From Thermoanaerobaculia bacterium (GTDB taxonomy: Bacteria > Acidobacteriota > Thermoanaerobaculia > Gp7-AA8), in NCBI GenBank assembly GCA_017883205.1, contig JADGNZ010000006.1, positions 1-64,000 on the forward strand: 64,000 bases of DNA. Reading direction: 5' to 3'. The notes beneath the pieces are model-generated. The model did no database searches and was not told where the DNA came from. It was given only the letters and a program-made list of their open reading frames with translations. The position numbers and the translations under genes are program-made. The number at the start of each line of letters is the position of its first letter. Position 1 is the first letter of the stretch. Below, in pieces: positions 1 through 64,000 of this stretch.

Positions 1-18
1 ACTCGCACAGCACAACCA

Positions 19-219
19 TCGAGCGCCTTCTCCCCCACGCTTTTGTGGGGGAGAAGGTGGCGAAGCCGGATGAGGGGGCGTTTGATTGTCGCGATAACCC
101 AATTGGAACTGGGCAGTGACTTCCCGTCCATGACCTCATGTCAGTCGATTGCACCGCCCCCTCATCCGCCTTCGGCACCTTCTCCCCTCGCAAAAACCGC
201 GAGGGGAGAAGGCGCTCGA
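19..219. repeat. MITE-like element with terminal inverted repeats, copy 1
   Basis: A non-coding element of about 200 bp is bounded by TCGAGCGCCTTCTCCCC on the left and its complement on the right. Each end is itself a hairpin of CTTCTCCCC against GGGGAGAAG, with a loop of roughly ten bases. The copy at 329-533 is nearly identical and an internally deleted copy lies at 17482-17606. Positions 1-222 and 310-533 also share the sequence just outside the element, so here the unit was duplicated in tandem. No transposase is visible nearby. Bases 1-602 contain no convincing gene. Confidence 0.8.
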
Positions 220-328
220 CGCAAAGGACGCTTAAAAAGTATGAGGAATGCTGATTAGTCGATAGTGGATTAGTCAGGGAATCGCCCGCACTTCCCACAT
301 TGATCGAGTACTCGCGACAGCAAAACCA

Positions 329-533
329 TCGAGCGCCTTCTCCCCCACGCTTTTCAGTGGGGGAGAAGGTGGCGAAGCCGGATGAGGGGGCATTTGATTG
401 TCGCGATAAACGAACTCGAACTGCGCAGTGACTTCCCGGCCATAACCTCATGTCAGTCGATAGCACCGCACCCCTCATCCGCCTTCGGCACCTTCTCCCC
501 TCGCAAAAAACCGCGAGGGGAGAAGGCGCTCGA
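329..533. repeat. MITE-like element with terminal inverted repeats, copy 2
   Basis: This is the second copy of the element at 19-219, with the same TCGAGCGCCTTCTCCCC termini and nested end hairpins and a few substitutions. It ends about 70 bp before the start codon of the PilB-type ATPase. A longer reading frame opening at 450 exists only because this repeat happens to lack stops; I do not count it as coding. Confidence 0.8.
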
Positions 534-602
534 TTGAAGAGTTGTCCGAGAAACACGCGCCCTAGCGGAATTCACCCTCCATCCCTCATCATTCACTCTT
601 CC

Positions 603-2408
603 ATGACCGCCACCGCCCCATCCGCTGGCCGCAAGTCGCGCGAGGTCACGCTCTCCTACCTCGGCGAGATGCTGCAGAACGCCGGCTTCATCGACGACAA
701 GCAGAAGATCGAAGTCGACAACCTCGATCGCCAGCTCCGCGCGCAATCGCGTTCCGCCCGCGCGCGCGGCGAGGACGAGGCCAGTCCGTTCAAGGCGCTG
801 ATGGGGATGAACCTCACCGACGCCAGCGGCAGCGGCACGCGCATCGATGACTTTCTGCTCGCGCGATTGATCGCCGAGGATGCAAGGCTGAAGTTCTTCA
901 AAATCGATCCGCTCAAGCTCGACCTGGAGATGATCGAAGCGAAGATCTCGCGGCCGTTCGCGAAGAAGCACCGCATGACGCCGGTCGCCGTCCGCGACGG
1001 CAAGCTGATCGTCGCGGTCGTCAATCCCTTCGACACCGTCGCTCTCGACACCTACCACCAGATGGTGAAGCAGGAGATCGAGATCGTGGTGTCGTCCGAG
1101 AGCGACATCATGGGCGTCATTACCGAGCAGTACGGTTTCCGCGCCTCGGTGACGAAAGCCGGCCGCGACCTCGGCCGCGGCGCGATCGATCTCTCCAACC
1201 TCGAGCAGTACGTCAAGCTCAAGTCCGGAAACGAGATCGAGACCAGCGACGCGCACATCGTCAACGCCGTCGATTTTCTGCTGCAACACGCCTACGACTC
1301 GCGCGCCAGCGACATCCACATCGAGCCGAAGCGTGAGTCGGCCATGATTCGCTTCCGCATCGACGGCGTGCTGCACGAGATCCAGCGCGTGCCGAAGCTC
1401 GTCAATCTCGCCATCACTTCACGCATCAAGACGATGTGCCGGATGGACATTGCCGAGCGCCGCCGCCCGCAGGATGGCCGCATCAAGACCGAGCGCGAGG
1501 GAAAAGAGGTCGAGCTGCGCGTGTCGACCCTGCCTACTGCGTTTGGCGAGAAGCTGGTGATGCGCATCTTCGATCCCGATGTCCTTCTGCGCGATCTCTC
1601 CGGCCTCGGTTTTTATGAAGACGAGCTGAAGATGTTCGCGGATTGGATCAAGCGTCCGCACGGCATCATCCTCGTCACCGGTCCGACCGGTTCGGGGAAG
1701 ACGGTCACGCTCTACTCGGCGCTCAAATCGCTGGCATCGCCGGAGATCAACATCACGACGATCGAAGATCCGATCGAGATGGTGTGGGACGAGTTCAATC
1801 AGACGTCGGTGCAGACGAAGATCGGCATCACGTTTCCGTCTGCGCTTCGAACGATCCTCCGCCAGGATCCCGACATCATCATGGTCGGCGAGATCCGCGA
1901 TGAAGAGACCGCACAAAATGCGGTTCAGGCGGCCTTGACCGGACACTTGGTCTTCTCGTCGCTGCACACGAACGATTCGGCGACCTCCGTGACGCGCCTG
2001 ATCGACCTCGGCATCCAGCCATTCCTCATCTCCTCGACGCTCGTCGGAACCATGGCCCAACGCTTGATGCGCCGCATCTGCGAAGACTGCAAGCGCAACC
2101 GGCCGCTCAGTGTCGAAGAAGCAGGTATGCTCAACCTGCAGGCGCCGGCCGGCAAACGGATCATCGTCAAAGAAGGCGCCGGCTGTATCCGCTGCCGCAA
2201 CACCGGCTACTTCGGCCGCACCGGAATCTTCGAGATCCTCCCCATCGACAACGCCATCCGCGACCTCATCGACCGCTCCGAAGACTTCCTCAAGATCAAA
2301 GACATGGCCGTCAAACGCGGCATGCGTACGCTGCGGCAAAGCGCGCTGCGCAAACTGGCCGAGGGCGTGACGAGCTTCGAAGAAGTGGTGCGGGTAACGG
2401 GGATTTAG
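603..2408 (+). CDS. PilB/GspE-type secretion or type IV pilus assembly ATPase
   Basis: A 601-residue hexameric traffic ATPase that would power pilus extension or type II secretion at the cytoplasmic face of the inner membrane. An N-terminal MshEN/T2SSE_N-type region (about residues 75-190) precedes the motor. Walker A GPTGSGKT lies near residue 360, the Walker B region DPDIIMVGEIRD near 423, and a zinc-type CxxC pair (CEDC near 493, CIRC near 530) follows. The ATG at 603 is chosen because upstream codons read through a repeat. No pilin, PilC or secretin genes are adjacent, so pilus versus secretion cannot be decided. A GAF-fused paralogue lies at 9144. Confidence 0.9.
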   Translation: MTATAPSAGRKSREVTLSYLGEMLQNAGFIDDKQKIEVDNLDRQLRAQSRSARARGEDEASPFKALMGMNLTDASGSGTRIDDFLLARLIAEDARLKFFKIDPLKLDLEMIEAKISRPFAKKHRMTPVAVRDGKLIVAVVNPFDTVALDTYHQMVKQEIEIVVSSESDIMGVITEQYGFRASVTKAGRDLGRGAIDLSNLEQYVKLKSGNEIETSDAHIVNAVDFLLQHAYDSRASDIHIEPKRESAMIRFRIDGVLHEIQRVPKLVNLAITSRIKTMCRMDIAERRRPQDGRIKTEREGKEVELRVSTLPTAFGEKLVMRIFDPDVLLRDLSGLGFYEDELKMFADWIKRPHGIILVTGPTGSGKTVTLYSALKSLASPEINITTIEDPIEMVWDEFNQTSVQTKIGITFPSALRTILRQDPDIIMVGEIRDEETAQNAVQAALTGHLVFSSLHTNDSATSVTRLIDLGIQPFLISSTLVGTMAQRLMRRICEDCKRNRPLSVEEAGMLNLQAPAGKRIIVKEGAGCIRCRNTGYFGRTGIFEILPIDNAIRDLIDRSEDFLKIKDMAVKRGMRTLRQSALRKLAEGVTSFEEVVRVTGI

Positions 2409-2410
2409 GG

Positions 2411-2445
2411 AAAGGGGTCAGTTTCGGTTTCGACCTGACCCCTTT
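2411..2445. terminator. GGGGTCAG hairpin after the PilB-type ATPase
   Basis: AAAGGGGTCAG is followed after a 13-nt loop by CTGACCCCTTT, giving an 11-bp perfect stem that starts 2 bp past the stop codon. A T-run closes the right arm. It probably works as a terminator in both directions, between this gene and the convergent small gene at 2464. The arms share GGGGTCAG with the larger element at 2693. Confidence 0.55.
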
Positions 2446-2463
2446 GCCGCGCGGTGCAAGAAA

Positions 2464-2673
2464 CTACGGCTCAATATCCCACGGCTTCTCCCACCACCGC
2501 AGCTCGACACATCGCGATCGCGAGACCTCGTAATAGATCTTCTGAAGCTCGAGCAATTTGCGGAACTTGTCGGTAAGCGACGACGATCGCTGCCCGGCAG
2601 GCAGTCCGTGCTTGGCTTCGTACAGGCGGGCAATCAGTTCGTCGCTGGGTCTTTCGGGAGGTTCCGACGCCAT
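2464..2673 (-). CDS. Small conserved-looking hypothetical protein (69 aa)
   Basis: A 69-residue basic, probably helical cytoplasmic protein beginning MASEPPERPSDELIARLYEA and ending in a Trp-rich tail (RWWEKPWDIEP). I do not recognise a family. The ATG at 2673 is preferred because a good -10 box (TATACT) ends 6 nt upstream; the longer frame starting at 2736 would translate the palindromic element. It converges on the PilB-type ATPase gene and diverges from the VWFA gene across the element at 2693. A real but uncharacterised small gene is the most likely reading. Confidence 0.5.
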   Translation of the reverse strand: MASEPPERPSDELIARLYEAKHGLPAGQRSSSLTDKFRKLLELQKIYYEVSRSRCVELRWWEKPWDIEP

Positions 2674-2679
2674 CGCCCG

Positions 2680-2685
2680 AGTATA
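2680..2685 (-). promoter_or_regulatory. Leaderless-type -10 box TATACT
   Basis: TATACT on the minus strand ends 6 nt before the ATG at 2673, with no Shine-Dalgarno sequence between. This matches the TANNNT-N6-12-start pattern seen repeatedly in the window. Confidence 0.45.
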
Positions 2686-2692
2686 CGACTCG

Positions 2693-2790
2693 CGGAAGGG
2701 GTCAGACCGAAAGTGAAAGTGACGGAAAATGACCATGACACGGGCCCAAGACAGTTTCCGTCACTTTCACTTTCGGTCTGACCCCTTCCG
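2693..2790. repeat. GGGGTCAGACCGAAAG palindromic element, copy A
   Basis: An interspersed element with long inverted arms that begin CGGAAGGGGTCAGACC and continue AAAGTGAAAGTGAC, around a spacer of about 35 bp. Copies B (6741-6833) and C (8999-9091) conserve the arms and part of the spacer. Copy A ends 2 bp before the first possible ATG of the VWFA gene and copy B begins 1 bp after that gene's stop. It is short, palindromic and non-coding, like REP- or MITE-type elements; no transposase is present in the window. Confidence 0.85.
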
Positions 2791-2828
2791 TTATGATCGC
2801 CGGGCTCGTTGCAGCCCGGAGATCCCGA

Positions 2829-5800
2829 TTGAATCCTCGCTCGGCATTGGTTCTCGCTCTTTTCTTCGCGACCCCGGTGTTCGCGCAGGTTACCGAACGG
2901 ATCGATGTTTCCGCGATCGAAGTGCCGGTAGTCGTCCGCGACGCGAAAGGGAACGTTCCGGCCGGACTCACGCCGTCGGATTTCGTGCTGCTCGAGGACG
3001 GGAAGCCGCAGCAGATCATCGGCGTCGCCTATCCCGTGCAGGCGATTGCGACCGAATCCGCGCCGTCTCCGTCTGCGCCGGTTGCGCCGATTGCGGCCGC
3101 GCCCGCCCGACGGTGGCAGGTCGTCATCTTCATCCAGCAGTCGCTCTCGACAACGCGTGGCCTGAGTGGCGCACTCAAGGATCTGGCTTCGCACGCCGGC
3201 GAGCTGGTGGCACTCGGCGATGTGCAGATCGTGGGCGACGAGGGAGCGACGCCGCACGTCATTGCGCCCGCAACGAACAACGCCGAAACGCTGCGGACCA
3301 CGCTTCTCGATCTGGCGCCGAAGATTCGTGGTCAGGAGCTGATCACCCGGCTACGGGCGGACTTTGTCGCAGATGAACAAGCGGATGCCGGGAACCGGGA
3401 TCCATCATCGGCTCCGTCATCGGCTCCGTCATCGTCAGTGCCGCAGCGGAGCACCGGGCAATCCGTTCGCGCCATGGCGAACGCCCGGTTCGAGGCGCAG
3501 ATCGTCCGCGCGCGGCAGGATGCGATGCTGACCTGGACGTCACGTAACCAGGAGCCCGGGCGTCCGCATGCGCTCCTCGTTGTCACGGACGGTTACGACC
3601 TCGAGCCATACGACTTCTATGGCAGGCCGGATGGTGAGCGGGACACCGACTTGCGCGGCCTCGGATCCGCTCCGCACCAGGCGGAGATCGCCCAGGCGAT
3701 GGCGGCTAGCGGCTGGACGATCCTTAGCTTCGCTCCCGGCTGGATGAATAGCGCCGGATCGCCAACCTTCGATGTGTCGAACGCGGGGCGCGGCCGGCTG
3801 AATGACTTCGTCAAGTCTCCTGACGGCGGCATCGTGTCGCCCAACGCATTGAACATCCATCCGCTCGATCCGTTGCGCACATTGGCCGACGAGACCGGCG
3901 GAAGCGTGCAGACAAACGGGGCGAAGCTGGGCACCGATCTCGACCAGCTCGCGAACCGCATCGTGATCACGTACCAGCTACACCGGCCGCGAGACGGACG
4001 CGCGCACCACATCGAAGTCAAATCCCTGCGGCCAGGCATAAGCGTGCTTGCTCAGCGTTCCGTGGTCTCCGGAACGCCCGAAGCGCTGGCGGCGGCGCGG
4101 GCGACACTGCTTGCGGCCGATGCAAGCGAAGAGCGCGGGGAGTTGCCGGTGCGATGCACGGTCCGCCAAGTCGCCATTTCGAAGAACGCGAAGGACATCA
4201 CCTCGGAGCTCCTGGCCTTCGTCACGCTCACGCCGATCGATGCCGTCCGCTCGGGACTCACTGCCGGAACGCTGCGTTTCTCCATCGCGGTCCGTTCTGC
4301 CGGCGCGCCGCCTGTGACCATCTCGAAGCGCATGGAGAACCTCGACCTTTCGAAGCAGGCGAACTGGCGCATCGATTTTCAGGTGCATCACGAGCCCGGC
4401 GCGGTTATCGGAGTGGTCGCGGAAGAGATGGCCACAGGAGCGTGGGGTGGCGTGAGCTGCGGCGGTGCGGGGACTCCGGCCACTGCAGCCGAGACGAGTC
4501 CCTCTCTTCCGCCGTCCGGGAAGTGGAAGACACTGCCTGACGCCCTTGCGGCAGCGCAGGCGAGTGGAAGTCTCGTACTCCTCGATCTTCTTCCTACTGT
4601 CGGGGAGCAGATCAATCTGCATCGGACGCGCGCTAAGTTCAGAAGGCAGGAAGACGAATGGCTCGCTGCGGCGGAAAAGAATCCTGCCACGGCCCGGGCG
4701 ATGGAGGGGATGGTGCTCGCCGCGGCAGACGCCTCCGGTCTTAGGCGCTATCCCGATCTCCAGCGGACCTACGAAAGGAAGCGGCAACTGCTGGTCGTCG
4801 ACCCCTGGGGTGGCTTTGTTGGGAAGCCAAGGGGCGCCTATATCGACCAGAACATGTTCGCCGGCGACCTCAACGAGTTGCGCCGGCAGACGGCCACCTT
4901 CGTCCGCGCCGCCAAGGCCTTTCACGAAGGAAAGATCGGGCCAGCACTTGTGCTCCGTGGTGGTGCGCTGCTCGATGCCGGAGCCACAGACGCGGCAAAG
5001 GATGCTTTCCGGCTCGGCTACGCGACGGCGCAAAAGACCAACGACATTGAAACGATGCAGGGTGCACAGATCGGACTGGCGGCCATCGACCTTCCCGCGC
5101 AGAAGGCGGTGCGGTCGCTGGAAGAGATCACGGAGCATCCTGCCACCAGCGAGATCGGTGCCCGAGCCTGGATGTTGCTCGGGCACACGTATCGACAGAA
5201 CCGCGCTACGAAGCAGGCCATCGATGCCTACCAGAAATCGTTCGCGCTGGCGGCGAAACCGTCGATGCTGGCCGAAGCAGCGCGGCGGCACCTCGAGACA
5301 CTTGGCTCCGAACCTGAATCCGAACTGCGCGCCGCTCTGGCCGCGGACAGTGTCCATCTGCTCTACCCGCACAAAGACGTGATGTTTGGCAATGTCGACT
5401 TCGGCATCGCCGCTCCGGATGACGCCGCGCGCGTGGAGGTCTATCTCGACGATGTACGCGTCGCTGAGCTGACCCGTAATCCCTTCGTCACGAGAATAAA
5501 CCTCGGCAAGACTCCGCAGCCGCGCACGATACGCGCCGTCGCATTCGATTCTCAGGGCCGCAAGCTCGGCGAAGAGAAGGTGACGCTCAACGACATTGCC
5601 GGCGCGCTTGGCGTCGCTATCGTTGCGCCTACCAATGCGTCAGTGCGCTCGCGGACCACCGTGGAAGTGAAGCCGCGTGTCCCGCAGGGCACCCATCTCG
5701 ATGGCGTGGACCTCTATTGGAACGAGACGAAGATGGCCACGATGACCGAAGAACCGTTCCGCCATGAGCTCGTGCTGCCTTCACCGTCTGCGTCCGGCTT

Positions 5801-6740
5801 CATCCGCGTTGTCGCGCGCGCCAGCGACGGCACGGCCGCCGAGGACGTGAAGATGATCAACGCGGGCGGCGCCGCGGAGCAGATGCGCGTCGATGCGGTG
5901 CAGGTCTACGCCATCGTGCAGGACCGCAGCGGACACTACATCGATGGACTGAAAGCATCCGACTTCGTCGTCAAGGAAGATGGACGCAAGGTCACACCAG
6001 AGCTCCAAAGCGGAAGCGGCGATCCCATCTCCATCGGCATGGCTCTCGATACCTCGGCCAGCATGCAGGTGGTCATGAACGACGTGATGGACTACGCGAA
6101 TGAGTTCGTCGCGAATTCGCTGGGCGCGGCGGATCAGACATTCGTCACCGCGTTTGATACAGCGCCCCATCTCGTGCAGCCGCTGACGAACAATCGCAAG
6201 CAGCTTACGAACGCGATCTACGATCTGCATGCCGCTGGCGTTAGCACGGCCATCTGGGATGCGGTGCTCTACTCGCTGCAACAATTCCGCGGCGTGTCCG
6301 GCAAGCGCGCGCTGGTCGTCTTCACGGATGCCTTCAACAACGCGGGGACGGCAACGCCGGCGTCGGACCTGCAGTACGCGCGCGAAGTCGGAGTGCCCGT
6401 CTACTTCGTGGAGATCTTCGCCGGAACGCGATGGCCGGACATGCCACCGATCAATCCAGGCATGAACTATTTCGAAGGGCGAGCTGGCCCCGCGCCCTTG
6501 TCAATCGATGAGATCGGCATCAAACACCTGACCGAGTCGACCGGCGGCGCGTATTTTCGCTTCGCGGGCAAGAAGGATCTGCCGCATATTTTCTCGCAGA
6601 TCCGCGACGACACGCGCGGCCAGTACCTGCTCTCATACGTCTCGCCGGGCACCGCTCCGCGCGGGAACCTTCGCCGCATCAGCGTGCAAGTCCCAGGCAA
6701 ACAAGTGATCGTGCGTGCCACAAGCGGCTACTACCCGTAG
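2829..6740 (+). CDS. Secreted VWFA-domain protein of the acidobacterial type
   Basis: A very large exported protein (1303 residues from this start). A signal peptide (NPRSALVLALFFATPVFA) leads into a beta-rich motif (VVVRDAKGNVPAGLTPSDF) typical of acidobacterial VWFA proteins, then a first VWA-like domain whose metal site is degenerate (IFIQQSLS instead of DxSxS). A TPR-like helical stretch occupies the middle (about 690-860). Ig-like segments and a second motif copy (VYAIVQDRSGHYIDGLKASD) lead into a C-terminal VWA with an intact site (LDTSAS). Start: TTG at 2829 has GGAG 7 nt upstream and gives a clean signal peptide; the in-frame ATG at 2793 is an alternative lacking a ribosome site. The partner is unknown; adhesion or envelope-complex assembly is inferred. 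Confidence 0.85.
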   Translation: MNPRSALVLALFFATPVFAQVTERIDVSAIEVPVVVRDAKGNVPAGLTPSDFVLLEDGKPQQIIGVAYPVQAIATESAPSPSAPVAPIAAAPARRWQVVIFIQQSLSTTRGLSGALKDLASHAGELVALGDVQIVGDEGATPHVIAPATNNAETLRTTLLDLAPKIRGQELITRLRADFVADEQADAGNRDPSSAPSSAPSSSVPQRSTGQSVRAMANARFEAQIVRARQDAMLTWTSRNQEPGRPHALLVVTDGYDLEPYDFYGRPDGERDTDLRGLGSAPHQAEIAQAMAASGWTILSFAPGWMNSAGSPTFDVSNAGRGRLNDFVKSPDGGIVSPNALNIHPLDPLRTLADETGGSVQTNGAKLGTDLDQLANRIVITYQLHRPRDGRAHHIEVKSLRPGISVLAQRSVVSGTPEALAAARATLLAADASEERGELPVRCTVRQVAISKNAKDITSELLAFVTLTPIDAVRSGLTAGTLRFSIAVRSAGAPPVTISKRMENLDLSKQANWRIDFQVHHEPGAVIGVVAEEMATGAWGGVSCGGAGTPATAAETSPSLPPSGKWKTLPDALAAAQASGSLVLLDLLPTVGEQINLHRTRAKFRRQEDEWLAAAEKNPATARAMEGMVLAAADASGLRRYPDLQRTYERKRQLLVVDPWGGFVGKPRGAYIDQNMFAGDLNELRRQTATFVRAAKAFHEGKIGPALVLRGGALLDAGATDAAKDAFRLGYATAQKTNDIETMQGAQIGLAAIDLPAQKAVRSLEEITEHPATSEIGARAWMLLGHTYRQNRATKQAIDAYQKSFALAAKPSMLAEAARRHLETLGSEPESELRAALAADSVHLLYPHKDVMFGNVDFGIAAPDDAARVEVYLDDVRVAELTRNPFVTRINLGKTPQPRTIRAVAFDSQGRKLGEEKVTLNDIAGALGVAIVAPTNASVRSRTTVEVKPRVPQGTHLDGVDLYWNETKMATMTEEPFRHELVLPSPSASGFIRVVARASDGTAAEDVKMINAGGAAEQMRVDAVQVYAIVQDRSGHYIDGLKASDFVVKEDGRKVTPELQSGSGDPISIGMALDTSASMQVVMNDVMDYANEFVANSLGAADQTFVTAFDTAPHLVQPLTNNRKQLTNAIYDLHAAGVSTAIWDAVLYSLQQFRGVSGKRALVVFTDAFNNAGTATPASDLQYAREVGVPVYFVEIFAGTRWPDMPPINPGMNYFEGRAGPAPLSIDEIGIKHLTESTGGAYFRFAGKKDLPHIFSQIRDDTRGQYLLSYVSPGTAPRGNLRRISVQVPGKQVIVRATSGYYP

Positions 6741-6833
6741 AAGGGGTCAGACCGAAAGTGAAAGTGACGGAAAATGGCCATGGCACGGTCCCCAAGACAG
6801 TTTCCGGCACTTTCACTTTCGGTCTGACCCCTT
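6741..6833. repeat. GGGGTCAGACCGAAAG palindromic element, copy B
   Basis: A 93-bp copy of the element at 2693, starting at the base after the VWFA stop codon. Its right arm supplies the last residues (KGSDRK) and the stop codon of the convergent chemoreceptor gene, so it invaded or replaced that gene's 3' end. Confidence 0.85.
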
Positions 6834-8927
6834 CGCCACGATCTTCTCGAAGCGTTCGCCGCTGCGCGCGAGCGTGCGCACGGTCTCGGTCAGCTCCTCG
6901 GCCAGCTCGTTGTTCTGCCGCGCGATGTCGCGCATGGAGCTCGATGCGTTCGACACCTCTTCGATCTGGCCGAGCTGCGAACGGACGATGTCGCGGATCG
7001 TTCTTGCATCGACATCGATCTGCTCCAGCGCCTCGGCGATGCCGCGAGCGGCCGTCGACTGATGGTCACTCGCTGCGCGCACCTGCGCGGCGATGTTGTG
7101 CACGGACTCCGCTTCCTCGGCCAGCAGCCTCGCGGCCTGCGCCTGCTCGTTGATGGAGCGGCGGTTCTGGCCGAGGTGATCGCTCATCTTCGATGCTGTG
7201 CCGTGGAGATTGCGCGTGGCATCGGCCTGCAACTGGAGCGATGCGGAAATGCGCTCGGACATCTCGAACGATGACGTTGACGACTCGACGATGCGCCCGA
7301 GGGATGTGCTGGCGTTGCGCGCCAGGCTGACGGTGCCGCGGACGCGCTCGACGCCGTCGCGCATCGCAGCAACCGCGGCCTCGGATGCGGACCGCACTCC
7401 CTTCACGATCGCGCTGATCTCGTTCGTCGATTTGCGCGTCTGTTCCGCCAGCTCGCGCATCTCCTCGGCCACCACGTTGAATCCACGCCCGTGCTCCCCG
7501 GCCTGGGCCGCGATGATGGCGGCGTTCAACGCAAGAAGGTTCGTCTTATGTGTGACCGCGGTGACCACTTCGAGGATCTGACCGATCTCGCCGACGCGGC
7601 TCTCGAGATCCGCCAGTACCCGCGCAGCGTGCTCGGTCAATTCCTGCGAGTGCTCGATCCCGGTCACGGTCTCGTCGACTGCCGAGCGCCCGGCCATGGC
7701 CTCCTCGCGAGCGCGCCGCGAGAGGTCTGCGGTGGCACGCGCAGACGAGCCCAGTTCGCGCGTTGTCGCTTCCATCTCGGAGACGAAAGTCAGGACGTTG
7801 TCTCCGGCTGCGCCCAGCTCCGCCGTCATCGTCGCCATCTGGATCGCCACGGCTGACATCTGCGTCGTCGAGGAAGAGGTCTTGGCCGCGGAGTCGAAGA
7901 GTTGCGACATGCTCGTTCGCACCTGCTCGCTCGAAGCCCGCAGTTCGGTTGCACGTGCCGCCGAATCCTCGGTGTTCTTCGTGACCTGCTCCGTCGAGCG
8001 AACGACCTGTTCGGTGATGTTGCGGACGCTGATGAGCGATTGCGCGGAGCGCTCCGCGAGCTGCGACTGCCCTTGCGAGCGGATCAGGAGTTTGTCGCTG
8101 CCATCAGTCATGACTCGAATGCCGTCGGTGATCGCACCGCCGCTTTCGTTGATCGCCCGCGTCTGCGTTTCGAGCGATTCCGCCATCCGGTTGAAGGAGC
8201 GGGCAAGCTCGCCGATCTCGTCATTACTTTCTGCCTGGATGCGCGTTGACAACTCGCCCGCGGCGATGCGCTCCGTGCCAGCGACGAGCTTGTTCACGGG
8301 ACGGGTGATCCCCCGGGATAGTACGACCGAGGCGATGGAAAGTACGATGAGGGCGAAGAGTGTGCCGAAGCCGATGGTAAGGAACGTTCTCTGCGCGGTG
8401 GCCGTGGCTTCGCTGGCCCGTGCCTTGAGCACTTCTGTCTCCAGCGCTTCGATATCGGTGACCGCACTGCGGATGGCAGCAATCGCCGCGGTACTGCGGC
8501 CGGCGCGGAGGTCCGCGATCACGGCATCGAGGCCGCTCTTGTCGCGAACGTCGATCTCGCGATTGAGCTCGCGAATGACGCCCGCGACGAGCGGATCGAG
8601 CGCATCGATGCGGCTGCGCATCAAAGGATCGCGGCGCTTGAGATCGGCGATGCTTCGTGCCAGCGTGGCCGTCGAGCGCTGGTACGCGTCCCGATAGGCA
8701 GGCTCGCCGGTGAGCAGGTAGCCTCGCTGCTCATTCTCCGCGCCGCGCAGATTGGCGACGAGCTGTTCGAGATCCCACAGGAACTGCCGCGCCTGCGCGC
8801 GCGCCGCCGTGACAGCCACCAGCCGTTGTGTGTCGTAAATGGCGATCGATCCGATGACCACGAGGATCACCAGGCTCAGCCCGAAGACTCCTCGCAGCTT
8901 GGTGGCGACAGAAATCCGGATCATCAA
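6813..8927 (-). CDS. Methyl-accepting chemotaxis protein with CHASE3-like sensor
   Basis: A 704-residue inner-membrane chemoreceptor. A first transmembrane helix (about 12-32), a periplasmic all-helical CHASE3-like domain (about 40-180, with [18 protein letters not shown]), a second helix (about 185-207), HAMP (about 208-260, [20 protein letters not shown]) and a long coiled-coil signalling domain follow in order. The tip region reads [20 protein letters not shown], recognisably the CheA/CheW-binding hairpin but with Ile-Ile for the usual Ile-Glu. The last residues come from the palindromic element. No CheA, CheW or CheR genes are nearby. Its position beside two PilB-type ATPases would fit pilus-linked motility, but that is inference. 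Confidence 0.9.
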
Positions 8928-8998
8928 TCGTTGGCTCAGTGGGTTCGCTCAGAACGGCTGTTGGCGCGCATAGTAATGCTTCGCGCTCTCCAATCGGT

Positions 8999-9091
8999 AA
9001 GGGGTCAGACCGAAAGTGAAAGTGACGAAAAGTGACTACGACGTCGGCTCTAAGACAATTCCCGTCACTTTCACTTTCGGTCTGACCCCTT
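8999..9091. repeat. GGGGTCAGACCGAAAG palindromic element, copy C
   Basis: The third copy of the 93-bp element, between the divergent chemoreceptor and GAF-ATPase genes. Arms match copies A and B; the spacer is more diverged. Confidence 0.85.
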
Positions 9092-9143
9092 CCGATATTG
9101 GAGTTTGCGCTATCCTTTTCTGCCACTTGGGAGAATCCAGACA

Positions 9144-11444
9144 ATGACCGTCCAGGCTGCGCCAAACTCGCTCGAGCGCGAGCTCGAGTACCGCAAGAAA
9201 CTGACGGGAATCACCAATCAGATCAACGCCGCGGAGTCGATTCCGCACATTCTGATGACGCTCAAGGACAAGATCCTCGAGCTCCTCGATGCCGAACGGC
9301 TCACGATCTACGCCATCGACACCAAGAACCAGGAGCTTTACTCGCTCACGAAGATCGGCGACGTCCCCAAAGAGATCCGCGTCCCGAAGTCGTTTTCGTC
9401 GATTGCCGGGTTCACGGCGCTGGCGCGGAAAACGATCAACATCAAAGACTCATACGACGCCGCCGAGCTGGCCAGATTCCACGCCAACCTTCGCTTCGAT
9501 CAGCGCTGGGACAAACAGACCGGCTTCCGCACCAAAGCCGTGCTCGCGGTTCCCATCCTCTTTGAAAAGTATCTCCTCGGCGTCGTCCAGCTCATCAACA
9601 AGCGCCACGGCGTCGCCTTCACGCCGCAGGATGAAGATGCCGCCGAAGAGATCGGCCGCATCCTCGGCATCGCCTTCTACAACCAGCACCGCGCAGCGCG
9701 GCAGACGAAGCCCTCGCGGCTTGGCACGCTCGTCGACAAAGGCATCGTCTCGGAGAAGGACATCGAATCCGCCGTTTCCAGCGCGCGCGTGAACAACTCC
9801 ACGATCGAGAAGGTGCTCATCGAGGACTACAACGTCCCGAAAGAGGAGATCGGGAAATCGCTGGCTGCGTTCTACAGCACCCCTTTCTTCAGCTACGACG
9901 GCGTGCAGACGATTCCGCAGGAGTATCGCGACCGCGTGCCGGCCGACATGTGGAAAAAGTACGGCTGCGCGCCCATCGAGCGGCGTCCGGGCGTGGTCAT
10001 CATCGCTGTCGACGATCCGCACGATCTGACGCGGCTCGACGGCATCCGGGCCATGAATCTCTCGCCGCGCTACGACTTCTGGGTCGGCATGAAGCACGAG
10101 ATCCTCGCGTACATCGGTGCGTCGTACGGCGAGAGCGAGGACACCGCCTCGGACAGCGCCGATCTGAACAAGATTCTCGACTCACTCGGTGAAGGGGAGG
10201 GGAGCGCCGAGGATGAGGAGAAGGACAAAGATGAGATCGACGAGACCGACTCGGGGATCGTCAAACTCGCTAACAAGATGATCCTCGAGGCCGCCGCGCG
10301 CGGCGCCTCGGACATTCACGTCGAGCCCAATGGTTCGAAGAATCCATGTCTCATCCGCATCCGCGTGGACGGTGACTGCTCGAAGTTCATGGAGATCCCT
10401 GGGCTGCACAGGAACGCGCTCGTGCAGCGGCTGAAGATCATGGCCAAGCTCGACATCTCCGAGCGCCGCAAACCGCAGGACGGCAAAATCCGCTTCAAGT
10501 CATCGAAAGGCGTGATCGAGCTGCGCGTCGCCACGATCCCGACGACCAACGGCAACGAAGACGTCGTCATGCGAATCCTGGCCGCTTCGAAACCGCTGCC
10601 ACTGGAGAAGATGGGTTTCAGCGATCACAATCTCAAGAACTTCAAAGAGATCCTGGCCAAACCGTACGGCATCTGCCTCGTCGTCGGTCCGACCGGCTCC
10701 GGCAAAACGACCACGCTGCACTCGGCGCTCGGATCGATCAACACCGAGGATATGAAGATCTGGACGGCGGAAGACCCGGTCGAGATCACGCAGAAAGGAC
10801 TGCGCCAGGTGCAGGTGCAGCCGAAGATCGACTTCACCTTCGCCGCGGCCATGCGCTCCTTCCTTCGTGCCGATCCCGACGTGATCATGGTCGGCGAAAT
10901 GCGCGATCACGAAACGGCGGCCATCGGCATCGAAGCGTCGCTCACCGGCCACCTCGTTTTCTCGACGCTGCACACCAACTCCGCGCCGGAAACGATCTCG
11001 CGCCTGCTGGACATGAACATCGATCCCTTCAACTTCGCCGACGCGCTCCTCGGCATCATGGCCCAGCGCCTCATCCGCACGCTCTGCCCGAAGTGCAAGG
11101 AACCGCATCACCCCTCGGAGGAAGAATTCGACGAGCTGATGGAGATCTACGGCCGCGACTACTTCCCGCAGATGGGGATCAAGTACTCAGCGCAATTTCT
11201 CCTCTACGAGCCGAAAGGCTGCCCGAACTGCAACAACACCGGCTACAAAGGCCGCATGGGCGTGCACGAGCTTCTCACTGGCACCGACGAGGTGAAGCGC
11301 GCTGTGCAACGCCGTGCCCCAATCGACGAGCTCCGCGACCTTGCCATGCAGCAAGGGATGAGAACACTGCTGCAGGACGCGCTGGAGAAGGCGATGCGCG
11401 GAATCACCGACGTGAAGCAGGCGCGATCGATCGCGGTGAAGTGA
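9144..11444 (+). CDS. GAF-domain PilB/GspE-type traffic ATPase
   Basis: A 766-residue protein with an N-terminal GAF domain (about residues 12-170), an MshEN/T2SSE_N-like region (about 185-330) and an acidic linker (about 345-370). The motor has Walker A GPTGSGKTT near 515, Walker B region ADPDVIMVGEMRDHETA near 575, and two zinc-type CxxC pairs (CPKC near 649, CPNC near 693). The fused GAF suggests that a small ligand, such as a cyclic nucleotide, controls motor activity; the ligand is not evident. Start ATG 9144 has GGGAG about 10 nt upstream; an earlier in-frame start at 9105 lacks a ribosome site. It is paralogous to the ATPase at 603. Confidence 0.9.
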   Translation: MTVQAAPNSLERELEYRKKLTGITNQINAAESIPHILMTLKDKILELLDAERLTIYAIDTKNQELYSLTKIGDVPKEIRVPKSFSSIAGFTALARKTINIKDSYDAAELARFHANLRFDQRWDKQTGFRTKAVLAVPILFEKYLLGVVQLINKRHGVAFTPQDEDAAEEIGRILGIAFYNQHRAARQTKPSRLGTLVDKGIVSEKDIESAVSSARVNNSTIEKVLIEDYNVPKEEIGKSLAAFYSTPFFSYDGVQTIPQEYRDRVPADMWKKYGCAPIERRPGVVIIAVDDPHDLTRLDGIRAMNLSPRYDFWVGMKHEILAYIGASYGESEDTASDSADLNKILDSLGEGEGSAEDEEKDKDEIDETDSGIVKLANKMILEAAARGASDIHVEPNGSKNPCLIRIRVDGDCSKFMEIPGLHRNALVQRLKIMAKLDISERRKPQDGKIRFKSSKGVIELRVATIPTTNGNEDVVMRILAASKPLPLEKMGFSDHNLKNFKEILAKPYGICLVVGPTGSGKTTTLHSALGSINTEDMKIWTAEDPVEITQKGLRQVQVQPKIDFTFAAAMRSFLRADPDVIMVGEMRDHETAAIGIEASLTGHLVFSTLHTNSAPETISRLLDMNIDPFNFADALLGIMAQRLIRTLCPKCKEPHHPSEEEFDELMEIYGRDYFPQMGIKYSAQFLLYEPKGCPNCNNTGYKGRMGVHELLTGTDEVKRAVQRRAPIDELRDLAMQQGMRTLLQDALEKAMRGITDVKQARSIAVK

Positions 11445-11447
11445 AAC

Positions 11448-11966
11448 TCCACCATGGTAGACGCGAACCCCGGGTGAGTCGGCGTGAATCCCGGCTGACA
11501 CCGTGATGGAATGGACAGCGGTGGCAGGAAATCGCTCTTCGATGGTGAGAATTCACTGAATGTCGGGATGAACGCCTCCATGGTAGACGTGCATTTGGTC
11601 GATCATGTTATGAGTTCCTCCATGGTAGACGTGCACGCGAGCTGAGCCTGCGAAAAACTGGGCAAATCGCGTTTGAAATCAGTCCGCGTCGGCAAAACTT
11701 AGTCGAACGACGGTGTGAATTCGATCTATGTCTGCAGTTTCTCCTCCATGGTAGACGTGCATTTGGTCGATCATGTTATGAGTTCCTCCATGGTTGACAT
11801 GCATGCGAGCTGAGCCTGCGTGAAACTGGGCAAATCGCGTCTGAATTCAGCCAACCTCGGTAAAACTCAGTCAAATGACTGCGTGAATTCGGACGAAGAC
11901 TGTATTGGTTCCACCATGGTAGACGTGAATACGGACGATGTCGGTATTCATTACTCCATGGTAGAA
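11448..11966. repeat. Array of CCATGGTAGAC motifs with a 148-bp tandem duplication
   Basis: Seven copies of a motif close to CTCCATGGTAGACGTGCAT begin near 11448, 11576, 11618, 11744, 11786, 11912 and 11954. Positions 11576-11723 and 11744-11891 are diverged direct copies offset by exactly 168 bp, each carrying two motifs plus a shared tail ending GTGAATTCG. No gene is visible from 11445 to 11990. The even motif spacing and the adjacent XRE regulator suggest binding sites, but this is not shown. Confidence 0.75.
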
Positions 11967-11990
11967 ACGAAGACACGCGATGGCCGGAAA

Positions 11991-12248
11991 TCAGCCTGGC
12001 GGGGCCACGCGAGCAGCAGCGAGACGGCGCATGATGTCGCCGATGTCGCCGCCGAGGACTTCGATCAGCTCGAGGGCCGTGGAGATCGTCGGGACGTTGC
12101 CACCCGCCTCCAGAACGCCGATATACGTCGGCGCCAAACCGGCGCGTTGGGCCAGCTTCTGCCGTGTCCAGCCGCGTTGCTCCCGGAGCTGGCGAAGGAT
12201 CGTGCCGAAACGGTCGGCGTCCGCGTTATATCTCCTCCCGATCGGCAT
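11991..12248 (-). CDS. Small XRE-family transcriptional regulator
   Basis: An 85-residue protein that is almost entirely one helix-turn-helix XRE domain: LRQLREQRGWTRQKLAQRAG followed by LAPTYIGVLEAGGNVPTIST. Such proteins repress by binding paired operator half-sites. ATG 12248 is chosen so that the domain begins about ten residues in; the frame stays open far upstream only as antisense of parE. The gene sits between the CCATGGTAGAC array and a fragment of a PilB gene, and no toxin partner is adjacent. The neighbouring array is the obvious candidate target, by position only. Confidence 0.75.
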   Translation of the reverse strand: MPIGRRYNADADRFGTILRQLREQRGWTRQKLAQRAGLAPTYIGVLEAGGNVPTISTALELIEVLGGDIGDIMRRLAAARVAPPG

Positions 12249-12303
12249 GGTTGAACTGTCCGACAAATATCGTAACGCATCACCGGACTCTTCGGCGGCC
12301 GAA

Positions 12304-12359
12304 CAGGGCATGCGCCGCTGCTGGAAGACGCGCTCGAAAAAGCGATCGCGGTGAAGTGA
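12304..12359 (+). pseudogene. Fragment of a PilB/GspE ATPase C-terminus
   Basis: Read with one frameshift, this stretch encodes QGMR, then LLEDALEKAIAVK and a stop. It matches the last residues of the GAF-ATPase that ends at 11444 (QGMRTLLQDALEKAM ... SIAVK), minus an internal piece. It is therefore a partial, diverged duplicate of that gene end, on the far side of the array and XRE gene. Confidence 0.6.
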
Positions 12360-12459
12360 GGAGCGCGGGCGTCTCGGAACGTGCGTTAGAATCGACGCCG
12401 TCTCGCGCGGGCGAGTGCGTGATGCGCGGAGCGAGGCGAAACACCAAGGAGAACGATGA

Positions 12460-12523
12460 ACCACAGAGACACAGAGGGCACAGAGTTGAAGCGATGACTC
12501 TGTGATCTCTGTGTCTCTGTGGT
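12460..12523. repeat. CCACAGAGACACAGAG fold-back repeat, copy 1
   Basis: CCACAGAGACACAGAG and its complement CTCTGTGTCTCTGTGG face each other across about 30 bp. Related copies lie at 19236-19295 and, with AAAG replacing GAG, at 40727-40793. Together with the ATPase fragment this accounts for most of the gene-free stretch 12249-12587; the rest shows nothing recognisable. Confidence 0.7.
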
Positions 12524-12587
12524 GAATGGTTTTGGTGATCAACGCCTCTAGGTCGATCTGAGGCAGAGCCACTCCATTTCGACACAA

Positions 12588-14483
12588 ATGACCACTACCT
12601 ACGACAGTTCTGCCATCGAAGTCCTCACCGGACTCGAGCCGGTGCGGAAGCGGCCCGGCATGTACACCACCACCGAGCGGCCCAACCATCTGGCGCAGGA
12701 GGTCATCGACAACTCGGCCGACGAAGCCATCGCCGGACACTGCGACGAGATCGTCGTCACGCTTCATGAGGACAACTCGGTCACCGTCGCCGACAACGGC
12801 CGCGGCATGCCGGTCGATCGTCACGCCAAAGAAGGCGTGACCGGCGTCGAAGTGATCCTCACGCGCCTCCACGCCGGCGCGAAGTTCTCCGACAAGAGCT
12901 ACCGCTTCTCCGGCGGCCTGCACGGCGTCGGCGTCTCCGTCGTCAACGCGCTCTCGAAGAAGCTCGAGGTGTGGGTCCGCCGCGACGGCAACGAATACCT
13001 GATGGTCTTCGGCGACGGCAAGAAGAAGCAGGAGCTGAAGATCGTCGGACAGGTCGGCAAACGCAACACCGGCACGACGATCCGCTTCTGGCCCGACGAG
13101 AAATTCTTCGACACGCCGAAGATCAATGTACCGCGCCTCAAGCACGTCATGCGCGCCAAAGCCGTTCTCGCGCCGGGCCTGCGCCTTCGCTTCATCAACG
13201 AGAACGATGCGACCGACAGCGAGGAGTGGTACTACGAGAACGGCCTGCCGGCGTACCTGATGTCCGAGCTGGCCGGCCTCACCACGATTCCGGAGATGCC
13301 ATACGTCGGCACGTTCAAGGGATCGAACGAGGAAGTCGATTGGGCCGTGGTCTGGTTGCCCGAGGACAGCGATCTCGTCACCGAGTCGTACGTGAACCTG
13401 ATCCCGACCGCGCAGGGCGGCACGCACGTCAACGGCTTCCGCACGGGGCTCACCGAGGCCATTCGTGAGTTCTGCGAGCTGCGGAATTTGCTCCCGCGCG
13501 GCGTGAAGCTGGCGCCGGAAGATGTCTGGTCGCACTGCAGCTACATCCTTTCGTTGCGGATGACGGAGCCGCAGTTCACCGGCCAGACGAAGGATCGATT
13601 GTCGTCGCGCGAAGCATCGGCGTTCGTCTCCGGCGTCGCGCAGGATTCCTTCTCAATCTGGCTGAACAACAACGTCGCCGACGCCGAGCGCATCGCCCAG
13701 GTCGCCATCGCCTCGGCCATGACGCGGCTGCGCCAGGGGAAGAAAGTCGAGCGCAAGAAACTGACGAGCGGTCCTGCGCTTCCCGGCAAACTCGCCGATT
13801 GCACATCGACCGATCTCAATCTCACCGAGCTTTTCCTCGTCGAAGGCGATTCCGCCGGCGGCTCCGCCAAGCAGGCCCGCGACCGCGAGTACCAGGCCAT
13901 CATGCCGTTGCGCGGCAAGATTCTGAACACGTGGGAAGTCGATCCGAACGAGGTTCTCTCCTCGCAGGAAGTGCACGACATCGCCGTCGCCCTCGGCGTC
14001 GATCCCGGTACCGACGATGTGAAAGGGCTGCGCTACGGCAAAGTCTGCATCCTCGCCGACGCCGACTCCGACGGCGCGCACATCGCCACGCTCCTGACCG
14101 CGCTCTTCGTCCGCCACTTCCGCAAGCTCGTCACCGACGGCCGCATCCACGTGGCCATGCCGCCGCTGTATCGCATCGACGTCGGCAAGAATGTTTTCTA
14201 CGCGCTGGACGACCACGAGCGCGACGGCATCCTGCAGCGCATCGAGGCCGAAGGGATCCGCGGCAAGGTCAACATTCAGCGCTTCAAAGGCCTCGGCGAA
14301 ATGAACCCGCTCCAGCTCCGCGAAACGACGATGAACCGCGACACCCGCCGCCTCGTCCAACTCGTCCTCGTGGCCGAGGATGGCGCGGATGCAACGATCG
14401 ACATGCTGCTGGCGAAAAACCGCGCGGGCGATCGCAAGCAGTGGCTGACCGAAGAAGGGGACAAGGCGGAGATATTGGAGTGA
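12588..14483 (+). CDS. parE: DNA topoisomerase IV subunit B
   Basis: The ATPase subunit of topoisomerase IV, which decatenates daughter chromosomes with ParC. At 631 residues it matches the E. coli ParE length. A GHKL ATPase domain opens with IEVLTGLEPVRKRPGMYT, has EVIDNSADEA and the glycine-rich lid FSGGLHGVGVSVVNAL. The TOPRIM domain has EGDSAGGSAKQARDREYQAI and the metal site DADSDGAHI, and the C-terminus contains QRFKGLGEMNP. ARDREYQAI with LNTWEV favours ParE over GyrB. The resemblance to gammaproteobacterial ParE runs along the whole length. No parC is in the window. Start ATG 12588 places the first conserved motif at residue 10. Confidence 0.93.
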   Translation: MTTTYDSSAIEVLTGLEPVRKRPGMYTTTERPNHLAQEVIDNSADEAIAGHCDEIVVTLHEDNSVTVADNGRGMPVDRHAKEGVTGVEVILTRLHAGAKFSDKSYRFSGGLHGVGVSVVNALSKKLEVWVRRDGNEYLMVFGDGKKKQELKIVGQVGKRNTGTTIRFWPDEKFFDTPKINVPRLKHVMRAKAVLAPGLRLRFINENDATDSEEWYYENGLPAYLMSELAGLTTIPEMPYVGTFKGSNEEVDWAVVWLPEDSDLVTESYVNLIPTAQGGTHVNGFRTGLTEAIREFCELRNLLPRGVKLAPEDVWSHCSYILSLRMTEPQFTGQTKDRLSSREASAFVSGVAQDSFSIWLNNNVADAERIAQVAIASAMTRLRQGKKVERKKLTSGPALPGKLADCTSTDLNLTELFLVEGDSAGGSAKQARDREYQAIMPLRGKILNTWEVDPNEVLSSQEVHDIAVALGVDPGTDDVKGLRYGKVCILADADSDGAHIATLLTALFVRHFRKLVTDGRIHVAMPPLYRIDVGKNVFYALDDHERDGILQRIEAEGIRGKVNIQRFKGLGEMNPLQLRETTMNRDTRRLVQLVLVAEDGADATIDMLLAKNRAGDRKQWLTEEGDKAEILE

Positions 14484-14528
14484 GGTTTGTTTCGCGATTG
14501 AAGGTTTCGTGGTCGATTTTGTGAGAGC

Positions 14529-14711
14529 TCAAAATATGGGAAACAGACCGTTGGCTTCCAGCAACTCAGGGATGATCGTTCGAAGTCTGTTCGTAAGATC
14601 TTCGATTGTTGCGGCCTCAGTAGCCAACCCCGGGACATCAGCGCTCGTTGCCACCCAGACGCCTGCTTCCGGGTCCCAGTCCGCTTGAACGTGGTAGGTA
14701 TTCGACTCCAT
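14529..14711 (-). CDS. DUF1902 (HicB-like) antitoxin-type protein, orphan
   Basis: A 60-residue protein with the DUF1902 pattern: HVQADWDPEAGVWVATSADV, PGLATEAATIEDL and IPELLEANG. DUF1902 proteins resemble HicB antitoxins and are often encoded beside a HicA-type toxin. No HicA-like frame is present on either side; downstream is the 3' end of parE. Start ATG 14711 is supported by a TATCCT box ending 6 nt upstream; the longer frame to 14765 adds only an unconvincing leader. Orphan status is observed; a regulatory role is inferred. Confidence 0.75.
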   Translation of the reverse strand: MESNTYHVQADWDPEAGVWVATSADVPGLATEAATIEDLTNRLRTIIPELLEANGLFPIF

Positions 14712-14717
14712 CGCGGA

Positions 14718-14723
14718 AGGATA
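14718..14723 (-). promoter_or_regulatory. Leaderless-type -10 box TATCCT
   Basis: TATCCT on the minus strand ends 6 nt before ATG 14711, with no Shine-Dalgarno in the gap. Confidence 0.4.
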
Positions 14724-14778
14724 GCAGGAGAATGGTGAGTAGCGTGAGAGCGCCGATTTCACCATTCAAGACTTAACA

Positions 14779-16020
14779 GTGAGCACTCAACTTTCAGATC
14801 CGGTCGCTTCTCTCGCCGAAATCCGCGCGCACTTCCCCGCGCTCGATCGCATTCACAACGGCCATCCCGTTGCCTACTTCGATGCGCCCGGTGGAACGCA
14901 AGTGCCGCGCGTCGTCGCTGACGCGATGACGGACTATCTCTTTCACCACAACGCCAACACACACTGGTTCTATCCGACCAGCGAAGAGACCGACGCGATC
15001 ATCGAGCGCTCGCGCGAGGCGGCCGCCGATCTCCTGAACGCCGATCGCGCCGAGATCATCTTCGGCGCGAACATGACCACGCTCACGTTTCACCTCGCCC
15101 GCGCACTCGGGCGCACGTGGCAGGCGGGCGACGAGATCATCGTCACCGAGCTCGATCACCACGCGAATGTCGCACCGTGGCGGGCGCTGGAGGTTGATCG
15201 CGGAATCGTCGTGCGTACCGCGAGGATGATGGCGGAGACCGCTCAGCTCGACTACGAGCACATGGCATCGCTCGTCTCGCCGAGAACGAAACTGATCGCG
15301 GTCGGTGCGGCGTCGAACGCCGTCGGCACGATCAACGACCTCGCTCGCGTGCGCGCAATTGCACGCGACGCCGGGGCGCTGTTCTTCGTCGACGCCGTGC
15401 ATCTCGTGCCGCACGAGCTAATCGACGTTCGCGCCATCGGCTGCGATTTTCTTGCTTGCTCGTCGTACAAGTTCTACGGGCCGCATGCCGGCATTCTCTT
15501 CGCGCGCCGCGAGCTGCTCGACGTGCTGCCGTTTCCGAAGCTGGCGCCAGCGCCGGACTGGTCGCCGGAACGGGCGGAGACAGGAACGCAGAATCACGAA
15601 GCGATCGCAGGCATCGGCGCGACGGTCGATTTTCTGGCCTCGCTCGGCGGCGAAGAAGGATCGCGGCGCGAGCGTCTGGCCCGTACGTTCGCTGTGTTGC
15701 ATTCTCGCGGCGACGGGCAACTGCGCATGTTGTGGAACGGCTTGATTTCGCTGCCAAAGGTACGCGTCTACGGCCCGCCGCCCGGACAGCCGCGCACGCC
15801 GACGGTGTCGTTCACGATCGAAGGGATCCATCCTGATGACATCGCGCGACGCCTCGCCGCCAACGGTCTCTTCGCCAGCAACGGCGACTTCTACGCGCTC
15901 ACCTGCATCGAGCGTCTCGGAACCCCAGACGGCGTCGTTCGCATCGGTTGCGCCGCGTACACGACGGACGACGACGTGACGCGATTGATCGAAGCGGTCG
16001 AGACGATTTCGCGAGGATGA
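14779..16020 (+). CDS. Cysteine desulfurase-like PLP enzyme
   Basis: A 413-residue class V aminotransferase-fold enzyme of the cysteine desulfurase-like family related to VC1184. An N-terminal YFDAPGGTQVP loop, the cofactor-region motif ELDHHANVAPWRAL, the PLP-ring Asp in FFVDAVHLVPH and the Schiff-base Lys in SSYKFYGPHAG (near residue 231) are all present. Members of this group lack an assigned physiological sulfur acceptor, so cysteine sulfur mobilisation is a family inference. The start is the GTG at 14779; no upstream alternative is in frame. It stands alone between the DUF1902 gene and a convergent membrane protein gene. Confidence 0.87.
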   Translation: MSTQLSDPVASLAEIRAHFPALDRIHNGHPVAYFDAPGGTQVPRVVADAMTDYLFHHNANTHWFYPTSEETDAIIERSREAAADLLNADRAEIIFGANMTTLTFHLARALGRTWQAGDEIIVTELDHHANVAPWRALEVDRGIVVRTARMMAETAQLDYEHMASLVSPRTKLIAVGAASNAVGTINDLARVRAIARDAGALFFVDAVHLVPHELIDVRAIGCDFLACSSYKFYGPHAGILFARRELLDVLPFPKLAPAPDWSPERAETGTQNHEAIAGIGATVDFLASLGGEEGSRRERLARTFAVLHSRGDGQLRMLWNGLISLPKVRVYGPPPGQPRTPTVSFTIEGIHPDDIARRLAANGLFASNGDFYALTCIERLGTPDGVVRIGCAAYTTDDDVTRLIEAVETISRG

Positions 16021-16042
16021 CGATCGCGCATTGCTGATCGGG

Positions 16043-17350
16043 TCACTCGACGTCATCGAACATCGTTTGCCCGATCCGGCCGGCGTGGAAGTCTCGGAGC
16101 ACGGTGTTGTACTTCGGATGCCACAGCGTCCAGTGCTCCTGCGCGTACACCACATCCATCCCCGATGAAGGGTAGTAGAAGGCGCCGGCCGCTTGAAACG
16201 CAATGGCGACGGCGATGAGCGCGACGGCCGCGAAACGGAGTGGCCGCTTCATCGAATCGACCAGTGGAGCGATCAACCAGATCATGGCCGGAAGCGAGCC
16301 GGAGAAATAGCGCGGACCGAAGCAGAACCCGCCGGCCCACTGCGTTCGACTGTAAACGATGAGCTCACAAATCAGCCCGGCCAGGAGAAGCACCGCCAGC
16401 CGTTTCTGCGTGTCCTCGGGGAACCGCTTCGGAGAGGCGGCAAGGAGCAACAGGAGAAATGGGGAAAAGACGAAGAGGCCTTTGGTCGGACTGACCAGAA
16501 GGCCGGCCACACCGTCCAGCATCGTATCGGAAACGTAGTGGCCGGCACTCATCGATGCATACCCGCCGGTCACGGCGCCGTACACCGCAACGTTGTATGC
16601 GAGCCACACCGCGGACATCGTGACGGCAGTGGCAAGAAACGGCTTCCATGTTTTCGCCTGCAGCACAAAGTACGCGCTGACTGCGATCGCCATCATCCCG
16701 TCGGCGGGGCGGTTGAAGGCCATCAGCGCGCAGCAGATGCCGGCTACGTTGCTCCACCGAGCCCGCTCCGCAGCCCTCGGCGCAGCGAAGAGCACGACCG
16801 CCAGCAGCAGTTCTCCCGTTCCGTGCTGCCAAAGCGCCTGGCTGCCGGTGACCCATGTGTTCGTTCCGAACGCGTACGCGATGGTGAGGATCAGCGCGGT
16901 GCGAGGCGAAGCGATCCCAATCAAGACGAGATACATGATTGCGACCGACACGGCGGCGATGAGCGATGCGCTGAGCTTCTCCATCGCCGCGCTGACCTTC
17001 TTGACTCGACGCGAGTCCCACCCCGTTTCAGAGAGGTAATACGCCGCCGGTGCGTACAGCGGCGTGACCAGGAGGGGAGTGACGATCGGATAGCGCGACA
17101 CCTCGTGTCCTCGGAGAGGCATCGTCCAGTACACGAACCCGTAGCCGGTATTCATCGCTTTGTCGAACAGCTCGAGGTGCAGCGTGCCGGTCCGCCAGAT
17201 TGCCAACGGCAGATAGCGAGCGGGAAACGAATCGCCCTCTGCGATCGGACGGAGATTCGCGTTGTAGACGACGAACGCGATGACGGCCAAACCGATCGCC
17301 GCGAGTACACGACGCCGGTCGAGGGCTCGTTCAGGTTGAAGGAGTGCCAT
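16043..17350 (-). CDS. Polytopic membrane protein, GT-C glycosyltransferase-like
   Basis: A 435-residue integral membrane protein with about ten hydrophobic helices, beginning near residue 15 (VLAAIGLAVIAFVVYNA). A large polar loop after the first helix (NLRPIAEGDSFPARYLPLAI) resembles the first extracytoplasmic loop of polyprenyl-phosphate sugar transferases, with Glu and Asp close together. That architecture suggests transfer of sugars from a lipid carrier in the periplasm, but no diagnostic motif confirms it. The near-box AACACT lies 6 nt upstream of ATG 17350. It converges on the desulfurase gene. Confidence 0.7.
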   Translation of the reverse strand: MALLQPERALDRRRVLAAIGLAVIAFVVYNANLRPIAEGDSFPARYLPLAIWRTGTLHLELFDKAMNTGYGFVYWTMPLRGHEVSRYPIVTPLLVTPLYAPAAYYLSETGWDSRRVKKVSAAMEKLSASLIAAVSVAIMYLVLIGIASPRTALILTIAYAFGTNTWVTGSQALWQHGTGELLLAVVLFAAPRAAERARWSNVAGICCALMAFNRPADGMMAIAVSAYFVLQAKTWKPFLATAVTMSAVWLAYNVAVYGAVTGGYASMSAGHYVSDTMLDGVAGLLVSPTKGLFVFSPFLLLLLAASPKRFPEDTQKRLAVLLLAGLICELIVYSRTQWAGGFCFGPRYFSGSLPAMIWLIAPLVDSMKRPLRFAAVALIAVAIAFQAAGAFYYPSSGMDVVYAQEHWTLWHPKYNTVLRDFHAGRIGQTMFDDVE

Positions 17351-17481
17351 CGCTCGAGTGTTGTCGCGTCCCGCTTAAGGTCCGTTCCCCGGAGATGAGT
17401 GTCCCACGGAATCGAAACGAAAGGCGTCAGGTTGCGCGTCCGCGTGCTCGCACGTTCATGTAGTCATGCCATGCTCTTCAA

Positions 17482-17606
17482 TCGAGCGCCTTCTCCCCTC
17501 GTGCTTTTCGAGGGGAGAAGGTGCCGAAGGCGGATGAGGGGTGTGGTGCAATTCGACCGGCGTGAAGTTCAGGCGGCGGGATAAGCGTGGGGGAGAAGGC
17601 GCTCGA
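17482..17606. repeat. MITE-like element, internally deleted copy 3
   Basis: About 125 bp with the same termini as the elements at 19 and 329: TCGAGCGCCTTCTCCCC at the left, GGGGGAGAAGGCGCTCGA at the right, and the left-end hairpin intact. Further right (about 17650-17716) is a separate fold-back of TTCGCGTCTTCGCGTGA against its complement. No gene is seen from 17351 to 17717. Confidence 0.75.
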
Positions 17607-17717
17607 GGTTGGGCGGCGCACGAAGTTCGTTGGGGCTCTTGATTGCGTGTAGGTTCTTCGCGTCTTCGCGTGAGCGTCTTGGCGTGAACACAGGTATCAC
17701 GCGAAGACGCGAAGGAC

Positions 17718-19088
17718 TCAGCCGATCTTGACCACGACCAGCGTCACATCGTCCTGCTGCGCTTCCGTCCCGCGGAACGTCTCGACGTCGCGCAACACCG
17801 CATCGCGGATCTGCTCTGCGTTGCCATCGCAGGCGGCAGCGACGCGGCCGAGCCGTTCCAGTCCATACGTGTCGCCGCGTGCGTTGACGGCTTCGTAAAT
17901 GCCGTCGCTGTGGAGAACGAAGACGTCGCCCGAGGCGAAGGGGACGACCTCCTGCGGCACGTGCTCGCCGAGCCGCGCGCCGAGCGGTAGCGAGTGAAGC
18001 TCGATGAAGTGAGGGACCCCTGCGCGGATTTGAAGAAGGGGCGGATGCCCTGCCGACGCAATCGTGGCGCGTTGCGTTTCGGGATCGAGAAGGAGCACCG
18101 AGATCGTCACCATCATCCTGCGGCGGCTCGACTGCGTGACGACCTCCTGCAGCCGCTCCAGTACGTGCGCAGGATCGAGCAGCGCGTCGCGCAGCAGCGT
18201 GAAGCCGCTGCGAAGCGCGGAGAGCGTGATGCCGCTGGCGAGTCCGTGTCCGGCGACGTCACCGCAGATGACAGCCAGGCGTCCGTCGACGATGTAGTAG
18301 TCGTAGTAGTCGCCGCCTACTTCCGTCGCCGGGAGCGAGATTCCGGTGATGTCTGCCCAGTCGAGCTTCGGCGGCCCCTCGGGGAGCATGCTGATCTGCA
18401 CCTCGCGCGCGAAGCGCAGTTCGTCCCGGATACGCAGTTGCTCGCGCACCTCGGCGCGGCGCTGCACCCCTTCCTCGATTGCCGTCCTGCGGGCACTCCT
18501 GCTGCCGAGTGCCCCGCCTGCGAAGGAGCCGGCATTGACCAGCGAGAGCGCGACCAGAATCCCGGTCGTGTTTCGTTTCATACGTCCCTCGGGAGCAACG
18601 AAGAGCGCTGCAAGGACGATGGCCAGCATCATCGCGTTGAGGGCGATGCGCTGCGGCAGCAGCAGCCGCAGTGCGAGCGTTGCGATGGGAAAGGCGACAC
18701 CCCAGAAGATCCATCCGCCGCCAGACAAGGCAAAAAAGGTGAGCGTGGCGAACTTGACGATAAAAACGACGATCACCCAGCCGGCCAGATTGGCGCGCAC
18801 GAGTCGCGCGTACGCGTGAGGCTTCCAGTTCTCACGCCGGCGCGCGCGCCGCAACTCGATCATCGCGGCGATCATGAAGACGGTGAGCGCGGCATCACAC
18901 AGCGAGAGGGGGATGTGTGTGGATCGCTCCGTCTTCTCGGAGAGAGACATCCCTACAAGGACAAAGGACGTGAGTGCGAAGAACCAGGCGATCACGTAGG
19001 CCCAGACGAGATTCTGCTCGTCGAACCGGCGACGCACCATCTGCGGCTCGGTGATCTGTGCCAGTTGTTCGAGAGTGGGACGATCCAT
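17718..19088 (-). CDS. Membrane-anchored SpoIIE/RsbU-type serine phosphatase
   Basis: A 456-residue protein with several N-terminal membrane helices (about residues 28-190) and a cytoplasmic PP2C-like SpoIIE domain (about 225-456). The linker motif ELRFAREVQISMLP is typical of RsbU relatives. Metal-binding acidic residues fall in TEVGGDYYDYY, VICGDVAGHG and VLHSDGIYEA, with a final QQDDVTLVVVK. Such enzymes dephosphorylate anti-sigma-factor antagonists in partner-switching pathways; no antagonist or anti-sigma kinase gene is adjacent. ATG 19088 is preferred over the upstream frame, which reads a repeat region; GACAAT lies 7 nt upstream. Confidence 0.88.
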   Translation of the reverse strand: MDRPTLEQLAQITEPQMVRRRFDEQNLVWAYVIAWFFALTSFVLVGMSLSEKTERSTHIPLSLCDAALTVFMIAAMIELRRARRRENWKPHAYARLVRANLAGWVIVVFIVKFATLTFFALSGGGWIFWGVAFPIATLALRLLLPQRIALNAMMLAIVLAALFVAPEGRMKRNTTGILVALSLVNAGSFAGGALGSRSARRTAIEEGVQRRAEVREQLRIRDELRFAREVQISMLPEGPPKLDWADITGISLPATEVGGDYYDYYIVDGRLAVICGDVAGHGLASGITLSALRSGFTLLRDALLDPAHVLERLQEVVTQSSRRRMMVTISVLLLDPETQRATIASAGHPPLLQIRAGVPHFIELHSLPLGARLGEHVPQEVVPFASGDVFVLHSDGIYEAVNARGDTYGLERLGRVAAACDGNAEQIRDAVLRDVETFRGTEAQQDDVTLVVVKIG

Positions 19089-19235
19089 CGGCAGTATTGT
19101 CGCCGATGAGTACGGCGAATCGCCGCCGCGGTTCTGCGAGGGGCCGGCACAGCAGGGTCTCGGGGAGCGTGCGGATGTGAGCTGACGCACGTTTTGGGAA
19201 GGGCGCTGAGCCGCGTAGTCCAACGAGAATCATGA

Positions 19236-19295
19236 ACCACAGAGACACTGAGATCACAGAGAAGGCTGTCCCTGTGACCTCTGTGTCTCCGTGGT
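19236..19295. repeat. CCACAGAGACAC fold-back repeat, copy 2
   Basis: CCACAGAGACACTGAG faces CTCTGTGTCTCCGTGG across a short spacer, lying between the phosphatase 5' end and the TPR gene 3' end. It is related to 12460-12523. Confidence 0.7.
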
Positions 19296-19320
19296 GAAAG
19301 GGTTTTGCTGCGGCCGCCGA

Positions 19321-20943
19321 TTAGTAATCCGCCAAATCCAATTTCCCTCCCACCCATACCCGCCCGAACTCTGCAGTCGTGGATGACGCATCCTTCTTCT
19401 GCGCGCGCAGTGCGGCGGCGAGGCCGTAGAGCGAGCGCGGGTTGTTCGGATTGCGTTTGAGGTCGGCGCGGAAGACTTTGGCTGCTTCGGCGGGCTGTCT
19501 GTCGCGGAGGAGCGTGGCGCCGAGGGTTTCGCGGGTGGGGTAGAACCAATCGGTTGGCTCGTCGTAGTCGAGGGAGTCTTCTTTCTCTACTGCGGTGGTG
19601 TATTCGGCGATGGCGTGTTTGTTGTCGCCTTTGGCGGCGGCGATGCGGCCGGAAAGCACGTGGGCGGCGACTTCGATGACGTTCTTTTGCGAGTTCTGGT
19701 AGAGGCCGGGATCGTCGGGAACGTTGGCGCGCGCGGCTTCGAATGCCTTCTGTTCTGATTCCGCGCCGCTCACGTCGCCCAACATCGCCAGGGCTGAGCC
19801 GCGGGCGAAGTGCGAATACGCACTCGACAAAGGTCCGGCGTCGGCCGGTTTCTTCTTCAGCACATCGCGCCAGCGTCCGAAGTGCACCAGCACGAGCATA
19901 TTGGTCGCCGCAAATCCCTCGGCGGGCGGCATGACCTTCGCCATCGTCGCGGCGTTGGCCGAGAACTCATCGGCCATCTTCTTCGCTTCGGCGAACCGTC
20001 CGATCATCGCGTACGAGGCCAGGCCGAACTGGAGATTGTGGTTGTAATACATCATCGCGTAGACGTTGTCGCCGCCGTTTTTCTTGATGAACTCGCGGTC
20101 GGTCTCGGCGGCCTTCGTGTTCGCGTGCGCGGCGCCGGTGTAGTTGCCGGTGCGCTGGAAGATGTGCGCGGGCATGTGGACGAGATGACCCGAGGCGGGA
20201 GCCATCGTCTGCAGACGCCGGGCGCTGGCGAGAGCGCGCTCAGGATGCGACGACGCTTCGACGGCGTGGATGTAGTAGTGATTCGCGCCGAGGTGGTTCG
20301 GGTTGCGGCGGAGAACGGACTCCAGGGTGGTGACGATCTCGGTCGTGCCTTCGTTCGGTTTACCGTCGTGCGACCAGAACTTCCACGGATGAAGGTCCAT
20401 CATGCTCTCGGCGTAGAGCGTGGCGATATCGAGATCGGCCGGATACTTCTTCGACAGCGCTCCCATGGAGGCGCTGTAGTCGGCGCTGAGCTTTTTGAGG
20501 TCGGCCTTCGGATCGTTGCTGTAGCGCCTCGCCAGCGCGTCGATGAGATCGCGTTCCTCCGCGCTGGCGCGTGACGCGTGTGCGAGCGCGGCCTGGACGC
20601 CGTCGTAGGCCTGCTTTTCGCGATCGGGATCGACATCGAGATTGATGTTCGGCCCGAGCGCGAGCGCGGCTCCCCAGTAGCCCATGGCCAGGTCAGGATC
20701 GAGCTGCGTGGCGTGCTGAAATGAACGGACCGCGGACTCATGATTGAACCCGTACAGATACTTCATCCCCTGATCGAAGTACTTCTGCGCCGCGGCATTC
20801 TTGGTCGACACGGCCCAATGAAAGTGGCCGAGTCCGGGCTCGAGGGCCATCGGTTTGGCGTCATCGTGCGACGCCGCGTCGTGCTGTGCGAGAGCTGGCG
20901 CCGCGACGATCAATGAAAGGAGAAGGATGCGGAACACGCGCAT
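19321..20943 (-). CDS. Secreted tetratricopeptide-repeat protein
   Basis: A 540-residue exported protein with a signal peptide (MRVFRILLLSLIVAAPALAQ) and helical repeats throughout. TPR-like signatures include QKYFDQGMKYLYGFNHESA, FQHATQLDPDLAMGYWGAAL and the C-terminal LKRNPNNPRSLYGLAAALR. His-rich patches (HLVHMPAHIF, LGANHYYIHAVE) are a notable feature of this family of large TPR proteins; their function is not established. Start ATG 20943 has GGAGG five bases upstream, one of the few clear ribosome sites in the window; an earlier ATG at 20955 is in frame. A scaffolding role in the periplasm is inferred. Confidence 0.8.
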   Translation of the reverse strand: MRVFRILLLSLIVAAPALAQHDAASHDDAKPMALEPGLGHFHWAVSTKNAAAQKYFDQGMKYLYGFNHESAVRSFQHATQLDPDLAMGYWGAALALGPNINLDVDPDREKQAYDGVQAALAHASRASAEERDLIDALARRYSNDPKADLKKLSADYSASMGALSKKYPADLDIATLYAESMMDLHPWKFWSHDGKPNEGTTEIVTTLESVLRRNPNHLGANHYYIHAVEASSHPERALASARRLQTMAPASGHLVHMPAHIFQRTGNYTGAAHANTKAAETDREFIKKNGGDNVYAMMYYNHNLQFGLASYAMIGRFAEAKKMADEFSANAATMAKVMPPAEGFAATNMLVLVHFGRWRDVLKKKPADAGPLSSAYSHFARGSALAMLGDVSGAESEQKAFEAARANVPDDPGLYQNSQKNVIEVAAHVLSGRIAAAKGDNKHAIAEYTTAVEKEDSLDYDEPTDWFYPTRETLGATLLRDRQPAEAAKVFRADLKRNPNNPRSLYGLAAALRAQKKDASSTTAEFGRVWVGGKLDLADY

Positions 20944-21157
20944 AGTGGCCTCCATATGAATGATTGATACGGGGCACCGGGCACTGCGGATTGGGGAAGA
21001 TGATAACGCGGTCATGCGATCGCGCGGTCATTACCTCCGCACTCGCAACCGCGACACCGGAGCGCGCTGGCCCCTCGGTGAAGCCGCTTGACATCAAGTC
21101 GTATGTCATCCACGATGTCAATCACTTCATCAATCTCCGTGAAGCGGAAAGTCAACA

Positions 21158-21499
21158 ATGGCAGCGACAACTCTTGCTGAAAAGCTGGAGAACATCAAGA
21201 ACCTCGGCGGGATCAATGGCCGCGATGTGGCCGAGCTTCTGGACACCACGCCGGAGACCGTCTCGCGATGGGTGAACGGGAGAGTTGACCCGCAGCGAGA
21301 TCGTCTGAACCGCCTCTTGCAGTTGGAGTTCTTTCTAGGCGAGCTTTCGGAGCTCTATCCGCCACGAGAAGCGCGCCTCTGGCTTCTGTCACCACATCGG
21401 CTGCTTGGCGGAGCGACGCCTGCTGACCGCATACGAGAGGGGAAGACCGAGGACGTTCTTGCACTTCTCGAGCAGTTGCGATCCGGGGCGTACGTCTGA
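21158..21499 (+). CDS. Xre/MbcA/ParS-type antitoxin, no toxin partner seen
   Basis: A 113-residue protein with an N-terminal helix-turn-helix (GRDVAELLDTTPETVSRWVN) and a C-terminal toxin-binding DUF2384-like part (REARLWLLSPHRLLGGATPA). These antitoxins normally precede a RES-domain toxin that degrades NAD. Here the next gene is on the opposite strand 10 bp away, and no RES domain is encoded nearby. A TTGACA sequence at 21088-21093 may be a -35 box, but the matching -10 is weak. It may be a solitary regulator or the remnant of a lost module. Confidence 0.8.
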   Translation: MAATTLAEKLENIKNLGGINGRDVAELLDTTPETVSRWVNGRVDPQRDRLNRLLQLEFFLGELSELYPPREARLWLLSPHRLLGGATPADRIREGKTEDVLALLEQLRSGAYV

Positions 21500-21509
21500 G
21501 CTCCGCGAA

Positions 21510-22715
21510 CTACGCCGCCGTCACCGCGTTCCCCTCGTACAAAATCTCGTAGCGCATCTCGGTCGCGCCGATGCGGATCTGGTCGCCGTTCTTGAGCAGG
21601 GCGTGGAACGTGCGCGCGCCGTTGAGCCATGTGCCGTTGCGGCTCTTGAGGTCTTCGATGGCGTATCCGTCGGGACCGCGGTAGATGCGGACGTGATGGC
21701 CGGAGACGCCGAGGTCGGCGAGAGAGATCTGGTTGTCGCGCTGACGCCCGATCAGATACTCCGACTCGGTCAGCGGAAACATCAGGCCCGCATCTTCGCC
21801 ATTTGTGATCGTGAGCTGCGCGATCGTCGGCTTGACCACGTCTTTGTACGAGAGCTTCGCTTCGGTCGAGACGAGGAGGTTCGTATCGTCGGCAACCTCG
21901 CGGACCGTCGAGTCAGCGCTGAACGTCGCCGGCTTCTGGCGCATCGTTTCTTCGAGCGGCGACGTGGCCGGCTTCGTGCGGCTCGTGTCGTCCGGTGATG
22001 GCGTATGTGTGACCGGCTCGATCAGCTTGTTGCCGAAGAGTCCGTAGATGACGCGATAAACGTGGAGCGGCTCTTCGTCGGCAGCCAGCGCCAGCTCGCC
22101 GAGCTTGCGCCGGCCGTTGATGAGGAAAAGGATCTTCCACTCATCGAGCGAGAGAGTGATCTTCTCCGCATCAGGATTCGAAACGACTTTGAAGACCACG
22201 GTGTTGTCGGGAAGAAGACGTTCGCACTCTTCCCACTCCTCGATGCGCCGGGCCCCTTCCATGATGAGGTTCGACAGATCGATGGCGATCGTCACGGCGT
22301 ACGGAGGGAGGACGGTGTCGTCGATGAATGCGAACGTGCCGCCGGGCCAGACGAAGGAGTCGTAGATGATCTCGGACACCTGCACCTTGAGGAAGTCGCG
22401 GAGTTGGTCGTCGGTCAGCAGCCCCTGCTGCACTGCAATCTGCCCGAACCTTCCACCCTCGGCGTGCATCAGCTTGTCGATGGCAGCACGTTGCTCGGCG
22501 GAGATCTTCTTCTTGCGCAGGAGAACGGCGCCGAGCCGGAGCGTCTCCTGATTCGATCCCGCGTAGACGACGGAGCCTTTGTCGAAGAAGACCGTCGCCT
22601 CGCTGCCGCCGCTGGTGAGCGTGAGCGTGCCGCTCTTCCGCGCTGACGCCAGAAACGTCAACACGTCAGGCAAGCGAAAGGATGTGAGATTCCCGCGAAG
22701 CGACGGATCTGTCAT
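21510..22715 (-). CDS. DUF4388 (PATAN-like) and FHA domain protein
   Basis: A 401-residue cytoplasmic signalling protein. The N-terminus (RGNLTSFRLPDVLTFLASAR) is a DUF4388 domain, continuing to about residue 150. A middle winged-helix-like segment (about 180-240) and a Ser/Thr-rich linker follow. The C-terminal FHA domain (about 305-390) has YLIGRQRDNQISLADLGVSG HH and LKSRNGTWLNG, the phosphothreonine-binding signature. It would read out Ser/Thr kinase activity, common in this type of bacterium, but no kinase gene is adjacent. ATG 22715 is chosen; TACAAT ends 11 nt upstream. Divergent from the MFS gene, sharing an inverted repeat. Confidence 0.85.
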   Translation of the reverse strand: MTDPSLRGNLTSFRLPDVLTFLASARKSGTLTLTSGGSEATVFFDKGSVVYAGSNQETLRLGAVLLRKKKISAEQRAAIDKLMHAEGGRFGQIAVQQGLLTDDQLRDFLKVQVSEIIYDSFVWPGGTFAFIDDTVLPPYAVTIAIDLSNLIMEGARRIEEWEECERLLPDNTVVFKVVSNPDAEKITLSLDEWKILFLINGRRKLGELALAADEEPLHVYRVIYGLFGNKLIEPVTHTPSPDDTSRTKPATSPLEETMRQKPATFSADSTVREVADDTNLLVSTEAKLSYKDVVKPTIAQLTITNGEDAGLMFPLTESEYLIGRQRDNQISLADLGVSGHHVRIYRGPDGYAIEDLKSRNGTWLNGARTFHALLKNGDQIRIGATEMRYEILYEGNAVTAA

Positions 22716-22726
22716 TCGGTGCGGAG

Positions 22727-22752
22727 ATTGTAGCAAGCACCTCCGCTACAAT
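22727..22752. promoter_or_regulatory. Divergent promoter palindrome carrying two TACAAT boxes
   Basis: ATTGTAGC at 22727-22734 and GCTACAAT at 22745-22752 form a perfect 8-bp inverted repeat with a 10-bp spacer. Each arm holds a TACAAT box pointing outward, 11 nt from the ATG at 22715 and 9 nt from the ATG at 22762. The 46-bp gap leaves no room for an ordinary leader. It could serve as paired -10 boxes and as an operator. Confidence 0.55.
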
Positions 22753-22761
22753 TTCGCACCA

Positions 22762-23967
22762 ATGCAATCCAACTCACGTCACGCCGTCGCCGCCGGGTTT
22801 CTCGGCTGGACGCTCGATGCCTTCGATTTCTTCATCGTCGTCTTCCTTCTCGACACGCTGGCGCTGCAGTTCGGCGTGCCGAAGTCGAGGATCATCCTCA
22901 CGCTGACTGCGACGCTGGCGCTGCGTCCCGTGGGCGCGATCATCTTCGGCATGCTGGCCGATCGTTACGGGCGGCGGACTCCGCTGATGGTGAACGTCAT
23001 CTACTTCTCGGTGATCGAGCTTCTCTCCGGCTTCTCGATGACGTTCACGCAGTTTCTCGTGCTGCGCGCGCTCTTCGGGATCGGCATGGGAGGGGAGTGG
23101 GGCGTCGGCGCATCGTTGGCGCTGGAGAACGCGCCGACGAAATGGCGCGGCGTGCTGTCAGGCATCCTGCAAAGCGGCTACTCGATCGGATATCTGCTCG
23201 CGGCGATTGCCACACGGCTGGTCCTGCCGCACTACGGCTGGCGCTGGATGTTCTGGCTCGGCGCGGTGCCGGCGCTCCTCGCGCTTTACATCCGGACGAA
23301 GGTCCCGGAGTCGCAGGCGTGGAAGGAGCATCGCGTCGGAAGCTTCAGCGAGATGCTGCGCGCGATCCAGGGACAGGGGCGCAGCTTTCTCTACCTCGTT
23401 CTGCTGATGACGTTCATGATGTTTCTCTCGCACGGGACGCAGGATCTCTACCCCGACTTTCTCAAGAGCGCGCGCGGCGTGCCGGCGACGACGGTGCCGT
23501 ACGTGGCGATGCTCTACAACGTCGGCGCGGTCGTAGGCGCGATCATCTTCGGCCAGCTCTCGCAGAAGATTGGCCGCCGCTACAGCATGATCGCGGCGCT
23601 GATCGTGTCGCTGCTGGTGATTCCGATGTGGGCGTTTGGCGGTTCGCTGGTGATCCTCGCCGCCGGAGCATTCCTGATGCAGGTCGGCGTGCAGGGCGCG
23701 TGGGGGATCATCCCGATCCATCTCAACGAGCTCGCACCTGATGCCGTGCGCGGCCTCATGCCCGGACTGGCGTACCAATTCGGGATTCTCGTCGCCGCAC
23801 CGACGAACTCGATCGAAGACGCGTTACGCGCCCGGTTCGGTTACTCCTGGGCGCTCGCAGGATTCGAGATCTTCGTGATGGTGGCGCTGACGATCATTCT
23901 GCTCTTCGGCCGCGAGAATCACGGCCGGTCGTTCCATTCGGGAGATCTCCTGATCGAGAAAGAGTGA
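22762..23967 (+). CDS. MFS transporter, SHS/carboxylate-like
   Basis: A 401-residue, 12-helix major facilitator carrier. The loop 2-3 signature is GMLADRYGRRTPL, and ALFGIGMGGEWGVGASLALE in helices 4-5 is typical of the sialate/lactate-type proton symporters. The central loop carries RTKVPESQAWKEH. Import of an organic acid by proton symport is a family inference; the substrate cannot be read from the sequence. ATG 22762 is chosen because helix 1 begins about ten residues in and TACAAT lies 9 nt upstream; the frame open from 22579 is antisense to the FHA gene. No catabolic genes adjoin it. Confidence 0.87.
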   Translation: MQSNSRHAVAAGFLGWTLDAFDFFIVVFLLDTLALQFGVPKSRIILTLTATLALRPVGAIIFGMLADRYGRRTPLMVNVIYFSVIELLSGFSMTFTQFLVLRALFGIGMGGEWGVGASLALENAPTKWRGVLSGILQSGYSIGYLLAAIATRLVLPHYGWRWMFWLGAVPALLALYIRTKVPESQAWKEHRVGSFSEMLRAIQGQGRSFLYLVLLMTFMMFLSHGTQDLYPDFLKSARGVPATTVPYVAMLYNVGAVVGAIIFGQLSQKIGRRYSMIAALIVSLLVIPMWAFGGSLVILAAGAFLMQVGVQGAWGIIPIHLNELAPDAVRGLMPGLAYQFGILVAAPTNSIEDALRARFGYSWALAGFEIFVMVALTIILLFGRENHGRSFHSGDLLIEKE

Positions 23968-24018
23968 GCGATGACGTTGCGGGACCCGTCGGCCTGGTTC
24001 GAGCTCCCCGGTCGTTTT

Positions 24019-24106
24019 CTGTCGCCCGCTGAAGCGGGCTCCGGGATTATGGGAACGTTCTTGGATGAGCCCCGCAATTTTTCGAGCCCGCTTCAGCGGG
24101 CGACAG
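24019..24106. repeat. Fold-back repeat with 22-bp perfect arms
   Basis: Arms at 24019-24040 and 24085-24106 are perfect complements, each containing CCCGCTGAAGCGGG, itself a palindrome. Farther right (about 24190-24235) come copies of the CGCGCGAAGCGCAA motif that recurs near 28770, 29350 and 55990. Nothing else is seen from 23968 to 24267. Confidence 0.7.
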
Positions 24107-24255
24107 AGGAGATCGGCGCGACAGCGAAAAATCATCGCCGAATTCGCCGGCACCGACATCGCGCGTGCGGCCGTCCGCGACCGTGACGCCCCGCAAACGC
24201 GCGAAGCGCAACCAACCGACAACCGACAACGCGCGCAGCGCCATACCCACAGCGC

Positions 24256-24261
24256 TATCAT
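24256..24261 (+). promoter_or_regulatory. Leaderless-type -10 box TATCAT
   Basis: TATCAT ends 6 nt before the TTG start at 24268, with no ribosome site between. Confidence 0.35.
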
Positions 24262-24267
24262 CAAACC

Positions 24268-24984
24268 TTGCTTCCGCTCGCCGATCACAACCCGCGACGG
24301 ACGACGCCGGTCGTCAACATCATCCTCATCGTCATCAACGTGCTGATGTTCTTCTGGGAGATCTCCCTCGGGCCGCAAATCGAGCCGGTTCTGACCAACG
24401 TTGCGTTCGTTCCGGCGCGCTTCTGGTATCTGCCCGATTCGCTCCTTCCGAACATCATCACGATGTTCGTTTCGATGTTCCTTCACGGCGGCTGGCTTCA
24501 CCTCGGCGGGAACATGCTCTACCTCTGGGTCTTCGGCGATAACGTCGAGGACCGCCTCGGGCACGTCAAGTATTTCTTTTTCTACATCGCCTGCGGTCTC
24601 GTCGCCACGCTGACGCACGCGGCAATGAACCCCGCCTCGCGCGTGCCGTCTATCGGGGCGTCAGGAGCGATCGCCGGAGTACTCGGCGCGTACATCGTGC
24701 TCTTTCCGAAGCAGCGCGTCACGACGTTGATCCCGATCTTCATCTTCGTCACCGTCCGCGAGATCCCCGCCGTCTTCCTCCTCGGCTTCTGGATCGTCGT
24801 GCAGATCTTCTTCGGTGCGGTGTCGATGAACGGCGGTCTTCAGAGCGCTGGCGGCGTTGCCTACTTCGCGCACATCGGAGGTTTCATCGCCGGGATGCTG
24901 CTGATCGTCCTCCTCGGCGGTCTGCGACGGCGGCCTCTGCGTCCGGTGCCTCAGAACTATCGGTGGCGCAGCGGACCTCTTTAA
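24268..24984 (+). CDS. Rhomboid-family intramembrane serine protease
   Basis: A 238-residue membrane protein of six to seven helices. The catalytic serine is in PSIGASGAIAGVLGAY (near residue 132), and the partner histidine in AYFAHIGGFIAGM (near 202). The loop motif MFLHGGWLHLGGNMLYLWVF is typical of rhomboids. It would cleave single-pass membrane proteins inside the bilayer; its targets are unknown. The start is a TTG at 24268, the first in-frame start ahead of the first helix, with a TATCAT box 6 nt upstream. Its stop overlaps that of the convergent GalT-like gene by 4 bp. Confidence 0.88.
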   Translation: MLPLADHNPRRTTPVVNIILIVINVLMFFWEISLGPQIEPVLTNVAFVPARFWYLPDSLLPNIITMFVSMFLHGGWLHLGGNMLYLWVFGDNVEDRLGHVKYFFFYIACGLVATLTHAAMNPASRVPSIGASGAIAGVLGAYIVLFPKQRVTTLIPIFIFVTVREIPAVFLLGFWIVVQIFFGAVSMNGGLQSAGGVAYFAHIGGFIAGMLLIVLLGGLRRRPLRPVPQNYRWRSGPL

Positions 24985-25817
24985 TATGTCCATGGCATTT
25001 TTTCGATGCGTGAAAAGAGCCTGGCAACGTCGACACCGGTGACGGTGTTTACGAACGTTCCGGTCCCGAGCTCGAAGCCCGCGACCGCGGCGATGCGCGG
25101 GAGAAGCTCGAGATACCAATGTCCTCTCGGCTCGCCCGGGAACACGACAAATGCCCAGTTGAAGGAATCGCTGATGGCGCTCATGGCCCGGACCGACGAC
25201 TGGAGCAACGCCGCAAGCTCGTGCGCTTCGTCGATGACGTGCTCGTGCGCTTTAGGCACGATCCACTGCTGGTACGCGAGACGCGCGCCGCGCGGGGCAA
25301 TCCATCGATAGTTCTCGGACTCGGCGATCAGAGGATGCTCGCGCAGATCGCACAGCGGGCAGTTGGGGGCCTCCGCGAATGCATCGCTCTCGCGCGTGAT
25401 GCGCGCTGGGACGAACGAGGTCCCTACCAGTTGCGAGTGGAGATGAGGAATCGACGCGCCCGCCTTCCGCCCCTGGTTCTTGAAGATGCAGACGTACGCC
25501 GTCTTCGCGGCCAGCGCGCGGTACCGCTCGAAATAGAGCTCGACAACGCGCTGCGCATGATCGGGAGCGAGCGCGTCAAACGTGTCGTCGTGCAGAGCGC
25601 TCTCGACGATGATCTCGGAGTGCTCAGTCGGTGGATAACGATTGGGGAAAACGCGGATCCGCCACGGATCGCCATCGCGGCAGATCTCCGGCGGCGTTTC
25701 GCTTTCGGCGCCGGGGCAGAAGGGGCAGGGAGCGCCATCATAGACATTGGGCCGGTCCTCGCGTTGCGGCGCGATAATCACCGGCTCGCCTGTGATCGGA
25801 TTCAACTCCTCTGTCAC
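24981..25817 (-). CDS. Galactose-1-phosphate uridylyltransferase-like HIT enzyme
   Basis: A 278-residue GalT-family nucleotidyltransferase. The start PITGEPVIIAPQREDRPN, the zinc-type CPFC with DLR...CPLC, and PNRYPPTEHSEIIVES agree with the family. The active site reads GASIPHLHSQL, so the catalytic HxHxQ triad is HLHSQ instead of the usual HPHxQ. The second half (WAFVVFPGEPRGHWYLEL) matches the substrate-binding sheet. It would exchange UMP between UDP-sugar and sugar-1-phosphate, though paralogues use other nucleotides. The GTG at 25817 overlaps the upstream stop by 4 bp, so translation is coupled to the CDP-alcohol transferase gene. Confidence 0.82.
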   Translation of the reverse strand: MTEELNPITGEPVIIAPQREDRPNVYDGAPCPFCPGAESETPPEICRDGDPWRIRVFPNRYPPTEHSEIIVESALHDDTFDALAPDHAQRVVELYFERYRALAAKTAYVCIFKNQGRKAGASIPHLHSQLVGTSFVPARITRESDAFAEAPNCPLCDLREHPLIAESENYRWIAPRGARLAYQQWIVPKAHEHVIDEAHELAALLQSSVRAMSAISDSFNWAFVVFPGEPRGHWYLELLPRIAAVAGFELGTGTFVNTVTGVDVARLFSRIEKMPWTY

Positions 25818-26428
25818 GAGCGCTCCAGGCGAATGGCGACGCGCACGCGCTGCACGACGCCGTAGAGCGCGAAGAGCAGAACGATCACGGCCAGCCATTC
25901 AGCGACGGTCAGCCTCGCGAATTGCAACGCCTGCCATCCATTCGTGAAGAGGCTGTACGAGACGATCGGCAGGATGATGATGCCGAGGACGAACTCGCCG
26001 CGGCCGATGGACTCGTAGTTGCGCTCGCCGTACGTCGCCTCGATCTGCGTGCCGATGTAGCCGTTGAGCATCGTCATGATGATGCCGGCCATCGCCAGCG
26101 GCTGGCGGACGTTGTTGCCGTAGAGCCAGCAAGCAGCAAGGAGCGTGTCGCCGACGCGGTCAGCGCAGTGATCGAGAAAGTCGCCGAAGCGCGAGGTCTT
26201 GTTCTGCACGCGCGCCACGATGCCGTCGAAAGCATCGGCCAGTCCGCTGATGGCGATGAAGATGATGGCGACGAGGAAGAGCGACGGCCGCTGCCCGCCG
26301 TATGCCAGACACGCCGCGCCAATCAGGTTCAGCGCGAACGCAATGAGAGTGATCACGTTCGGGGACAGCGGCATCCGCCGCGCCAGCGGTGTAAACCAGC
26401 GAGCGAGGCGCTCGCGCCAGGGGTGCAT
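25814..26428 (-). CDS. CDP-alcohol phosphatidyltransferase family protein
   Basis: A 204-residue membrane enzyme with about six helices. The full catalytic motif D-x2-DG-x2-AR-x8-G-x3-D-x3-D is seen in LADAFDGIVARVQN followed by RFGDFLDHCADR (about residues 64-92). Family members transfer a phosphoalcohol from a CDP-linked donor in phospholipid or inositol-phosphate lipid synthesis; the acceptor is not identifiable. ATG 26428 has TACAAT 7 nt upstream. It is translationally coupled to the GalT-like gene, which suggests a shared nucleotide-sugar or lipid-head-group pathway; that link is inference. Confidence 0.85.
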   Translation of the reverse strand: MHPWRERLARWFTPLARRMPLSPNVITLIAFALNLIGAACLAYGGQRPSLFLVAIIFIAISGLADAFDGIVARVQNKTSRFGDFLDHCADRVGDTLLAACWLYGNNVRQPLAMAGIIMTMLNGYIGTQIEATYGERNYESIGRGEFVLGIIILPIVSYSLFTNGWQALQFARLTVAEWLAVIVLLFALYGVVQRVRVAIRLERS

Positions 26429-26435
26429 GCGAGGG

Positions 26436-26441
26436 ATTGTA
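26436..26441 (-). promoter_or_regulatory. Leaderless-type -10 box TACAAT
   Basis: TACAAT on the minus strand ends 7 nt before ATG 26428. No Shine-Dalgarno lies between. Confidence 0.45.
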
Positions 26442-26448
26442 TGGCGGG

Positions 26449-26617
26449 GCGGGAGTCGGTTGTCGGGCGCGGGAGTCGGTTGTCGGGAGTCGGGGGTCGG
26501 AGCGAAACCTTCGCCGCGCGGCGCGGGAGTCGGTTGTCAGAAGTCGAGGGTCGGAGCGAAAACCTTCGCCACTTGCTTCTCCGACTCCCGACCCCCGACA
26601 CCCGACACCCGACTCCC
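26449..26617. repeat. GTCGGG fold-back repeat, copy a
   Basis: Direct runs of GGGAGTCGGTTGTCGGG on the left face CCCGACACCCGACTCCC on the right, giving a long imperfect hairpin. The right end abuts the L,D-transpeptidase stop codon at 26618. Related copies lie at 36456-36600 (inside nuoCD), 36893-36932 and 61952-62025. Confidence 0.75.
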
Positions 26618-27556
26618 TCAGTAAATGATCACCGTGTCGTGCACGTTCGCGATCTGGTAGAGCTTCTCGATGTCGGCGTCGCCGAGTCGTACGCAGCCGT
26701 GCGAGACCGATTGTCCGAGCTTGTTCGGCTCGTCGGTGCCGTGGATGCCGTAGCCGTTGCCCATCTCCAGCCGGAACTTGCCGAGGACTTTGTCGTAGTG
26801 GCGCTGCTTGGTATCGACGGGAGGCACGATGACGGCGTCACCGGCGACGATCGTCTTCCCGGGCTCGAGCTCGCGCTCGACGCCGTTGCTGACCTCGACC
26901 ACGGTGTTGCCTTTCACTTTCAGCACGGGATTGCTGCTGCTGTTGTTATTGCCGCCAGTCAGCCATGACCAGACCCCTGCGTCGGGTTTGCTCGACACAG
27001 GCTGTCCGGTGCGCGCATCGATGCTCTGGCCGGGATCGAGATGGACGACGCGCATGCCGTTCTTCCGCGCCTCTTCCACGTAATGCCAGTCGGGTGGCAC
27101 CCACTGCGGATTCTCATCCTTGGAGATGATGTGAAGTTTGCCGATCGGCGTGTCGAAGAGGATCGTTTTGCCGTCGACGGCCAGCGTCGTCCCTTTGCCT
27201 GTCGAGCAGACGGCTTCGAAGATCGTCTGGCCGCCGCGGCGAACGTAGAGCTTGTTCTCGGCAGTCGAGACGAGGATCGTCTGGCCGGTGTCAGGCACGT
27301 CGTCCGTCTGCTTTTCGACATTCTGCAACTTCGATTGCAGCGCGTTCACGTTCGCGGTTTTCTGCGAAGCGGTGTTGCGCAGGACGTCCGCTTTGCTGCC
27401 GCCAGCTTCGTTGATGAGGCGATCGATTTCGGCGACGCGATCGAGCCGGCGTTCATCGCGCATGTTGATCGTCTCGCCGGCCACGGCGAATGCCGCCAGT
27501 CCGAATGCCAGCACGAGAAGAGCCCAGGAGCCTAGGAATCCGATCCAGCGTTTCAT
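26618..27556 (-). CDS. L,D-transpeptidase (YkuD family)
   Basis: A 312-residue envelope enzyme. An N-terminal membrane helix (about 7-27) anchors it, a coiled-coil stretch (about 35-90) follows, and the catalytic YkuD domain fills the rest. The active site GYGIHGTDEPNKLGQSVSHG then CVRLGDADIEKL supplies the catalytic His and Cys. A middle insert (about 205-245, with SKPDAGVWSWLTGGNNN) resembles a LysM-type or linker segment. It would form 3-3 peptidoglycan cross-links or attach proteins to the wall. The start overlaps the upstream stop (TAATG), so it is coupled to the degenerate paralogue at 27556-28269. Confidence 0.88.
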   Translation of the reverse strand: MKRWIGFLGSWALLVLAFGLAAFAVAGETINMRDERRLDRVAEIDRLINEAGGSKADVLRNTASQKTANVNALQSKLQNVEKQTDDVPDTGQTILVSTAENKLYVRRGGQTIFEAVCSTGKGTTLAVDGKTILFDTPIGKLHIISKDENPQWVPPDWHYVEEARKNGMRVVHLDPGQSIDARTGQPVSSKPDAGVWSWLTGGNNNSSSNPVLKVKGNTVVEVSNGVERELEPGKTIVAGDAVIVPPVDTKQRHYDKVLGKFRLEMGNGYGIHGTDEPNKLGQSVSHGCVRLGDADIEKLYQIANVHDTVIIY

Positions 27557-28269
27557 TAGAAGATGTAAACCCTCGTTTGATTCGTTATCCTTGGCCAGAT
27601 CGCCGCCAGATCCGCCTCGGGGACCATGAACGATCCCGGCTTCGGTCCCTGCAACGGGCTGTCCGGCGGTGGCGGGGAGTGAATGACGTAGCTGTCCTGA
27701 AGAAAGATCACGTAGCGTCCCAGACCGTTGGGAACGACGCGCCGCTCGGCCGGTTCGCGCTCACCGTGCATCGCATACACCCATTCGGGAACTGCCCAGG
27801 CGGAGCCGTCTTCTTTGCCGGAGACGCTGAATCCGCCCTTGAGCGGGAGGAATGTCCAGGTCTTGCCCGTGGGCGACTTGATCGTATTCGCTTCGCCGAT
27901 CTGCACGTCGGTCTCGCGCACGATGTCGCGTCCGAAACGGAACTGCATTTTCTTCCGCTGCGTGTCGATCGAGATGTAGAACTGTGCGCTCTGCTGGCTC
28001 TGCAGATACTGCATACGCGCGTCGATCTCGTGCTTGAGCTGGGCCTGCGTCAGGTCCATCTGCGAGAGCTCGTCGCGTATCCGGTTCAGTTCGACGGGCG
28101 AGCTCGCGCTGTGGCGGAAGAGGATCGCGGTCTTCTCTTCGATGACGTCGCGCTGGTGTTTGGCATACGCAAACGTGCCTGCGGCGATGATCAGAAGAAG
28201 GAGGTTCAACCAGAGAGGCGGCCGCGGGAACGACCGGCGTTCGTGCCCGTGCAGGCGAGGATCGGACAT
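27556..28269 (-). CDS. Degenerate L,D-transpeptidase-like membrane protein
   Basis: A 237-residue protein with one N-terminal membrane helix (WLNLLLLIIAAGTFAYA), a helical stretch and a beta-rich C-terminus. Its tail aligns with the functional enzyme encoded next: GRYVIFLQDSYVIHSPPPP parallels the enzyme's GKFRLEMGNGYGIHG, and PGSFMVPEADLAAIW parallels the segment bearing SHGCVRLGDADIEKL. The catalytic Cys is therefore missing while the fold appears retained. A pseudoenzyme that partners or regulates the active copy is the favoured reading; an unrelated protein with chance similarity cannot be excluded. It is the first gene of the pair. Confidence 0.7.
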   Translation of the reverse strand: MSDPRLHGHERRSFPRPPLWLNLLLLIIAAGTFAYAKHQRDVIEEKTAILFRHSASSPVELNRIRDELSQMDLTQAQLKHEIDARMQYLQSQQSAQFYISIDTQRKKMQFRFGRDIVRETDVQIGEANTIKSPTGKTWTFLPLKGGFSVSGKEDGSAWAVPEWVYAMHGEREPAERRVVPNGLGRYVIFLQDSYVIHSPPPPDSPLQGPKPGSFMVPEADLAAIWPRITNQTRVYIF

Positions 28270-28388
28270 TGATCGTTGCTAGAGCGAGGGACGTGCCAGC
28301 GTGCGACGCGACCGCGCGGCTGCGCCACGGCCGCGAAATGGAATAAGGCATGAAACCGCCAGCTTTCAAACGGGTCAGGAGATCTGGA

Positions 28389-28718
28389 ATGGCGACTTCG
28401 CAGGCAGTACGAGAGATAAGTGATCAGGATTTCGAAGAGCTCGTGAACAGCGGCCAGCCCGTATTTGTCGATTTCTGGGCGCCGTGGTGCGGTCCCTGCC
28501 GCATCATCGGACCGCTCGTCGAAGAGCTCGCGCCGTCGTATGACGGGAAAGTAGTCATCACGAAAATGAACGTCGACGAGAATCAGAACGTCCCGCAGAA
28601 GTTCGGCGTGACGTCGATTCCGACGCTGATGATCTTCAAGAACGGGAAGCTCGTCGACCGGGCCATCGGCGCGATGCCGAAACCGGCGCTCCAGCAGTTC
28701 ATCGATCGAAACATCTAG
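28389..28718 (+). CDS. trxA: Thioredoxin
   Basis: A 109-residue cytosolic thioredoxin that reduces protein disulfides using electrons from thioredoxin reductase. The active site is FVDFWAPWCGPCRIIGP, the buried Asp region KMNVDENQNVPQKFGV and the cis-proline loop TSIPTLMIFKNG. The ATG at 28389 is preceded by AGGAG about 8 nt upstream; a longer frame from 28350 adds thirteen unconvincing residues. It is monocistronic, with a strong hairpin directly after the stop. Confidence 0.95.
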   Translation: MATSQAVREISDQDFEELVNSGQPVFVDFWAPWCGPCRIIGPLVEELAPSYDGKVVITKMNVDENQNVPQKFGVTSIPTLMIFKNGKLVDRAIGAMPKPALQQFIDRNI

Positions 28719-28721
28719 ATT

Positions 28722-28758
28722 GCAACGAAACGGCCGGCTCGCCGGCCGTTTTCGTTGC
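28722..28758 (+). terminator. Intrinsic terminator after trxA
   Basis: GCAACGAAACGGCCGGC and GCCGGCCGTTTTCGTTGC form a near-perfect stem beginning 4 bp after the stop, with one bulged base. The T-run lies within the right arm rather than after it. Confidence 0.75.
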
Positions 28759-28817
28759 GTTGTCGGTTGTTGGTTGAATGCGCTTCGCGCGTAGTCAAGA
28801 CCTCACCAACCACTCCT

Positions 28818-29255
28818 ATGAAACAGACTCTCGGTCTCGTGTCGCTTGTCGTGCGCGAATACGATGAGGCGCTCGCCTTCTACGTAGGAGTCCTTGGTTT
28901 CGAACTGATCGAGGACTCGTTCGTTCCTGCGCAGAACAAGCGCTGGGTCGTGGTCGCGCCTCCTGGTTCAGCGACGGAATCACGACTTCTCCTGGCACGA
29001 GCAGCCAACGAGGAGCAAGCTGCGCGCATCGGCAACCAGACAGGCGGCCGCGTGTTCCTCTTCCTCTACACGGACGACTTCGCCCGTGACTACCAGAACT
29101 ATCGGGCGAAAGGCATCACGTTCGTTCGCGAGCCCAAGCAGGAGCCGTACGGAACCGTCGCTGTGTTCCAGGACCTCTACGGCAATCTGTGGGACCTCGT
29201 CGAACTGAGCTCACTCGGGCAGGCGCAGTCGTCGCAGAAAACCGACAACGCCTGA
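28818..29255 (+). CDS. VOC-superfamily (glyoxalase-like) protein
   Basis: A 145-residue single-domain protein of two beta-alpha-beta-beta-beta modules. MKQTLGLVSLVVREYDEALA opens the first, and GVLGFELIED is its typical turn. The second ends FQDLYGNLWDLVELSS with the family's C-terminal Glu; a His is absent from the usual first metal position (LVSLVV). It may bind a metal or small molecule, but no substrate is evident. ATG 28818 is chosen by homology; no Shine-Dalgarno is visible. Confidence 0.85.
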   Translation: MKQTLGLVSLVVREYDEALAFYVGVLGFELIEDSFVPAQNKRWVVVAPPGSATESRLLLARAANEEQAARIGNQTGGRVFLFLYTDDFARDYQNYRAKGITFVREPKQEPYGTVAVFQDLYGNLWDLVELSSLGQAQSSQKTDNA

Positions 29256-29408
29256 CGTTGCGCTACGACGAGCCTCGAACCGCAAGTTGCGCTTTCATGA
29301 GTGCGCTACTATCTCGCGCGCCAGCGGTTCCGGAAGGCCGACAACCGACAACGCGCGAAGCGCAATCAACAGACAACGCGCGAAGCGCAATAACCGCAGC
29401 GCAAAAAC

Positions 29409-30614
29409 ATGCTCTCCGATCTCGATGACATGATGCGTGAGCGCGAGCTTGACGCCATCCTCGTGCCGATGCACGAGGCAATGCATCCTTCGTTTCGCTG
29501 GCTCACGCGCGGCGCGAAGGTGACGCGCGGCTATGCCGTGAAGCTCGCCGGCCGCGATCCGCTCCTGATCTCGTATCCGATGGAGCGCGACGAAGCGTCC
29601 GCGACCGGCCTGGCTACGCGCCTCATTCACGACTTCGGTTACGACGCCACCTTCAAGTCGGCGCCGAATGCCGTCGAGGCGTATGTCGCGTTCTTCGATG
29701 CCGTGCTGCGCGACCTCGGCGCCAAGTCCACTGTCGCCATCGTCGGCAATCTTCCATTCCCGCTCTACCTCGGCATCGCGGAAGGGCTCGAAGGACGCGG
29801 CTGGAGGGTCTGGCGCGGCAGCGACGATCTCGTCCAACTCGCACGCAAGCGCAAGGAGCCGTGGGAGGTCGAGGCCATCCGTTCCGCCGGCGAGCGCACC
29901 GAACAGGTCGTCGACCGCGTTCGCGAAGTTCTTCGCAACGCGACGATCGGCGATCGTCAGCTCATTCACGATGGCCGTCCGCTCACGCTCGGCGATCTGA
30001 AGCGCCTCGTCTCGCACGAGATCGCGGCGCGGGGCATGGTGGAAGATCACGACACGATCCTCTCGCAGGGACGCGATGCCGGCATCCCGCATTCACGCGG
30101 CGATGCGGACGCGATCGTGCGCCCCTCGGTGCCGATCGTTCTCGACATCTTTCCTGCCGATCGCGCCACCGGCTACTTCTTCGATCTCACCCGCACGTTT
30201 TGTGTCGGTCCGATCCCCGACGAACTGCATCGGATTCACGCCGACGTGCTGGAAGCGTTCGAGCTTGCGCGAAGCGAGATGCACGCCGGCACCTTCGCCT
30301 CGTCGTACCAGGCACTGGTCTGCGACTTTTTCGAGAAGCGCGGCTATGCGACGACGCGCTCGAATCCCGCCACGCTCGAAGGCTACGTCCACTCACTCGG
30401 CCACGGCGTCGGTCTCGACGTCCACGAAAAACCGTCGTTCTCTCTATCTCCGTCAAATGGCGACGAGATCGAGCGCGGCGACATCGTCACGATCGAGCCC
30501 GGCCTCTACTTCCCCGACCGCGAGATCGGCGTGCGCATCGAAGACACCCTCGTCGTCGGCGACGACGGCCGCGTGGAAACGCTCTGCCGGAGTGACCGGG
30601 GATTGGTTCCGTAG
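29409..30614 (+). CDS. M24-family metallopeptidase (aminopeptidase P / prolidase-like)
   Basis: A 401-residue cytosolic peptidase. The N-terminal creatinase-like domain spans about 1-165 and the pita-bread catalytic domain about 170-395. Metal ligands fit the family: Asp in VLDIFPADR, Asp in FFDLTRTF, His in SLGHGVGLDVHE, Glu in TIEPGLYF and Glu in GVRIEDTLVV. It would remove N-terminal residues before proline or split Xaa-Pro dipeptides. The ATG at 29409 follows a stretch of CGCGCGAAGCGCAA repeats, with no clear ribosome site. The stop codon touches the fold-back repeat at 30615. Confidence 0.87.
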   Translation: MLSDLDDMMRERELDAILVPMHEAMHPSFRWLTRGAKVTRGYAVKLAGRDPLLISYPMERDEASATGLATRLIHDFGYDATFKSAPNAVEAYVAFFDAVLRDLGAKSTVAIVGNLPFPLYLGIAEGLEGRGWRVWRGSDDLVQLARKRKEPWEVEAIRSAGERTEQVVDRVREVLRNATIGDRQLIHDGRPLTLGDLKRLVSHEIAARGMVEDHDTILSQGRDAGIPHSRGDADAIVRPSVPIVLDIFPADRATGYFFDLTRTFCVGPIPDELHRIHADVLEAFELARSEMHAGTFASSYQALVCDFFEKRGYATTRSNPATLEGYVHSLGHGVGLDVHEKPSFSLSPSNGDEIERGDIVTIEPGLYFPDREIGVRIEDTLVVGDDGRVETLCRSDRGLVP

Positions 30615-30743
30615 GGTGTGGGGAGTAGGGGGTGGGGTGTGGGAGTTGGATTTCGCGTAACGATGGCGTTTGCAGCGGCGAAGCGATTCTTCCCAATCAG
30701 AGTTTTCTTTCTCCCACACCCCACACCCTACTCCCCACACCCC
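30615..30743. repeat. GTGTGGGGAGTAGGG fold-back repeat
   Basis: GGTGTGGGGAGTAGGGGG near 30616 is matched by CCCTACTCCCCACACCC near 30727, separated by about 65 bp. It fills exactly the gap between the stop of the M24 gene and the stop of the convergent gene at 30745, so it may act as a two-way terminator. Confidence 0.7.
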
Positions 30744-30744
30744 A

Positions 30745-31077
30745 TCACCGATACTTCTTCACCGCCTTCGCCAGCGTCGATCCCTTGAGGAACGTCTCCT
30801 TTCGATAGCCAACGGTCTCGTCGTACACGTAGACCGTCACGCCGGCAGGCTCTTCGAGGAAGAAGTGTGTGCCGAGGGCGCTGGCGCGAAAGGTTACTTT
30901 CTCCTTGCCGTCGTGGGAGAGCTCGCCGAGGAACATCGCCATCGGATGGGCGATGGTTGCGGGGGCGATTGTTTTGGATGAGGTGCTCGCAGGCGTTTTC
31001 GGCGGGGGAGTGGCCGCGGAGGCGATCGAGGCAATCGAAGCGGCGGACAGAGCGAAGGCAAAGAGACGAAATCGCAT
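30745..31077 (-). CDS. Small exported hypothetical protein (110 aa)
   Basis: A 110-residue protein with a clear signal peptide (MRFRLFAFALSAASIASIASA), a Thr/Pro/Ala-rich linker and a compact C-terminal part (FLGELSHDGKEKVTFRAS to GYRKETFLKGSTLAKAVKKY). I do not recognise the family. ATG 31077 is chosen for the signal peptide and for TACAAT ending 6 nt upstream. It is divergent from the hydrolase gene at 31102 with only 24 bp between. Confidence 0.7.
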   Translation of the reverse strand: MRFRLFAFALSAASIASIASAATPPPKTPASTSSKTIAPATIAHPMAMFLGELSHDGKEKVTFRASALGTHFFLEEPAGVTVYVYDETVGYRKETFLKGSTLAKAVKKYR

Positions 31078-31083
31078 CGTGAG

Positions 31084-31093
31084 ATTGTAAGCT
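31084..31093. promoter_or_regulatory. Overlapping divergent -10 boxes
   Basis: ATTGTAAGCT holds TACAAT on the minus strand (31089-31084, 6 nt from ATG 31077) and TAAGCT on the plus strand (31088-31093, 8 nt from ATG 31102). Both genes would be leaderless, and the two promoters would exclude each other. Confidence 0.45.
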
Positions 31094-31101
31094 TCGCAGC
31101 G

Positions 31102-31728
31102 ATGTTCCTCATCGATGGTCCGGAAGATGCCGCGATCATGTACGCCTTCGCGCACGGCGCGGGTGGGGCGATGGACACGCCGTTCATGACGACGGTCGCG
31201 CGCGCTCTCGGTTCCCGCGGTATCCGCGTCGTGCGATTCGAGTTTCCGTACATGGCTGCGCGGCGGACGGGTGGGAAACGCGGCGCTCCCGATCGCCAGC
31301 CGCTGCTTCTGTCCACCTGGCGCGACGTCGTCGAAAAGTTGGGGAACCGTGAGCGATTGTTCATCGGCGGCAAATCGATGGGGGGGCGGATGGCGACGAT
31401 GGTTGCCGATGAATTGGGCGTCCGAGGCCTGGTCTGCTTTGGATATCCGTTCCATCCGCCGGGACAGCCGGGGAAAGTGCGCACCGCTCATCTCGAGACA
31501 CTGGCCACGCCGATGCTCGTACTGCAAGGCGAGCGTGATCCGTTCGGAAACCGCGAGGATGTGGCGACGTATCTCCTTTCGCCGTCGATCGAGGTCGAAT
31601 GGCTACCGGATGGAGACCACTCACTGAAGCCGCGGGCGAGCGCTGGAGTAACAGAAAAGGAGAATCTGGCCCGGGCGGTAGCAACCGCAGAAGCATTTAT
31701 GGCGAGAATATTGCTCCTGAATGACTGA
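31102..31728 (+). CDS. Alpha/beta hydrolase of the KANL3/Tex30 type
   Basis: A 208-residue cytosolic alpha/beta hydrolase. AFAHGAGGAMDTPFMT is the oxyanion-hole loop, the nucleophile elbow is FIGGKSMGGRMATM, the acid lies in LQGERDPFG and the base His in LPDGDHSLKPR. The physiological substrate of this family is unknown. ATG 31102 has TAAGCT 8 nt upstream. The 3' end overlaps the following response regulator gene by 8 bp, so the two are translated together. Confidence 0.83.
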   Translation: MFLIDGPEDAAIMYAFAHGAGGAMDTPFMTTVARALGSRGIRVVRFEFPYMAARRTGGKRGAPDRQPLLLSTWRDVVEKLGNRERLFIGGKSMGGRMATMVADELGVRGLVCFGYPFHPPGQPGKVRTAHLETLATPMLVLQGERDPFGNREDVATYLLSPSIEVEWLPDGDHSLKPRASAGVTEKENLARAVATAEAFMARILLLND

Positions 31729-32137
31729 AATGCGGTCACGTGCCCTGATCGTCGAAGATGATGCTGCTGCCCGCGAGCTTCTCGGACAATTGCTGGAGTC
31801 GCTGGACTTCGTGTTCGATCTTGCCGCCGACGGCGAAGAAGCTCTGCGCAGCCTCGGCGAGCAGGAGTACGACATCATCCTCCTCGATATCGTCCTGCCC
31901 AAAGTCAGCGGCATCGAGGTGATGGAGTCACTGCAGCGCCATCGTCCGCGCCTTCTCGGCAAAGTCATCGTCGTCACCGGACTCGACATTCGGGAGATCC
32001 GGTCCCTCTTCCCGGCCGTGCACGAGACACTGTCGAAGCCGGTGCTCCCGGGACGGCTGCGCGAGGCGGTCCGCTCCTGCATCACCCGGCGCGGTCAGGT
32101 TGCGGCGATCGTTGACGAACGAATCACGCCCGATTGA
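31721..32137 (+). CDS. Stand-alone response regulator receiver protein
   Basis: A 138-residue protein that is a single CheY-like receiver domain. The acidic pair is LIVEDDAAAR, the phospho-acceptor Asp lies in DIILLDIVLPKVSG, the switch Thr in VIVVTGLD and the conserved Lys in LSKPVLPG. With no output domain it would pass the phosphate on or act through protein contact. No histidine kinase is in the window. Start ATG 31721 overlaps the hydrolase stop; a second ATG at 31730 is possible. Confidence 0.87.
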   Translation: MTEMRSRALIVEDDAAARELLGQLLESLDFVFDLAADGEEALRSLGEQEYDIILLDIVLPKVSGIEVMESLQRHRPRLLGKVIVVTGLDIREIRSLFPAVHETLSKPVLPGRLREAVRSCITRRGQVAAIVDERITPD

Positions 32138-32290
32138 CCCGGCGGTCACGATTTCCAGCCGCATCATCCAATACCAGCTCAATTTTTATGCCGCGACGCA
32201 TGGTTGCCTGATGGCGCCTGCCTAAACTCCTCTGCACTGGGACATGCAGTACGCCTCCTTCCGGAAGCGTGTTGTATGAGAGAGAGCAAA

Positions 32291-32337
32291 ACGGGCGGTT
32301 GAAAGCGCGTAGCTTCCAACCGCCCGTGGTTTTTTGT
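32291..32337 (+). terminator. Intrinsic terminator with T-run
   Basis: ACGGGCGGTTGAAAGC pairs with GCTTCCAACCGCCCGT and is followed by GGTTTTTTGT on the plus strand. It lies 150 bp past the response regulator stop; the space between shows no gene. Confidence 0.8.
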
Positions 32338-32349
32338 CGTGGTTTCATG

Positions 32350-33813
32350 TCAGTGAGAGGCGTGGCGCCGCTGCATGCTGCCGATGCTCGTGATCGTTCC
32401 TTCCGACACTCCGCCCGGCCCGAATGCGCGCAGGCGAAAGAGATTGCCTGCATGTGCGGCGACGCTGATCGTGCGCGCATCGCCGGAGATGACGCTGTAC
32501 CAGTACCAGCTCGTGCCGAAGTCCAACGACCATTCGAGTACGAATCCGGCCGGCGTGTCACTCTGTTGCCAGTCGATGCGCGCCGCATTGCCGCTGAAGT
32601 AACTGACTACGTTCCTCGGTGCGGGCGGAGGTGCAGGCATCGGCGCAACCTCGGACGCGAGATAGAGCCGCGCACGCGCGAGCGACGACGGCCCTGCTGC
32701 TTCCGAAATGGCGAACGCCGTGATGCCGCCTTCGTTGACTGCGATCGATGGCCGTCCCCACGACACCGTGCCGCCATTGGGAAGCGCGCCGCCGGTGGCC
32801 ACAAAGCGGTAATCGAGTGAGGAGCCCGATCGTGTCACATGAGCCGCGCCCAGCCAGCTCGGACCCGGATCTACGCCCAGGTATCTCCAGCCGACGGTGT
32901 ACGTCGCACCATCCCACGCCACGGCGCTCGAAACCTCCGAATGCCATCGGAACAAAGGAGTCTCCGCATCGAGAGCCAGTCCGCTCTCGTCGTGGGCGGT
33001 GATGGTTGAGGCCTGATCGGAGCCGTCGAGGGCGATCAACGACTCCGTGCCACTCGAGGCCACGTGCGCGAAAATGTGAGTGCCGCTGATCGTGAGCGGC
33101 GCGCTGTCGATCGCGTCGCCATCCCCGGATAGGCGCATCACGCGAAAAAGGCCCTGGCTTGGTGATGGGGCTGGGCAGACGGAAAGGACACAGGGGATGT
33201 TCGGCGCTTCGCCAAATACGACGATGAAGTTCCGGCCGTCCCAAGCCACATCCGGTTCGAGCTCGAGATTCGCGGGAGCAGGCTGTCCGATCACCGAGGG
33301 TTCACCGAAAAACGGGCGAGGTGGTGTCGAGGAGCCGTCGGATGTGATGAAGGCGCCGAGCAGCTGATACTCGTTCGACCAGACGACGAAGTAGCGGCTG
33401 CCATTCCACACGACGGCGACATCCGACCGGACGTTGTGGCCGGACGTGAGGACAATCGTGTTGAGCGGCATCCCCGACGGAGACAGACGTTCCGCGAATA
33501 CGTCGTAGTCAGCAACCCACACCACGAGTGTCTCGGATGGACTGTGGGCGATCGACATCGACTGCACGTTACTCAGGTCGATCGAAGCGCCCGTGCCCGC
33601 GATCGGTTCGCCGGCGGCGCTCGCCACCTGCGACACGATGGTGCTCCGACTCTGTACGGACTCGATCCACGCCGCCGTGAAGCCGGTGCCGTTCCCTGTC
33701 ACGACCGGCGACAGTTGATTCGCTGCCGGCGGCGACGTCGTCAGATCGTGTCCCGCGCCGAAGAGCGCCAGTGGAAAGGTGGTTAGGAAAAGGCAGAGGG
33801 CAACGCGGGGCAT
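32350..33813 (-). CDS. Secreted beta-rich hypothetical protein with fibronectin-III-like end
   Basis: A 487-residue exported protein with signal peptide MPRVALCLFLTTFPLALFGA. Repeated WDG-type strands (VVWNGSRYFVVWS, DVAWDGRNFIVVFGEA, AVAWDGATYTVGWRYLG) suggest a beta-propeller across about residues 30-380. The last ~90 residues (PPAPRNVVSYFSGNAARIDW onward) look like a fibronectin type III domain. Function is unknown; surface binding is inferred. ATG 33813 has TAAAGT ending 8 nt upstream. Confidence 0.75.
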   Translation of the reverse strand: MPRVALCLFLTTFPLALFGAGHDLTTSPPAANQLSPVVTGNGTGFTAAWIESVQSRSTIVSQVASAAGEPIAGTGASIDLSNVQSMSIAHSPSETLVVWVADYDVFAERLSPSGMPLNTIVLTSGHNVRSDVAVVWNGSRYFVVWSNEYQLLGAFITSDGSSTPPRPFFGEPSVIGQPAPANLELEPDVAWDGRNFIVVFGEAPNIPCVLSVCPAPSPSQGLFRVMRLSGDGDAIDSAPLTISGTHIFAHVASSGTESLIALDGSDQASTITAHDESGLALDAETPLFRWHSEVSSAVAWDGATYTVGWRYLGVDPGPSWLGAAHVTRSGSSLDYRFVATGGALPNGGTVSWGRPSIAVNEGGITAFAISEAAGPSSLARARLYLASEVAPMPAPPPAPRNVVSYFSGNAARIDWQQSDTPAGFVLEWSLDFGTSWYWYSVISGDARTISVAAHAGNLFRLRAFGPGGVSEGTITSIGSMQRRHASH

Positions 33814-33821
33814 TGGGTGTT

Positions 33822-33827
33822 ACTTTA
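33822..33827 (-). promoter_or_regulatory. Leaderless-type -10 box TAAAGT
   Basis: TAAAGT on the minus strand ends 8 nt before ATG 33813, without a ribosome site. Confidence 0.4.
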
Positions 33828-33841
33828 CTAGGAATAACACT

Positions 33842-34300
33842 CTACAGGTCCAGCAGGAAGCTGTCCGGCGGTGCCGAGGCGTCGTACTCGGCCTGCAGAT
33901 CGGTCTTGTGTTTCCACTCGAGCTCGGCCAGTTCCATGAAGAGCGCTCCGAGGATGGTGTCCGGCGCGCGCTCGGCCATGAAGCGGAAGTAGCTCTCCGA
34001 GTCGCGCTCGCGCTCGAGGGCGTGCTTGAGGGCGCGGCTCATGTCGAGATTTACCAGATCGGGCGGCAACTCCACGGTTGCCGGAGCGGGTGGGGGGGGC
34101 GGATGGCCGATTTCTTCGCGGTATCGCCGCTCCATCCTGGCGCGGTGCACGAGCTCGAAGTCGGCGAGTTGCAGCATGCGCGCGCGCACGGCGGGCGAGG
34201 CTGCGCGCTCGGCCAATTTCTGGTAGTACACGCGCGTTTCGATCTCGGACTCGATCGCTTTGCGCAAAACTTCTTCAACCGTCGTTTCGAGCGGTTTCAT
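33842..34300 (-). CDS. Ferritin-like (rubrerythrin-type) di-iron protein
   Basis: A 152-residue four-helix protein. Carboxylate and His ligands typical of ferritin-like folds recur in each half: EIETRVYYQKLAE with FELVHRARME, and ERERDSESYFRFMAE with LAELEWKHKTDL. A proline stretch (PPPPPAPA) separates the halves. No rubredoxin-type Cys pair is present. It probably binds two irons and deals with peroxide or iron. It starts 9 bp after nuoI ends, so it is likely the last gene of the nuo operon; protection of the complex is a guess. Confidence 0.75.
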   Translation of the reverse strand: MKPLETTVEEVLRKAIESEIETRVYYQKLAERAASPAVRARMLQLADFELVHRARMERRYREEIGHPPPPPAPATVELPPDLVNLDMSRALKHALERERDSESYFRFMAERAPDTILGALFMELAELEWKHKTDLQAEYDASAPPDSFLLDL

Positions 34301-34309
34301 CAGCGGCGA

Positions 34310-34963
34310 TTATTGCGCTTCGCCGCCACGAAACACATCGGGATTCGGCGGGGCATTGTCTTCGAACGGGGCGCTGCGGAGTTGTTGACCGATGCCCGTG
34401 CCGCCCGCGGTGCCGTGCTTCTCGATCGAGCCGTAGTACGGCCGCCAGCCCATCGGTCCGACGGGGAAGTTCGGCGGTACGACCAGGTCGCGCAGTCCGA
34501 CCACCGACCGCGCGCGCGTGTCGATGGCCATCTCGTAGTCGCGGGTCATGTAGATGGCATCCTCGGGACAGGCATCGACGCAATAGCCGCAGAAGATGCA
34601 GCGAAGCAGATCGATCTCATAGCGCACCGGGAACTTCTCGCGCGTCCGTTCATCCTCGCCGGCTTCGATGGTGATGCATTCGGCGGGGCAGGCCGTCGAG
34701 CACATGTAGCAGGCCACGCAGCGCGTCGTTCCGTCTTCGCGCGACGTCAGAATGTGGCGTCCTCGGAAGCGCTCCGAGTAAACGCGCTTCACCTCGGGAT
34801 ACGAGATGATCGGCAGCTTGCTGAGATTGAAGAGATTGTGAAGGAGATGGCGGATCGTCACCATCATCCCGGCGACGACCTGCGGGAGATAGAGACGGTC
34901 GAGCACCGTCAACGGCGTCCGCTCGACTTTGACGACTCCGGGTCTTACACGAGTCACGTTCAT
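34310..34963 (-). CDS. nuoI: NADH-quinone oxidoreductase subunit I
   Basis: A 217-residue 8Fe ferredoxin-like subunit that carries electrons in Complex I through two [4Fe-4S] clusters. The ligand motifs are CVACYMCSTACP and CIFCGYCVDACP. An N-terminal amphipathic part (VVAGMMVTIRHLLHNLF) and the EVKRVYSERFRGRH block agree with the family; the ~50-residue C-terminal extension is longer than in E. coli. ATG 34963 lies 2 bp after the nuoCD stop. Upstream alternatives read into nuoCD. Confidence 0.92.
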   Translation of the reverse strand: MNVTRVRPGVVKVERTPLTVLDRLYLPQVVAGMMVTIRHLLHNLFNLSKLPIISYPEVKRVYSERFRGRHILTSREDGTTRCVACYMCSTACPAECITIEAGEDERTREKFPVRYEIDLLRCIFCGYCVDACPEDAIYMTRDYEMAIDTRARSVVGLRDLVVPPNFPVGPMGWRPYYGSIEKHGTAGGTGIGQQLRSAPFEDNAPPNPDVFRGGEAQ

Positions 34964-34965
34964 TG

Positions 34966-36885
34966 CTAGTGGTCCAACTCTCCGGCGATGATGTTGAGCG
35001 AGCCGAGGGCTGCAATCGCGTCGGGGATCGTCTGTCCCATGATCATCTCGGGAAATGCGGAGTAGATCTGGAAGCAAGGCGGCCGGCAGCGGACGCGATA
35101 GGGATTCTTGGTGCCGTCGGAGACGAGGTAGAAGCCGAGCTCCCCGTTGCCTCCTTCGACCTGGAAGTACGTTTCGCCCACCGGCGGCTGGATGCCATGC
35201 ATGATCAGTTTGAAGTGATAGATGAGCGACTCCATCTCGTTGTAAACCTTCGCCTTCGGCGGCAGCGCAACGTACGGGTTGTCGACGATGACCGGCCCTT
35301 CGGGTAGGCCGCGGTCGATGGCCTGCTGCAGGATCTTCAGCGACTGCCGCATCTCTTCCATCCGCACCAGGAATCGCGCGTACGTATCGCCGCCCTCGGC
35401 GATCGGGACGTCGAAGTCATAAGTCTCGTATCCGAGGTAGGGGCTCGCTTTGCGGACGTCGTACGGGACGCCGCAGGCGCGCAGGCACGGCCCTGTGAAT
35501 CCGAAGTTGATGGCATCCTCGGCGCTGATCGGTGCGACGCCGACGACGCGGTCGAGGAAGATTTTGTTGCGGTCGACGAGCTTCTCCACGTCGTTGATGA
35601 ATTTCGGCATCATGTCGACGAGGCGCTGCGATTTCGCCAGGAAGTCGGGCGGAACATCGACCGCCAGCCCGCCGATGCGCGTGTAGCTCGGCAGCAGCCG
35701 CGCGCCGCAGCACGCTTCGATGAGTCCGTAGATCTCTTCGCGCGGCTGGAAGAGGTACCAGAAGTTCGTCAGCGCGCCCATGTCGACGAGGTTCGTGCCG
35801 ATGCAGACGAGATGATCGGCGATGCGCATGAACTCGCAGAGCATCAGGCGGATGTGCTGCGCGCGTGCCGGTGCCGTGATGCCGAGGAGCTTCTCGACAG
35901 CCATGCAGTAGCCGACGTTGTTGATGATCGCCGAACAGTAGTTGAGCCGGTCGGTGTACGGAATGACCTGCTGGTACGTGTGCGTCTCGGACATCTTCTC
36001 GAAGCAGCGGTGCAGGTAGCCGATCTCCTGATCGGCGCCGATGATCGTCTCGCCGTCCAGCGTCACGACGATGCGGAGCGTGCCGTGCGTGGCGGGATGG
36101 GAGGGCCCGAGGTTGAGCGTGACGCGCTCGTAGTCGGTGTCGACGTTCTCGAAGCGTGGATCGATCTTCGGAATGATGCGCGCGACGTCGTTCTCGGTGA
36201 GGAGCCAGCGTTGCGCCGGATCGTAGTCCTTGCGCAGAGCATGGCCTTGAAACGCCTCGTGCGTGAGGATGCGGCGCAGGTTCGGATGGTCGTCGAAGAT
36301 GACGCCGTACATGTCGAACACTTCGCGCTCGTACCAGTCGAGGCCCTTGAAGACGCCGGTGCCGGTGGGAACAGACTCGCCGTCAGCGACACGAACTTTG
36401 AGCCGGATGCGCTCGTTGTTTTTTAGCGAGTAGAGCTGGTAGATGACGTCGAAGCGTCCCGGGTGTCGGGTGTCGGGGGTCGGAGTTTCAAGATCGGTGG
36501 TTTCGCTCCGACTCCCGACTCTGGCGGGGGGTGGGGTGTCGGGTGTCGGGGTTCGTAGACCGCCTGTTTCACTCCGACTCCCGACCCCCGATTCGCGACT
36601 CTCGCGTTTCGGGTAATCGACACCAAACAAGTCCAGCGGCATGGTGAAGGCAAACTCGCTGCTCTCTTTGAGCGCTCGCAGCACATCGACGATGTGCTCT
36701 TTGCCGACGATGAACGAGGGCATGTCCTGCCCCAGCTCCTGCGACATGCCGGGATGCTGCAGTGCCGCGGCAATGGCCGCGCCGCGCGCGTCGGCAGCCG
36801 GTCCGTCGACGGCGACATATGGCTCGCGGTTCGTCGGTGCCGGGCCGGTGTAGGGGATGGCGCTGAATTTTGTGAGGGTGCTCAT
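34966..36885 (-). CDS. nuoCD: NADH-quinone oxidoreductase, fused subunits C and D, with in-frame insertion
   Basis: A 639-residue fusion of the two peripheral-arm subunits that shape the quinone site. The NuoC part (about 1-225) includes NNERIRLKVRVADGE and LDWYEREVFDMYGV. The NuoD part has NLGPSHPATHGTLRI, ADQEIGYLHRCFEKMSETHT and the C-terminal DPR-type segment. Residues about 94-142 (RESRESGVGSRSETGG onward) have no counterpart in NuoC; they are the translation of a GTCGGG fold-back repeat (36456-36600) kept in frame between VDYPK and RFDVIYQLYSL. The site is probably a surface loop, so the product may still work. Operon order is nuoB, nuoCD, nuoI. Confidence 0.92.
   Translation of the reverse strand: MSTLTKFSAIPYTGPAPTNREPYVAVDGPAADARGAAIAAALQHPGMSQELGQDMPSFIVGKEHIVDVLRALKESSEFAFTMPLDLFGVDYPKRESRESGVGSRSETGGLRTPTPDTPPPARVGSRSETTDLETPTPDTRHPGRFDVIYQLYSLKNNERIRLKVRVADGESVPTGTGVFKGLDWYEREVFDMYGVIFDDHPNLRRILTHEAFQGHALRKDYDPAQRWLLTENDVARIIPKIDPRFENVDTDYERVTLNLGPSHPATHGTLRIVVTLDGETIIGADQEIGYLHRCFEKMSETHTYQQVIPYTDRLNYCSAIINNVGYCMAVEKLLGITAPARAQHIRLMLCEFMRIADHLVCIGTNLVDMGALTNFWYLFQPREEIYGLIEACCGARLLPSYTRIGGLAVDVPPDFLAKSQRLVDMMPKFINDVEKLVDRNKIFLDRVVGVAPISAEDAINFGFTGPCLRACGVPYDVRKASPYLGYETYDFDVPIAEGGDTYARFLVRMEEMRQSLKILQQAIDRGLPEGPVIVDNPYVALPPKAKVYNEMESLIYHFKLIMHGIQPPVGETYFQVEGGNGELGFYLVSDGTKNPYRVRCRPPCFQIYSAFPEMIMGQTIPDAIAALGSLNIIAGELDH
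36456..36600. repeat. GTCGGG fold-back repeat inside nuoCD, copy b
   Basis: Runs of GGGTGTCGGGTGTCGGGGG and of TCCGACTCCCGACCCCCG alternate twice, so the block is a doubled fold-back. Its length keeps the nuoCD frame and it holds no stop in that frame. It is related to 26449-26617 and 61952-62025. Confidence 0.8.
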
Positions 36886-36940
36886 GGGTGTTCGGGGGTC
36901 GCGTTTCGGGAGTCGAGTGTCGGAGAAGACGTGTTCACGT

Positions 36941-37525
36941 TCATCGACGGATTTCCCCGCGCTGAATTTTCTCTTTCAGTTTGAGGATCGAGTACATCAA
37001 CCCGTCGGGCGTCGGCGGGCAGCCCGGAACCCACATGTCGACGGGAATGATTTCGTCGATGCCCTGGACGACGTGATAGGCGCGGTAGAAGCCGCCGGAA
37101 GTTGCGCAAGCGCCCATGGCGATGACGTAGCGGGGCTCGGGCATCTGCTCGTAAATCTTCTTGAGGACGGGCGACATCTTGTCGACGATGGTGCCCGCCA
37201 CGATCATCAAATCCGCCTGCCTCGGCGAGAACCTCACGACCTCGGCACCGAAGCGGGCGATGTCGTAGTGCGACGAGACCATCGACATGAATTCGATGGC
37301 GCAGCACGCGGTGCCGAAGGGAAGCGGCCACAGCGAATTGCCGCGCGCCCAGTTGACCATCGTGTCGACGGTGGTGGTCAGGTAGGTTCCGCCGGCGAGG
37401 TCTTCAATCTCGCGCTCCGACTCGCCGGGAAGAGTGATGAGGCCCTTTTCGGCGCCTTCGCCCGGCGGGCCGCCGCGCTTGCGCTGAATGATGGAGCCGG
37501 AACTGTCGTAGGGTTGATTGGGCAT
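36941..37525 (-). CDS. nuoB: NADH-quinone oxidoreductase subunit B
   Basis: A 194-residue subunit that holds cluster N2, the last iron-sulfur centre before quinone. The tandem Cys is in [11 protein letters not shown], with further ligands in [12 protein letters not shown] and [13 protein letters not shown]. The N-terminal ~55 residues are an extension. It is the first nuo gene in the window: no nuoA lies upstream, and the 210 bp before it hold only a CGCGGAGACGCGGAG repeat. A partial GTCGGG repeat (36893-36932) separates it from nuoCD. Confidence 0.92.
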
Positions 37526-37734
37526 AGGTTACTCAGGTGCGCAGTCTACTGGTGCCCTGAACGGCAGGGAGCGCGATCTTACGAATTAGAGAAACTTTTC
37601 ACAAGCATAGGTTGTGGCGCGAGGCCGCTGATTGTTGCAAGGAACTGATTTCGCTTCTGAATACGGAGAAAACGGTTTCACGCGGAGACGCGGAGACCGC
37701 GGAGCAACGTTGCAACCTTTGAGCCCCGTGTCCC

Positions 37735-38766
37735 TCAGCCGCGAGACTTCGCGGCCGCGAGGCCGCGCGACCTCAAGAGCGCTTCCTCCATCCTTTCCGC
37801 CACGCGCTCCGCCCGCCACTGCTCGGCGACCTCGCGTCCGCGGATGCGAACGCGATCGCGAAGGGCTGCATTGCTGAGCAACTCGATCAATCGTTCGCCC
37901 AGCTCGACGGCGTTTCCTTCGGGGGCGAAGAGCGCGTAGTCGTGCTTCTCGTCGAATGACTGAAAGGAAGGGATCGCCGTCATCACCACGGGAATGCCGG
38001 ATGCCAGCGCTTCCGCGGCGGGCAATCCAAAACCTTCTTCGCGATGATTCGGCGCGATGAGCACGTCGCACGAATGCACGAGGCGCGTCATCTCCCGCGT
38101 GGTCAGCGCGACGTGAAACTCCTGCACAGTGTCGAGCGGTTCGGCGCGCGACGGTGCCCAGGGCGAGACGCGCACGAGGTCGAAGCGTTGATGAAACCAG
38201 CGTGCATGCGCCGCCGCGCCGTAACCGTCGGCGATCCCTTTGAGATCGACTTGCGATTCGCCGCACAGCAGCACACGCAGCGGCTCGTTCTCGAGTGGCG
38301 TGCGTGCGCGAAAGAACTCGTCATCGACGATCTGGCCGATGTAGGTGACGTCGTCCGTGAACTGCTTGCAGATCGGAACCAGCGACCGCGTCACGACGAG
38401 CTTCGGAATCGGCAGCCGGTACGCCGCGTCGATCTCGGGGCGAATCGACTGATACGCGCTGAACGCTCCTTCGTAACCCTGGCAGAGGTGAAGAGCCTTC
38501 GCCGGCGCGATCGCCCAGGCGGCGGAAAGCGTCGTCCAGAAGGTGGCGATGACGAAATCGTCGTCGCGGGCGTCGTAGGTGTTGAAATCGTCGAGGTAGA
38601 TCCACTCAGCGCGCGATGATCGCCACGTCAGCGGCAGCCCCTTCGTCACGATGCGGACGCGGTGGCCGCGCTCGATCAGCGCGTCGGCCTGCGCGAGCTG
38701 CACGCGCGTGCCGCCCGAGAGCGCGGTGTCTTCCATCAGGTAGGCGATCCGGAGAGGTTCGTTCAT
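37735..38766 (-). CDS. Glycosyltransferase (GT-B, family 4-like)
   Basis: A 343-residue cytosolic glycosyltransferase. The N-terminal Rossmann half opens EPLRIAYLMEDTALSGGTRV, and the C-terminal nucleotide-sugar half has NHREEGFGLPAAEALASGIP, the E-x7-E motif of family 4. The donor and acceptor are unknown. ATG 38766 overlaps the upstream methyltransferase stop by 4 bp (ATGA), so the two are coupled; the frame extending to 38976 is antisense-like. Together they suggest synthesis of a methylated glycan or glycolipid. Confidence 0.85.
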   Translation of the reverse strand: MNEPLRIAYLMEDTALSGGTRVQLAQADALIERGHRVRIVTKGLPLTWRSSRAEWIYLDDFNTYDARDDDFVIATFWTTLSAAWAIAPAKALHLCQGYEGAFSAYQSIRPEIDAAYRLPIPKLVVTRSLVPICKQFTDDVTYIGQIVDDEFFRARTPLENEPLRVLLCGESQVDLKGIADGYGAAAHARWFHQRFDLVRVSPWAPSRAEPLDTVQEFHVALTTREMTRLVHSCDVLIAPNHREEGFGLPAAEALASGIPVVMTAIPSFQSFDEKHDYALFAPEGNAVELGERLIELLSNAALRDRVRIRGREVAEQWRAERVAERMEEALLRSRGLAAAKSRG

Positions 38767-39920
38767 GAATCGTTGCGGGCCACGACGTAATAGCCGGCCG
38801 GAATCAAATCTTCCTTCGAATGCGGAATTCGTGCGGAGGCGAGAGCAGCCATGAGCTCTTCGCGTCCGCGCGTGACGGCAGTTTCCTGCGGCGTGATCTC
38901 CACGACCGTCCATCCCGCAATCGACAGCATCTCCTCGATCGTCCGCTTCGTGAAAAAGCGCAGATGGCCGACGCACGTCAGACCCATGTAGACGTAGTCG
39001 AAGCGGCCGCGAATGAGATCGCTGACGACCGCTGCGTTGGCGATGTTGGGGATGCTGAGCAGCAGGTGACCCCCGGGAGCGCAGACTTTGCGCAGGTCAG
39101 CCAGAAACGACCACGGCTCGTCGAGATGCTCGACGATGTCGCCGCCGATGATCCAGTCGAATTTCTCGTGGATGATCGAGACGATCTCACGCGCATCGCC
39201 GCAGTAAACGTCGTCGATGCGTTTCTTGGCCACGGCCGCGGCGCGCGGATCGATCTCGATGCCGACGACGCGGCATTTCTGGCGCGCCTTGAGCGCTGCG
39301 CCGAGGGGTGCTTCGCCGCATCCGAATTCGAGAATGGATTTGGCGTCGGGACTGATGCGGTCGAGAAGGTCGGTACGCGTCTGGCCGCGCAGCGAGCTCC
39401 AGCGGTGAACGTAGTCGGCAGGGGAGATGACGACTTCGCGGCCCGCCAGCGCGCGGCTGGGCGGATCATCGATCGACTCCAGGAACGACGTGCGGCAAAG
39501 ATAAACGGCCGGATCGGACTCGTCCCACTTCACGACTTCCGGCTCGTCGCCGCCCGCCTGCATCTCCGCGGTCATCTGCTGCAGCTCGCGCAGCGTGAGA
39601 TACGGCGTTCGAGGTGCGCGCCGTTGCGCGACGTTCGCCGCTTCGTTGCTGACCGGAAGCGCAGCGACGACGATGCTGGTATGAACGAGCAGCTCACGCA
39701 AACGCGTGATCAGCTTCGCCGGCGGAAGGACGAGAGGGTCGGTGACGACGAGAACGTGATCGCTCTCCAAGCCGGCTACCGCCAATGACGCGGGCTCTTC
39801 CGCGTCGTAGGTAACGAACTCGGTCGATCCTCCGCCTCGCAGCAGCGTCTGGCTCTGCCAGCTCGCGTAGCGCTCCTCGATTGCAGGATGATCGAAACGT
39901 GGGAAGAGGACGGCGGGCAT
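38763..39920 (-). CDS. SAM-dependent methyltransferase with an extra N-terminal domain
   Basis: A 385-residue protein. The C-terminal half (about 180-385) is a class I methyltransferase: motif I is SILEFGCGEAPLG, the acidic loop VVGIEIDPRAAA, then FDWIIGGDIVEHLDEPW and LLLSIPNIAN. The first ~175 residues (opening MPAVLFPRFDHPAIEERY) form a second domain with a Rossmann-like or glycosyltransferase-A-like strand pattern (HVLVVTDPLVLP) that I cannot place. ATG 39920 has TAAGAT 9 nt upstream. Coupled to the glycosyltransferase gene. Confidence 0.82.
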   Translation of the reverse strand: MPAVLFPRFDHPAIEERYASWQSQTLLRGGGSTEFVTYDAEEPASLAVAGLESDHVLVVTDPLVLPPAKLITRLRELLVHTSIVVAALPVSNEAANVAQRRAPRTPYLTLRELQQMTAEMQAGGDEPEVVKWDESDPAVYLCRTSFLESIDDPPSRALAGREVVISPADYVHRWSSLRGQTRTDLLDRISPDAKSILEFGCGEAPLGAALKARQKCRVVGIEIDPRAAAVAKKRIDDVYCGDAREIVSIIHEKFDWIIGGDIVEHLDEPWSFLADLRKVCAPGGHLLLSIPNIANAAVVSDLIRGRFDYVYMGLTCVGHLRFFTKRTIEEMLSIAGWTVVEITPQETAVTRGREELMAALASARIPHSKEDLIPAGYYVVARNDS

Positions 39921-39929
39921 GCGGGCGAC

Positions 39930-39935
39930 ATCTTA
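39930..39935 (-). promoter_or_regulatory. Leaderless-type -10 box TAAGAT
   Basis: TAAGAT on the minus strand ends 9 nt before ATG 39920, without a ribosome site. Confidence 0.4.
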
Positions 39936-39975
39936 ACCGGTGCGAGTTGGAGCCTCGGGAGCGGGGCAAACTCAC

Positions 39976-40701
39976 TCATCGCCGCGGCCGCCCCATCAAC
40001 TCGATCATCTCCCGGACAGCTTTGTCCAAACCGACGAGCGCCGCGCGCGCGACGATCGAGTGCCCGATGTTCAGCTCTTCGATGTCGGTGAGCGCGGCGA
40101 CGCCATCGATATTGCGGTAGTCGAGACCGTGGCCGGCCAGGACAGCCAACCCCATTTTTCGCGATGCCTTCGCTGCCGTGGCCACTTTCTCAAGTTCGCC
40201 CGCCCAGTTGCCGCCCCGCTTCCACGCCTCGGCATACTTGCCGGTGTTGATCTCGACCTTCGGTGCGCGCAGCTTCTGGCATTGACGCAACTGCTCCAGG
40301 TCGGGATCGACGAAGATCGAGACATCCATTCCCGCGTCGACGAGTTGCCGGATTGTCTTATCGATGTTGCTCGAGTGCAGCACGACATCCAACCCCCCCT
40401 CGGTCGTCAACTCATCGCGGCGCTCCGGAACCAGCGTGACCTGATGCGGCTTCACCGTCTGCGCGATGCGAACCATCTCCGGCGACGCCGCCATCTCGAT
40501 GTTGAGATGCGTCGAGACGGTGCGCTTCAGCACCTCGACGTCGCGGTCCTGCATGTGGCGCCGGTCGCCGCGCAGATGAACCGTGATGCCCTGCGCGCCG
40601 GCAAGCTCGCAGATGACGGCGGCTGCGATCGGATCCGGCTCATCCGACTTGCGCGCTTCACGGATGGTGGCGATGTGATCGATGTTGACGGCTAAACGCA
40701 T
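39976..40701 (-). CDS. pdxJ: Pyridoxine 5'-phosphate synthase
   Basis: A 241-residue TIM-barrel enzyme that condenses 1-deoxyxylulose 5-phosphate with 3-amino-2-oxopropyl phosphate to form pyridoxine phosphate. Diagnostic segments are RLAVNIDHIATIREARK, TVHLRGDRRHMQDRDV, VTLVPERRDELTTEGG, AGHGLDYRNI and EELNIGHSIVARAALVGL. ATG 40701 is fixed by the conserved N-terminus, with TACCCT 6 nt upstream; the longer frame reads the fold-back repeat. Its substrate comes from the pathway that also feeds dxr at 52939. Confidence 0.95.
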   Translation of the reverse strand: MRLAVNIDHIATIREARKSDEPDPIAAAVICELAGAQGITVHLRGDRRHMQDRDVEVLKRTVSTHLNIEMAASPEMVRIAQTVKPHQVTLVPERRDELTTEGGLDVVLHSSNIDKTIRQLVDAGMDVSIFVDPDLEQLRQCQKLRAPKVEINTGKYAEAWKRGGNWAGELEKVATAAKASRKMGLAVLAGHGLDYRNIDGVAALTDIEELNIGHSIVARAALVGLDKAVREMIELMGRPRR

Positions 40702-40707
40702 GCGCGA

Positions 40708-40713
40708 AGGGTA
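40708..40713 (-). promoter_or_regulatory. Leaderless-type -10 box TACCCT
   Basis: TACCCT on the minus strand ends 6 nt before the pdxJ ATG. Confidence 0.4.
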
Positions 40714-40726
40714 GCAGAGGCGTTTT

Positions 40727-40793
40727 TCACCACAAAGACACAAAGGACACAAAGGCACACTCTCTTCGTGTCCTTTGTGTCTTTGTGGTGAAA
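40727..40793. repeat. CACCACAAAGACACAAAGG fold-back repeat
   Basis: TTCACCACAAAGACACAAAG faces CTTTGTGTCTTTGTGGTGAA, a nearly perfect hairpin between pdxJ and the GxxExxY gene. It is related in pattern to the repeats at 12460 and 19236. Confidence 0.75.
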
Positions 40794-40798
40794 ATGCT

Positions 40799-41173
40799 TT
40801 ACAAGATCATCCGCCGAATCCCTGCTCGAAGCACCGGAACATTGAAGTTGATCAGGAGGCCGAGACGCCACGGACCCAGCTTCATGTAAGTCAGCAATTG
40901 TGCCGAATGAATCGGATCGAGCGCGGGAACTGCTTTGATCTCTACGACGATTGAGGACGCGACTAGAAGGTCGAGCCGATAGGAACAATTCACTTTCACC
41001 CCTTTGTATTCAACCGGAAGAGGAACTTGTCTCGCGAACGGCATCTGCCGCAAGGTCAACTCGCGGCAGAGACACTCCTCATATGCCGACTCCAGCAGTC
41101 CGGGGCCGAGCGCTCGATGTACTTCGATCGCTGCACCGATCACATCGCCCGTCCTGTCTTCGCTTCTGTTCAT
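40799..41173 (-). CDS. GxxExxY-family protein
   Basis: A 124-residue protein of the GxxExxY family, which has a PD-(D/E)XK nuclease-like core and no settled role. The name motif is [13 protein letters not shown]; the core continues [16 protein letters not shown] and [13 protein letters not shown], where Asp and Glu-x-Lys look like a nuclease active site. The end GIRRMIL is typical. ATG 41173 is chosen by family length. It stands alone. Confidence 0.83.
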
Positions 41174-41311
41174 CGTTACCCGAGGATCCCTCGGTGCATG
41201 CAAAACACCGAGGAAATCCTTTGGCTGCGGAGAGATACGAATCAAGAACTCCACGTCTCGTAGAACGCAACGCGCTTCATCGCCAGACCAGGCCGATGCC
41301 GAACGTCACGT

Positions 41312-41350
41312 TCTGCGCGGTCTCTGTTCGTAGTGGACGGCGCGCGATAA
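41312..41350 (+). pseudogene. Relic 1 of a kinase/propeller-tail gene end
   Basis: The frame reads SARSLFVVDGAR and a stop, matching the last residues of relics 2 and 3 (YVVEGAR, FVVDGAR). It lies antisense and convergent to the secreted-protein gene at 41442. A GC-rich palindrome (41357-41411) separates the two, as after relic 3. Confidence 0.5.
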
Positions 41351-41356
41351 ACCCAG

Positions 41357-41411
41357 CGGAACGCCGCCGTCCCGGCGGCTGGCCCGGCGGCGTCCTCGCC
41401 GCCGAACGTGC
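41357..41411. repeat. GC-rich palindrome, copy 1
   Basis: A nearly self-complementary block (AACGCCGCCGTCCCGGCGG and CCCGGCGGCGTCCTCGCCG) also found at 44992-45042 in the same position relative to a relic and a gene stop. Confidence 0.7.
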
Positions 41412-41441
41412 ACGGGCGTCGAGGACTGAGTGACGGTGAGA

Positions 41442-43127
41442 TCAATGCGGCGCAACTGCCCGATGCCTTGGGCCCGGCGAGATCGTGGTGATTGTTGATG
41501 TGGAGATGTTGTTCCCTGGATTCGGATCCGGTTCTGCTGCTGTGACCATCGCTGTATTCGGTACCACGCCCGGCGTTTGCCCGGTGGTCAGGGTGAGGCT
41601 GATCGTAGCACTGGCGCCGTTCGCCAAGGAACCAAGTGCGCATGACACAATCGTGGTTCCAAAGGGAGATGGGGGGACGGGAGGGCATGTTCCCTGCGAA
41701 GGTGTCGCGGAAACGAGGGTTGTTCCTACGGGAAGCTCATCCGTCACGACTACGCCGTTTGCCGCGCCGGGACCAACATTGAGGACACTAATGATGTAGT
41801 TGCAGTTCGTACCGGCGAGGAACGGTGGCCCTCCAACGACGGAATTCGTAATGCTCAGGTCGGGTGTGCCCGCGGGCGAGGCCGTCCCTTTGGTGAAGAC
41901 CCACGCGGCCCCGGCTCCACCGTTGTCCGAGGGCCCGCCGACGATGGCCGTGTTGCCGTCGGCGGAAAGGGACACGGACCAGCCTTGGTTAGCGTTTCCC
42001 ACGGCGTCCGATCCGACCAGCTTGGTGAACTGCTGCAACCAGACTCCTCCGCTTCTCGTCCAGATCCACGCGGCACCAACGACGCTGTTGTCGAAGGGCC
42101 CTCCGACGATAGCCGTATTGCCGTCGGCGGAGATGGACACCGAAGTTCCTTGTTCACCCTGCCCCACGCCGTCCGAGCCGATCAGCTTGGTTCCCTGCTG
42201 GGTCCAGGCCCCTCCGTTCCTGGCCCAGACCCACGCGGCTCCATTGCCGCCGAAGGGGTGGAAGTTGTCGTCGTACCCGCCGACGATGGCCGTGCTGCCG
42301 TCGGCAGAGATGGACACGGAACGGCCTTGGGCCGCAGGCCCCGCCGCGCCAGAGCCGGCGAGTTTTTTCCCCTGCTGTGTCCAGACTCCCTCGCTCCTGG
42401 TAAAGACCCACGCGGCCCCTACGAGACTGTTGTCCTGGAACCCTCCGACGACGGCTGTGTTACCGTCGCCTGACAGGGCCACGGACCAGCCTTGAGCAGC
42501 GCCTAGTTGGCCGTTCACGGCGCCCGAGCCGACAAGTTTTTCCCCCTGCTGTGTCCAGACTCCTTCGCTCCTCGTCCAGACCCACGAGGCCCCGGCGCCC
42601 CTGTTGTCCCCAGGGCCTCCGACGATGGCCGTGTTGCCGTCGGCGGAGATGGAGACGGAAAGGCCTTGATTTGCGCCTCCTACGGCGCCCGATCCGACCA
42701 GCTTGGTGAACTGCTGTGTCCAGACTCCCCCGCTTCTCGTCCAGACCCACGCGGCACCGACGCCATTGTCGTCGAAGGGCCCTCCGATGATGGCCGTGTT
42801 GCCGTCAGCGGAGACGGAGACGGAACGGCCTTGACTTGCGCCCGGCACGGCGCCCGATCCGACCAGTTCGGACTGCTGCGTCCAGACTCCTCCGCTCTTC
42901 GTCCAGACCCACGCGGCACCAACGCTACTGTTGTCGGGGAACCCTCCGACGATGGCCGTGTTGCCGTCAGCGGAGATCGACACCGAAGTTCCTTGTTCAC
43001 GACCCCCCACGGCTCCCGTCCCCACTAACCTCGGCCCCTGCTGCGAGAACTGCGCGATCGCTGGATGGGAAGAAAGCAGCGTGGCCGAGACGAGGACGAT
43101 CCGGGCGACGAGATGGCGCGTTTTCAT
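41442..43127 (-). CDS. Secreted seven-repeat propeller protein with DUF11 domain (paralogue 1)
   Basis: A 561-residue exported protein. Signal peptide MKTRHLVARIVLVSATLLSS is followed by seven ~57-residue repeats built on KLVGSGAVG, QGxSVSISADGNTAIVGG and GAAWVWTRSGGVWTQQ, probably one seven-bladed beta-propeller (about 25-430). A DUF11-type beta-sandwich (about 435-550, with PDLSITNSVVGGPP and VVTDELPVGTTLVSATPSQG) follows. Unlike the protein at 45096 it stops at GPRHRAVAPH without a membrane anchor. ATG 43127 is fixed by the signal peptide. Confidence 0.8.
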   Translation of the reverse strand: MKTRHLVARIVLVSATLLSSHPAIAQFSQQGPRLVGTGAVGGREQGTSVSISADGNTAIVGGFPDNSSVGAAWVWTKSGGVWTQQSELVGSGAVPGASQGRSVSVSADGNTAIIGGPFDDNGVGAAWVWTRSGGVWTQQFTKLVGSGAVGGANQGLSVSISADGNTAIVGGPGDNRGAGASWVWTRSEGVWTQQGEKLVGSGAVNGQLGAAQGWSVALSGDGNTAVVGGFQDNSLVGAAWVFTRSEGVWTQQGKKLAGSGAAGPAAQGRSVSISADGSTAIVGGYDDNFHPFGGNGAAWVWARNGGAWTQQGTKLIGSDGVGQGEQGTSVSISADGNTAIVGGPFDNSVVGAAWIWTRSGGVWLQQFTKLVGSDAVGNANQGWSVSLSADGNTAIVGGPSDNGGAGAAWVFTKGTASPAGTPDLSITNSVVGGPPFLAGTNCNYIISVLNVGPGAANGVVVTDELPVGTTLVSATPSQGTCPPVPPSPFGTTIVSCALGSLANGASATISLTLTTGQTPGVVPNTAMVTAAEPDPNPGNNISTSTITTISPGPRHRAVAPH

Positions 43128-43299
43128 CGGAAACTCTCGCGAAGACATGGCACCGTACGCGACAGCGAGTTGGCTATGTCCGGTGTCACTACGATCAGTG
43201 ATGATTGTGGCGACCGCCATGTCAGGCTAGCGGCCCATCGGACCCGGCAGAGGAGGGTCCTGCGTTTCTGTCAGTCGGTGCCCTCGAATGCGATTCCTG

Positions 43300-43542
43300 G
43301 GTTGGTGCCGACCGAGAGGATCGCTCGCTTCGATGGGAGAGCGTCTGGACGAGGGATGAGCAGAGATCGTCCGAATCGACTTGGCCACTGGCGAGCGCGA
43401 GACGATCTCCGACTACGGCTCCGGCCGTCCGCAGCAGTGCACCTTCAGCGGACCACCGATTCTCTCCTCGGATGGCCGCGCCTACGCGTACACGTACGCG
43501 ACGTTGACCTCGGATTTATACGTGGTCGAGGGAGCGCGGTAG
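43300..43542 (+). pseudogene. Relic 2: C-terminus of a serine/threonine kinase with propeller tail
   Basis: From 43363 the frame reads EIVRIDLATGERETISDYGS then GPPILSSDGRAYAYTYATL and TSDLYVVEGAR before a TAG at 43540. This is the usual end of acidobacterial kinases or TolB-like proteins carrying a WD40-type tail. The preceding piece (RIARFDGRASGRG, about 43318) is in another frame, so at least one frameshift exists, and nothing of the kinase domain remains. Gene-free interval 43128-43549. Confidence 0.6.
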
Positions 43543-43549
43543 TTCGGAG

Positions 43550-44803
43550 TCACTGCTTGACCGAGCGTCGTCTCTGCGGAACCGATCGAGTGAAGACCCA
43601 TACGGCACCAACGTTATTGTTGTCCTGGCGTCCCCCGACAAGGGCGGTGTTGCCATCGGCGGAGAGGGATACCGCAAAGCCTTGTTCCGCGTCCCCGCCT
43701 CCGCCCGAGCCGACCAGCTTCGTGGACAGCTGCGTCCATGTACTTCCACTCCTGGTCCACACCCAGGTGGCTCCCCCTCGACTGTTGTCGAAACCCCCTC
43801 CGATGAGGGCTGTGTTGCCGTCGGCGGAGATGGAGACGCTCTCGCCTTGCATGGCGCTCCCCGCCGCGCCTGAGCCGACGAGCTTTGTGGACTGTTGGGT
43901 CCACACTCCTCCGCTTCTGGTCCAGACCCATACCGCCCCTGCATTGATGTTGTCGCCGGTCCCTCCGACGATGGCCGTGTTTCCGTCGGCGGAAAGGGAC
44001 ACGGAAATGCCCTGGTCAGATGCGCCGCCTATGGCGTCCGAACCGACCAGCTTCGGGGACTGTTGCGTCCAAACTCCTCCACTCCGTGTCCACACCCAGG
44101 CTGCTCCGCCAAAACTGTTATCGGCTAATCCTCCGATGATGGCTGTGTTGCCGTCCGCAGAGAGGGCCACGGAGCAACCTTGAGTTGCGTTCCCAGCGGC
44201 GCCCGACCCGACCAGTTTTTGCCCTTGCTGGCTCCAGGCCCCTCCACTTCTGGTCCAGACCCATGCGGCGCCAACGTTACCGTTATCTTCGTACCCTCCG
44301 ACGATGGCGGTGTTGCCGTCGGCGGAGAGGGAGACCGAGCTGCCTTGCAGGGCCTTTCCGACGCCGCCCGAGCCGACCAGCTTGTTCCCTTGCTGTGCCC
44401 AGGTTCCTCCGTTTCTGGTCCAAACCCAGGCAGCGCCCGCCTGGTTGTTGTCGTAGGCCCCTCCGACGATGGCCGTGTTGCCGTCTGCGGAGAGAGCCAC
44501 AGACTGGCCTTGATTCGCGTTGCCGGCCGCACCTGTGCCAACCAGTTTTGGTCCCTGCTGCGACCAGACTCCGCCGCTTCTGGTCCAGACCCAGGCGGCG
44601 CCGGCGTTTCCGTCCACAACCCCGCCGGCGATGGCGGTGTTGCCGTCGCCTGAGAGGGCCACGGACTGGCCCTGGAAAGCGTTGTTCGCCGCGCCCGAGC
44701 CCACCAGCTTCGGTCCCTGCTGCGAGAACTGCGCGATGGCTTGGTGCGAGGAAAGCGTGAGGCAGACGATGACCGTCAGCGCGAAATGGTGACGCGTTTT
44801 CAT
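43550..44803 (-). CDS. Secreted seven-repeat propeller protein, truncated (paralogue 2)
   Basis: A 417-residue exported protein. The signal peptide (MKTRHHFALTVIVCLTLSSH) resembles paralogue 1, and seven repeats of the same kind follow. It ends at VFTRSVPQRRRSVKQ immediately after the seventh repeat: the DUF11 domain and any anchor are gone, and the GC-rich palindrome found beside paralogues 1 and 3 is also missing. A deletion at the 3' end therefore shortened this copy. It may be secreted freely. Stop codons of this gene and relic 2 are 7 bp apart. Confidence 0.78.
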   Translation of the reverse strand: MKTRHHFALTVIVCLTLSSHQAIAQFSQQGPKLVGSGAANNAFQGQSVALSGDGNTAIAGGVVDGNAGAAWVWTRSGGVWSQQGPKLVGTGAAGNANQGQSVALSADGNTAIVGGAYDNNQAGAAWVWTRNGGTWAQQGNKLVGSGGVGKALQGSSVSLSADGNTAIVGGYEDNGNVGAAWVWTRSGGAWSQQGQKLVGSGAAGNATQGCSVALSADGNTAIIGGLADNSFGGAAWVWTRSGGVWTQQSPKLVGSDAIGGASDQGISVSLSADGNTAIVGGTGDNINAGAVWVWTRSGGVWTQQSTKLVGSGAAGSAMQGESVSISADGNTALIGGGFDNSRGGATWVWTRSGSTWTQLSTKLVGSGGGGDAEQGFAVSLSADGNTALVGGRQDNNNVGAVWVFTRSVPQRRRSVKQ

Positions 44804-44849
44804 TGGTAGTGAACCCTCCGGACGAGTGGTCAATCTAAGCCCGATTACT

Positions 44850-44982
44850 TCGGACTTCGGTGACGGGGGACACGCTCTGGCCGAAATCGCTCTTCACCGA
44901 ACCGCCAGTCGTTTCCGCGGACGACTGCGCGTGCGCGTACGCATACATGTCGGATGTGTTTGTGGTGGACGGCGCGCGATAA
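44850..44982 (+). pseudogene. Relic 3 of a kinase/propeller-tail gene end
   Basis: The frame reads RTSVTGDTLWPKSLFTEPPV then VSADDCACAYAYMSDVFVVD and GAR before TAA at 44980. It aligns with the end of relic 2 (GPPILSSDGRAYAYTY ... SDLYVVEGAR). No upstream kinase coding is left. It converges on the gene at 45096. Confidence 0.55.
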
Positions 44983-44991
44983 GTCGGAAGG

Positions 44992-45042
44992 AACGCCGCC
45001 GTCCCGGCGGCTGGCCCGGCGGCGTCCTCGCCGCCGAACGTA
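44992..45042. repeat. GC-rich palindrome, copy 2
   Basis: Nearly identical to 41357-41411, again just after a kinase-tail relic. Confidence 0.7.
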
Positions 45043-45095
45043 ACGAGGTCGGCGAGGACGGCATCCAGCCAGCAGTGACACCGGCGTTCCATCAA

Positions 45096-46781
45096 TCACG
45101 TTCGCAGTCTCATCGCTCCAAGAAACGCCAACATTCCAACCATTGCGATCAAAGCCCAATGCGACACGGACGGGAGCAATGCCGGATCAACGGTAGTGAT
45201 GGTTGAAGTGGACGAGTTGTTCGTGGTGTTCGGATCGGCCTCCGTCGCCGAGACCGTTGCGGTATTCGATACAGGACCCGGAGTCGAAGACGTTTTCACC
45301 ACGAGGTTGATTGTGGCCGTGCCGCCGTTCGCCAAGGTGCCAAGCGCGCAGGACACTGTTGTTGTTCCGCTGCACGATCCCTGCGATGGCGTCGCAGAGA
45401 CGAAGGTCGTTCCGGGCGGAAGCCCGTCGGTCATGACCACGCTGTTTGCGGTATCGGGACCGTTGTTCGTAACGCTGACCGTGAAGCTGAGGTTTCCTCC
45501 GGCGGGAAAGGCTGGTCCGCCAGTTACGGACTTCATAGTGCTCATATCGGCCGTGGATGCGCTGAAGACCCAAGCTGCCCCGTTCTCTCCGCCGTCATTG
45601 GGTGCGCCGAGGATCGCTGTCTTGCTATCGGCCGAGAGAGACACGGACCAGCCCTCCTCGATGGTGGTTAGGGCACCCAAACCGACCAGCTTGCTTCCCT
45701 GCTGGCTCCAGACTCCTCCGTTGCGGGTCCAGACCCACGCGGCCCCAGTGAAACTATTGTCGCCCGGCCCACCGACGATGAGCGCGTTGCCGTCGGCCGA
45801 CAGAGAGACAGAACTACCTCGATAGGCTGTTCCCACGGCCCCCGAACCGACCAGCTTGGTCCCTTCCTGAGTCCAGACTCCTCCGCTTCTGGTCCAGACC
45901 CACGCGGCCCCGGCGTCATTGTTGTCCAGGTTGGCGCCTTCAGCGGCTGTATTGCCGTCTCCCGATATTGCCGTAGAGATTCCTTGTTGAGCATTTCCGA
46001 AAGTGTCGGGCAGGGCGCCAGATCCGACCAACTTGCTGCCCTGCTGGCTCCAGACTCCTCCACTTCTGGTCCAGACCCACGCGGCTCCAGCGCTACTGTT
46101 ATCTGAAGCTCCGCCAATGATCGCCGTGTCGCCATCGGCGGCGAGCGAAACCGAGACACCTTGGGCAGCATGCCCTACAGCACCAGAGCCCACTAGCTTT
46201 GTTCCTTGTTGGGTCCATACGCCTCCGCTCCTGGTCCAGACCCACGCGGCTCCGGTATTGGCATTGTCCCGAGGGCCTCCGACGATCGCTGTATTGCCGT
46301 CGGCCGAAAGGGATACTGATATGCCTTGGTTGGCACCGCCAACGGCTCCCGCTCCTACTAGTTTCGCGCCCTGCTGCGTCCAAACTCCTCCGCTTCTGAC
46401 CCAAACCCATGCGGCCCCGGCTGAATTGTTGTCGGTAATGCCTCCCACGATGGCTGTGTTGCCATCAGCAGAAAGCGCAACGTCCCAGCCTTGATCTGCG
46501 TTTCCGACTGCACCGGAGCCGACGAGCTTGGGTCCCTGCTGCGTCCAGACACCTCCGTTCCTCGTCCAAACCCACGCTGCCCCAACATTGCCGTTGTCAC
46601 CTTCCCCTCCTACGATTGCTGTATTGCCATCGGCAGAGAGGGACACGGATTGACCTTGAAAAGCGAACCCCACAGCGCCTGAGCCGACTAGCTTCGGCCC
46701 CTGCTGCGAAAACAGCGCGAAGGCTGCCTGAGAAACGAGGAGCGACGTAGAGACAACTACATCTGGCAGTGTAGGGCGCAT
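45096..46781 (-). CDS. Secreted seven-repeat propeller protein with DUF11 and IPTL-CTERM-like anchor (paralogue 3)
   Basis: The most complete of the three paralogues, 561 residues. An N-terminal signal region (VVVSTSLLVSQAAFA) leads into seven repeats (KLVGSGAVGFAFQGQSVSLS and kin), a DUF11 domain (about 420-530, DMSTMKSVTGGPAFPAGGN) and a C-terminal sorting segment LPSVSHWALIAMVGMLAFLG then AMRLRT. The last has the Pro-Ser-x-x-x-Trp, hydrophobic helix and basic tail of IPTL-CTERM anchors. It is probably held at the cell surface after processing. No exosortase-like gene is in the window. Confidence 0.82.
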   Translation of the reverse strand: MRPTLPDVVVSTSLLVSQAAFALFSQQGPKLVGSGAVGFAFQGQSVSLSADGNTAIVGGEGDNGNVGAAWVWTRNGGVWTQQGPKLVGSGAVGNADQGWDVALSADGNTAIVGGITDNNSAGAAWVWVRSGGVWTQQGAKLVGAGAVGGANQGISVSLSADGNTAIVGGPRDNANTGAAWVWTRSGGVWTQQGTKLVGSGAVGHAAQGVSVSLAADGDTAIIGGASDNSSAGAAWVWTRSGGVWSQQGSKLVGSGALPDTFGNAQQGISTAISGDGNTAAEGANLDNNDAGAAWVWTRSGGVWTQEGTKLVGSGAVGTAYRGSSVSLSADGNALIVGGPGDNSFTGAAWVWTRNGGVWSQQGSKLVGLGALTTIEEGWSVSLSADSKTAILGAPNDGGENGAAWVFSASTADMSTMKSVTGGPAFPAGGNLSFTVSVTNNGPDTANSVVMTDGLPPGTTFVSATPSQGSCSGTTTVSCALGTLANGGTATINLVVKTSSTPGPVSNTATVSATEADPNTTNNSSTSTITTVDPALLPSVSHWALIAMVGMLAFLGAMRLRT

Positions 46782-46877
46782 TGTCTAGAGGGCCTTGGTC
46801 TTGCGGGATGGCACATTCTACTCGTGAACCGTTCCAGTGGAAGGCGCACGCCGCCTCCCGCGTTGTCCGCTCCGCAA

Positions 46878-48863
46878 ATGCTCTATCGCTTCGACAGCAT
46901 CGAGAAATCGTACGGCCCTCATGACATCGTCAAGGGCGCGACGTGGCAGCACAATCCTGGTGAGAAGGTTGGTCTCGTCGGCCGCAATGGTGCGGGGAAG
47001 ACGACGCTTTTCCGGCTGCTGCTGAAGCAGGAAGACACCGACCGCGGCCAGGTTCTGCGCGCCTCGGGGCTGACGATCGGCCACGTCGGGCAGCATCTCG
47101 ACGCCGAGCCGGGGATGTCGCTCTTCGATTACGTGGAGACGGCCTTCGCCGATGTGCTGGCGATCGAACGGAAGATGCGCGCGATCGAGCACGATCTCGC
47201 CGATGCCACGAAGAGCGCGGCGGAGCACGAGAAGCTGCTCGGCAAATACGCGACGCTGCAGCATGATTACGAACACGCCGATGGCTACACGCTGCACGCC
47301 GAGGTGGAGCGGGTGCTGACGGGAGTGGGCTTTGCGAAAGGGGAGTGGGAGCGGCCGATTGCAGCGTTCAGCGGCGGGCAGCAGAACCGGGCCATGCTCG
47401 CACGCGTACTGCTCACCGACGTCGATCTGCTGCTGCTCGATGAGCCGACCAACCATCTCGACCTCGCCGGCATCGAGTTTCTCGAAGGCTTTCTGCAATC
47501 GTTCAAGGGAAGCTATCTCCTCATCTCCCACGACCGCACCTTTCTCAATCGAACGGTGCAAAAGATCGTCGAGCTCGCACACGGAAAGTTGATCGAGTAC
47601 CCGGGCAACTACGAGCGCTTCCTCGAGCTCCGCGCGGAGCGGATGGAGAAGATGGCCTCCGACTATGAGCAACAGCAGGAGCTCATCGACAAGACCAAAG
47701 ACTTCATCCGCCGCAACCTGGCCGGCCAGAAAACGAAGCAGGCGAAGTCGCGCCGTAAGATGCTGGCGAAGCTCGACGAAGTGGAGCGGCCTGAGACGGA
47801 CGAGACGCTGGCGAACTTCAAGCTGGAAGCGGGGCCGCGCTCCGGCGCGGTGGCATTGACCGCAGACCACGTCACGGCCGGCTACGGCACGAAGGCGATC
47901 GTCCACGACCTCTCGATGACGATCCGCCGCGGCGAGCGCTACGCCATCATCGGTCCGAACGGCTCCGGAAAATCGACGCTGCTGAAGACGTTCGCAGGGC
48001 GGCTGCCGCCGCTCGACGGCACGATCACCTACGGCCACAACGTTCAGGTCGGCTACTACGATCAGACCCTCGGCGATCTCAATCCCGAGGGGAACGTCAT
48101 CGATGAAGTGTGGAACCTCGATCACTCGCAGACCGAGGAGCAGGTGCGCAGCTACCTGGCGCAGTTTTCGTTCTTCGATGACGACGTCTTCAAGAAAACG
48201 CGCGACCTGTCCGGCGGCGAGAAGGGACGGCTGGCCCTGGCGAAGATCATCTACACCGGCGGCAACGTCATGCTGCTCGACGAGCCGACGAATCATCTCG
48301 ACGTCTACACGCGCGAAGCGCTGGAAGAGTCGCTGGAGCGTTTCACGGGTGCGCTGATCGTCGTCTCGCACGATCGTTACTTCATCGATCGTGTCGTCGA
48401 GCACGTGATTCTCGTCGACGACGGGCAGGCCGGAGTCTTCGACGGCAACTACACGGATTACGCCGAGCGGTTAAAGGCGGGGATCGCGCTCGAAGCGCGC
48501 GCGGAACGTGTGACACCGTCGCCCACGCAGTCGCGCTCGCACGGAAAATCGAGCAGCGAGGCGGCCGGCTCGTCGCAAGCCAACGCTCCGAAAGTTGATC
48601 GCTCCGAGCAGAAGAAGCGTGAGAAGCGCATTCGCAAGATCGATGAAGAGATTGCCGATCTCGAGTCGCGCATCGCCGCCGCGGAGCGTGAGCGCGAGCG
48701 CAACGATCTGCTTCTCTGCTCCGAGGAAGTCTTCCGCGACGGCGACCGCAGCAAGAAGATCCAATCGCAGAACGCAGATCTCAAGGCGATGGTCGAGTTG
48801 CTATACGGAAAGTGGGAAGCGCTGGTGAAAGAGAAGGAAGAGCTGGCGGGCGTGGTGGCGTAG
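46878..48863 (+). CDS. ABC-F family ATPase (Uup-like)
   Basis: A 661-residue soluble protein with two ABC domains in tandem. The first has GLVGRNGAGKTTL, FSGGQQNRAMLARV and LLLLDEPTNHLDLAG; the second IIGPNGSGKSTLL, LSGGEKGRLALAK and MLLDEPTNHLDVYTREA. The linker between them (about 225-300) is charged and helical. A C-terminal coiled coil (about 565-650) resembles Uup. ABC-F proteins act on the ribosome, and some on branched DNA; no antibiotic-resistance assignment is possible. ATG 46878 is favoured by homology; a GTG at 46824 would add 18 residues. Confidence 0.88.
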   Translation: MLYRFDSIEKSYGPHDIVKGATWQHNPGEKVGLVGRNGAGKTTLFRLLLKQEDTDRGQVLRASGLTIGHVGQHLDAEPGMSLFDYVETAFADVLAIERKMRAIEHDLADATKSAAEHEKLLGKYATLQHDYEHADGYTLHAEVERVLTGVGFAKGEWERPIAAFSGGQQNRAMLARVLLTDVDLLLLDEPTNHLDLAGIEFLEGFLQSFKGSYLLISHDRTFLNRTVQKIVELAHGKLIEYPGNYERFLELRAERMEKMASDYEQQQELIDKTKDFIRRNLAGQKTKQAKSRRKMLAKLDEVERPETDETLANFKLEAGPRSGAVALTADHVTAGYGTKAIVHDLSMTIRRGERYAIIGPNGSGKSTLLKTFAGRLPPLDGTITYGHNVQVGYYDQTLGDLNPEGNVIDEVWNLDHSQTEEQVRSYLAQFSFFDDDVFKKTRDLSGGEKGRLALAKIIYTGGNVMLLDEPTNHLDVYTREALEESLERFTGALIVVSHDRYFIDRVVEHVILVDDGQAGVFDGNYTDYAERLKAGIALEARAERVTPSPTQSRSHGKSSSEAAGSSQANAPKVDRSEQKKREKRIRKIDEEIADLESRIAAAERERERNDLLLCSEEVFRDGDRSKKIQSQNADLKAMVELLYGKWEALVKEKEELAGVVA

Positions 48864-48919
48864 CCCGGCGGTGTCTTAGCTGACCAACGGGGGGAAAGTT
48901 GGGTGGCCGTTGCCAACGT

Positions 48920-49420
48920 CCCATGTCCCACTGGTACACCGCCCTGTCCCACTGGTACACCGCCCATGTCCCACTGGTACGTCACCATGTCCCCAGCTAC
49001 ACCGCCCATATCCCCAGCTACACCGCCCATATCCCACTGGTACACGCCCATGTTCAACTGGTACAGCACTTATGTCCCCTGGTACACCGCCTATGTCCCA
49101 CTGGTACACCGCCCGTGTCGCACTGGTACACCGCCCGTGTCGCACTGGTACACCGCCCGTGTCGCACTGGTACACCGCCAGTGTCCCACTGGTACACCGC
49201 CCATGTCCCACTGGTACACCGCCAGTGTCCCACTGGTACACCGCCCATGTCCCACTGGTACACCGCCCATGTCCCACTGGTACACCGCCCATGTCCCACT
49301 GGTACACCGCCCATGTCCCACTGGTACACTGCCCATGTCCCACTGGTACACCGCCCATGTCCCATTGGTACACCGACCGTGTTCCAGTGGGGTACGCACT
49401 GTGTCTCAGTGACATTACGC
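48920..49420. repeat. 22-bp tandem repeat array, about 22 copies
   Basis: Units of 21-22 bp, consensus CCCACTGGTACACCG plus CCCATGT, run head to tail through most of the gap 48864-49539. The middle copies are almost identical; the outer ones carry changes and occasional 1-bp deletions. The unit has no stop in any frame on either strand, so long 'proteins' appear in all six frames, but these share no ribosome site and look like by-products. The remaining gap bases show only the cinA promoter. Confidence 0.88.
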
Positions 49421-49500
49421 CGTGTCCCGGTGTCACCGACCGTGGACACGATCCACTGCGACCTGTCGTAGCAAGGCCGCGATCAGCCGCCGCCTGACGG

Positions 49501-49530
49501 TTGCCAGGTTGCAGGGTTGGTGAGTAGTCT
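49501..49530 (+). promoter_or_regulatory. cinA promoter, leaderless type
   Basis: TTGCCA at 49501-49506 and TAGTCT at 49525-49530 are 18 bp apart; the ATG follows 9 nt later. No ribosome site is present. Confidence 0.5.
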
Positions 49531-49539
49531 GCGAGCTGC

Positions 49540-50865
49540 ATGAGCCACTCAGAAGCAGAGCAACAGAGCGCGCTGGCAACGGCGCAACGCGGCAACCCGG
49601 TAACCGGCCGGCCAGGCAACGCAGCAACGAAGTACACCGCCAGCATCATCGCCATCGGCTCCGAGATGCTCGGGCCGACGCGCGTGGACACGAACTCGCT
49701 CAAAGTCACCGCCGCGTTCGAGTCGTTCGGCATTGGCGTCGTGCGCAAGACGGTTGTCGGCGACCGGCAGGAGGAGCTGGTCGATGAGATCCGGCACTCG
49801 CTCGATCACTCCAGCATCCTCATCACTTCCGGCGGACTGGGGCCCACCGAAGACGACATGACGCGCGATGCGCTGGCTGCGGCGCTGGGGCTGGAGATGG
49901 AGATCGACCTCGGGATCGTGGAGCGGCTGGAGAAGCGCTTCGCGGCGCGCGGCTGGGTGATGCCGGAGGTCAACAAGCGTCAAGCCAACGTCTTCATCGG
50001 ACAGACGATGCTGCCGAACGAGCGGGGCACCGCTCCCGGTTTTCACATCGAGAAGGACGGCAAACACATCTGGGTGTTTCCGGGTGTGCCGCACGAGCTG
50101 GAATGGATGGTGGCGGCCTATCTCGTACCGTGGCTGGCTTCGATCACGGCGGGGCAATCGCGATTCCGGCGCGTGTTGAAGATCGCCGGGATGACGGAGT
50201 CGGGCGTCGAGGAGAAGCTGAAGCCTTACTACGCGGCGCATCCGGAGCCGTTGACGATTCTGGCGACGAGTGGTCAGACGGAACTGCATCTGGCCGAGGA
50301 TGGTGCGGAGATCGAGGCGCTGGCGGTGATCGCGTCGCGCGAAAGCGAGTTGCGCGAGCTGTTCGGCGACAAGATCTTCGGCGCCGACGATGACACGCTC
50401 GAAGGTGTGGTCGGCCGGATCCTGACCGAGCGTCACGAGACCGTCGCGACGGCGGAGTCGTGCACCGGCGGGCTGCTGGCCTCGCGCATCACCGATGTGC
50501 CGGGATCGTCCGCATACTTCATGGGCGGCGCGGTCTGCTACACCGCGGCGGCGAAGAGGGACCTGGCCGGAGTCGATCCGGAGTTGATCCGCGAGCACGG
50601 CGAGGTATCAGAGCCGGTTGCGGTCGCGCTGGCGCGCGGCGCGCGCGAGCGGTTCGGTACGACGTATGGGATCGGTGTGACCGGCATCGCCGGGCCGGGC
50701 GGGGGGACGGAGGCGAAGCCGGTCGGGACCGTCCATATCGCGGTGGCAGGACCGAACGGACAGAAGCATCGCAAGTTGTTCTGGCCGATCGAACGGACGC
50801 TCTTCAAACGCATCACCACGCAGTCCGCGCTCGACCTGCTGCGATTGTTCATCGTGCGCACGTAG
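49540..50865 (+). CDS. cinA: CinA: competence/damage-inducible protein with nicotinamide-nucleotide amidohydrolase domain
   Basis: A 441-residue cytosolic protein. The N-terminal MoeA-like domain opens SIIAIGSEMLGPTRVDTNS and has LITSGGLGPTEDDMTRDAL, linked to ADP-ribose or NMN hydrolysis; the C-terminal amidohydrolase domain (about 285-441) has TAESCTGGLLASRI, GGAVCYTAAAKRDLAGV and GVTGIAGPGGGTEAKPVGTV. It recycles the NAD by-product NMN. About 30 extra residues precede the usual start; ATG 49540 is supported by a promoter 9 nt upstream. The gene is followed by vapBC. Confidence 0.9.
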   Translation: MSHSEAEQQSALATAQRGNPVTGRPGNAATKYTASIIAIGSEMLGPTRVDTNSLKVTAAFESFGIGVVRKTVVGDRQEELVDEIRHSLDHSSILITSGGLGPTEDDMTRDALAAALGLEMEIDLGIVERLEKRFAARGWVMPEVNKRQANVFIGQTMLPNERGTAPGFHIEKDGKHIWVFPGVPHELEWMVAAYLVPWLASITAGQSRFRRVLKIAGMTESGVEEKLKPYYAAHPEPLTILATSGQTELHLAEDGAEIEALAVIASRESELRELFGDKIFGADDDTLEGVVGRILTERHETVATAESCTGGLLASRITDVPGSSAYFMGGAVCYTAAAKRDLAGVDPELIREHGEVSEPVAVALARGARERFGTTYGIGVTGIAGPGGGTEAKPVGTVHIAVAGPNGQKHRKLFWPIERTLFKRITTQSALDLLRLFIVRT

Positions 50866-50873
50866 CGTACACT
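50845..50873 (+). promoter_or_regulatory. vapBC promoter, leaderless type
   Basis: TTGTTC at 50845-50850 and TACACT at 50868-50873 are 17 bp apart; the ATG at 50882 is 8 nt later. The -35 lies inside the end of cinA. Confidence 0.4.
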
Positions 50874-50881
50874 TTGTGTGT

Positions 50882-51157
50882 ATGAAGCGCATGAATGTGA
50901 TTCTCGACGAAGAGGCGCTGGAGCGGGCACGTCACGCGACCGGCGAGAGAACGTATTCAGCTACGATCAATCGCGCGCTCATTGAGGTTGCTCGGATTGA
51001 GATTTTGCGCGATGGCATCGACCGAATTGAACACACGAGCTTCTGGCCTGGATACGTCGCGGAGTTCGGGCCGAACCCTCCTGTAACTGAAGAGCAGATG
51101 AAACGGCTTCGGCGTTCGGCTCGAGTCGTTCGCGCTCCTCGTTCCAAGAAGCCGTGA
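50882..51157 (+). CDS. VapB-type antitoxin
   Basis: A 91-residue DNA-binding antitoxin. Its N-terminus (MKRMNVILDEEALERARHAT) has the strand-helix-helix pattern of VapB-like regulators, followed by RTYSATINRALIEVARIE. The C-terminal tail, which would wrap round the toxin, contains GIDRIEHTSFWPGYVAEFG and a basic end. Start ATG 50882 is supported by the promoter; ATG 50891 is an alternative. Its stop overlaps the start of the PIN toxin gene by 4 bp. Confidence 0.82.
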   Translation: MKRMNVILDEEALERARHATGERTYSATINRALIEVARIEILRDGIDRIEHTSFWPGYVAEFGPNPPVTEEQMKRLRRSARVVRAPRSKKP

Positions 51158-51558
51158 TCCTGGTCGATACGAGTGTTTGGCTGATGGACCGCCGCCGTTT
51201 CCGGCTTGCTGATGTCGTGCCTCTTGACCAGATCGCGGTTTGCGGTCCGATTATTCAGGAGGTCCTCCAGGGAACCCGCAACGAGGAGTTCTGCGGGCGC
51301 CAGCGCATGCTCCTTCAAACTCATCTCGTGGATATTCCGCTGCCGCTCAGCCGGTTTGAGTACGCGGCGGAGATCTACACCACGCTGCGAGCGGGCGGCA
51401 TCACGATCCGTTCCGCTAACGACTGCCTGATCGCAGCTATCGCGCTACTCAATCGGATCGAGCTGGTGCATGCAGACCGCGATTTCGACTACATCGCTGA
51501 AGTCATCAATCTCGATGCCCGCAACATTAACCCTTCCGCATCAACAGCACGTTCGTGA
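51154..51558 (+). CDS. VapC-type PIN-domain toxin (ribonuclease)
   Basis: A 134-residue PIN nuclease. The acidic catalytic set is present: Asp in ILVDTSVW, Glu in IIQEVLQGTR, Asp in SANDCLIAAIAL and Asp in HADRDFDYIAEV. It would cut RNA, often tRNA, when not bound by VapB. The GTG start at 51154 overlaps the antitoxin stop (GTGA). The last ~10 residues (INPSASTARS) run into the 3' end of the convergent rseP gene, a 32-bp overlap. Confidence 0.87.
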   Translation: MILVDTSVWLMDRRRFRLADVVPLDQIAVCGPIIQEVLQGTRNEEFCGRQRMLLQTHLVDIPLPLSRFEYAAEIYTTLRAGGITIRSANDCLIAAIALLNRIELVHADRDFDYIAEVINLDARNINPSASTARS

Positions 51559-52840
51559 TCACGTCGTTGTAGAGGACGACGAGCATTAGCGCGGCGAGCA
51601 CGGCGAAACCGGCCTGCTGGATGCGCTCCTTCACGCGTAGCGAGAGGTCGCGGCGGGCCACGCCTTCGATGAGCAGGATCATGATGTGGCCGCCGTCGAG
51701 AACGGGGATCGGCAGGAGGTTCATGATGCCGAGCTGCATCGAGATCATGGCCATCAACGCGATGGTGTTGATCCAGCCGCGGCGTACCATCTCGCCCGAA
51801 ATGCGCGCGATCGAGATCGGGCCGCTCAGCTCTTTCACGCTTCCTTCGGCGCGGAAGAGGCGCCCGAGCGTGATGAACGTGTAGCGCAGCATCTTGAAGT
51901 TCTGCGCGACGCTGTCCTGGATGGCGGGGAAGAACGACAGCTTGTGGATCTCGGTCGGCGGGATGAAGCCGCGGTAGGGGTCGGTTGGGTCGGGTTTGGC
52001 TGCGGCCAGCGTGGTGTGAAAGCGCGTGTTGCCGCGGGCGACGTCGAGACCGGCGGCGGCTCCCTTGGCCGCTTCGAGGATGGCGTCGAGCTCGGCCAAT
52101 TGCGAGACCGGCTTCCCATTGATGGCTACGATTCGGTCTCCGGTACGGATGCCAGCCACGGCGGCGGGCGAGCCGGGCTTGACGCGTCCAATCGTGGTGT
52201 CGAAGTACGGAAGGATGCCGGCGCGGCCGACGGGACCGAATTCGCTGTCCTCCTTCTGCGGTGTCATCGTCGTCGTTCGCGTCTGCCCGTTGCGTACGTA
52301 GTCGACGCGAAGGGGAGAGCCGCCATGCATGCTGATGGCGAGGCGCATGTCATCGAAGTCTTCGATCTTCTCGCCGTTCATCGCCACGATACGGTCGCCG
52401 GGCAGGAGACCGGCCCGGGCTGCGGGCTTGCCTGCCGTGACCCCTCCGATGATCGGGCGCGCGATGAACGATTCCGTTCCGACCATGCTGATCAAAGCCA
52501 GGAAGGCGATGGCGATGATCACGTTCATGAACGGTCCGGCCACGAGGATGAGAAAACGTTGCCACTTCGGCCGTGAAAGAAACTCGTCGGGACTGCCGGT
52601 CTGGTTCTCTTCGGGAGTATCGCCGGCCATGCGAACGTAGCCGCCGAGGGGGATGAGCGAAACGCGGTAGTCGGTGGCGCCGCGTTGGAATCCGAACAAG
52701 CGCTTGCCGAAGCCGAACGAGAAGACGAGTACGCGTACGCGGAAGAGCTTGGCGACGAAGAAGTGCCCCGACTCGTGGGCGAAGATCAGGAAGCCGAGGA
52801 CGAGAACGAAGCCGAGAAGGTTGGTGGCGATGTTTTGCAT
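51527..52840 (-). CDS. rseP: RseP-type site-2 zinc metalloprotease
   Basis: A 437-residue inner-membrane protease that cuts anti-sigma factors or signal-peptide remnants. The zinc motif is FLIFAHESGHFFVAKLF in helix 1 and the third ligand is in PIPVLDGGHIMILL. Two PDZ domains lie between (about 125-200 with GLLPGDRIVAMNGEKIEDF, and 205-285 with GIRTGDRIVAINGKPVSQL). It ends the operon uppS-cdsA-dxr-rseP. The 52841-52938 gap holds GTGGATTAGT repeats. The 3' end overlaps vapC. Confidence 0.92.
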   Translation of the reverse strand: MQNIATNLLGFVLVLGFLIFAHESGHFFVAKLFRVRVLVFSFGFGKRLFGFQRGATDYRVSLIPLGGYVRMAGDTPEENQTGSPDEFLSRPKWQRFLILVAGPFMNVIIAIAFLALISMVGTESFIARPIIGGVTAGKPAARAGLLPGDRIVAMNGEKIEDFDDMRLAISMHGGSPLRVDYVRNGQTRTTTMTPQKEDSEFGPVGRAGILPYFDTTIGRVKPGSPAAVAGIRTGDRIVAINGKPVSQLAELDAILEAAKGAAAGLDVARGNTRFHTTLAAAKPDPTDPYRGFIPPTEIHKLSFFPAIQDSVAQNFKMLRYTFITLGRLFRAEGSVKELSGPISIARISGEMVRRGWINTIALMAMISMQLGIMNLLPIPVLDGGHIMILLIEGVARRDLSLRVKERIQQAGFAVLAALMLVVLYNDVITNVLLMRKG

Positions 52841-52938
52841 ATGCGGTGGATGAGTGGATTAGTAGATCAGTGGATTAGTGGTTTGGGTTAGCGTTTCATG
52901 TATAGACGGACCGCGATTGAAATCCACGGTTCGACTGA

Positions 52939-54111
52939 TCAACGGATCGACTGCTTCTCTGCAACAATAATTGTTCTCGCTTCTTTCCTTGCCCATCCAT
53001 CCCAGGCCAGGGCGTCGTCGACGGTGGTGATCGGGGCGGTGCGGCCGGCGTGCCTGTCGAGCACGCGCGACACCATATCTACGATTCCGGTGAACGGAAG
53101 TTCCCCGGCCAGGAAACGCTCGACGGCAATCTCGTTGGCGGCGTTGAGCACAGCAGGCATGGAGCCGCCGGCCCGGCAGGCAGCGTACGCCAGCTCCACC
53201 GCCGGGAAACGCCCGGCGTCGACGGCGGTGAACTCGAGCGAGCGGATCTTTGCCAGATCGAGCCGCGCGAACGGTGCGGCCACGCGCTCGGGGTAGAGAA
53301 GCGCGTACTGGATCGGGAACTTCATGTCCGTTGTGGAGAGCTGTGCGATGAAGGAGCCGTCGACGTATTCGACCATCGAGTGCACGATCGACTGCGGATG
53401 GATGAGGATGTCGATGGCCGACGGCGGCATCGAGAAGAGATGATGCGCCTCGATCACTTCGAGGCCCTTGTTCATCATGGTGGCCGAGTCGATGGAGATC
53501 TTGTTGCCCATCTTCCATGTGGGATGGGCGAGGGCGTCGGCGATGGTGATGTGCGCGAAGGTGCCGAGGTCACGTCGCAGAAACGGGCCACCCGAGGCCG
53601 TGAGGACGATGCGCTGGACCTCGGCGTGCGCACCGCAGCGGAGCGCCTGGTGCACGGCGTTGTGCTCGGAGTCGACGGGGAGGATCTCGCCGCCGTGCCC
53701 GGCCGCGGCGCGTGTCATCACGTCTCCGGCGGCGACCAGCACTTCCTTGTTGGCGATGCCGACTCGCTTGCCGGCTTTCAGCGCGGCGTAGACCGGCGGG
53801 ATGCCCGCTGCGCCGACGATGGCGGCAATCACCGCATCCGCCCCCGGCATCGACGCGACGGCAGAGGCTCCCTCGGGGCCGCAGACGATCTCGACGCGCC
53901 GCTTGACCCGGCTGCGCAGCGCGGCCACATCGTCAGGGTTGCGGATCGAGACCAGCTCCGGCGTGTATCGCTCGATCTGCGCGGCGAGGAGATCGAGATT
54001 TCCGCCCGCGGCAAGACCGACGACGCGAAGGGCATCGGGAAAGGCGTCGACGACATCGAGCGTCGAGCGCCCGACGGAGCCGGTGGAGCCGAGGATGGAG
54101 ATGGATCGCAT
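52939..54111 (-). CDS. dxr: 1-deoxy-D-xylulose 5-phosphate reductoisomerase
   Basis: A 390-residue NADPH-dependent enzyme of the MEP isoprenoid pathway. The nucleotide-binding start is SILGSTGSVGRSTLDVV. The catalytic and metal region is ILPVDSEHNAVHQAL, with TASGGPFLRRDL, the HPTWKMGNKISIDSATMMNK block and IHPQSIVHSMVEY. Length matches the family. It supplies isoprenyl precursors for the UppS enzyme encoded upstream in the same operon. Confidence 0.95.
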   Translation of the reverse strand: MRSISILGSTGSVGRSTLDVVDAFPDALRVVGLAAGGNLDLLAAQIERYTPELVSIRNPDDVAALRSRVKRRVEIVCGPEGASAVASMPGADAVIAAIVGAAGIPPVYAALKAGKRVGIANKEVLVAAGDVMTRAAAGHGGEILPVDSEHNAVHQALRCGAHAEVQRIVLTASGGPFLRRDLGTFAHITIADALAHPTWKMGNKISIDSATMMNKGLEVIEAHHLFSMPPSAIDILIHPQSIVHSMVEYVDGSFIAQLSTTDMKFPIQYALLYPERVAAPFARLDLAKIRSLEFTAVDAGRFPAVELAYAACRAGGSMPAVLNAANEIAVERFLAGELPFTGIVDMVSRVLDRHAGRTAPITTVDDALAWDGWARKEARTIIVAEKQSIR

Positions 54112-54123
54112 ATGTCAGGTTCT

Positions 54124-54205
54124 TGAGATGAAAAGGATGAATGATGAAGGATGAAGGATGAACCGATCGCCTTGCTTACCGTTCATCCTTCATCCTTCAT
54201 CCTTC
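54124..54205. repeat. GGATGAAGGATGAA fold-back repeat
   Basis: Runs of GGATGAAGGATGAA on the left face TTCATCCTTCATCC on the right, filling the gap between dxr and cdsA. Confidence 0.7.
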
Positions 54206-54210
54206 GGCCC

Positions 54211-55035
54211 TCACGCCGACATGATCTTGAAGCTCTTGAAATCGTGCAGGATCAGGAACCAGTAGGCGTAGAGAATCGGTGTCGTGTAGAAGATCGAATC
54301 GAAACGGTCGAGAAAGCCGCCGTGTCCGGGAATGAGCGTACCGGAGTCTTTCACGTCGGCGGAGCGCTTCCACATCGATTCGGCCAGATCGCCGACCACT
54401 CCCGCAACGGAGAGAACCGTACCGGCGATGATCGTGTGGATGAGCGGAAAGTTGCGGAAGAACGTGAAGTGAATGATGAGTGCCGTGGCGACGGACGTGG
54501 CTACGCCGCCGACGAGCCCTTCCACGGTCTTCTTCGGGCTGATGCGGGGAGAGAGCTGGTGTTTACCGAACGTGCGGCCGAAGTAGTACGCGCCCGCGTC
54601 GCCGAGCCAGACCACGAGCAGGAGAAAGAAGACGAGCTTTGCGCCATCGGCGAAGTCATCGTGCAGGCGGATGAGCGAGCCGCCGAGCATCCCGACGTAC
54701 AGCGTGGCAAGAACGGCGATCGCGCTCGATGGGAGGGCCTTCTCCAGATCGACACGTGATACGACATAGGACGCCGGTATCAGGAGAAGCGCCACGAAGA
54801 CACCCATCTCGACAGAGACCGATTCGAGGATGAAGGCGGCGACGATGAACAGCATGATCACGAGGCAGAGCGCTACCGGCAGGCGATAGCCCTTCTTCTC
54901 TCCCAGCACGAGAAACTCGTACAGCGCCAGCGCGGCGATGAGCGCGATGGCCGCATCGAAGACATACGGATTCGCCCAGCCCACGATCCAGATGGCCAGG
55001 GGAGCGGCGATGAATGCTGTCAGCTCACGCTTCAT
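54211..55035 (-). CDS. cdsA: Phosphatidate cytidylyltransferase
   Basis: A 274-residue polytopic membrane enzyme that makes CDP-diacylglycerol, the phospholipid precursor. About seven helices are visible. Family segments are SPRISPKKTVEGLVGG and the C-terminal signature VGDLAESMWKRSADVKDSG with IPGHGGFLDRFDS. Operon member between uppS and dxr. A GATCAGAGATC-type fold-back (55039-55127) separates it from uppS. Confidence 0.94.
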   Translation of the reverse strand: MKRELTAFIAAPLAIWIVGWANPYVFDAAIALIAALALYEFLVLGEKKGYRLPVALCLVIMLFIVAAFILESVSVEMGVFVALLLIPASYVVSRVDLEKALPSSAIAVLATLYVGMLGGSLIRLHDDFADGAKLVFFLLLVVWLGDAGAYYFGRTFGKHQLSPRISPKKTVEGLVGGVATSVATALIIHFTFFRNFPLIHTIIAGTVLSVAGVVGDLAESMWKRSADVKDSGTLIPGHGGFLDRFDSIFYTTPILYAYWFLILHDFKSFKIMSA

Positions 55036-55038
55036 AAA

Positions 55039-55127
55039 TAGAGATCAGAGACAAGAGATCGGAGATCAGAGGAGCTCCAAGGTCAGGATGGCAACCCGAT
55101 CTCTGATCTCTGGCCGCTGATCTCTCC
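55039..55127. repeat. GATCAGAG fold-back repeat
   Basis: GAGATCGGAGATCAGAG on the left faces CTCTGATCTCTGGCC on the right across about 30 bp, in the gap between cdsA and uppS and abutting the uppS stop codon. Confidence 0.65.
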
Positions 55128-55943
55128 TCAGCTCTGCTTGCCATCGGCCTCGATGAACATCTGGGCGTCGGATTCATCGACGGCGCCGTAGCGGCGGTCG
55201 CGTGATTGAAAATCAATGATGGCTTCGAAGAGATCGCGGCGGCGGAAGTCTGGCCACAGCACTTTGGTGACGTGAATCTCGGCGTACGCGATCTGCCAGA
55301 GCAGGAAATTCGAGACGCGCAACTCGCCGCTGGTGCGGATGAGAAGGTCAGGATCATCGATGTTGGCAGTGTAGAGATGATCGGAGAAGAATTGCTCGTC
55401 GATCTGGGCATCGCTCATCTCGCGCTCGCGCAGCACGGCCATGATGCGGTTGACGGTATCGACGATCTCGGCGCGCCCGCCGTAGTTGAGAGCGATCTGG
55501 AAGAGCAGGCCGCTGTTGCGCGCCGTCTGATCCGCCGCGTACTTGAGCTCGCGTTGCACCGAAGGATCGAGGCCCTCGACGCGTCCGATGGCGGTGAAGC
55601 GGATGTTGTTGTCCATCAGCGTGGCCAGCTCTTTTCGGAGGTACTCCTTGAGCAGCATCATCAAGGTGGCCACTTCGAATCGCGGGCGCTTCCAGTTTTC
55701 CACGGAGAACGCGTAGAGCGTGATGACGCCCAGCTCGAGGCGGGCCGCGGTCTCGACGATCTCGCGCACGGCAGCGATCCCGGCCCGATGTCCTTCGACG
55801 CGTGGAAGATTGCGGGATCGCGCCCAGCGGCCATTGCCGTCCATGATGACGGCGATGTGCCGCGGCAGGCGCTTGAAGTCGATTTTGTCGAGGAGTGTTT
55901 CCTCGATCGAGCCTGGTTCAGCGAGTTTTCGCAGATCGATCAT
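55128..55943 (-). CDS. uppS: Isoprenyl transferase (undecaprenyl diphosphate synthase)
   Basis: A 271-residue cis-prenyltransferase that builds the C55 carrier for cell-wall synthesis. Motifs are HIAVIMDGNGRWARSRNLPR with the catalytic Asp, ITLYAFSVENWKRP, ALNYGGRAEIVD and PDLLIRTSGELRVSNFLLWQ. ATG 55943 is chosen because the family starts about 30 residues before the DGNGRWA motif; TACCAT lies 12 nt upstream. First gene of uppS-cdsA-dxr-rseP. Confidence 0.95.
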   Translation of the reverse strand: MIDLRKLAEPGSIEETLLDKIDFKRLPRHIAVIMDGNGRWARSRNLPRVEGHRAGIAAVREIVETAARLELGVITLYAFSVENWKRPRFEVATLMMLLKEYLRKELATLMDNNIRFTAIGRVEGLDPSVQRELKYAADQTARNSGLLFQIALNYGGRAEIVDTVNRIMAVLREREMSDAQIDEQFFSDHLYTANIDDPDLLIRTSGELRVSNFLLWQIAYAEIHVTKVLWPDFRRRDLFEAIIDFQSRDRRYGAVDESDAQMFIEADGKQS

Positions 55944-55955
55944 CTGGAGCCGGGG

Positions 55956-55961
55956 ATGGTA
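55956..55961 (-). promoter_or_regulatory. Possible -10 box TACCAT before uppS
   Basis: TACCAT on the minus strand ends 12 nt before the uppS ATG; the transcript would have at most a few leader bases. Confidence 0.35.
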
Positions 55962-56196
55962 TCGCAAAGCCGCACGGCTGCGGCGCGCGTTGTCGGTTGA
56001 CGCTTGATTGCGCGGCATCTGCGTCGTCGATTCGCGCGGGAAACGCCGACTTGCTTCCTGTACGGATTGAATTAGTGGCACAAGGCGTGCTCGTCCTCTG
56101 CCGGCTTTCCTGATCTGACTACTCGTCTCACGTGAGGACGGCCGTGTGGCCGTCATCTCTGATGTCGTCGTCCAACCATTTGGCAAGGAGGTTTAT

Positions 56197-57600
56197 GTGA
56201 ATCGACGTGTTGCTGCTTCCGTGTTTGTCTCTCTTCTGTTGATTCCGATCGGAGCGTTTTCCCAGGTTGATCCCGGTGTCCGAGGCACAGTCGGTTCCGA
56301 TACGGCTGGACATCCTCTCAACTCCGTCAATTCAGACAACCCTGCCACCATCCTGAGCTTCTTCAACGATGGAAAGAGCCGGTTCCAGGAGGTCGACTCG
56401 GTCTCCCACGGCTCAATCATGGGCGAACTGGGGGCCGGACTCGGCCCGCGTTACAACTCGCGAAGCTGCGCCGCCTGTCATGCCCAGCCGGCGGTGGGCG
56501 GCTCCAGTCCGGCGGTGAATCCTCAGTTTGCTGACGCAACGGCCGACGGTGCCACGAACACCATCCCCTCGTTCATCACGCTGAGCGGACCGGTGCGCGA
56601 GGCCCGCTTCGTCTTTTTCACTGACGGCGCCGGCAATCCCATCACCACCTCACCGAACGGCGGTGTGGAGGACCTCTACACGATCGCGGGGCGCAGCGAC
56701 GCCGGCCTTTGTACGGCTGCGGCGATCTCGCAGCCCAATTTCACTTCGGCGGTCGCGCACAACAACGTCATCTTCCGCATCCCGACGCCGGTGTTCGGCG
56801 CCGGTCTGCTAGAGAACATCGAGGAGACGACGCTGCTCAATTTCCAGGCATCGACCGTGGGGAATCCGTTTGGCGTCGCCGGAACATTCAACCACAACGG
56901 CAACGACGGCACGATCAGCCGCTTCGGCTGGAAAGCGCAGAACAAGTCGCTGGAGATCTTCTCCGGCGAGGCCTACAACGTGGAGATGGGCGTCAGCAAC
57001 GAGCTGTTCACGCAGGAGCGTCCCCTTCCCGAAGAAGACATGGCCTCGGGACTTCCCACTCCGTGCAAGATCAATGCGACGCCGGAGGACCATACGAACT
57101 TCAACACGACCGCTGTTCTCACCCCCAGCGACGCCGTGCAGTTCGCAATGTTCATGCGTCTGCTGGAGGCGCCGAAACAGTCCAAAAAATTTCCAGGTGG
57201 GGAGACCTCGATCACGAACGGTGAGGCTCTGTTCAAGTCGATCGGATGTAATGCCTGCCACACGCAAATCTTCAGTCAGAGCCCATCCGCGATCACGCCG
57301 GGCCTCGGCGGCACACCTCTATTCGGCCAGTGGAGCGATCTCGAGATTCATCACATGGGATCAGGGCTGGCGGACAACGTATCGCAAGGTACCGCCGGCG
57401 GAGACCAGTTCCGCACCGCGCCGCTTTGGGGACTCGGGCAGCGGATCTTCTTCCTGCACGACGGCCGCACTTCGGACATGGTAGTGGCCGTTCAGGAGCA
57501 CTTTTCTTCCGGCTCCGAGGCGAATACGACAAAGCTCAATTTCGACGCGCTGACTACGCCGCAGAAGCAGGACATCATCAACTTCCTCCGATCTCTGTAA
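56197..57600 (+). CDS. Di-heme c-type oxidoreductase (DHOR family)
   Basis: A 467-residue exported cytochrome of the family once called thiol oxidoreductase. Signal peptide (NRRVAASVFVSLLLIPIGAF) precedes two heme sites: SRSCAACHAQPA (near residue 87) and SIGCNACHTQIF (near 352). The C-terminal half (FRTAPLWGLGQRIFFLHDGR) carries the family pattern RTAPLWGL...FLHDG. The electron partner is unknown. The GTG at 56197 has an ideal AAGGAGG six bases upstream, one of the strongest ribosome sites in the window. Confidence 0.88.
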   Translation: MNRRVAASVFVSLLLIPIGAFSQVDPGVRGTVGSDTAGHPLNSVNSDNPATILSFFNDGKSRFQEVDSVSHGSIMGELGAGLGPRYNSRSCAACHAQPAVGGSSPAVNPQFADATADGATNTIPSFITLSGPVREARFVFFTDGAGNPITTSPNGGVEDLYTIAGRSDAGLCTAAAISQPNFTSAVAHNNVIFRIPTPVFGAGLLENIEETTLLNFQASTVGNPFGVAGTFNHNGNDGTISRFGWKAQNKSLEIFSGEAYNVEMGVSNELFTQERPLPEEDMASGLPTPCKINATPEDHTNFNTTAVLTPSDAVQFAMFMRLLEAPKQSKKFPGGETSITNGEALFKSIGCNACHTQIFSQSPSAITPGLGGTPLFGQWSDLEIHHMGSGLADNVSQGTAGGDQFRTAPLWGLGQRIFFLHDGRTSDMVVAVQEHFSSGSEANTTKLNFDALTTPQKQDIINFLRSL

Positions 57601-57615
57601 CTGCGCGACATCGCA

Positions 57616-57641
57616 CGAGCCGGGCGTTTCGACGCCCGGCT
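57616..57641 (+). terminator. Hairpin after the di-heme gene
   Basis: GAGCCGGGCG and CGCCCGGCTC form a 10-bp stem 15 bp past the stop. There is no T-run. Confidence 0.45.
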
Positions 57642-57661
57642 CCATTCGCCGAAGGAGAAAC

Positions 57662-58606
57662 ATGCCGCTCCTGATTCGCCGCTCCATCTCCCTGGTATTC
57701 ATCGTGTGGTTCTGCCTCGCGATCAGTGCGTCGCAAGGGTCAAATCCGCATCGTGCTGGCGGAGTGATTCCCAAGGGCGAAATCCTCGTGAAGGGAGCGG
57801 TACCGGCAGCCAGCGACTCGACGACGCCGCTGCCGGAAGATGGAAAGGTCGTCGACGGCCGCTACCGCAACGATTATTTCGGGCTCGTGTACCCGATTCC
57901 TGACAAGTGGAGCGAGCAAGCGGCGGGGCCTCCTCCTTCGGACAGCGGCAGCTACGTGCTGGAGCAACTCGCGCTGGTTGATCGGGAGCAGAGAGTGAAG
58001 GCGCATGTGCTGATTACGGCGCAGGATCTTTTCTTCAGCGCGCTTCCCGTCGCCAACGCCACGGAGTTGATCGCGGCGCTCCGCGCGGGCCTGGCGCCCC
58101 TGTACGAGATCGAGCGGGAGCCCGATGAGGTGAAAATCGCCGGCCGCACGTTTGCCCGCTTCCGCTACAAATCAGCGGTCGCCGGCCTCCATTGGCGGAT
58201 TCTTTCGACCGATGTGCGGTGTCATGCCGTGACCTTCACGTTCACCGGTACCGACACCGAGGCGCTCGATGATGCGGAGCGCGGGTTGCGCGACATCTCG
58301 CTCAACCCGGACGCTCCGTCGTGTGTCGCTGGATACGCAAGCGGCGAGAACGTTCTCGAGAGGATCGATCCGCATTTTTCCGCCCGGCGCTACAACACGA
58401 TTCCGGTGCGCGTCATCATCGACCGTGAAGGCAAGGTGAAGCACATCCATCTCCTCAGCGCGTTTCTCGATCAGTCAGACACGATCATTGCCGCGCTGCG
58501 CCAGTGGCACTTCAAACCATATCTTCGCGACGGCAGAGCCGCCGAGGTGGAGACAGGACTCGTATTCGGTACCCCGCGGACGATTCTCCGGCTTCCGGGA
58601 AAGTAG
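57662..58606 (+). CDS. Exported protein with TonB C-terminal-like domain
   Basis: A 314-residue protein with an N-terminal signal (LVFIVWFCLAISASQG), a middle part of unknown type (about 60-215, opening YFGLVYPIPDKWSEQA) that resembles an alpha-beta photosystem-style or DUF1795-like fold, and a C-terminal TonB-like domain (IPVRVIIDREGKVKHIHLLS to ALRQWHFKPYLRDG). The last pattern is common in acidobacterial 'energy transducer' proteins without ExbB/D partners. GAAGGAG stands before ATG 57662, so it may follow the di-heme gene in one transcript. Confidence 0.75.
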   Translation: MPLLIRRSISLVFIVWFCLAISASQGSNPHRAGGVIPKGEILVKGAVPAASDSTTPLPEDGKVVDGRYRNDYFGLVYPIPDKWSEQAAGPPPSDSGSYVLEQLALVDREQRVKAHVLITAQDLFFSALPVANATELIAALRAGLAPLYEIEREPDEVKIAGRTFARFRYKSAVAGLHWRILSTDVRCHAVTFTFTGTDTEALDDAERGLRDISLNPDAPSCVAGYASGENVLERIDPHFSARRYNTIPVRVIIDREGKVKHIHLLSAFLDQSDTIIAALRQWHFKPYLRDGRAAEVETGLVFGTPRTILRLPGK

Positions 58607-58629
58607 CCAGCGCATAGGTTTGATTTCGC

Positions 58630-59382
58630 TCATCGTCTCGAGCTCTCCACTTCGAGACGAATGATGCGGAGATCGAGTCCGGCGACAATGCGCTCGACCT
58701 TCTCGTCGAGTCGGTCGATCTTCTCATTGGCCATGGTCACACCGTCGGCCACACCCTTGACGAGGTGCCGCATTTCTTCGACCGTGGCTCCGAACAGCAG
58801 CCGTGTATCGGCGTGGGCGGCTGCGATCTCTTCATGAATCTCCCGCCGCAGCGCTTCGGTCGTCATGTGGATTTGTTGCCGCGTTTCGTCATGGGCGGCT
58901 GCGTTCTCGTCGCGGATCTCCTGTCGCATCGCGTTGGTTGTGGTCTCAACGTATCGACGCGTTTCCGCGTGAGCGGCTGCGTTCTCGTCGCGGATCTCCT
59001 GCCGCATCGCGCTGGTTGTGGTCTCAATGTATCGACGCGTTTCCGCGTGAGCGGCAGCGCTCTCTTCGCGGGTTTCCTGTCGCAACGCTTCGATCGTAGT
59101 TTCAACGTACCGTCGCGTTTCGGCGTGTGCCGCGGCGTTTTCCTGCCGCAGCCCCTCAGCCGAAGTCTCAACGTATCGTCGCGTTTCTGTATGAGCGGCC
59201 GCATTCTCCTCACGCAACGCTTCGATCGTGCTTTCTACACATCGTAGTGTTTCGGCAAGCGCTGCGGCGGTCTCCTGCCTTAGCGTGTCAGCCGTCTTCT
59301 CGACGTTTCGCCGCGTCTCCACATGAGCAGCCGCGTTCTCGCTACGCATTTCTTCGAGCACCCGTTTGAGGTCGTCATCCAT
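58630..59382 (-). CDS. Coiled-coil repeat protein
   Basis: A 250-residue, wholly helical cytoplasmic protein. Six or seven repeats of 20-27 residues, each like LRQENAAAHAETRRYVETT, run from about residue 10 to 185, followed by a heptad segment (ANEKIDRLDEKVERIVAGLD). The two best repeats (DENAAAHAETRRYVETT preceded by AMRQEIR) are nearly identical, which points to recent internal duplication. It has no signal peptide or membrane helix. Function unknown; a structural or fibre-forming role is a guess. TACGAT lies 9 nt before the ATG. Confidence 0.7.
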   Translation of the reverse strand: MDDDLKRVLEEMRSENAAAHVETRRNVEKTADTLRQETAAALAETLRCVESTIEALREENAAAHTETRRYVETSAEGLRQENAAAHAETRRYVETTIEALRQETREESAAAHAETRRYIETTTSAMRQEIRDENAAAHAETRRYVETTTNAMRQEIRDENAAAHDETRQQIHMTTEALRREIHEEIAAAHADTRLLFGATVEEMRHLVKGVADGVTMANEKIDRLDEKVERIVAGLDLRIIRLEVESSRR

Positions 59383-59390
59383 AGCCCGAA

Positions 59391-59397
59391 TATCGTA
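59391..59397 (-). promoter_or_regulatory. Leaderless-type -10 box TACGAT
   Basis: TACGAT on the minus strand ends 9 nt before the coiled-coil gene's ATG. The position may be off by one base. Confidence 0.35.
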
Positions 59398-59434
59398 CCT
59401 CGGCTGCGCGAAAGCTACCGCTCGTAGACTCCTT

Positions 59435-60142
59435 CTAGTACCGCACGTCCCACAACGTCAGTCCCTTCGCCGGCGCCGTCCACCGCGCGACCTTCCAGAT
59501 CGCCTCCGGCTCCAGTTTTCCGCGGCCGATTTCGATCAGCGAGCCGACGATGCGGCGAACCATCGAGCGAAGGAAGCCGTCGGCGCTGACCGTGATCGTG
59601 ATCGCCGCGCCGTCGCCAACGACGTCGATCGCTGTGATCGTCCGCTCGGTCGAGCTCACTTCCGGGCCGGCCACGGTGAAGATGGCGAAGTCGTGGCGGC
59701 CCAGCAACTGCTGCGCTGTTGCGTGCATCAGCGCAACATCGAGCGGTTGGGGGACATGCGCGCTCGTCTCCGCGGCGAAGACGTCCGCGACTTCGTCATT
59801 CCAGATCCGGTAGACGTAGGTCTTCGACTTCGCGATGAAGCGGCAGTGGAAGTCGTCCGCGACGCTCTCGACGCCGGTCACACGAATGTCGCGCGGCAAC
59901 AGATCATTGAGGCCGCGCTGGAAACCGCGCATCTCGATGTCGAAGGGTGCGTCGAAATGCGCGCGCTGCGCTCGGGCATGAACGCCGGAGTCCGTACGGC
60001 CGGCGCCTTCGATGCGGATGGAACCACCGAACATGGTCGACAGCGCTTGCTCGATCACGTTCTGAATTGCAGTGGCGTTCGTCTGCGACTGCCAGCCGGC
60101 GTAGTGCGTGCCGAGGTATTGAATCGTGAGGAGAAGACGCAC
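59435..60142 (-). CDS. truA: tRNA pseudouridine(38-40) synthase
   Basis: A 235-residue enzyme that isomerises uridines 38-40 of tRNA anticodon arms. The catalytic Asp lies in EGAGRTDSGVHARAQ; other family segments are IQYLGTHYAGWQSQ, CRFIAKSKTYVYRIWN and FLRSMVRRIVGSLIEIGRGK. The start is a GTG at 60142, 7 bp after the stop of the preceding gene, so the two are co-transcribed. Confidence 0.94.
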   Translation of the reverse strand: MRLLLTIQYLGTHYAGWQSQTNATAIQNVIEQALSTMFGGSIRIEGAGRTDSGVHARAQRAHFDAPFDIEMRGFQRGLNDLLPRDIRVTGVESVADDFHCRFIAKSKTYVYRIWNDEVADVFAAETSAHVPQPLDVALMHATAQQLLGRHDFAIFTVAGPEVSSTERTITAIDVVGDGAAITITVSADGFLRSMVRRIVGSLIEIGRGKLEPEAIWKVARWTAPAKGLTLWDVRY

Positions 60143-60149
60143 GGAGGCG

Positions 60150-60911
60150 TTACTTCACGCTCTCGATCGTTACAATCGAGGCCTCGGTGAGATGCGATGC
60201 CGCCCCTTCGCCCTCGTAGGTCATCGACACCGCAACGCGCACTGGTTTCGTGCGAGGCTCAGACCTACCTCCGCCCGACATTTCCATCGTCAAGTCGTCC
60301 ATGTCCTCGTGGGAGATGGCGCAGATGCTGCGCGGCAGCAGCATCGAAACCTCGTACTCCTTTTTGCCCGGGGAGGCTTTGATGTCGGTGATGGCAAACT
60401 GAAGAAAATTGCTCGGAGATGAGAACTGCACGTTATTCAGACGGCTGCTCTGCATGACGATGGTGTGCCACTTCAATAGATCGTCCTTCATCCGTTCGAT
60501 GAGGGCAGGATCCTGGGCGACGGGAGGCTTCTTCGCTTCGGGCGGGCTTCCAGCGAGCGACGCGTACTGGCAGAGGGTCTTCCTGTCCGCCAGCGGCTGC
60601 AGATGAGAGCGGAACGTGACGCGTGTGGCATCGCCGCTTTTCTCGGCTTTGACGTCCAGTCCTTCCGCCTCGATGATGCCTTTGGCGGGTTGCGTCCAAT
60701 GAATCGTGACGCCCGCCTTTGCCAGCAACCACGGTAGCCGTTCGACGACCGCTTCCGGCGTAAGGCTGGTCAGCACAAACGTCTCCGAGGTCGTACCGTC
60801 AGTCTTGTAGTTCAGCTCGCACGCGGGTTCGGCTGCCGCCAGCCGGCCAGCACAGATGGCAATGACGATGAAGGAAGCAGCAGAGGCTAGAGGAATCCGT
60901 AGGCGCATCAT
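60150..60911 (-). CDS. Exported hypothetical protein
   Basis: A 253-residue protein with a signal peptide (RLRIPLASAASFIVIAICAG) and no recognised family. Two cysteines (PACELNYKTDG and KTLCQYASLAG) and another in RSICAISHED could form a disulfide. A helical stretch (DPALIERMKDDLLKWHTIVM) lies in the middle and the end is beta-rich. ATG 60911 is chosen for the signal peptide; a TTG at 60920 with GAGG five bases upstream is an alternative. It precedes truA by 7 bp. Confidence 0.65.
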   Translation of the reverse strand: MMRLRIPLASAASFIVIAICAGRLAAAEPACELNYKTDGTTSETFVLTSLTPEAVVERLPWLLAKAGVTIHWTQPAKGIIEAEGLDVKAEKSGDATRVTFRSHLQPLADRKTLCQYASLAGSPPEAKKPPVAQDPALIERMKDDLLKWHTIVMQSSRLNNVQFSSPSNFLQFAITDIKASPGKKEYEVSMLLPRSICAISHEDMDDLTMEMSGGGRSEPRTKPVRVAVSMTYEGEGAASHLTEASIVTIESVK

Positions 60912-60969
60912 GGCGGACAAAGGAACCTCAGCACGAACAGTCTTAATCCCAGCGAGGAAGCTGCGGACT

Positions 60970-60975
60970 TACAAT
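60970..60975 (+). promoter_or_regulatory. Leaderless-type -10 box TACAAT
   Basis: TACAAT ends 7 nt before ATG 60983, with no usable ribosome site. Confidence 0.45.
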
Positions 60976-60982
60976 CGAGGCG

Positions 60983-61444
60983 ATGAAATACTGGCTGATG
61001 AAGTGCGAGCCCTCCGCGTATTCGATCGATGATCTGGCCCGCGACGGCACGTCGAGTTGGGAAGGCGTCCGCAACTACCAGGCGCGCAATTTCATGCGCG
61101 ACGAGATGAAGGCGGGCGACCGCGTCCTTTTCTATGCCTCGAACGCGGATCCTTCCGGCGTTACCGGCATCGCCGAGATCAGCCGTGAGGCCTATCCCGA
61201 CAAGTTCGCCCGCCAGAAGGGACACGACTATTACGACGAGAAGTCGACCGCTGAGAACCCGATCTGGTACATGGTGGACATCCGGTTCGTCGAGAAGTTC
61301 CCGCACATCGTTTCGCTCGAGACCTTGAAATCCGCGCCCGGCCTCGAGGAGATGGTCGTGACGAAGAAAGGCTCGCGCCTGTCGATCCAGCCGGTGACGA
61401 AGAGCGAGTTCGGCATCGTGCGAGCGCTGGGCCGCAGCAAATGA
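60983..61444 (+). CDS. EVE-domain protein
   Basis: A 153-residue protein that is one EVE domain, related to THYN1 and the PUA-like fold that binds modified bases. It opens [18 protein letters not shown] and has [20 protein letters not shown] and [10 protein letters not shown], the usual pocket residues. Bacterial members are thought to recognise modified cytosine or modified RNA. ATGA links it to the macro-domain gene downstream. Start ATG 60983 is fixed by homology. Confidence 0.9.
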
Positions 61445-61950
61445 CGCGATTCGAGATCGTCGCGGGCGACATCACGAAGCTCGATATCGATGCGATCGTG
61501 AACGCTGCGAACTCGTCGCTGCTTGGCGGCGGCGGCGTCGATGGAGCGATCCACCGCGCTGCCGGTCCCGAGCTCCTCGCGGCTTGCCGGCTCCTCGGCG
61601 GTTGCGTAACCGGCGACGCGAAGATCACTCCCGGATTCCGTCTACCGGCGAAATACGTGATCCACACTGTCGGCCCGGTCTGGCACGGCGGCACACAGGG
61701 CGAGCCGGCATTGCTCGCGTCGTGCTACCGCCGCAGCCTCGAGCTGGCGCTGGCGAACGATGTGCGGACGATCGCGTTCCCGGCGATCAGTTGCGGTGTC
61801 TACGGCTATCCGATCGATGCGGCGGCGGAGATCGCCGTTGGTGAGACGGCGCGAGTGCTCGCCGGCGGCGAGTCGATCGATCGCGTCCTCTTCGCTGCGT
61901 TCGGTGATGACGTCCGGCGCGCGCTGGAACGCTCCTTGCGGAAGTCGTAG
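61441..61950 (+). CDS. Macro-domain (O-acetyl-ADP-ribose deacetylase-type) protein
   Basis: A 169-residue single macro domain that binds ADP-ribose and probably removes it, or its acetyl form, from targets. The pocket motifs are [37 protein letters not shown] and [12 protein letters not shown]. Its start overlaps the EVE stop by 4 bp, so the two proteins are made together. The GTCGGG fold-back repeat starts directly after its stop. Confidence 0.92.
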
Positions 61951-61951
61951 G

Positions 61952-62025
61952 ACGCCGGGCGTCGGATGTCGGAGAGCGGTGCCCTTCGGCAACTCCGACC
62001 CCCGACACCCGACGTCCTACGAAAT
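61952..62025. repeat. GTCGGG fold-back repeat, copy d
   Basis: GTAGGACGCCGGGCGTCGG and CCGACACCCGACGTCCTAC face each other across a short loop, starting 2 bp after the macro-domain stop codon. Confidence 0.7.
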
Positions 62026-62038
62026 TCGCATCAGGTGC

Positions 62039-62044
62039 TACTCT
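62039..62044 (+). promoter_or_regulatory. Leaderless-type -10 box TACTCT
   Basis: TACTCT ends 9 nt before ATG 62054, with no ribosome site. Confidence 0.4.
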
Positions 62045-62053
62045 ATCTACAGC

Positions 62054-62779
62054 ATGCCTAAGTTCTTCTTCTACGCTGGCACCGGTTTTTGCCTCTTTCT
62101 GGCGCTTTGCGCGGCCGCGGGGCTGATGTCGCAGGCAGAAGGCGGGCCGATGGTTTTCGCGGCGGTGCGCGGTACCTCCGTGTCGGGAACGAATGCGGCG
62201 GCGTGGGCAATCATGGTTGCGTTGATCGCCGGCATTGCCACAGCGGCAATCCTCATCCGGATGGCGGCGCTGCTGGCGGCGCGCAATGTCTTCGGCGCGC
62301 TTTTCGCGCTGCTGTCGACCACGGCGTCGATCGTCGCTCTTGCCTGGACGCTGTTGCTGCAAGCGCGCATGCTGATGCTCGTCCGGCATGGACTCGGATA
62401 CGCGGAGTTGGCGCCGTTTCATTTCGCAGCATTGATGATGCTCGGCTGCTTCGTCTCGCTGGCCTTCCTGGCGCTGCGCCCGTACTTCTCCGTGCAAGCC
62501 AGCCGCGTTCTCTCCGCGCTCGTCTTCCTGCCATTCCCGCTCTACTGCCTGATCCTCGAGCAGGAGCTTTTCGTTTCGACGAAGCTCTCGCCGCTGCCTT
62601 CGGTCTCGCCCGCATCGAATGTCTTTTTCGGCGTCGTGGCCATTCTCTTTTTCGCCGTGGCCATGCACTGCGTCCGCCATCGTCACATGTTCATCGAGAC
62701 GACCAATCTTCGTGAACTGCTTGACACGCGCGTCGATCGCACGACCCGCCCCATCGGCGGAGTGGCGTTCGATTCGTAA
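62054..62779 (+). CDS. Hypothetical membrane protein (about six helices)
   Basis: A 241-residue membrane protein with helices near residues 5-25, 50-72, 80-105, 120-145, 150-170 and 190-210. The C-terminal tail is soluble and basic (RHRHMFIETTNLRELLDTRV). I recognise no family. ATG 62054 is chosen for the first helix and for TACTCT 9 nt upstream. The frame extending back to 61760 is a shadow of the macro-domain gene. It precedes dnaE on the same strand by about 180 bp. Confidence 0.6.
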   Translation: MPKFFFYAGTGFCLFLALCAAAGLMSQAEGGPMVFAAVRGTSVSGTNAAAWAIMVALIAGIATAAILIRMAALLAARNVFGALFALLSTTASIVALAWTLLLQARMLMLVRHGLGYAELAPFHFAALMMLGCFVSLAFLALRPYFSVQASRVLSALVFLPFPLYCLILEQELFVSTKLSPLPSVSPASNVFFGVVAILFFAVAMHCVRHRHMFIETTNLRELLDTRVDRTTRPIGGVAFDS

Positions 62780-62797
62780 CCCCGCCTTCTCGGATTC

Positions 62798-62863
62798 ATG
62801 ACCAAGAAGGACTACAAGCCCTTCTTCGACCAGTACTTCTGGGGTCTGGCCATGCCTGAGTAG
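62798..62863 (+). CDS. Possible 21-residue small ORF or gene remnant
   Basis: An open frame reading MTKKDYKPFFDQYFWGLAMP and Glu, then stop, lies in the gap before dnaE. Its codons look like those of genuine genes in this genome, and the peptide is not low-complexity. There is no convincing ribosome site. It could be a small peptide, or the start of a deleted gene. Low confidence. Confidence 0.25.
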   Translation: MTKKDYKPFFDQYFWGLAMPE

Positions 62864-62961
62864 GTCTACCAGTTGTAGAAAGATCTCCTTACCTGCGGGA
62901 AGTGCACAGATCCGGTTGCCAATTGCATCAGCCGGACGGCTACACTCCACCCGGCGCCCTC

Positions 62962-64000
62962 ATGTCGTTCGCTCACCTCCACCTCCACACCGAGTACTCC
63001 CTCCTCGACGGTGCCAGCCGGCCCGAAGAGCTGGCGAAGCGTGTAGCTCAGATGGGCATGCCCGCCTGCGCCATCACCGACCACGGCAACATGTTCGGCG
63101 CGGTCGAGTTCTACAACGCCATGAAGAAGGAGAAGGTGAAGCCGATCATCGGCTGCGAGATGTATGTCGCCTACGGCTCACGCTTCGACAAGGCAGGCGT
63201 TGAAGACGGGCAGGCCGACGCCGGCGCGAACAACCACCTCATCGTTCTCGCTGCGAACAACGAGGGCTACAAGAACCTCGTCAAGCTCGTCTCGGCTGGA
63301 TACACCGAGGGGTTCTATTACAAACCGAGGATCGACAAGGAGCTGCTGCGCGAGCATCGCGAAGGGCTGATCGTTCTCTCATCGTGCTTGAAGGGCGAGG
63401 TCTCGCAGAGCCTCGCGGGCGGCAACCTCACCAAGGCCAAAGAGGCCGCACTCCAATACAAAGACATCCTCGGCGCGGACAACTTCTTCCTCGAGATTCA
63501 GGACCACGGCATCCCCGACCAGCAGAAGATCGTGCCGATGATGGCCAGGCTTGGCGAGGAGACCGGCCTTCGTCTCGTCGCCACCAACGACTCGCACTAC
63601 CTCTCGAAGGATGATGCCTTCGCGCACGAAGTTCTTCTCTGCATCGGCACGGGCAAGACGCTCGGCGACGAGAAGCGGATGAAGTTCTACAGCGACGACT
63701 TCTACGTCAAGAGCCCGGACGAGATGCGCCGCATCTTCAGCGGCTACGGCGAAGCGCTCGACAACACGGTGAAGATCGCCGAACGATGCAACGTCTCGCT
63801 CGACGTGAAGGGCTACCACCTGCCGAATTTCCCGGTGCCAGAGGGAAAGGATCTCGCGGGTTACTTCGCCGAGGTTGCACGCGCGGGGCTGGAGCGGCGG
63901 CTGAAGGCTGCGGCGCCGCTCTTCGCTGCGAACAAGAAAAAACACGAGGTGCAGGCGTACCACGACCGCCTCGAAAGCGAGATCGACATCATCCGCACGA
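62962..64000 (+). CDS. dnaE: DNA polymerase III alpha subunit (start only)
   Basis: The first 346 codons of the replicative polymerase subunit; the gene runs off the right edge. The PHP domain is clear: SFAHLHLHTEYSLLDGASRP, CAITDHGNMFGAVEFYNAMK, PIIGCEMYVAYGS and LRLVATNDSHYLSKDD. These hold the His and Asp metal ligands of an intact PHP site, so a proofreading-type activity is possible. ATG 62962 is fixed by the conserved N-terminus; TACACT lies 15 nt upstream. Confidence 0.94.
   Translation, partial: MSFAHLHLHTEYSLLDGASRPEELAKRVAQMGMPACAITDHGNMFGAVEFYNAMKKEKVKPIIGCEMYVAYGSRFDKAGVEDGQADAGANNHLIVLAANNEGYKNLVKLVSAGYTEGFYYKPRIDKELLREHREGLIVLSSCLKGEVSQSLAGGNLTKAKEAALQYKDILGADNFFLEIQDHGIPDQQKIVPMMARLGEETGLRLVATNDSHYLSKDDAFAHEVLLCIGTGKTLGDEKRMKFYSDDFYVKSPDEMRRIFSGYGEALDNTVKIAERCNVSLDVKGYHLPNFPVPEGKDLAGYFAEVARAGLERRLKAAAPLFAANKKKHEVQAYHDRLESEIDIIRT

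Follow-up and report, generated by a model that had tools for sequence, protein, structure and literature searches.

In a 64-kb stretch of DNA from an uncultured Thermoanaerobaculia bacterium, many genes have a TANNNT hexamer a few bases before the start codon. The question raised is whether these hexamers are promoter elements whose transcripts would begin at the start codon itself. The stretch (referred to here as the window) covers positions 1 to 64,000 of a 169,859-bp contig and has a GC content of 62%; the surrounding assembly has 105 contigs, totals 6.37 Mb and is 99.7% complete. A ParE-like gyrase B (12588-14483) shows 94% identity to a protein of a Thermoanaerobaculia bacterium MAG and 85-86% identity to gp7 Acidobacteria MAGs, and four genes neighbouring it have counterparts (74-94% identity) on the same contig of the first of these MAGs. 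The placement in Acidobacteriota, class Thermoanaerobaculia, is thus supported by more than one gene. Outside gp7, the nearest relatives found for this gyrase are gammaproteobacterial proteins (approximately 70% identity), which suggests horizontal transfer.

A preliminary description of the window had listed 17 starts with TANNNT ending 6-12 nt upstream. All 17 hexamers are present, with five TACAAT and one TATACT among them. The sites are as follows.

2680..2685, minus strand: TATACT, 6 nt before ATG 2673 (69-aa ORF, no Pfam match)
14718..14723, minus strand: TATCCT, 6 nt before ATG 14711 (DUF1902 protein, 60 aa, clear Pfam match)
22727..22732, minus strand: TACAAT, 11 nt before ATG 22715 (DUF4388/FHA protein)
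22747..22752, plus strand: TACAAT, 9 nt before ATG 22762 (MFS transporter)
24256..24261, plus strand: TATCAT, 6 nt before TTG 24268 (rhomboid protease)
26436..26441, minus strand: TACAAT, 7 nt before ATG 26428 (CDP-alcohol phosphatidyltransferase)
31084..31093, both strands: ATTGTAAGCT, two overlapping putative -10 elements with the central TA in common, for 31077 (minus) and 31102 (plus)
30745..31077, minus strand: secreted-type protein, 110 aa, leaderless candidate (TACAAT, spacer 6)
31102..31728, plus strand: alpha/beta hydrolase (Abhydrolase_11), leaderless candidate (TAAGCT, spacer 8)
33822..33827, minus strand: TAAAGT, 8 nt before ATG 33813 (mixture model 0.60 for the TA class)
39930..39935, minus strand: TAAGAT, 9 nt before ATG 39920 (methyltransferase)
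40708..40713, minus strand: TACCCT, 6 nt before ATG 40701 (PdxJ)
49525..49530, plus strand: TAGTCT, 9 nt before ATG 49540 (CinA; weak case)
50868..50873, plus strand: TACACT, 8 nt before ATG 50882 (VapB-like antitoxin of a VapBC-like pair)
55956..55961, minus strand: TACCAT, 12 nt before ATG 55943 (congener: TAACAT at spacer 12)
59392..59397, minus strand: TACGAT, 9 nt before ATG 59382
60970..60975, plus strand: TACAAT, 7 nt before ATG 60983
62039..62044, plus strand: TACTCT, 9 nt before ATG 62054 (start uncertain; the mixture model prefers GTG 61979)

The PdxJ start is firm because position 1 of the Pfam profile aligns at residue 2, and protein homology also fixes the starts of the alpha/beta hydrolase (31102) and of PurM, which is encoded outside the window. 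Starts 2673, 14711 and 50882 belong to short ORFs of 60-91 aa. The DUF4388/FHA and MFS genes are divergent, with 46 bp between their start codons. The VapB-like antitoxin (weak Pfam match, below the cut-off) overlaps a PIN-domain protein by 4 bp (50882-51558). The N-terminal ~30 residues of CinA (49540-49640) are encoded by DNA rich in GCAAC/GTAAC repeats and are mostly absent outside the genus. CinA was rejected as a conserved leaderless gene, the motif being found mainly within its own genus.

The sequence studied comprised the window and 800 kb outside it (0.86 of 6.37 Mb, approximately 14% of the genome). Gene starts were taken from a home-made caller that uses codon usage only and ignores upstream sequence (motif-blind), and the background rate was that of TANNNT in a 7-position range further upstream of the same genes. 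In the 800 kb outside the window, TANNNT at a spacer of 6-12 nt precedes 112 of 670 genes, compared with approximately 22 by background (p~1e-45). The motif-blind starts of the window give 10 of 50 genes (p = 4e-6). The local background is 3.2% of genes, in agreement with the earlier estimate that chance matches should be found at a few percent of starts. The preliminary description had also proposed a genome-wide histogram of TANNNT positions; as compiled on approximately 14% of the genome, this histogram has the predicted peak. In the held-out 800 kb, 2 genes have a spacer of 5, followed by an abrupt rise to 30, 23, 23 and 23 genes at spacers 6, 7, 8 and 9 (background 3.9 per position) and a return to background by 13-14. 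In the whole genome, TANAATN6ATG occurs 76 times and the reversed pattern 3 times, while the corresponding counts in whole Enterobacterales genomes used as controls are 66/51, 71/51, 84/86 and 128/100.

The explanation that the hexamers are chance AT-rich sequence, or an artefact of picking starts with the motif, has a negligible probability: although the 17 starts were chosen with knowledge of the motif and some of their ORFs are short or doubtful, it is refuted by the held-out test, in which motif-blind starts outside the window give the same peak, 100 dinucleotide shuffles of the 670 upstream sequences (mean 21.7) never exceeded 33 compared with the real 112, gammaproteobacteria run through the same pipeline have no peak, and the motif is kept in orthologs.

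The proportion of genes involved can be bracketed. In one pipeline, the blind excess is 13.8% in this genome, 9-26% in same-family relatives and 14.1% in Deinococcus plasmids, and it is negative in the gammaproteobacterial controls (E. coli, Enterobacterales and others). With a flat spacer prior, a mixture model assigns TAcAAT at 6-9 nt to 28% of genes and a GGAG-type Shine-Dalgarno (SD) sequence to about half. When applied to Deinococcus, this model gives a TA class of 35%; when applied to Enterobacterales, the TA class dissolves (0.04 bits). The predicted leaderless share is between approximately 14% (the blind excess, a lower limit since miscalled starts reduce it) and 28% (the mixture model, a likely ceiling and probably high). 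Among 297 Acidobacteriota genomes, TANAATN6ATG is commoner than the reversed control in most. Leaderless usage appears to vary within the phylum, because the blind excess ranges from approximately 0 to 13% in small samples from ten genomes, and the family of the window is at the upper end of this predicted usage. One 2.0-Mb genome of the same class has no TANAATN6ATG excess (94, compared with 143 for the control), unlike its relatives.

The hexamer has the consensus T-A-n-A-(A/C)-T, that of a -10 element. TTGACA-like -35 matches (spacing 16-19, at least 4 matching bases) are present at 14 of 109 sites, compared with approximately 12 expected from permuted hexamers, and so show no excess. The sharp lower edge at 6 nt is expected of a promoter because with a shorter spacer, transcription would begin within the start codon. 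Alternatively, TANNNT could act in translation, like the AT-rich ribosome-binding sites known from Bacteroidota; its position would fit such a site, with the SD sequence replaced. A ribosome-binding site should also occur inside operons, yet the motif is depleted there, being found in 4% of genes that lie no more than 10 nt behind a same-strand gene compared with 27% of those whose upstream neighbour is divergent. SD matches are found at 16% of TA genes, compared with a background of 23% and with 45% of all genes. This exclusion of SD sequences and the depletion in operons together favour a promoter over a ribosome-binding site. The consensus is also that of a -10 hexamer with no A-rich tract, the 6-nt edge fits a promoter and divergent pairs have one double-sided element in common. 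A purely translational role is thus very improbable.

Good ribosome sites had been described as present in only a minority of genes. This holds for strong SD sites (5-base match; 20% of genes compared with a background of 6%) but not for the weaker SD signal, which is widespread. Because a search of the assembly for a 16S gene found none, the anti-SD was examined in a relative from the same family, in which CCUCC is intact (...GGATCACCTCCTTTCT). This suggests that SD and leaderless initiation coexist.

The motif is conserved in orthologs of several genes. For the DUF4388/FHA gene (22715), 14 of 16 orthologs, some with identities as low as 42-48%, have TANNNT no more than 14 nt from the start. 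It is kept in 9/9 genomes for the MFS gene (22762) and in 5/5 for the VapB-like antitoxin (50882). All 16 genomes compared at purM have TATAAT, TACACT, TAGACT, TAAACT, TACAAT or TAGGAT. Across orthologs, the T, the A and the final T are constant and the middle bases drift.

The model that we favour is that the hexamers are -10 elements of housekeeping-sigma promoters, at which RNA polymerase would start at, or a few bases from, the first base of the start codon; we consider this highly likely. The resulting mRNAs would have no room for an SD leader, and ribosomes would presumably recognize their 5' start codon directly. Ordinary SD initiation would coexist, chiefly for genes inside operons. 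Hexamer position, the 6-nt edge, the -10 consensus, SD exclusion, operon depletion and ortholog conservation can be read from the DNA; from these we infer where the RNAs begin, which sigma factor is used and how ribosomes are recruited. The earlier claim that this genome is rich in leaderless genes is strongly supported at the sequence level by the held-out excess, the operon depletion and the orthologs, and a leaderless mechanism in this Thermoanaerobaculia genome is very probable.

The strict form of this model is opposed by the longer spacers: those of 10-13 nt imply leaders of approximately 3-6 nt instead of none. The hexamers could be true -10 elements from which transcription starts just upstream of the gene (leaders of 1-6 nt), or secondary promoters beside longer, leadered ones. 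Spacers do reach 12-14 nt, and those of the 22715 gene and its orthologs are mostly 9-14 nt. Most spacers, however, are 6-9 nt, and some divergent pairs are too tight for a second, leadered promoter. Adenine is also avoided in the stretch from the -10 to the start codon (13% compared with 23%), as if no good initiation site should precede the purine of the start codon; a preference for pyrimidines at -1 does not reach significance (p = 0.17). Leaders of up to approximately 5 nt are usually counted as leaderless, so the short-leader explanation is a shade of the favoured one. We consider it unlikely, though less so than the other alternatives.

The organization of two divergent gene pairs would extend the leaderless model. 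The 24-bp gap between 31077 and 31102 contains ATTGTAAGCT, with TACAAT on one strand, TAAGCT on the other and a common TA. Both gap and core are identical in both congeners, while flanking bases differ. In a second genus, the gap is 25 bp and contains ATTGTATGCT. In three more genera, the gaps are 17-19 bp and the hexamers overlap almost wholly; the forward hexamer of one of these is GATTGT, outside the TANNNT rule. At the purM locus (C1:86134/86162), a divergent membrane gene starts 21-28 bp away in seven genomes, with overlapping -10s such as ATGCTAGACT. Start-codon distances at both loci are 18-29 bp (gaps 17-28 bp). Among 109 divergent pairs in the sampled DNA, 6 combine start codons no more than 70 bp apart with a TANNNT on each side, compared with 0 of 90 in gammaproteobacteria.

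Single two-sided examples are weak evidence because TA is self-complementary: given one TANNNT in a gap of 24-27 bp, random sequence supplies a second on the opposite strand in approximately 25% of cases. The bidirectional case thus rests on conservation at the two loci. The exact pattern CATN7ANNNTANNNTN6ATG occurs once in this genome (compared with 0 for the control) and is therefore not a frequent design; in the class, leaving aside one AT-rich genome, there is a small excess (by eye, approximately 12 compared with 2). In a scan for ATG-ATG divergent ORFs, overlapping false ORFs swamped the signal. Two other pairs in the sampled DNA have overlapping -10s, namely a SAM hydroxide adenosyltransferase and a DUF2064 protein (C2:88094/88121, start codons 26 bp apart) and a patatin and an unknown protein (C2:177352/177376, 23 bp apart). 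For the conserved pairs of the family (31077/31102; purM and the membrane protein), it is fairly probable that a single symmetric double -10 core (ANNNTANNNT, or the fully overlapping TATTGTA type) would give rise to two mRNAs that begin at their respective start codons. These back-to-back pairs are conserved in several genera, among which they seem to switch between 23-bp and 18-bp bidirectional-promoter arrangements.

Acidobacteriota abound in soil, but most have not been cultured, and the gene finders used to annotate them were designed for SD sites. A leaderless share of 14-28% would therefore cause systematic start-site errors in annotation; start 26428, for example, was missed by the motif-blind caller. 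These results add a deep lineage with predicted Deinococcus-like usage and help in asking how often mixed SD/leaderless initiation arose. Back-to-back start codons also provide an RNA-free test of promoter symmetry, as the protein starts give a predicted transcription start spacing.

The preliminary description knew of no documented case for this lineage. For the phylum this is incorrect: in the survey of Zheng et al. (2011), all three Acidobacteria genomes sequenced at that time were predicted to have TA-led leaderless genes, at 9.7-19.4% (mean 13.3%; PMC3160421). Those genes resemble the present ones in having TANNNT approximately 10 nt before the start codon and no SD sequence. The present analysis differs in treating an uncultured Thermoanaerobaculia/gp7 family and in adding ortholog footprints and an operon-position test. 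More widely, the GeneMarkS-2 survey, as cited in PMC9581028, predicted leaderless transcription in 21.6% of bacterial species. The literature searched, which most subscription papers lay outside, held no report of leaderless genes in the class Thermoanaerobaculia, nor of bidirectional leaderless promoters with a shared -10. Putative bidirectional leaderless promoters, conserved within the family, are apparently the new part of this work, and the part that a specialist would find new.

In Deinococcus-Thermus, a -10 motif adjacent to the ORF, with no need for a -35, serves about a third of genes (PMC12340547). Deinococcus and the present genome have in common TANNNT with a spacing constraint and a blind excess of approximately 14%. 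The Deinococcus spacer is more sharply at 6, and leaderless transcription is proven there by experiment, whereas here it is predicted. In Mycobacterium tuberculosis, RNA-seq mapping found a quarter of genes to be leaderless, with toxin-antitoxin modules over-represented and a divergent leaderless pair, prpD/Rv1129c (PMC3898074). The window belongs to a different phylum but likewise has a leaderless candidate in a toxin-antitoxin module (the VapB-like 50882) and divergent pairs. Warman et al. describe bidirectional E. coli promoters with symmetric, overlapping -10s, whose start sites tend to lie 10, 18 or 23 bp from each other (PMC12825309). The present pairs are similar in having overlapping opposite-strand -10s. 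If start codons stand in for start sites, their distances of 18-29 bp would be near the 18- and 23-bp classes. Unlike in the E. coli paper, the text of which never says leaderless, it is the start codons themselves that lie at about those spacings here.
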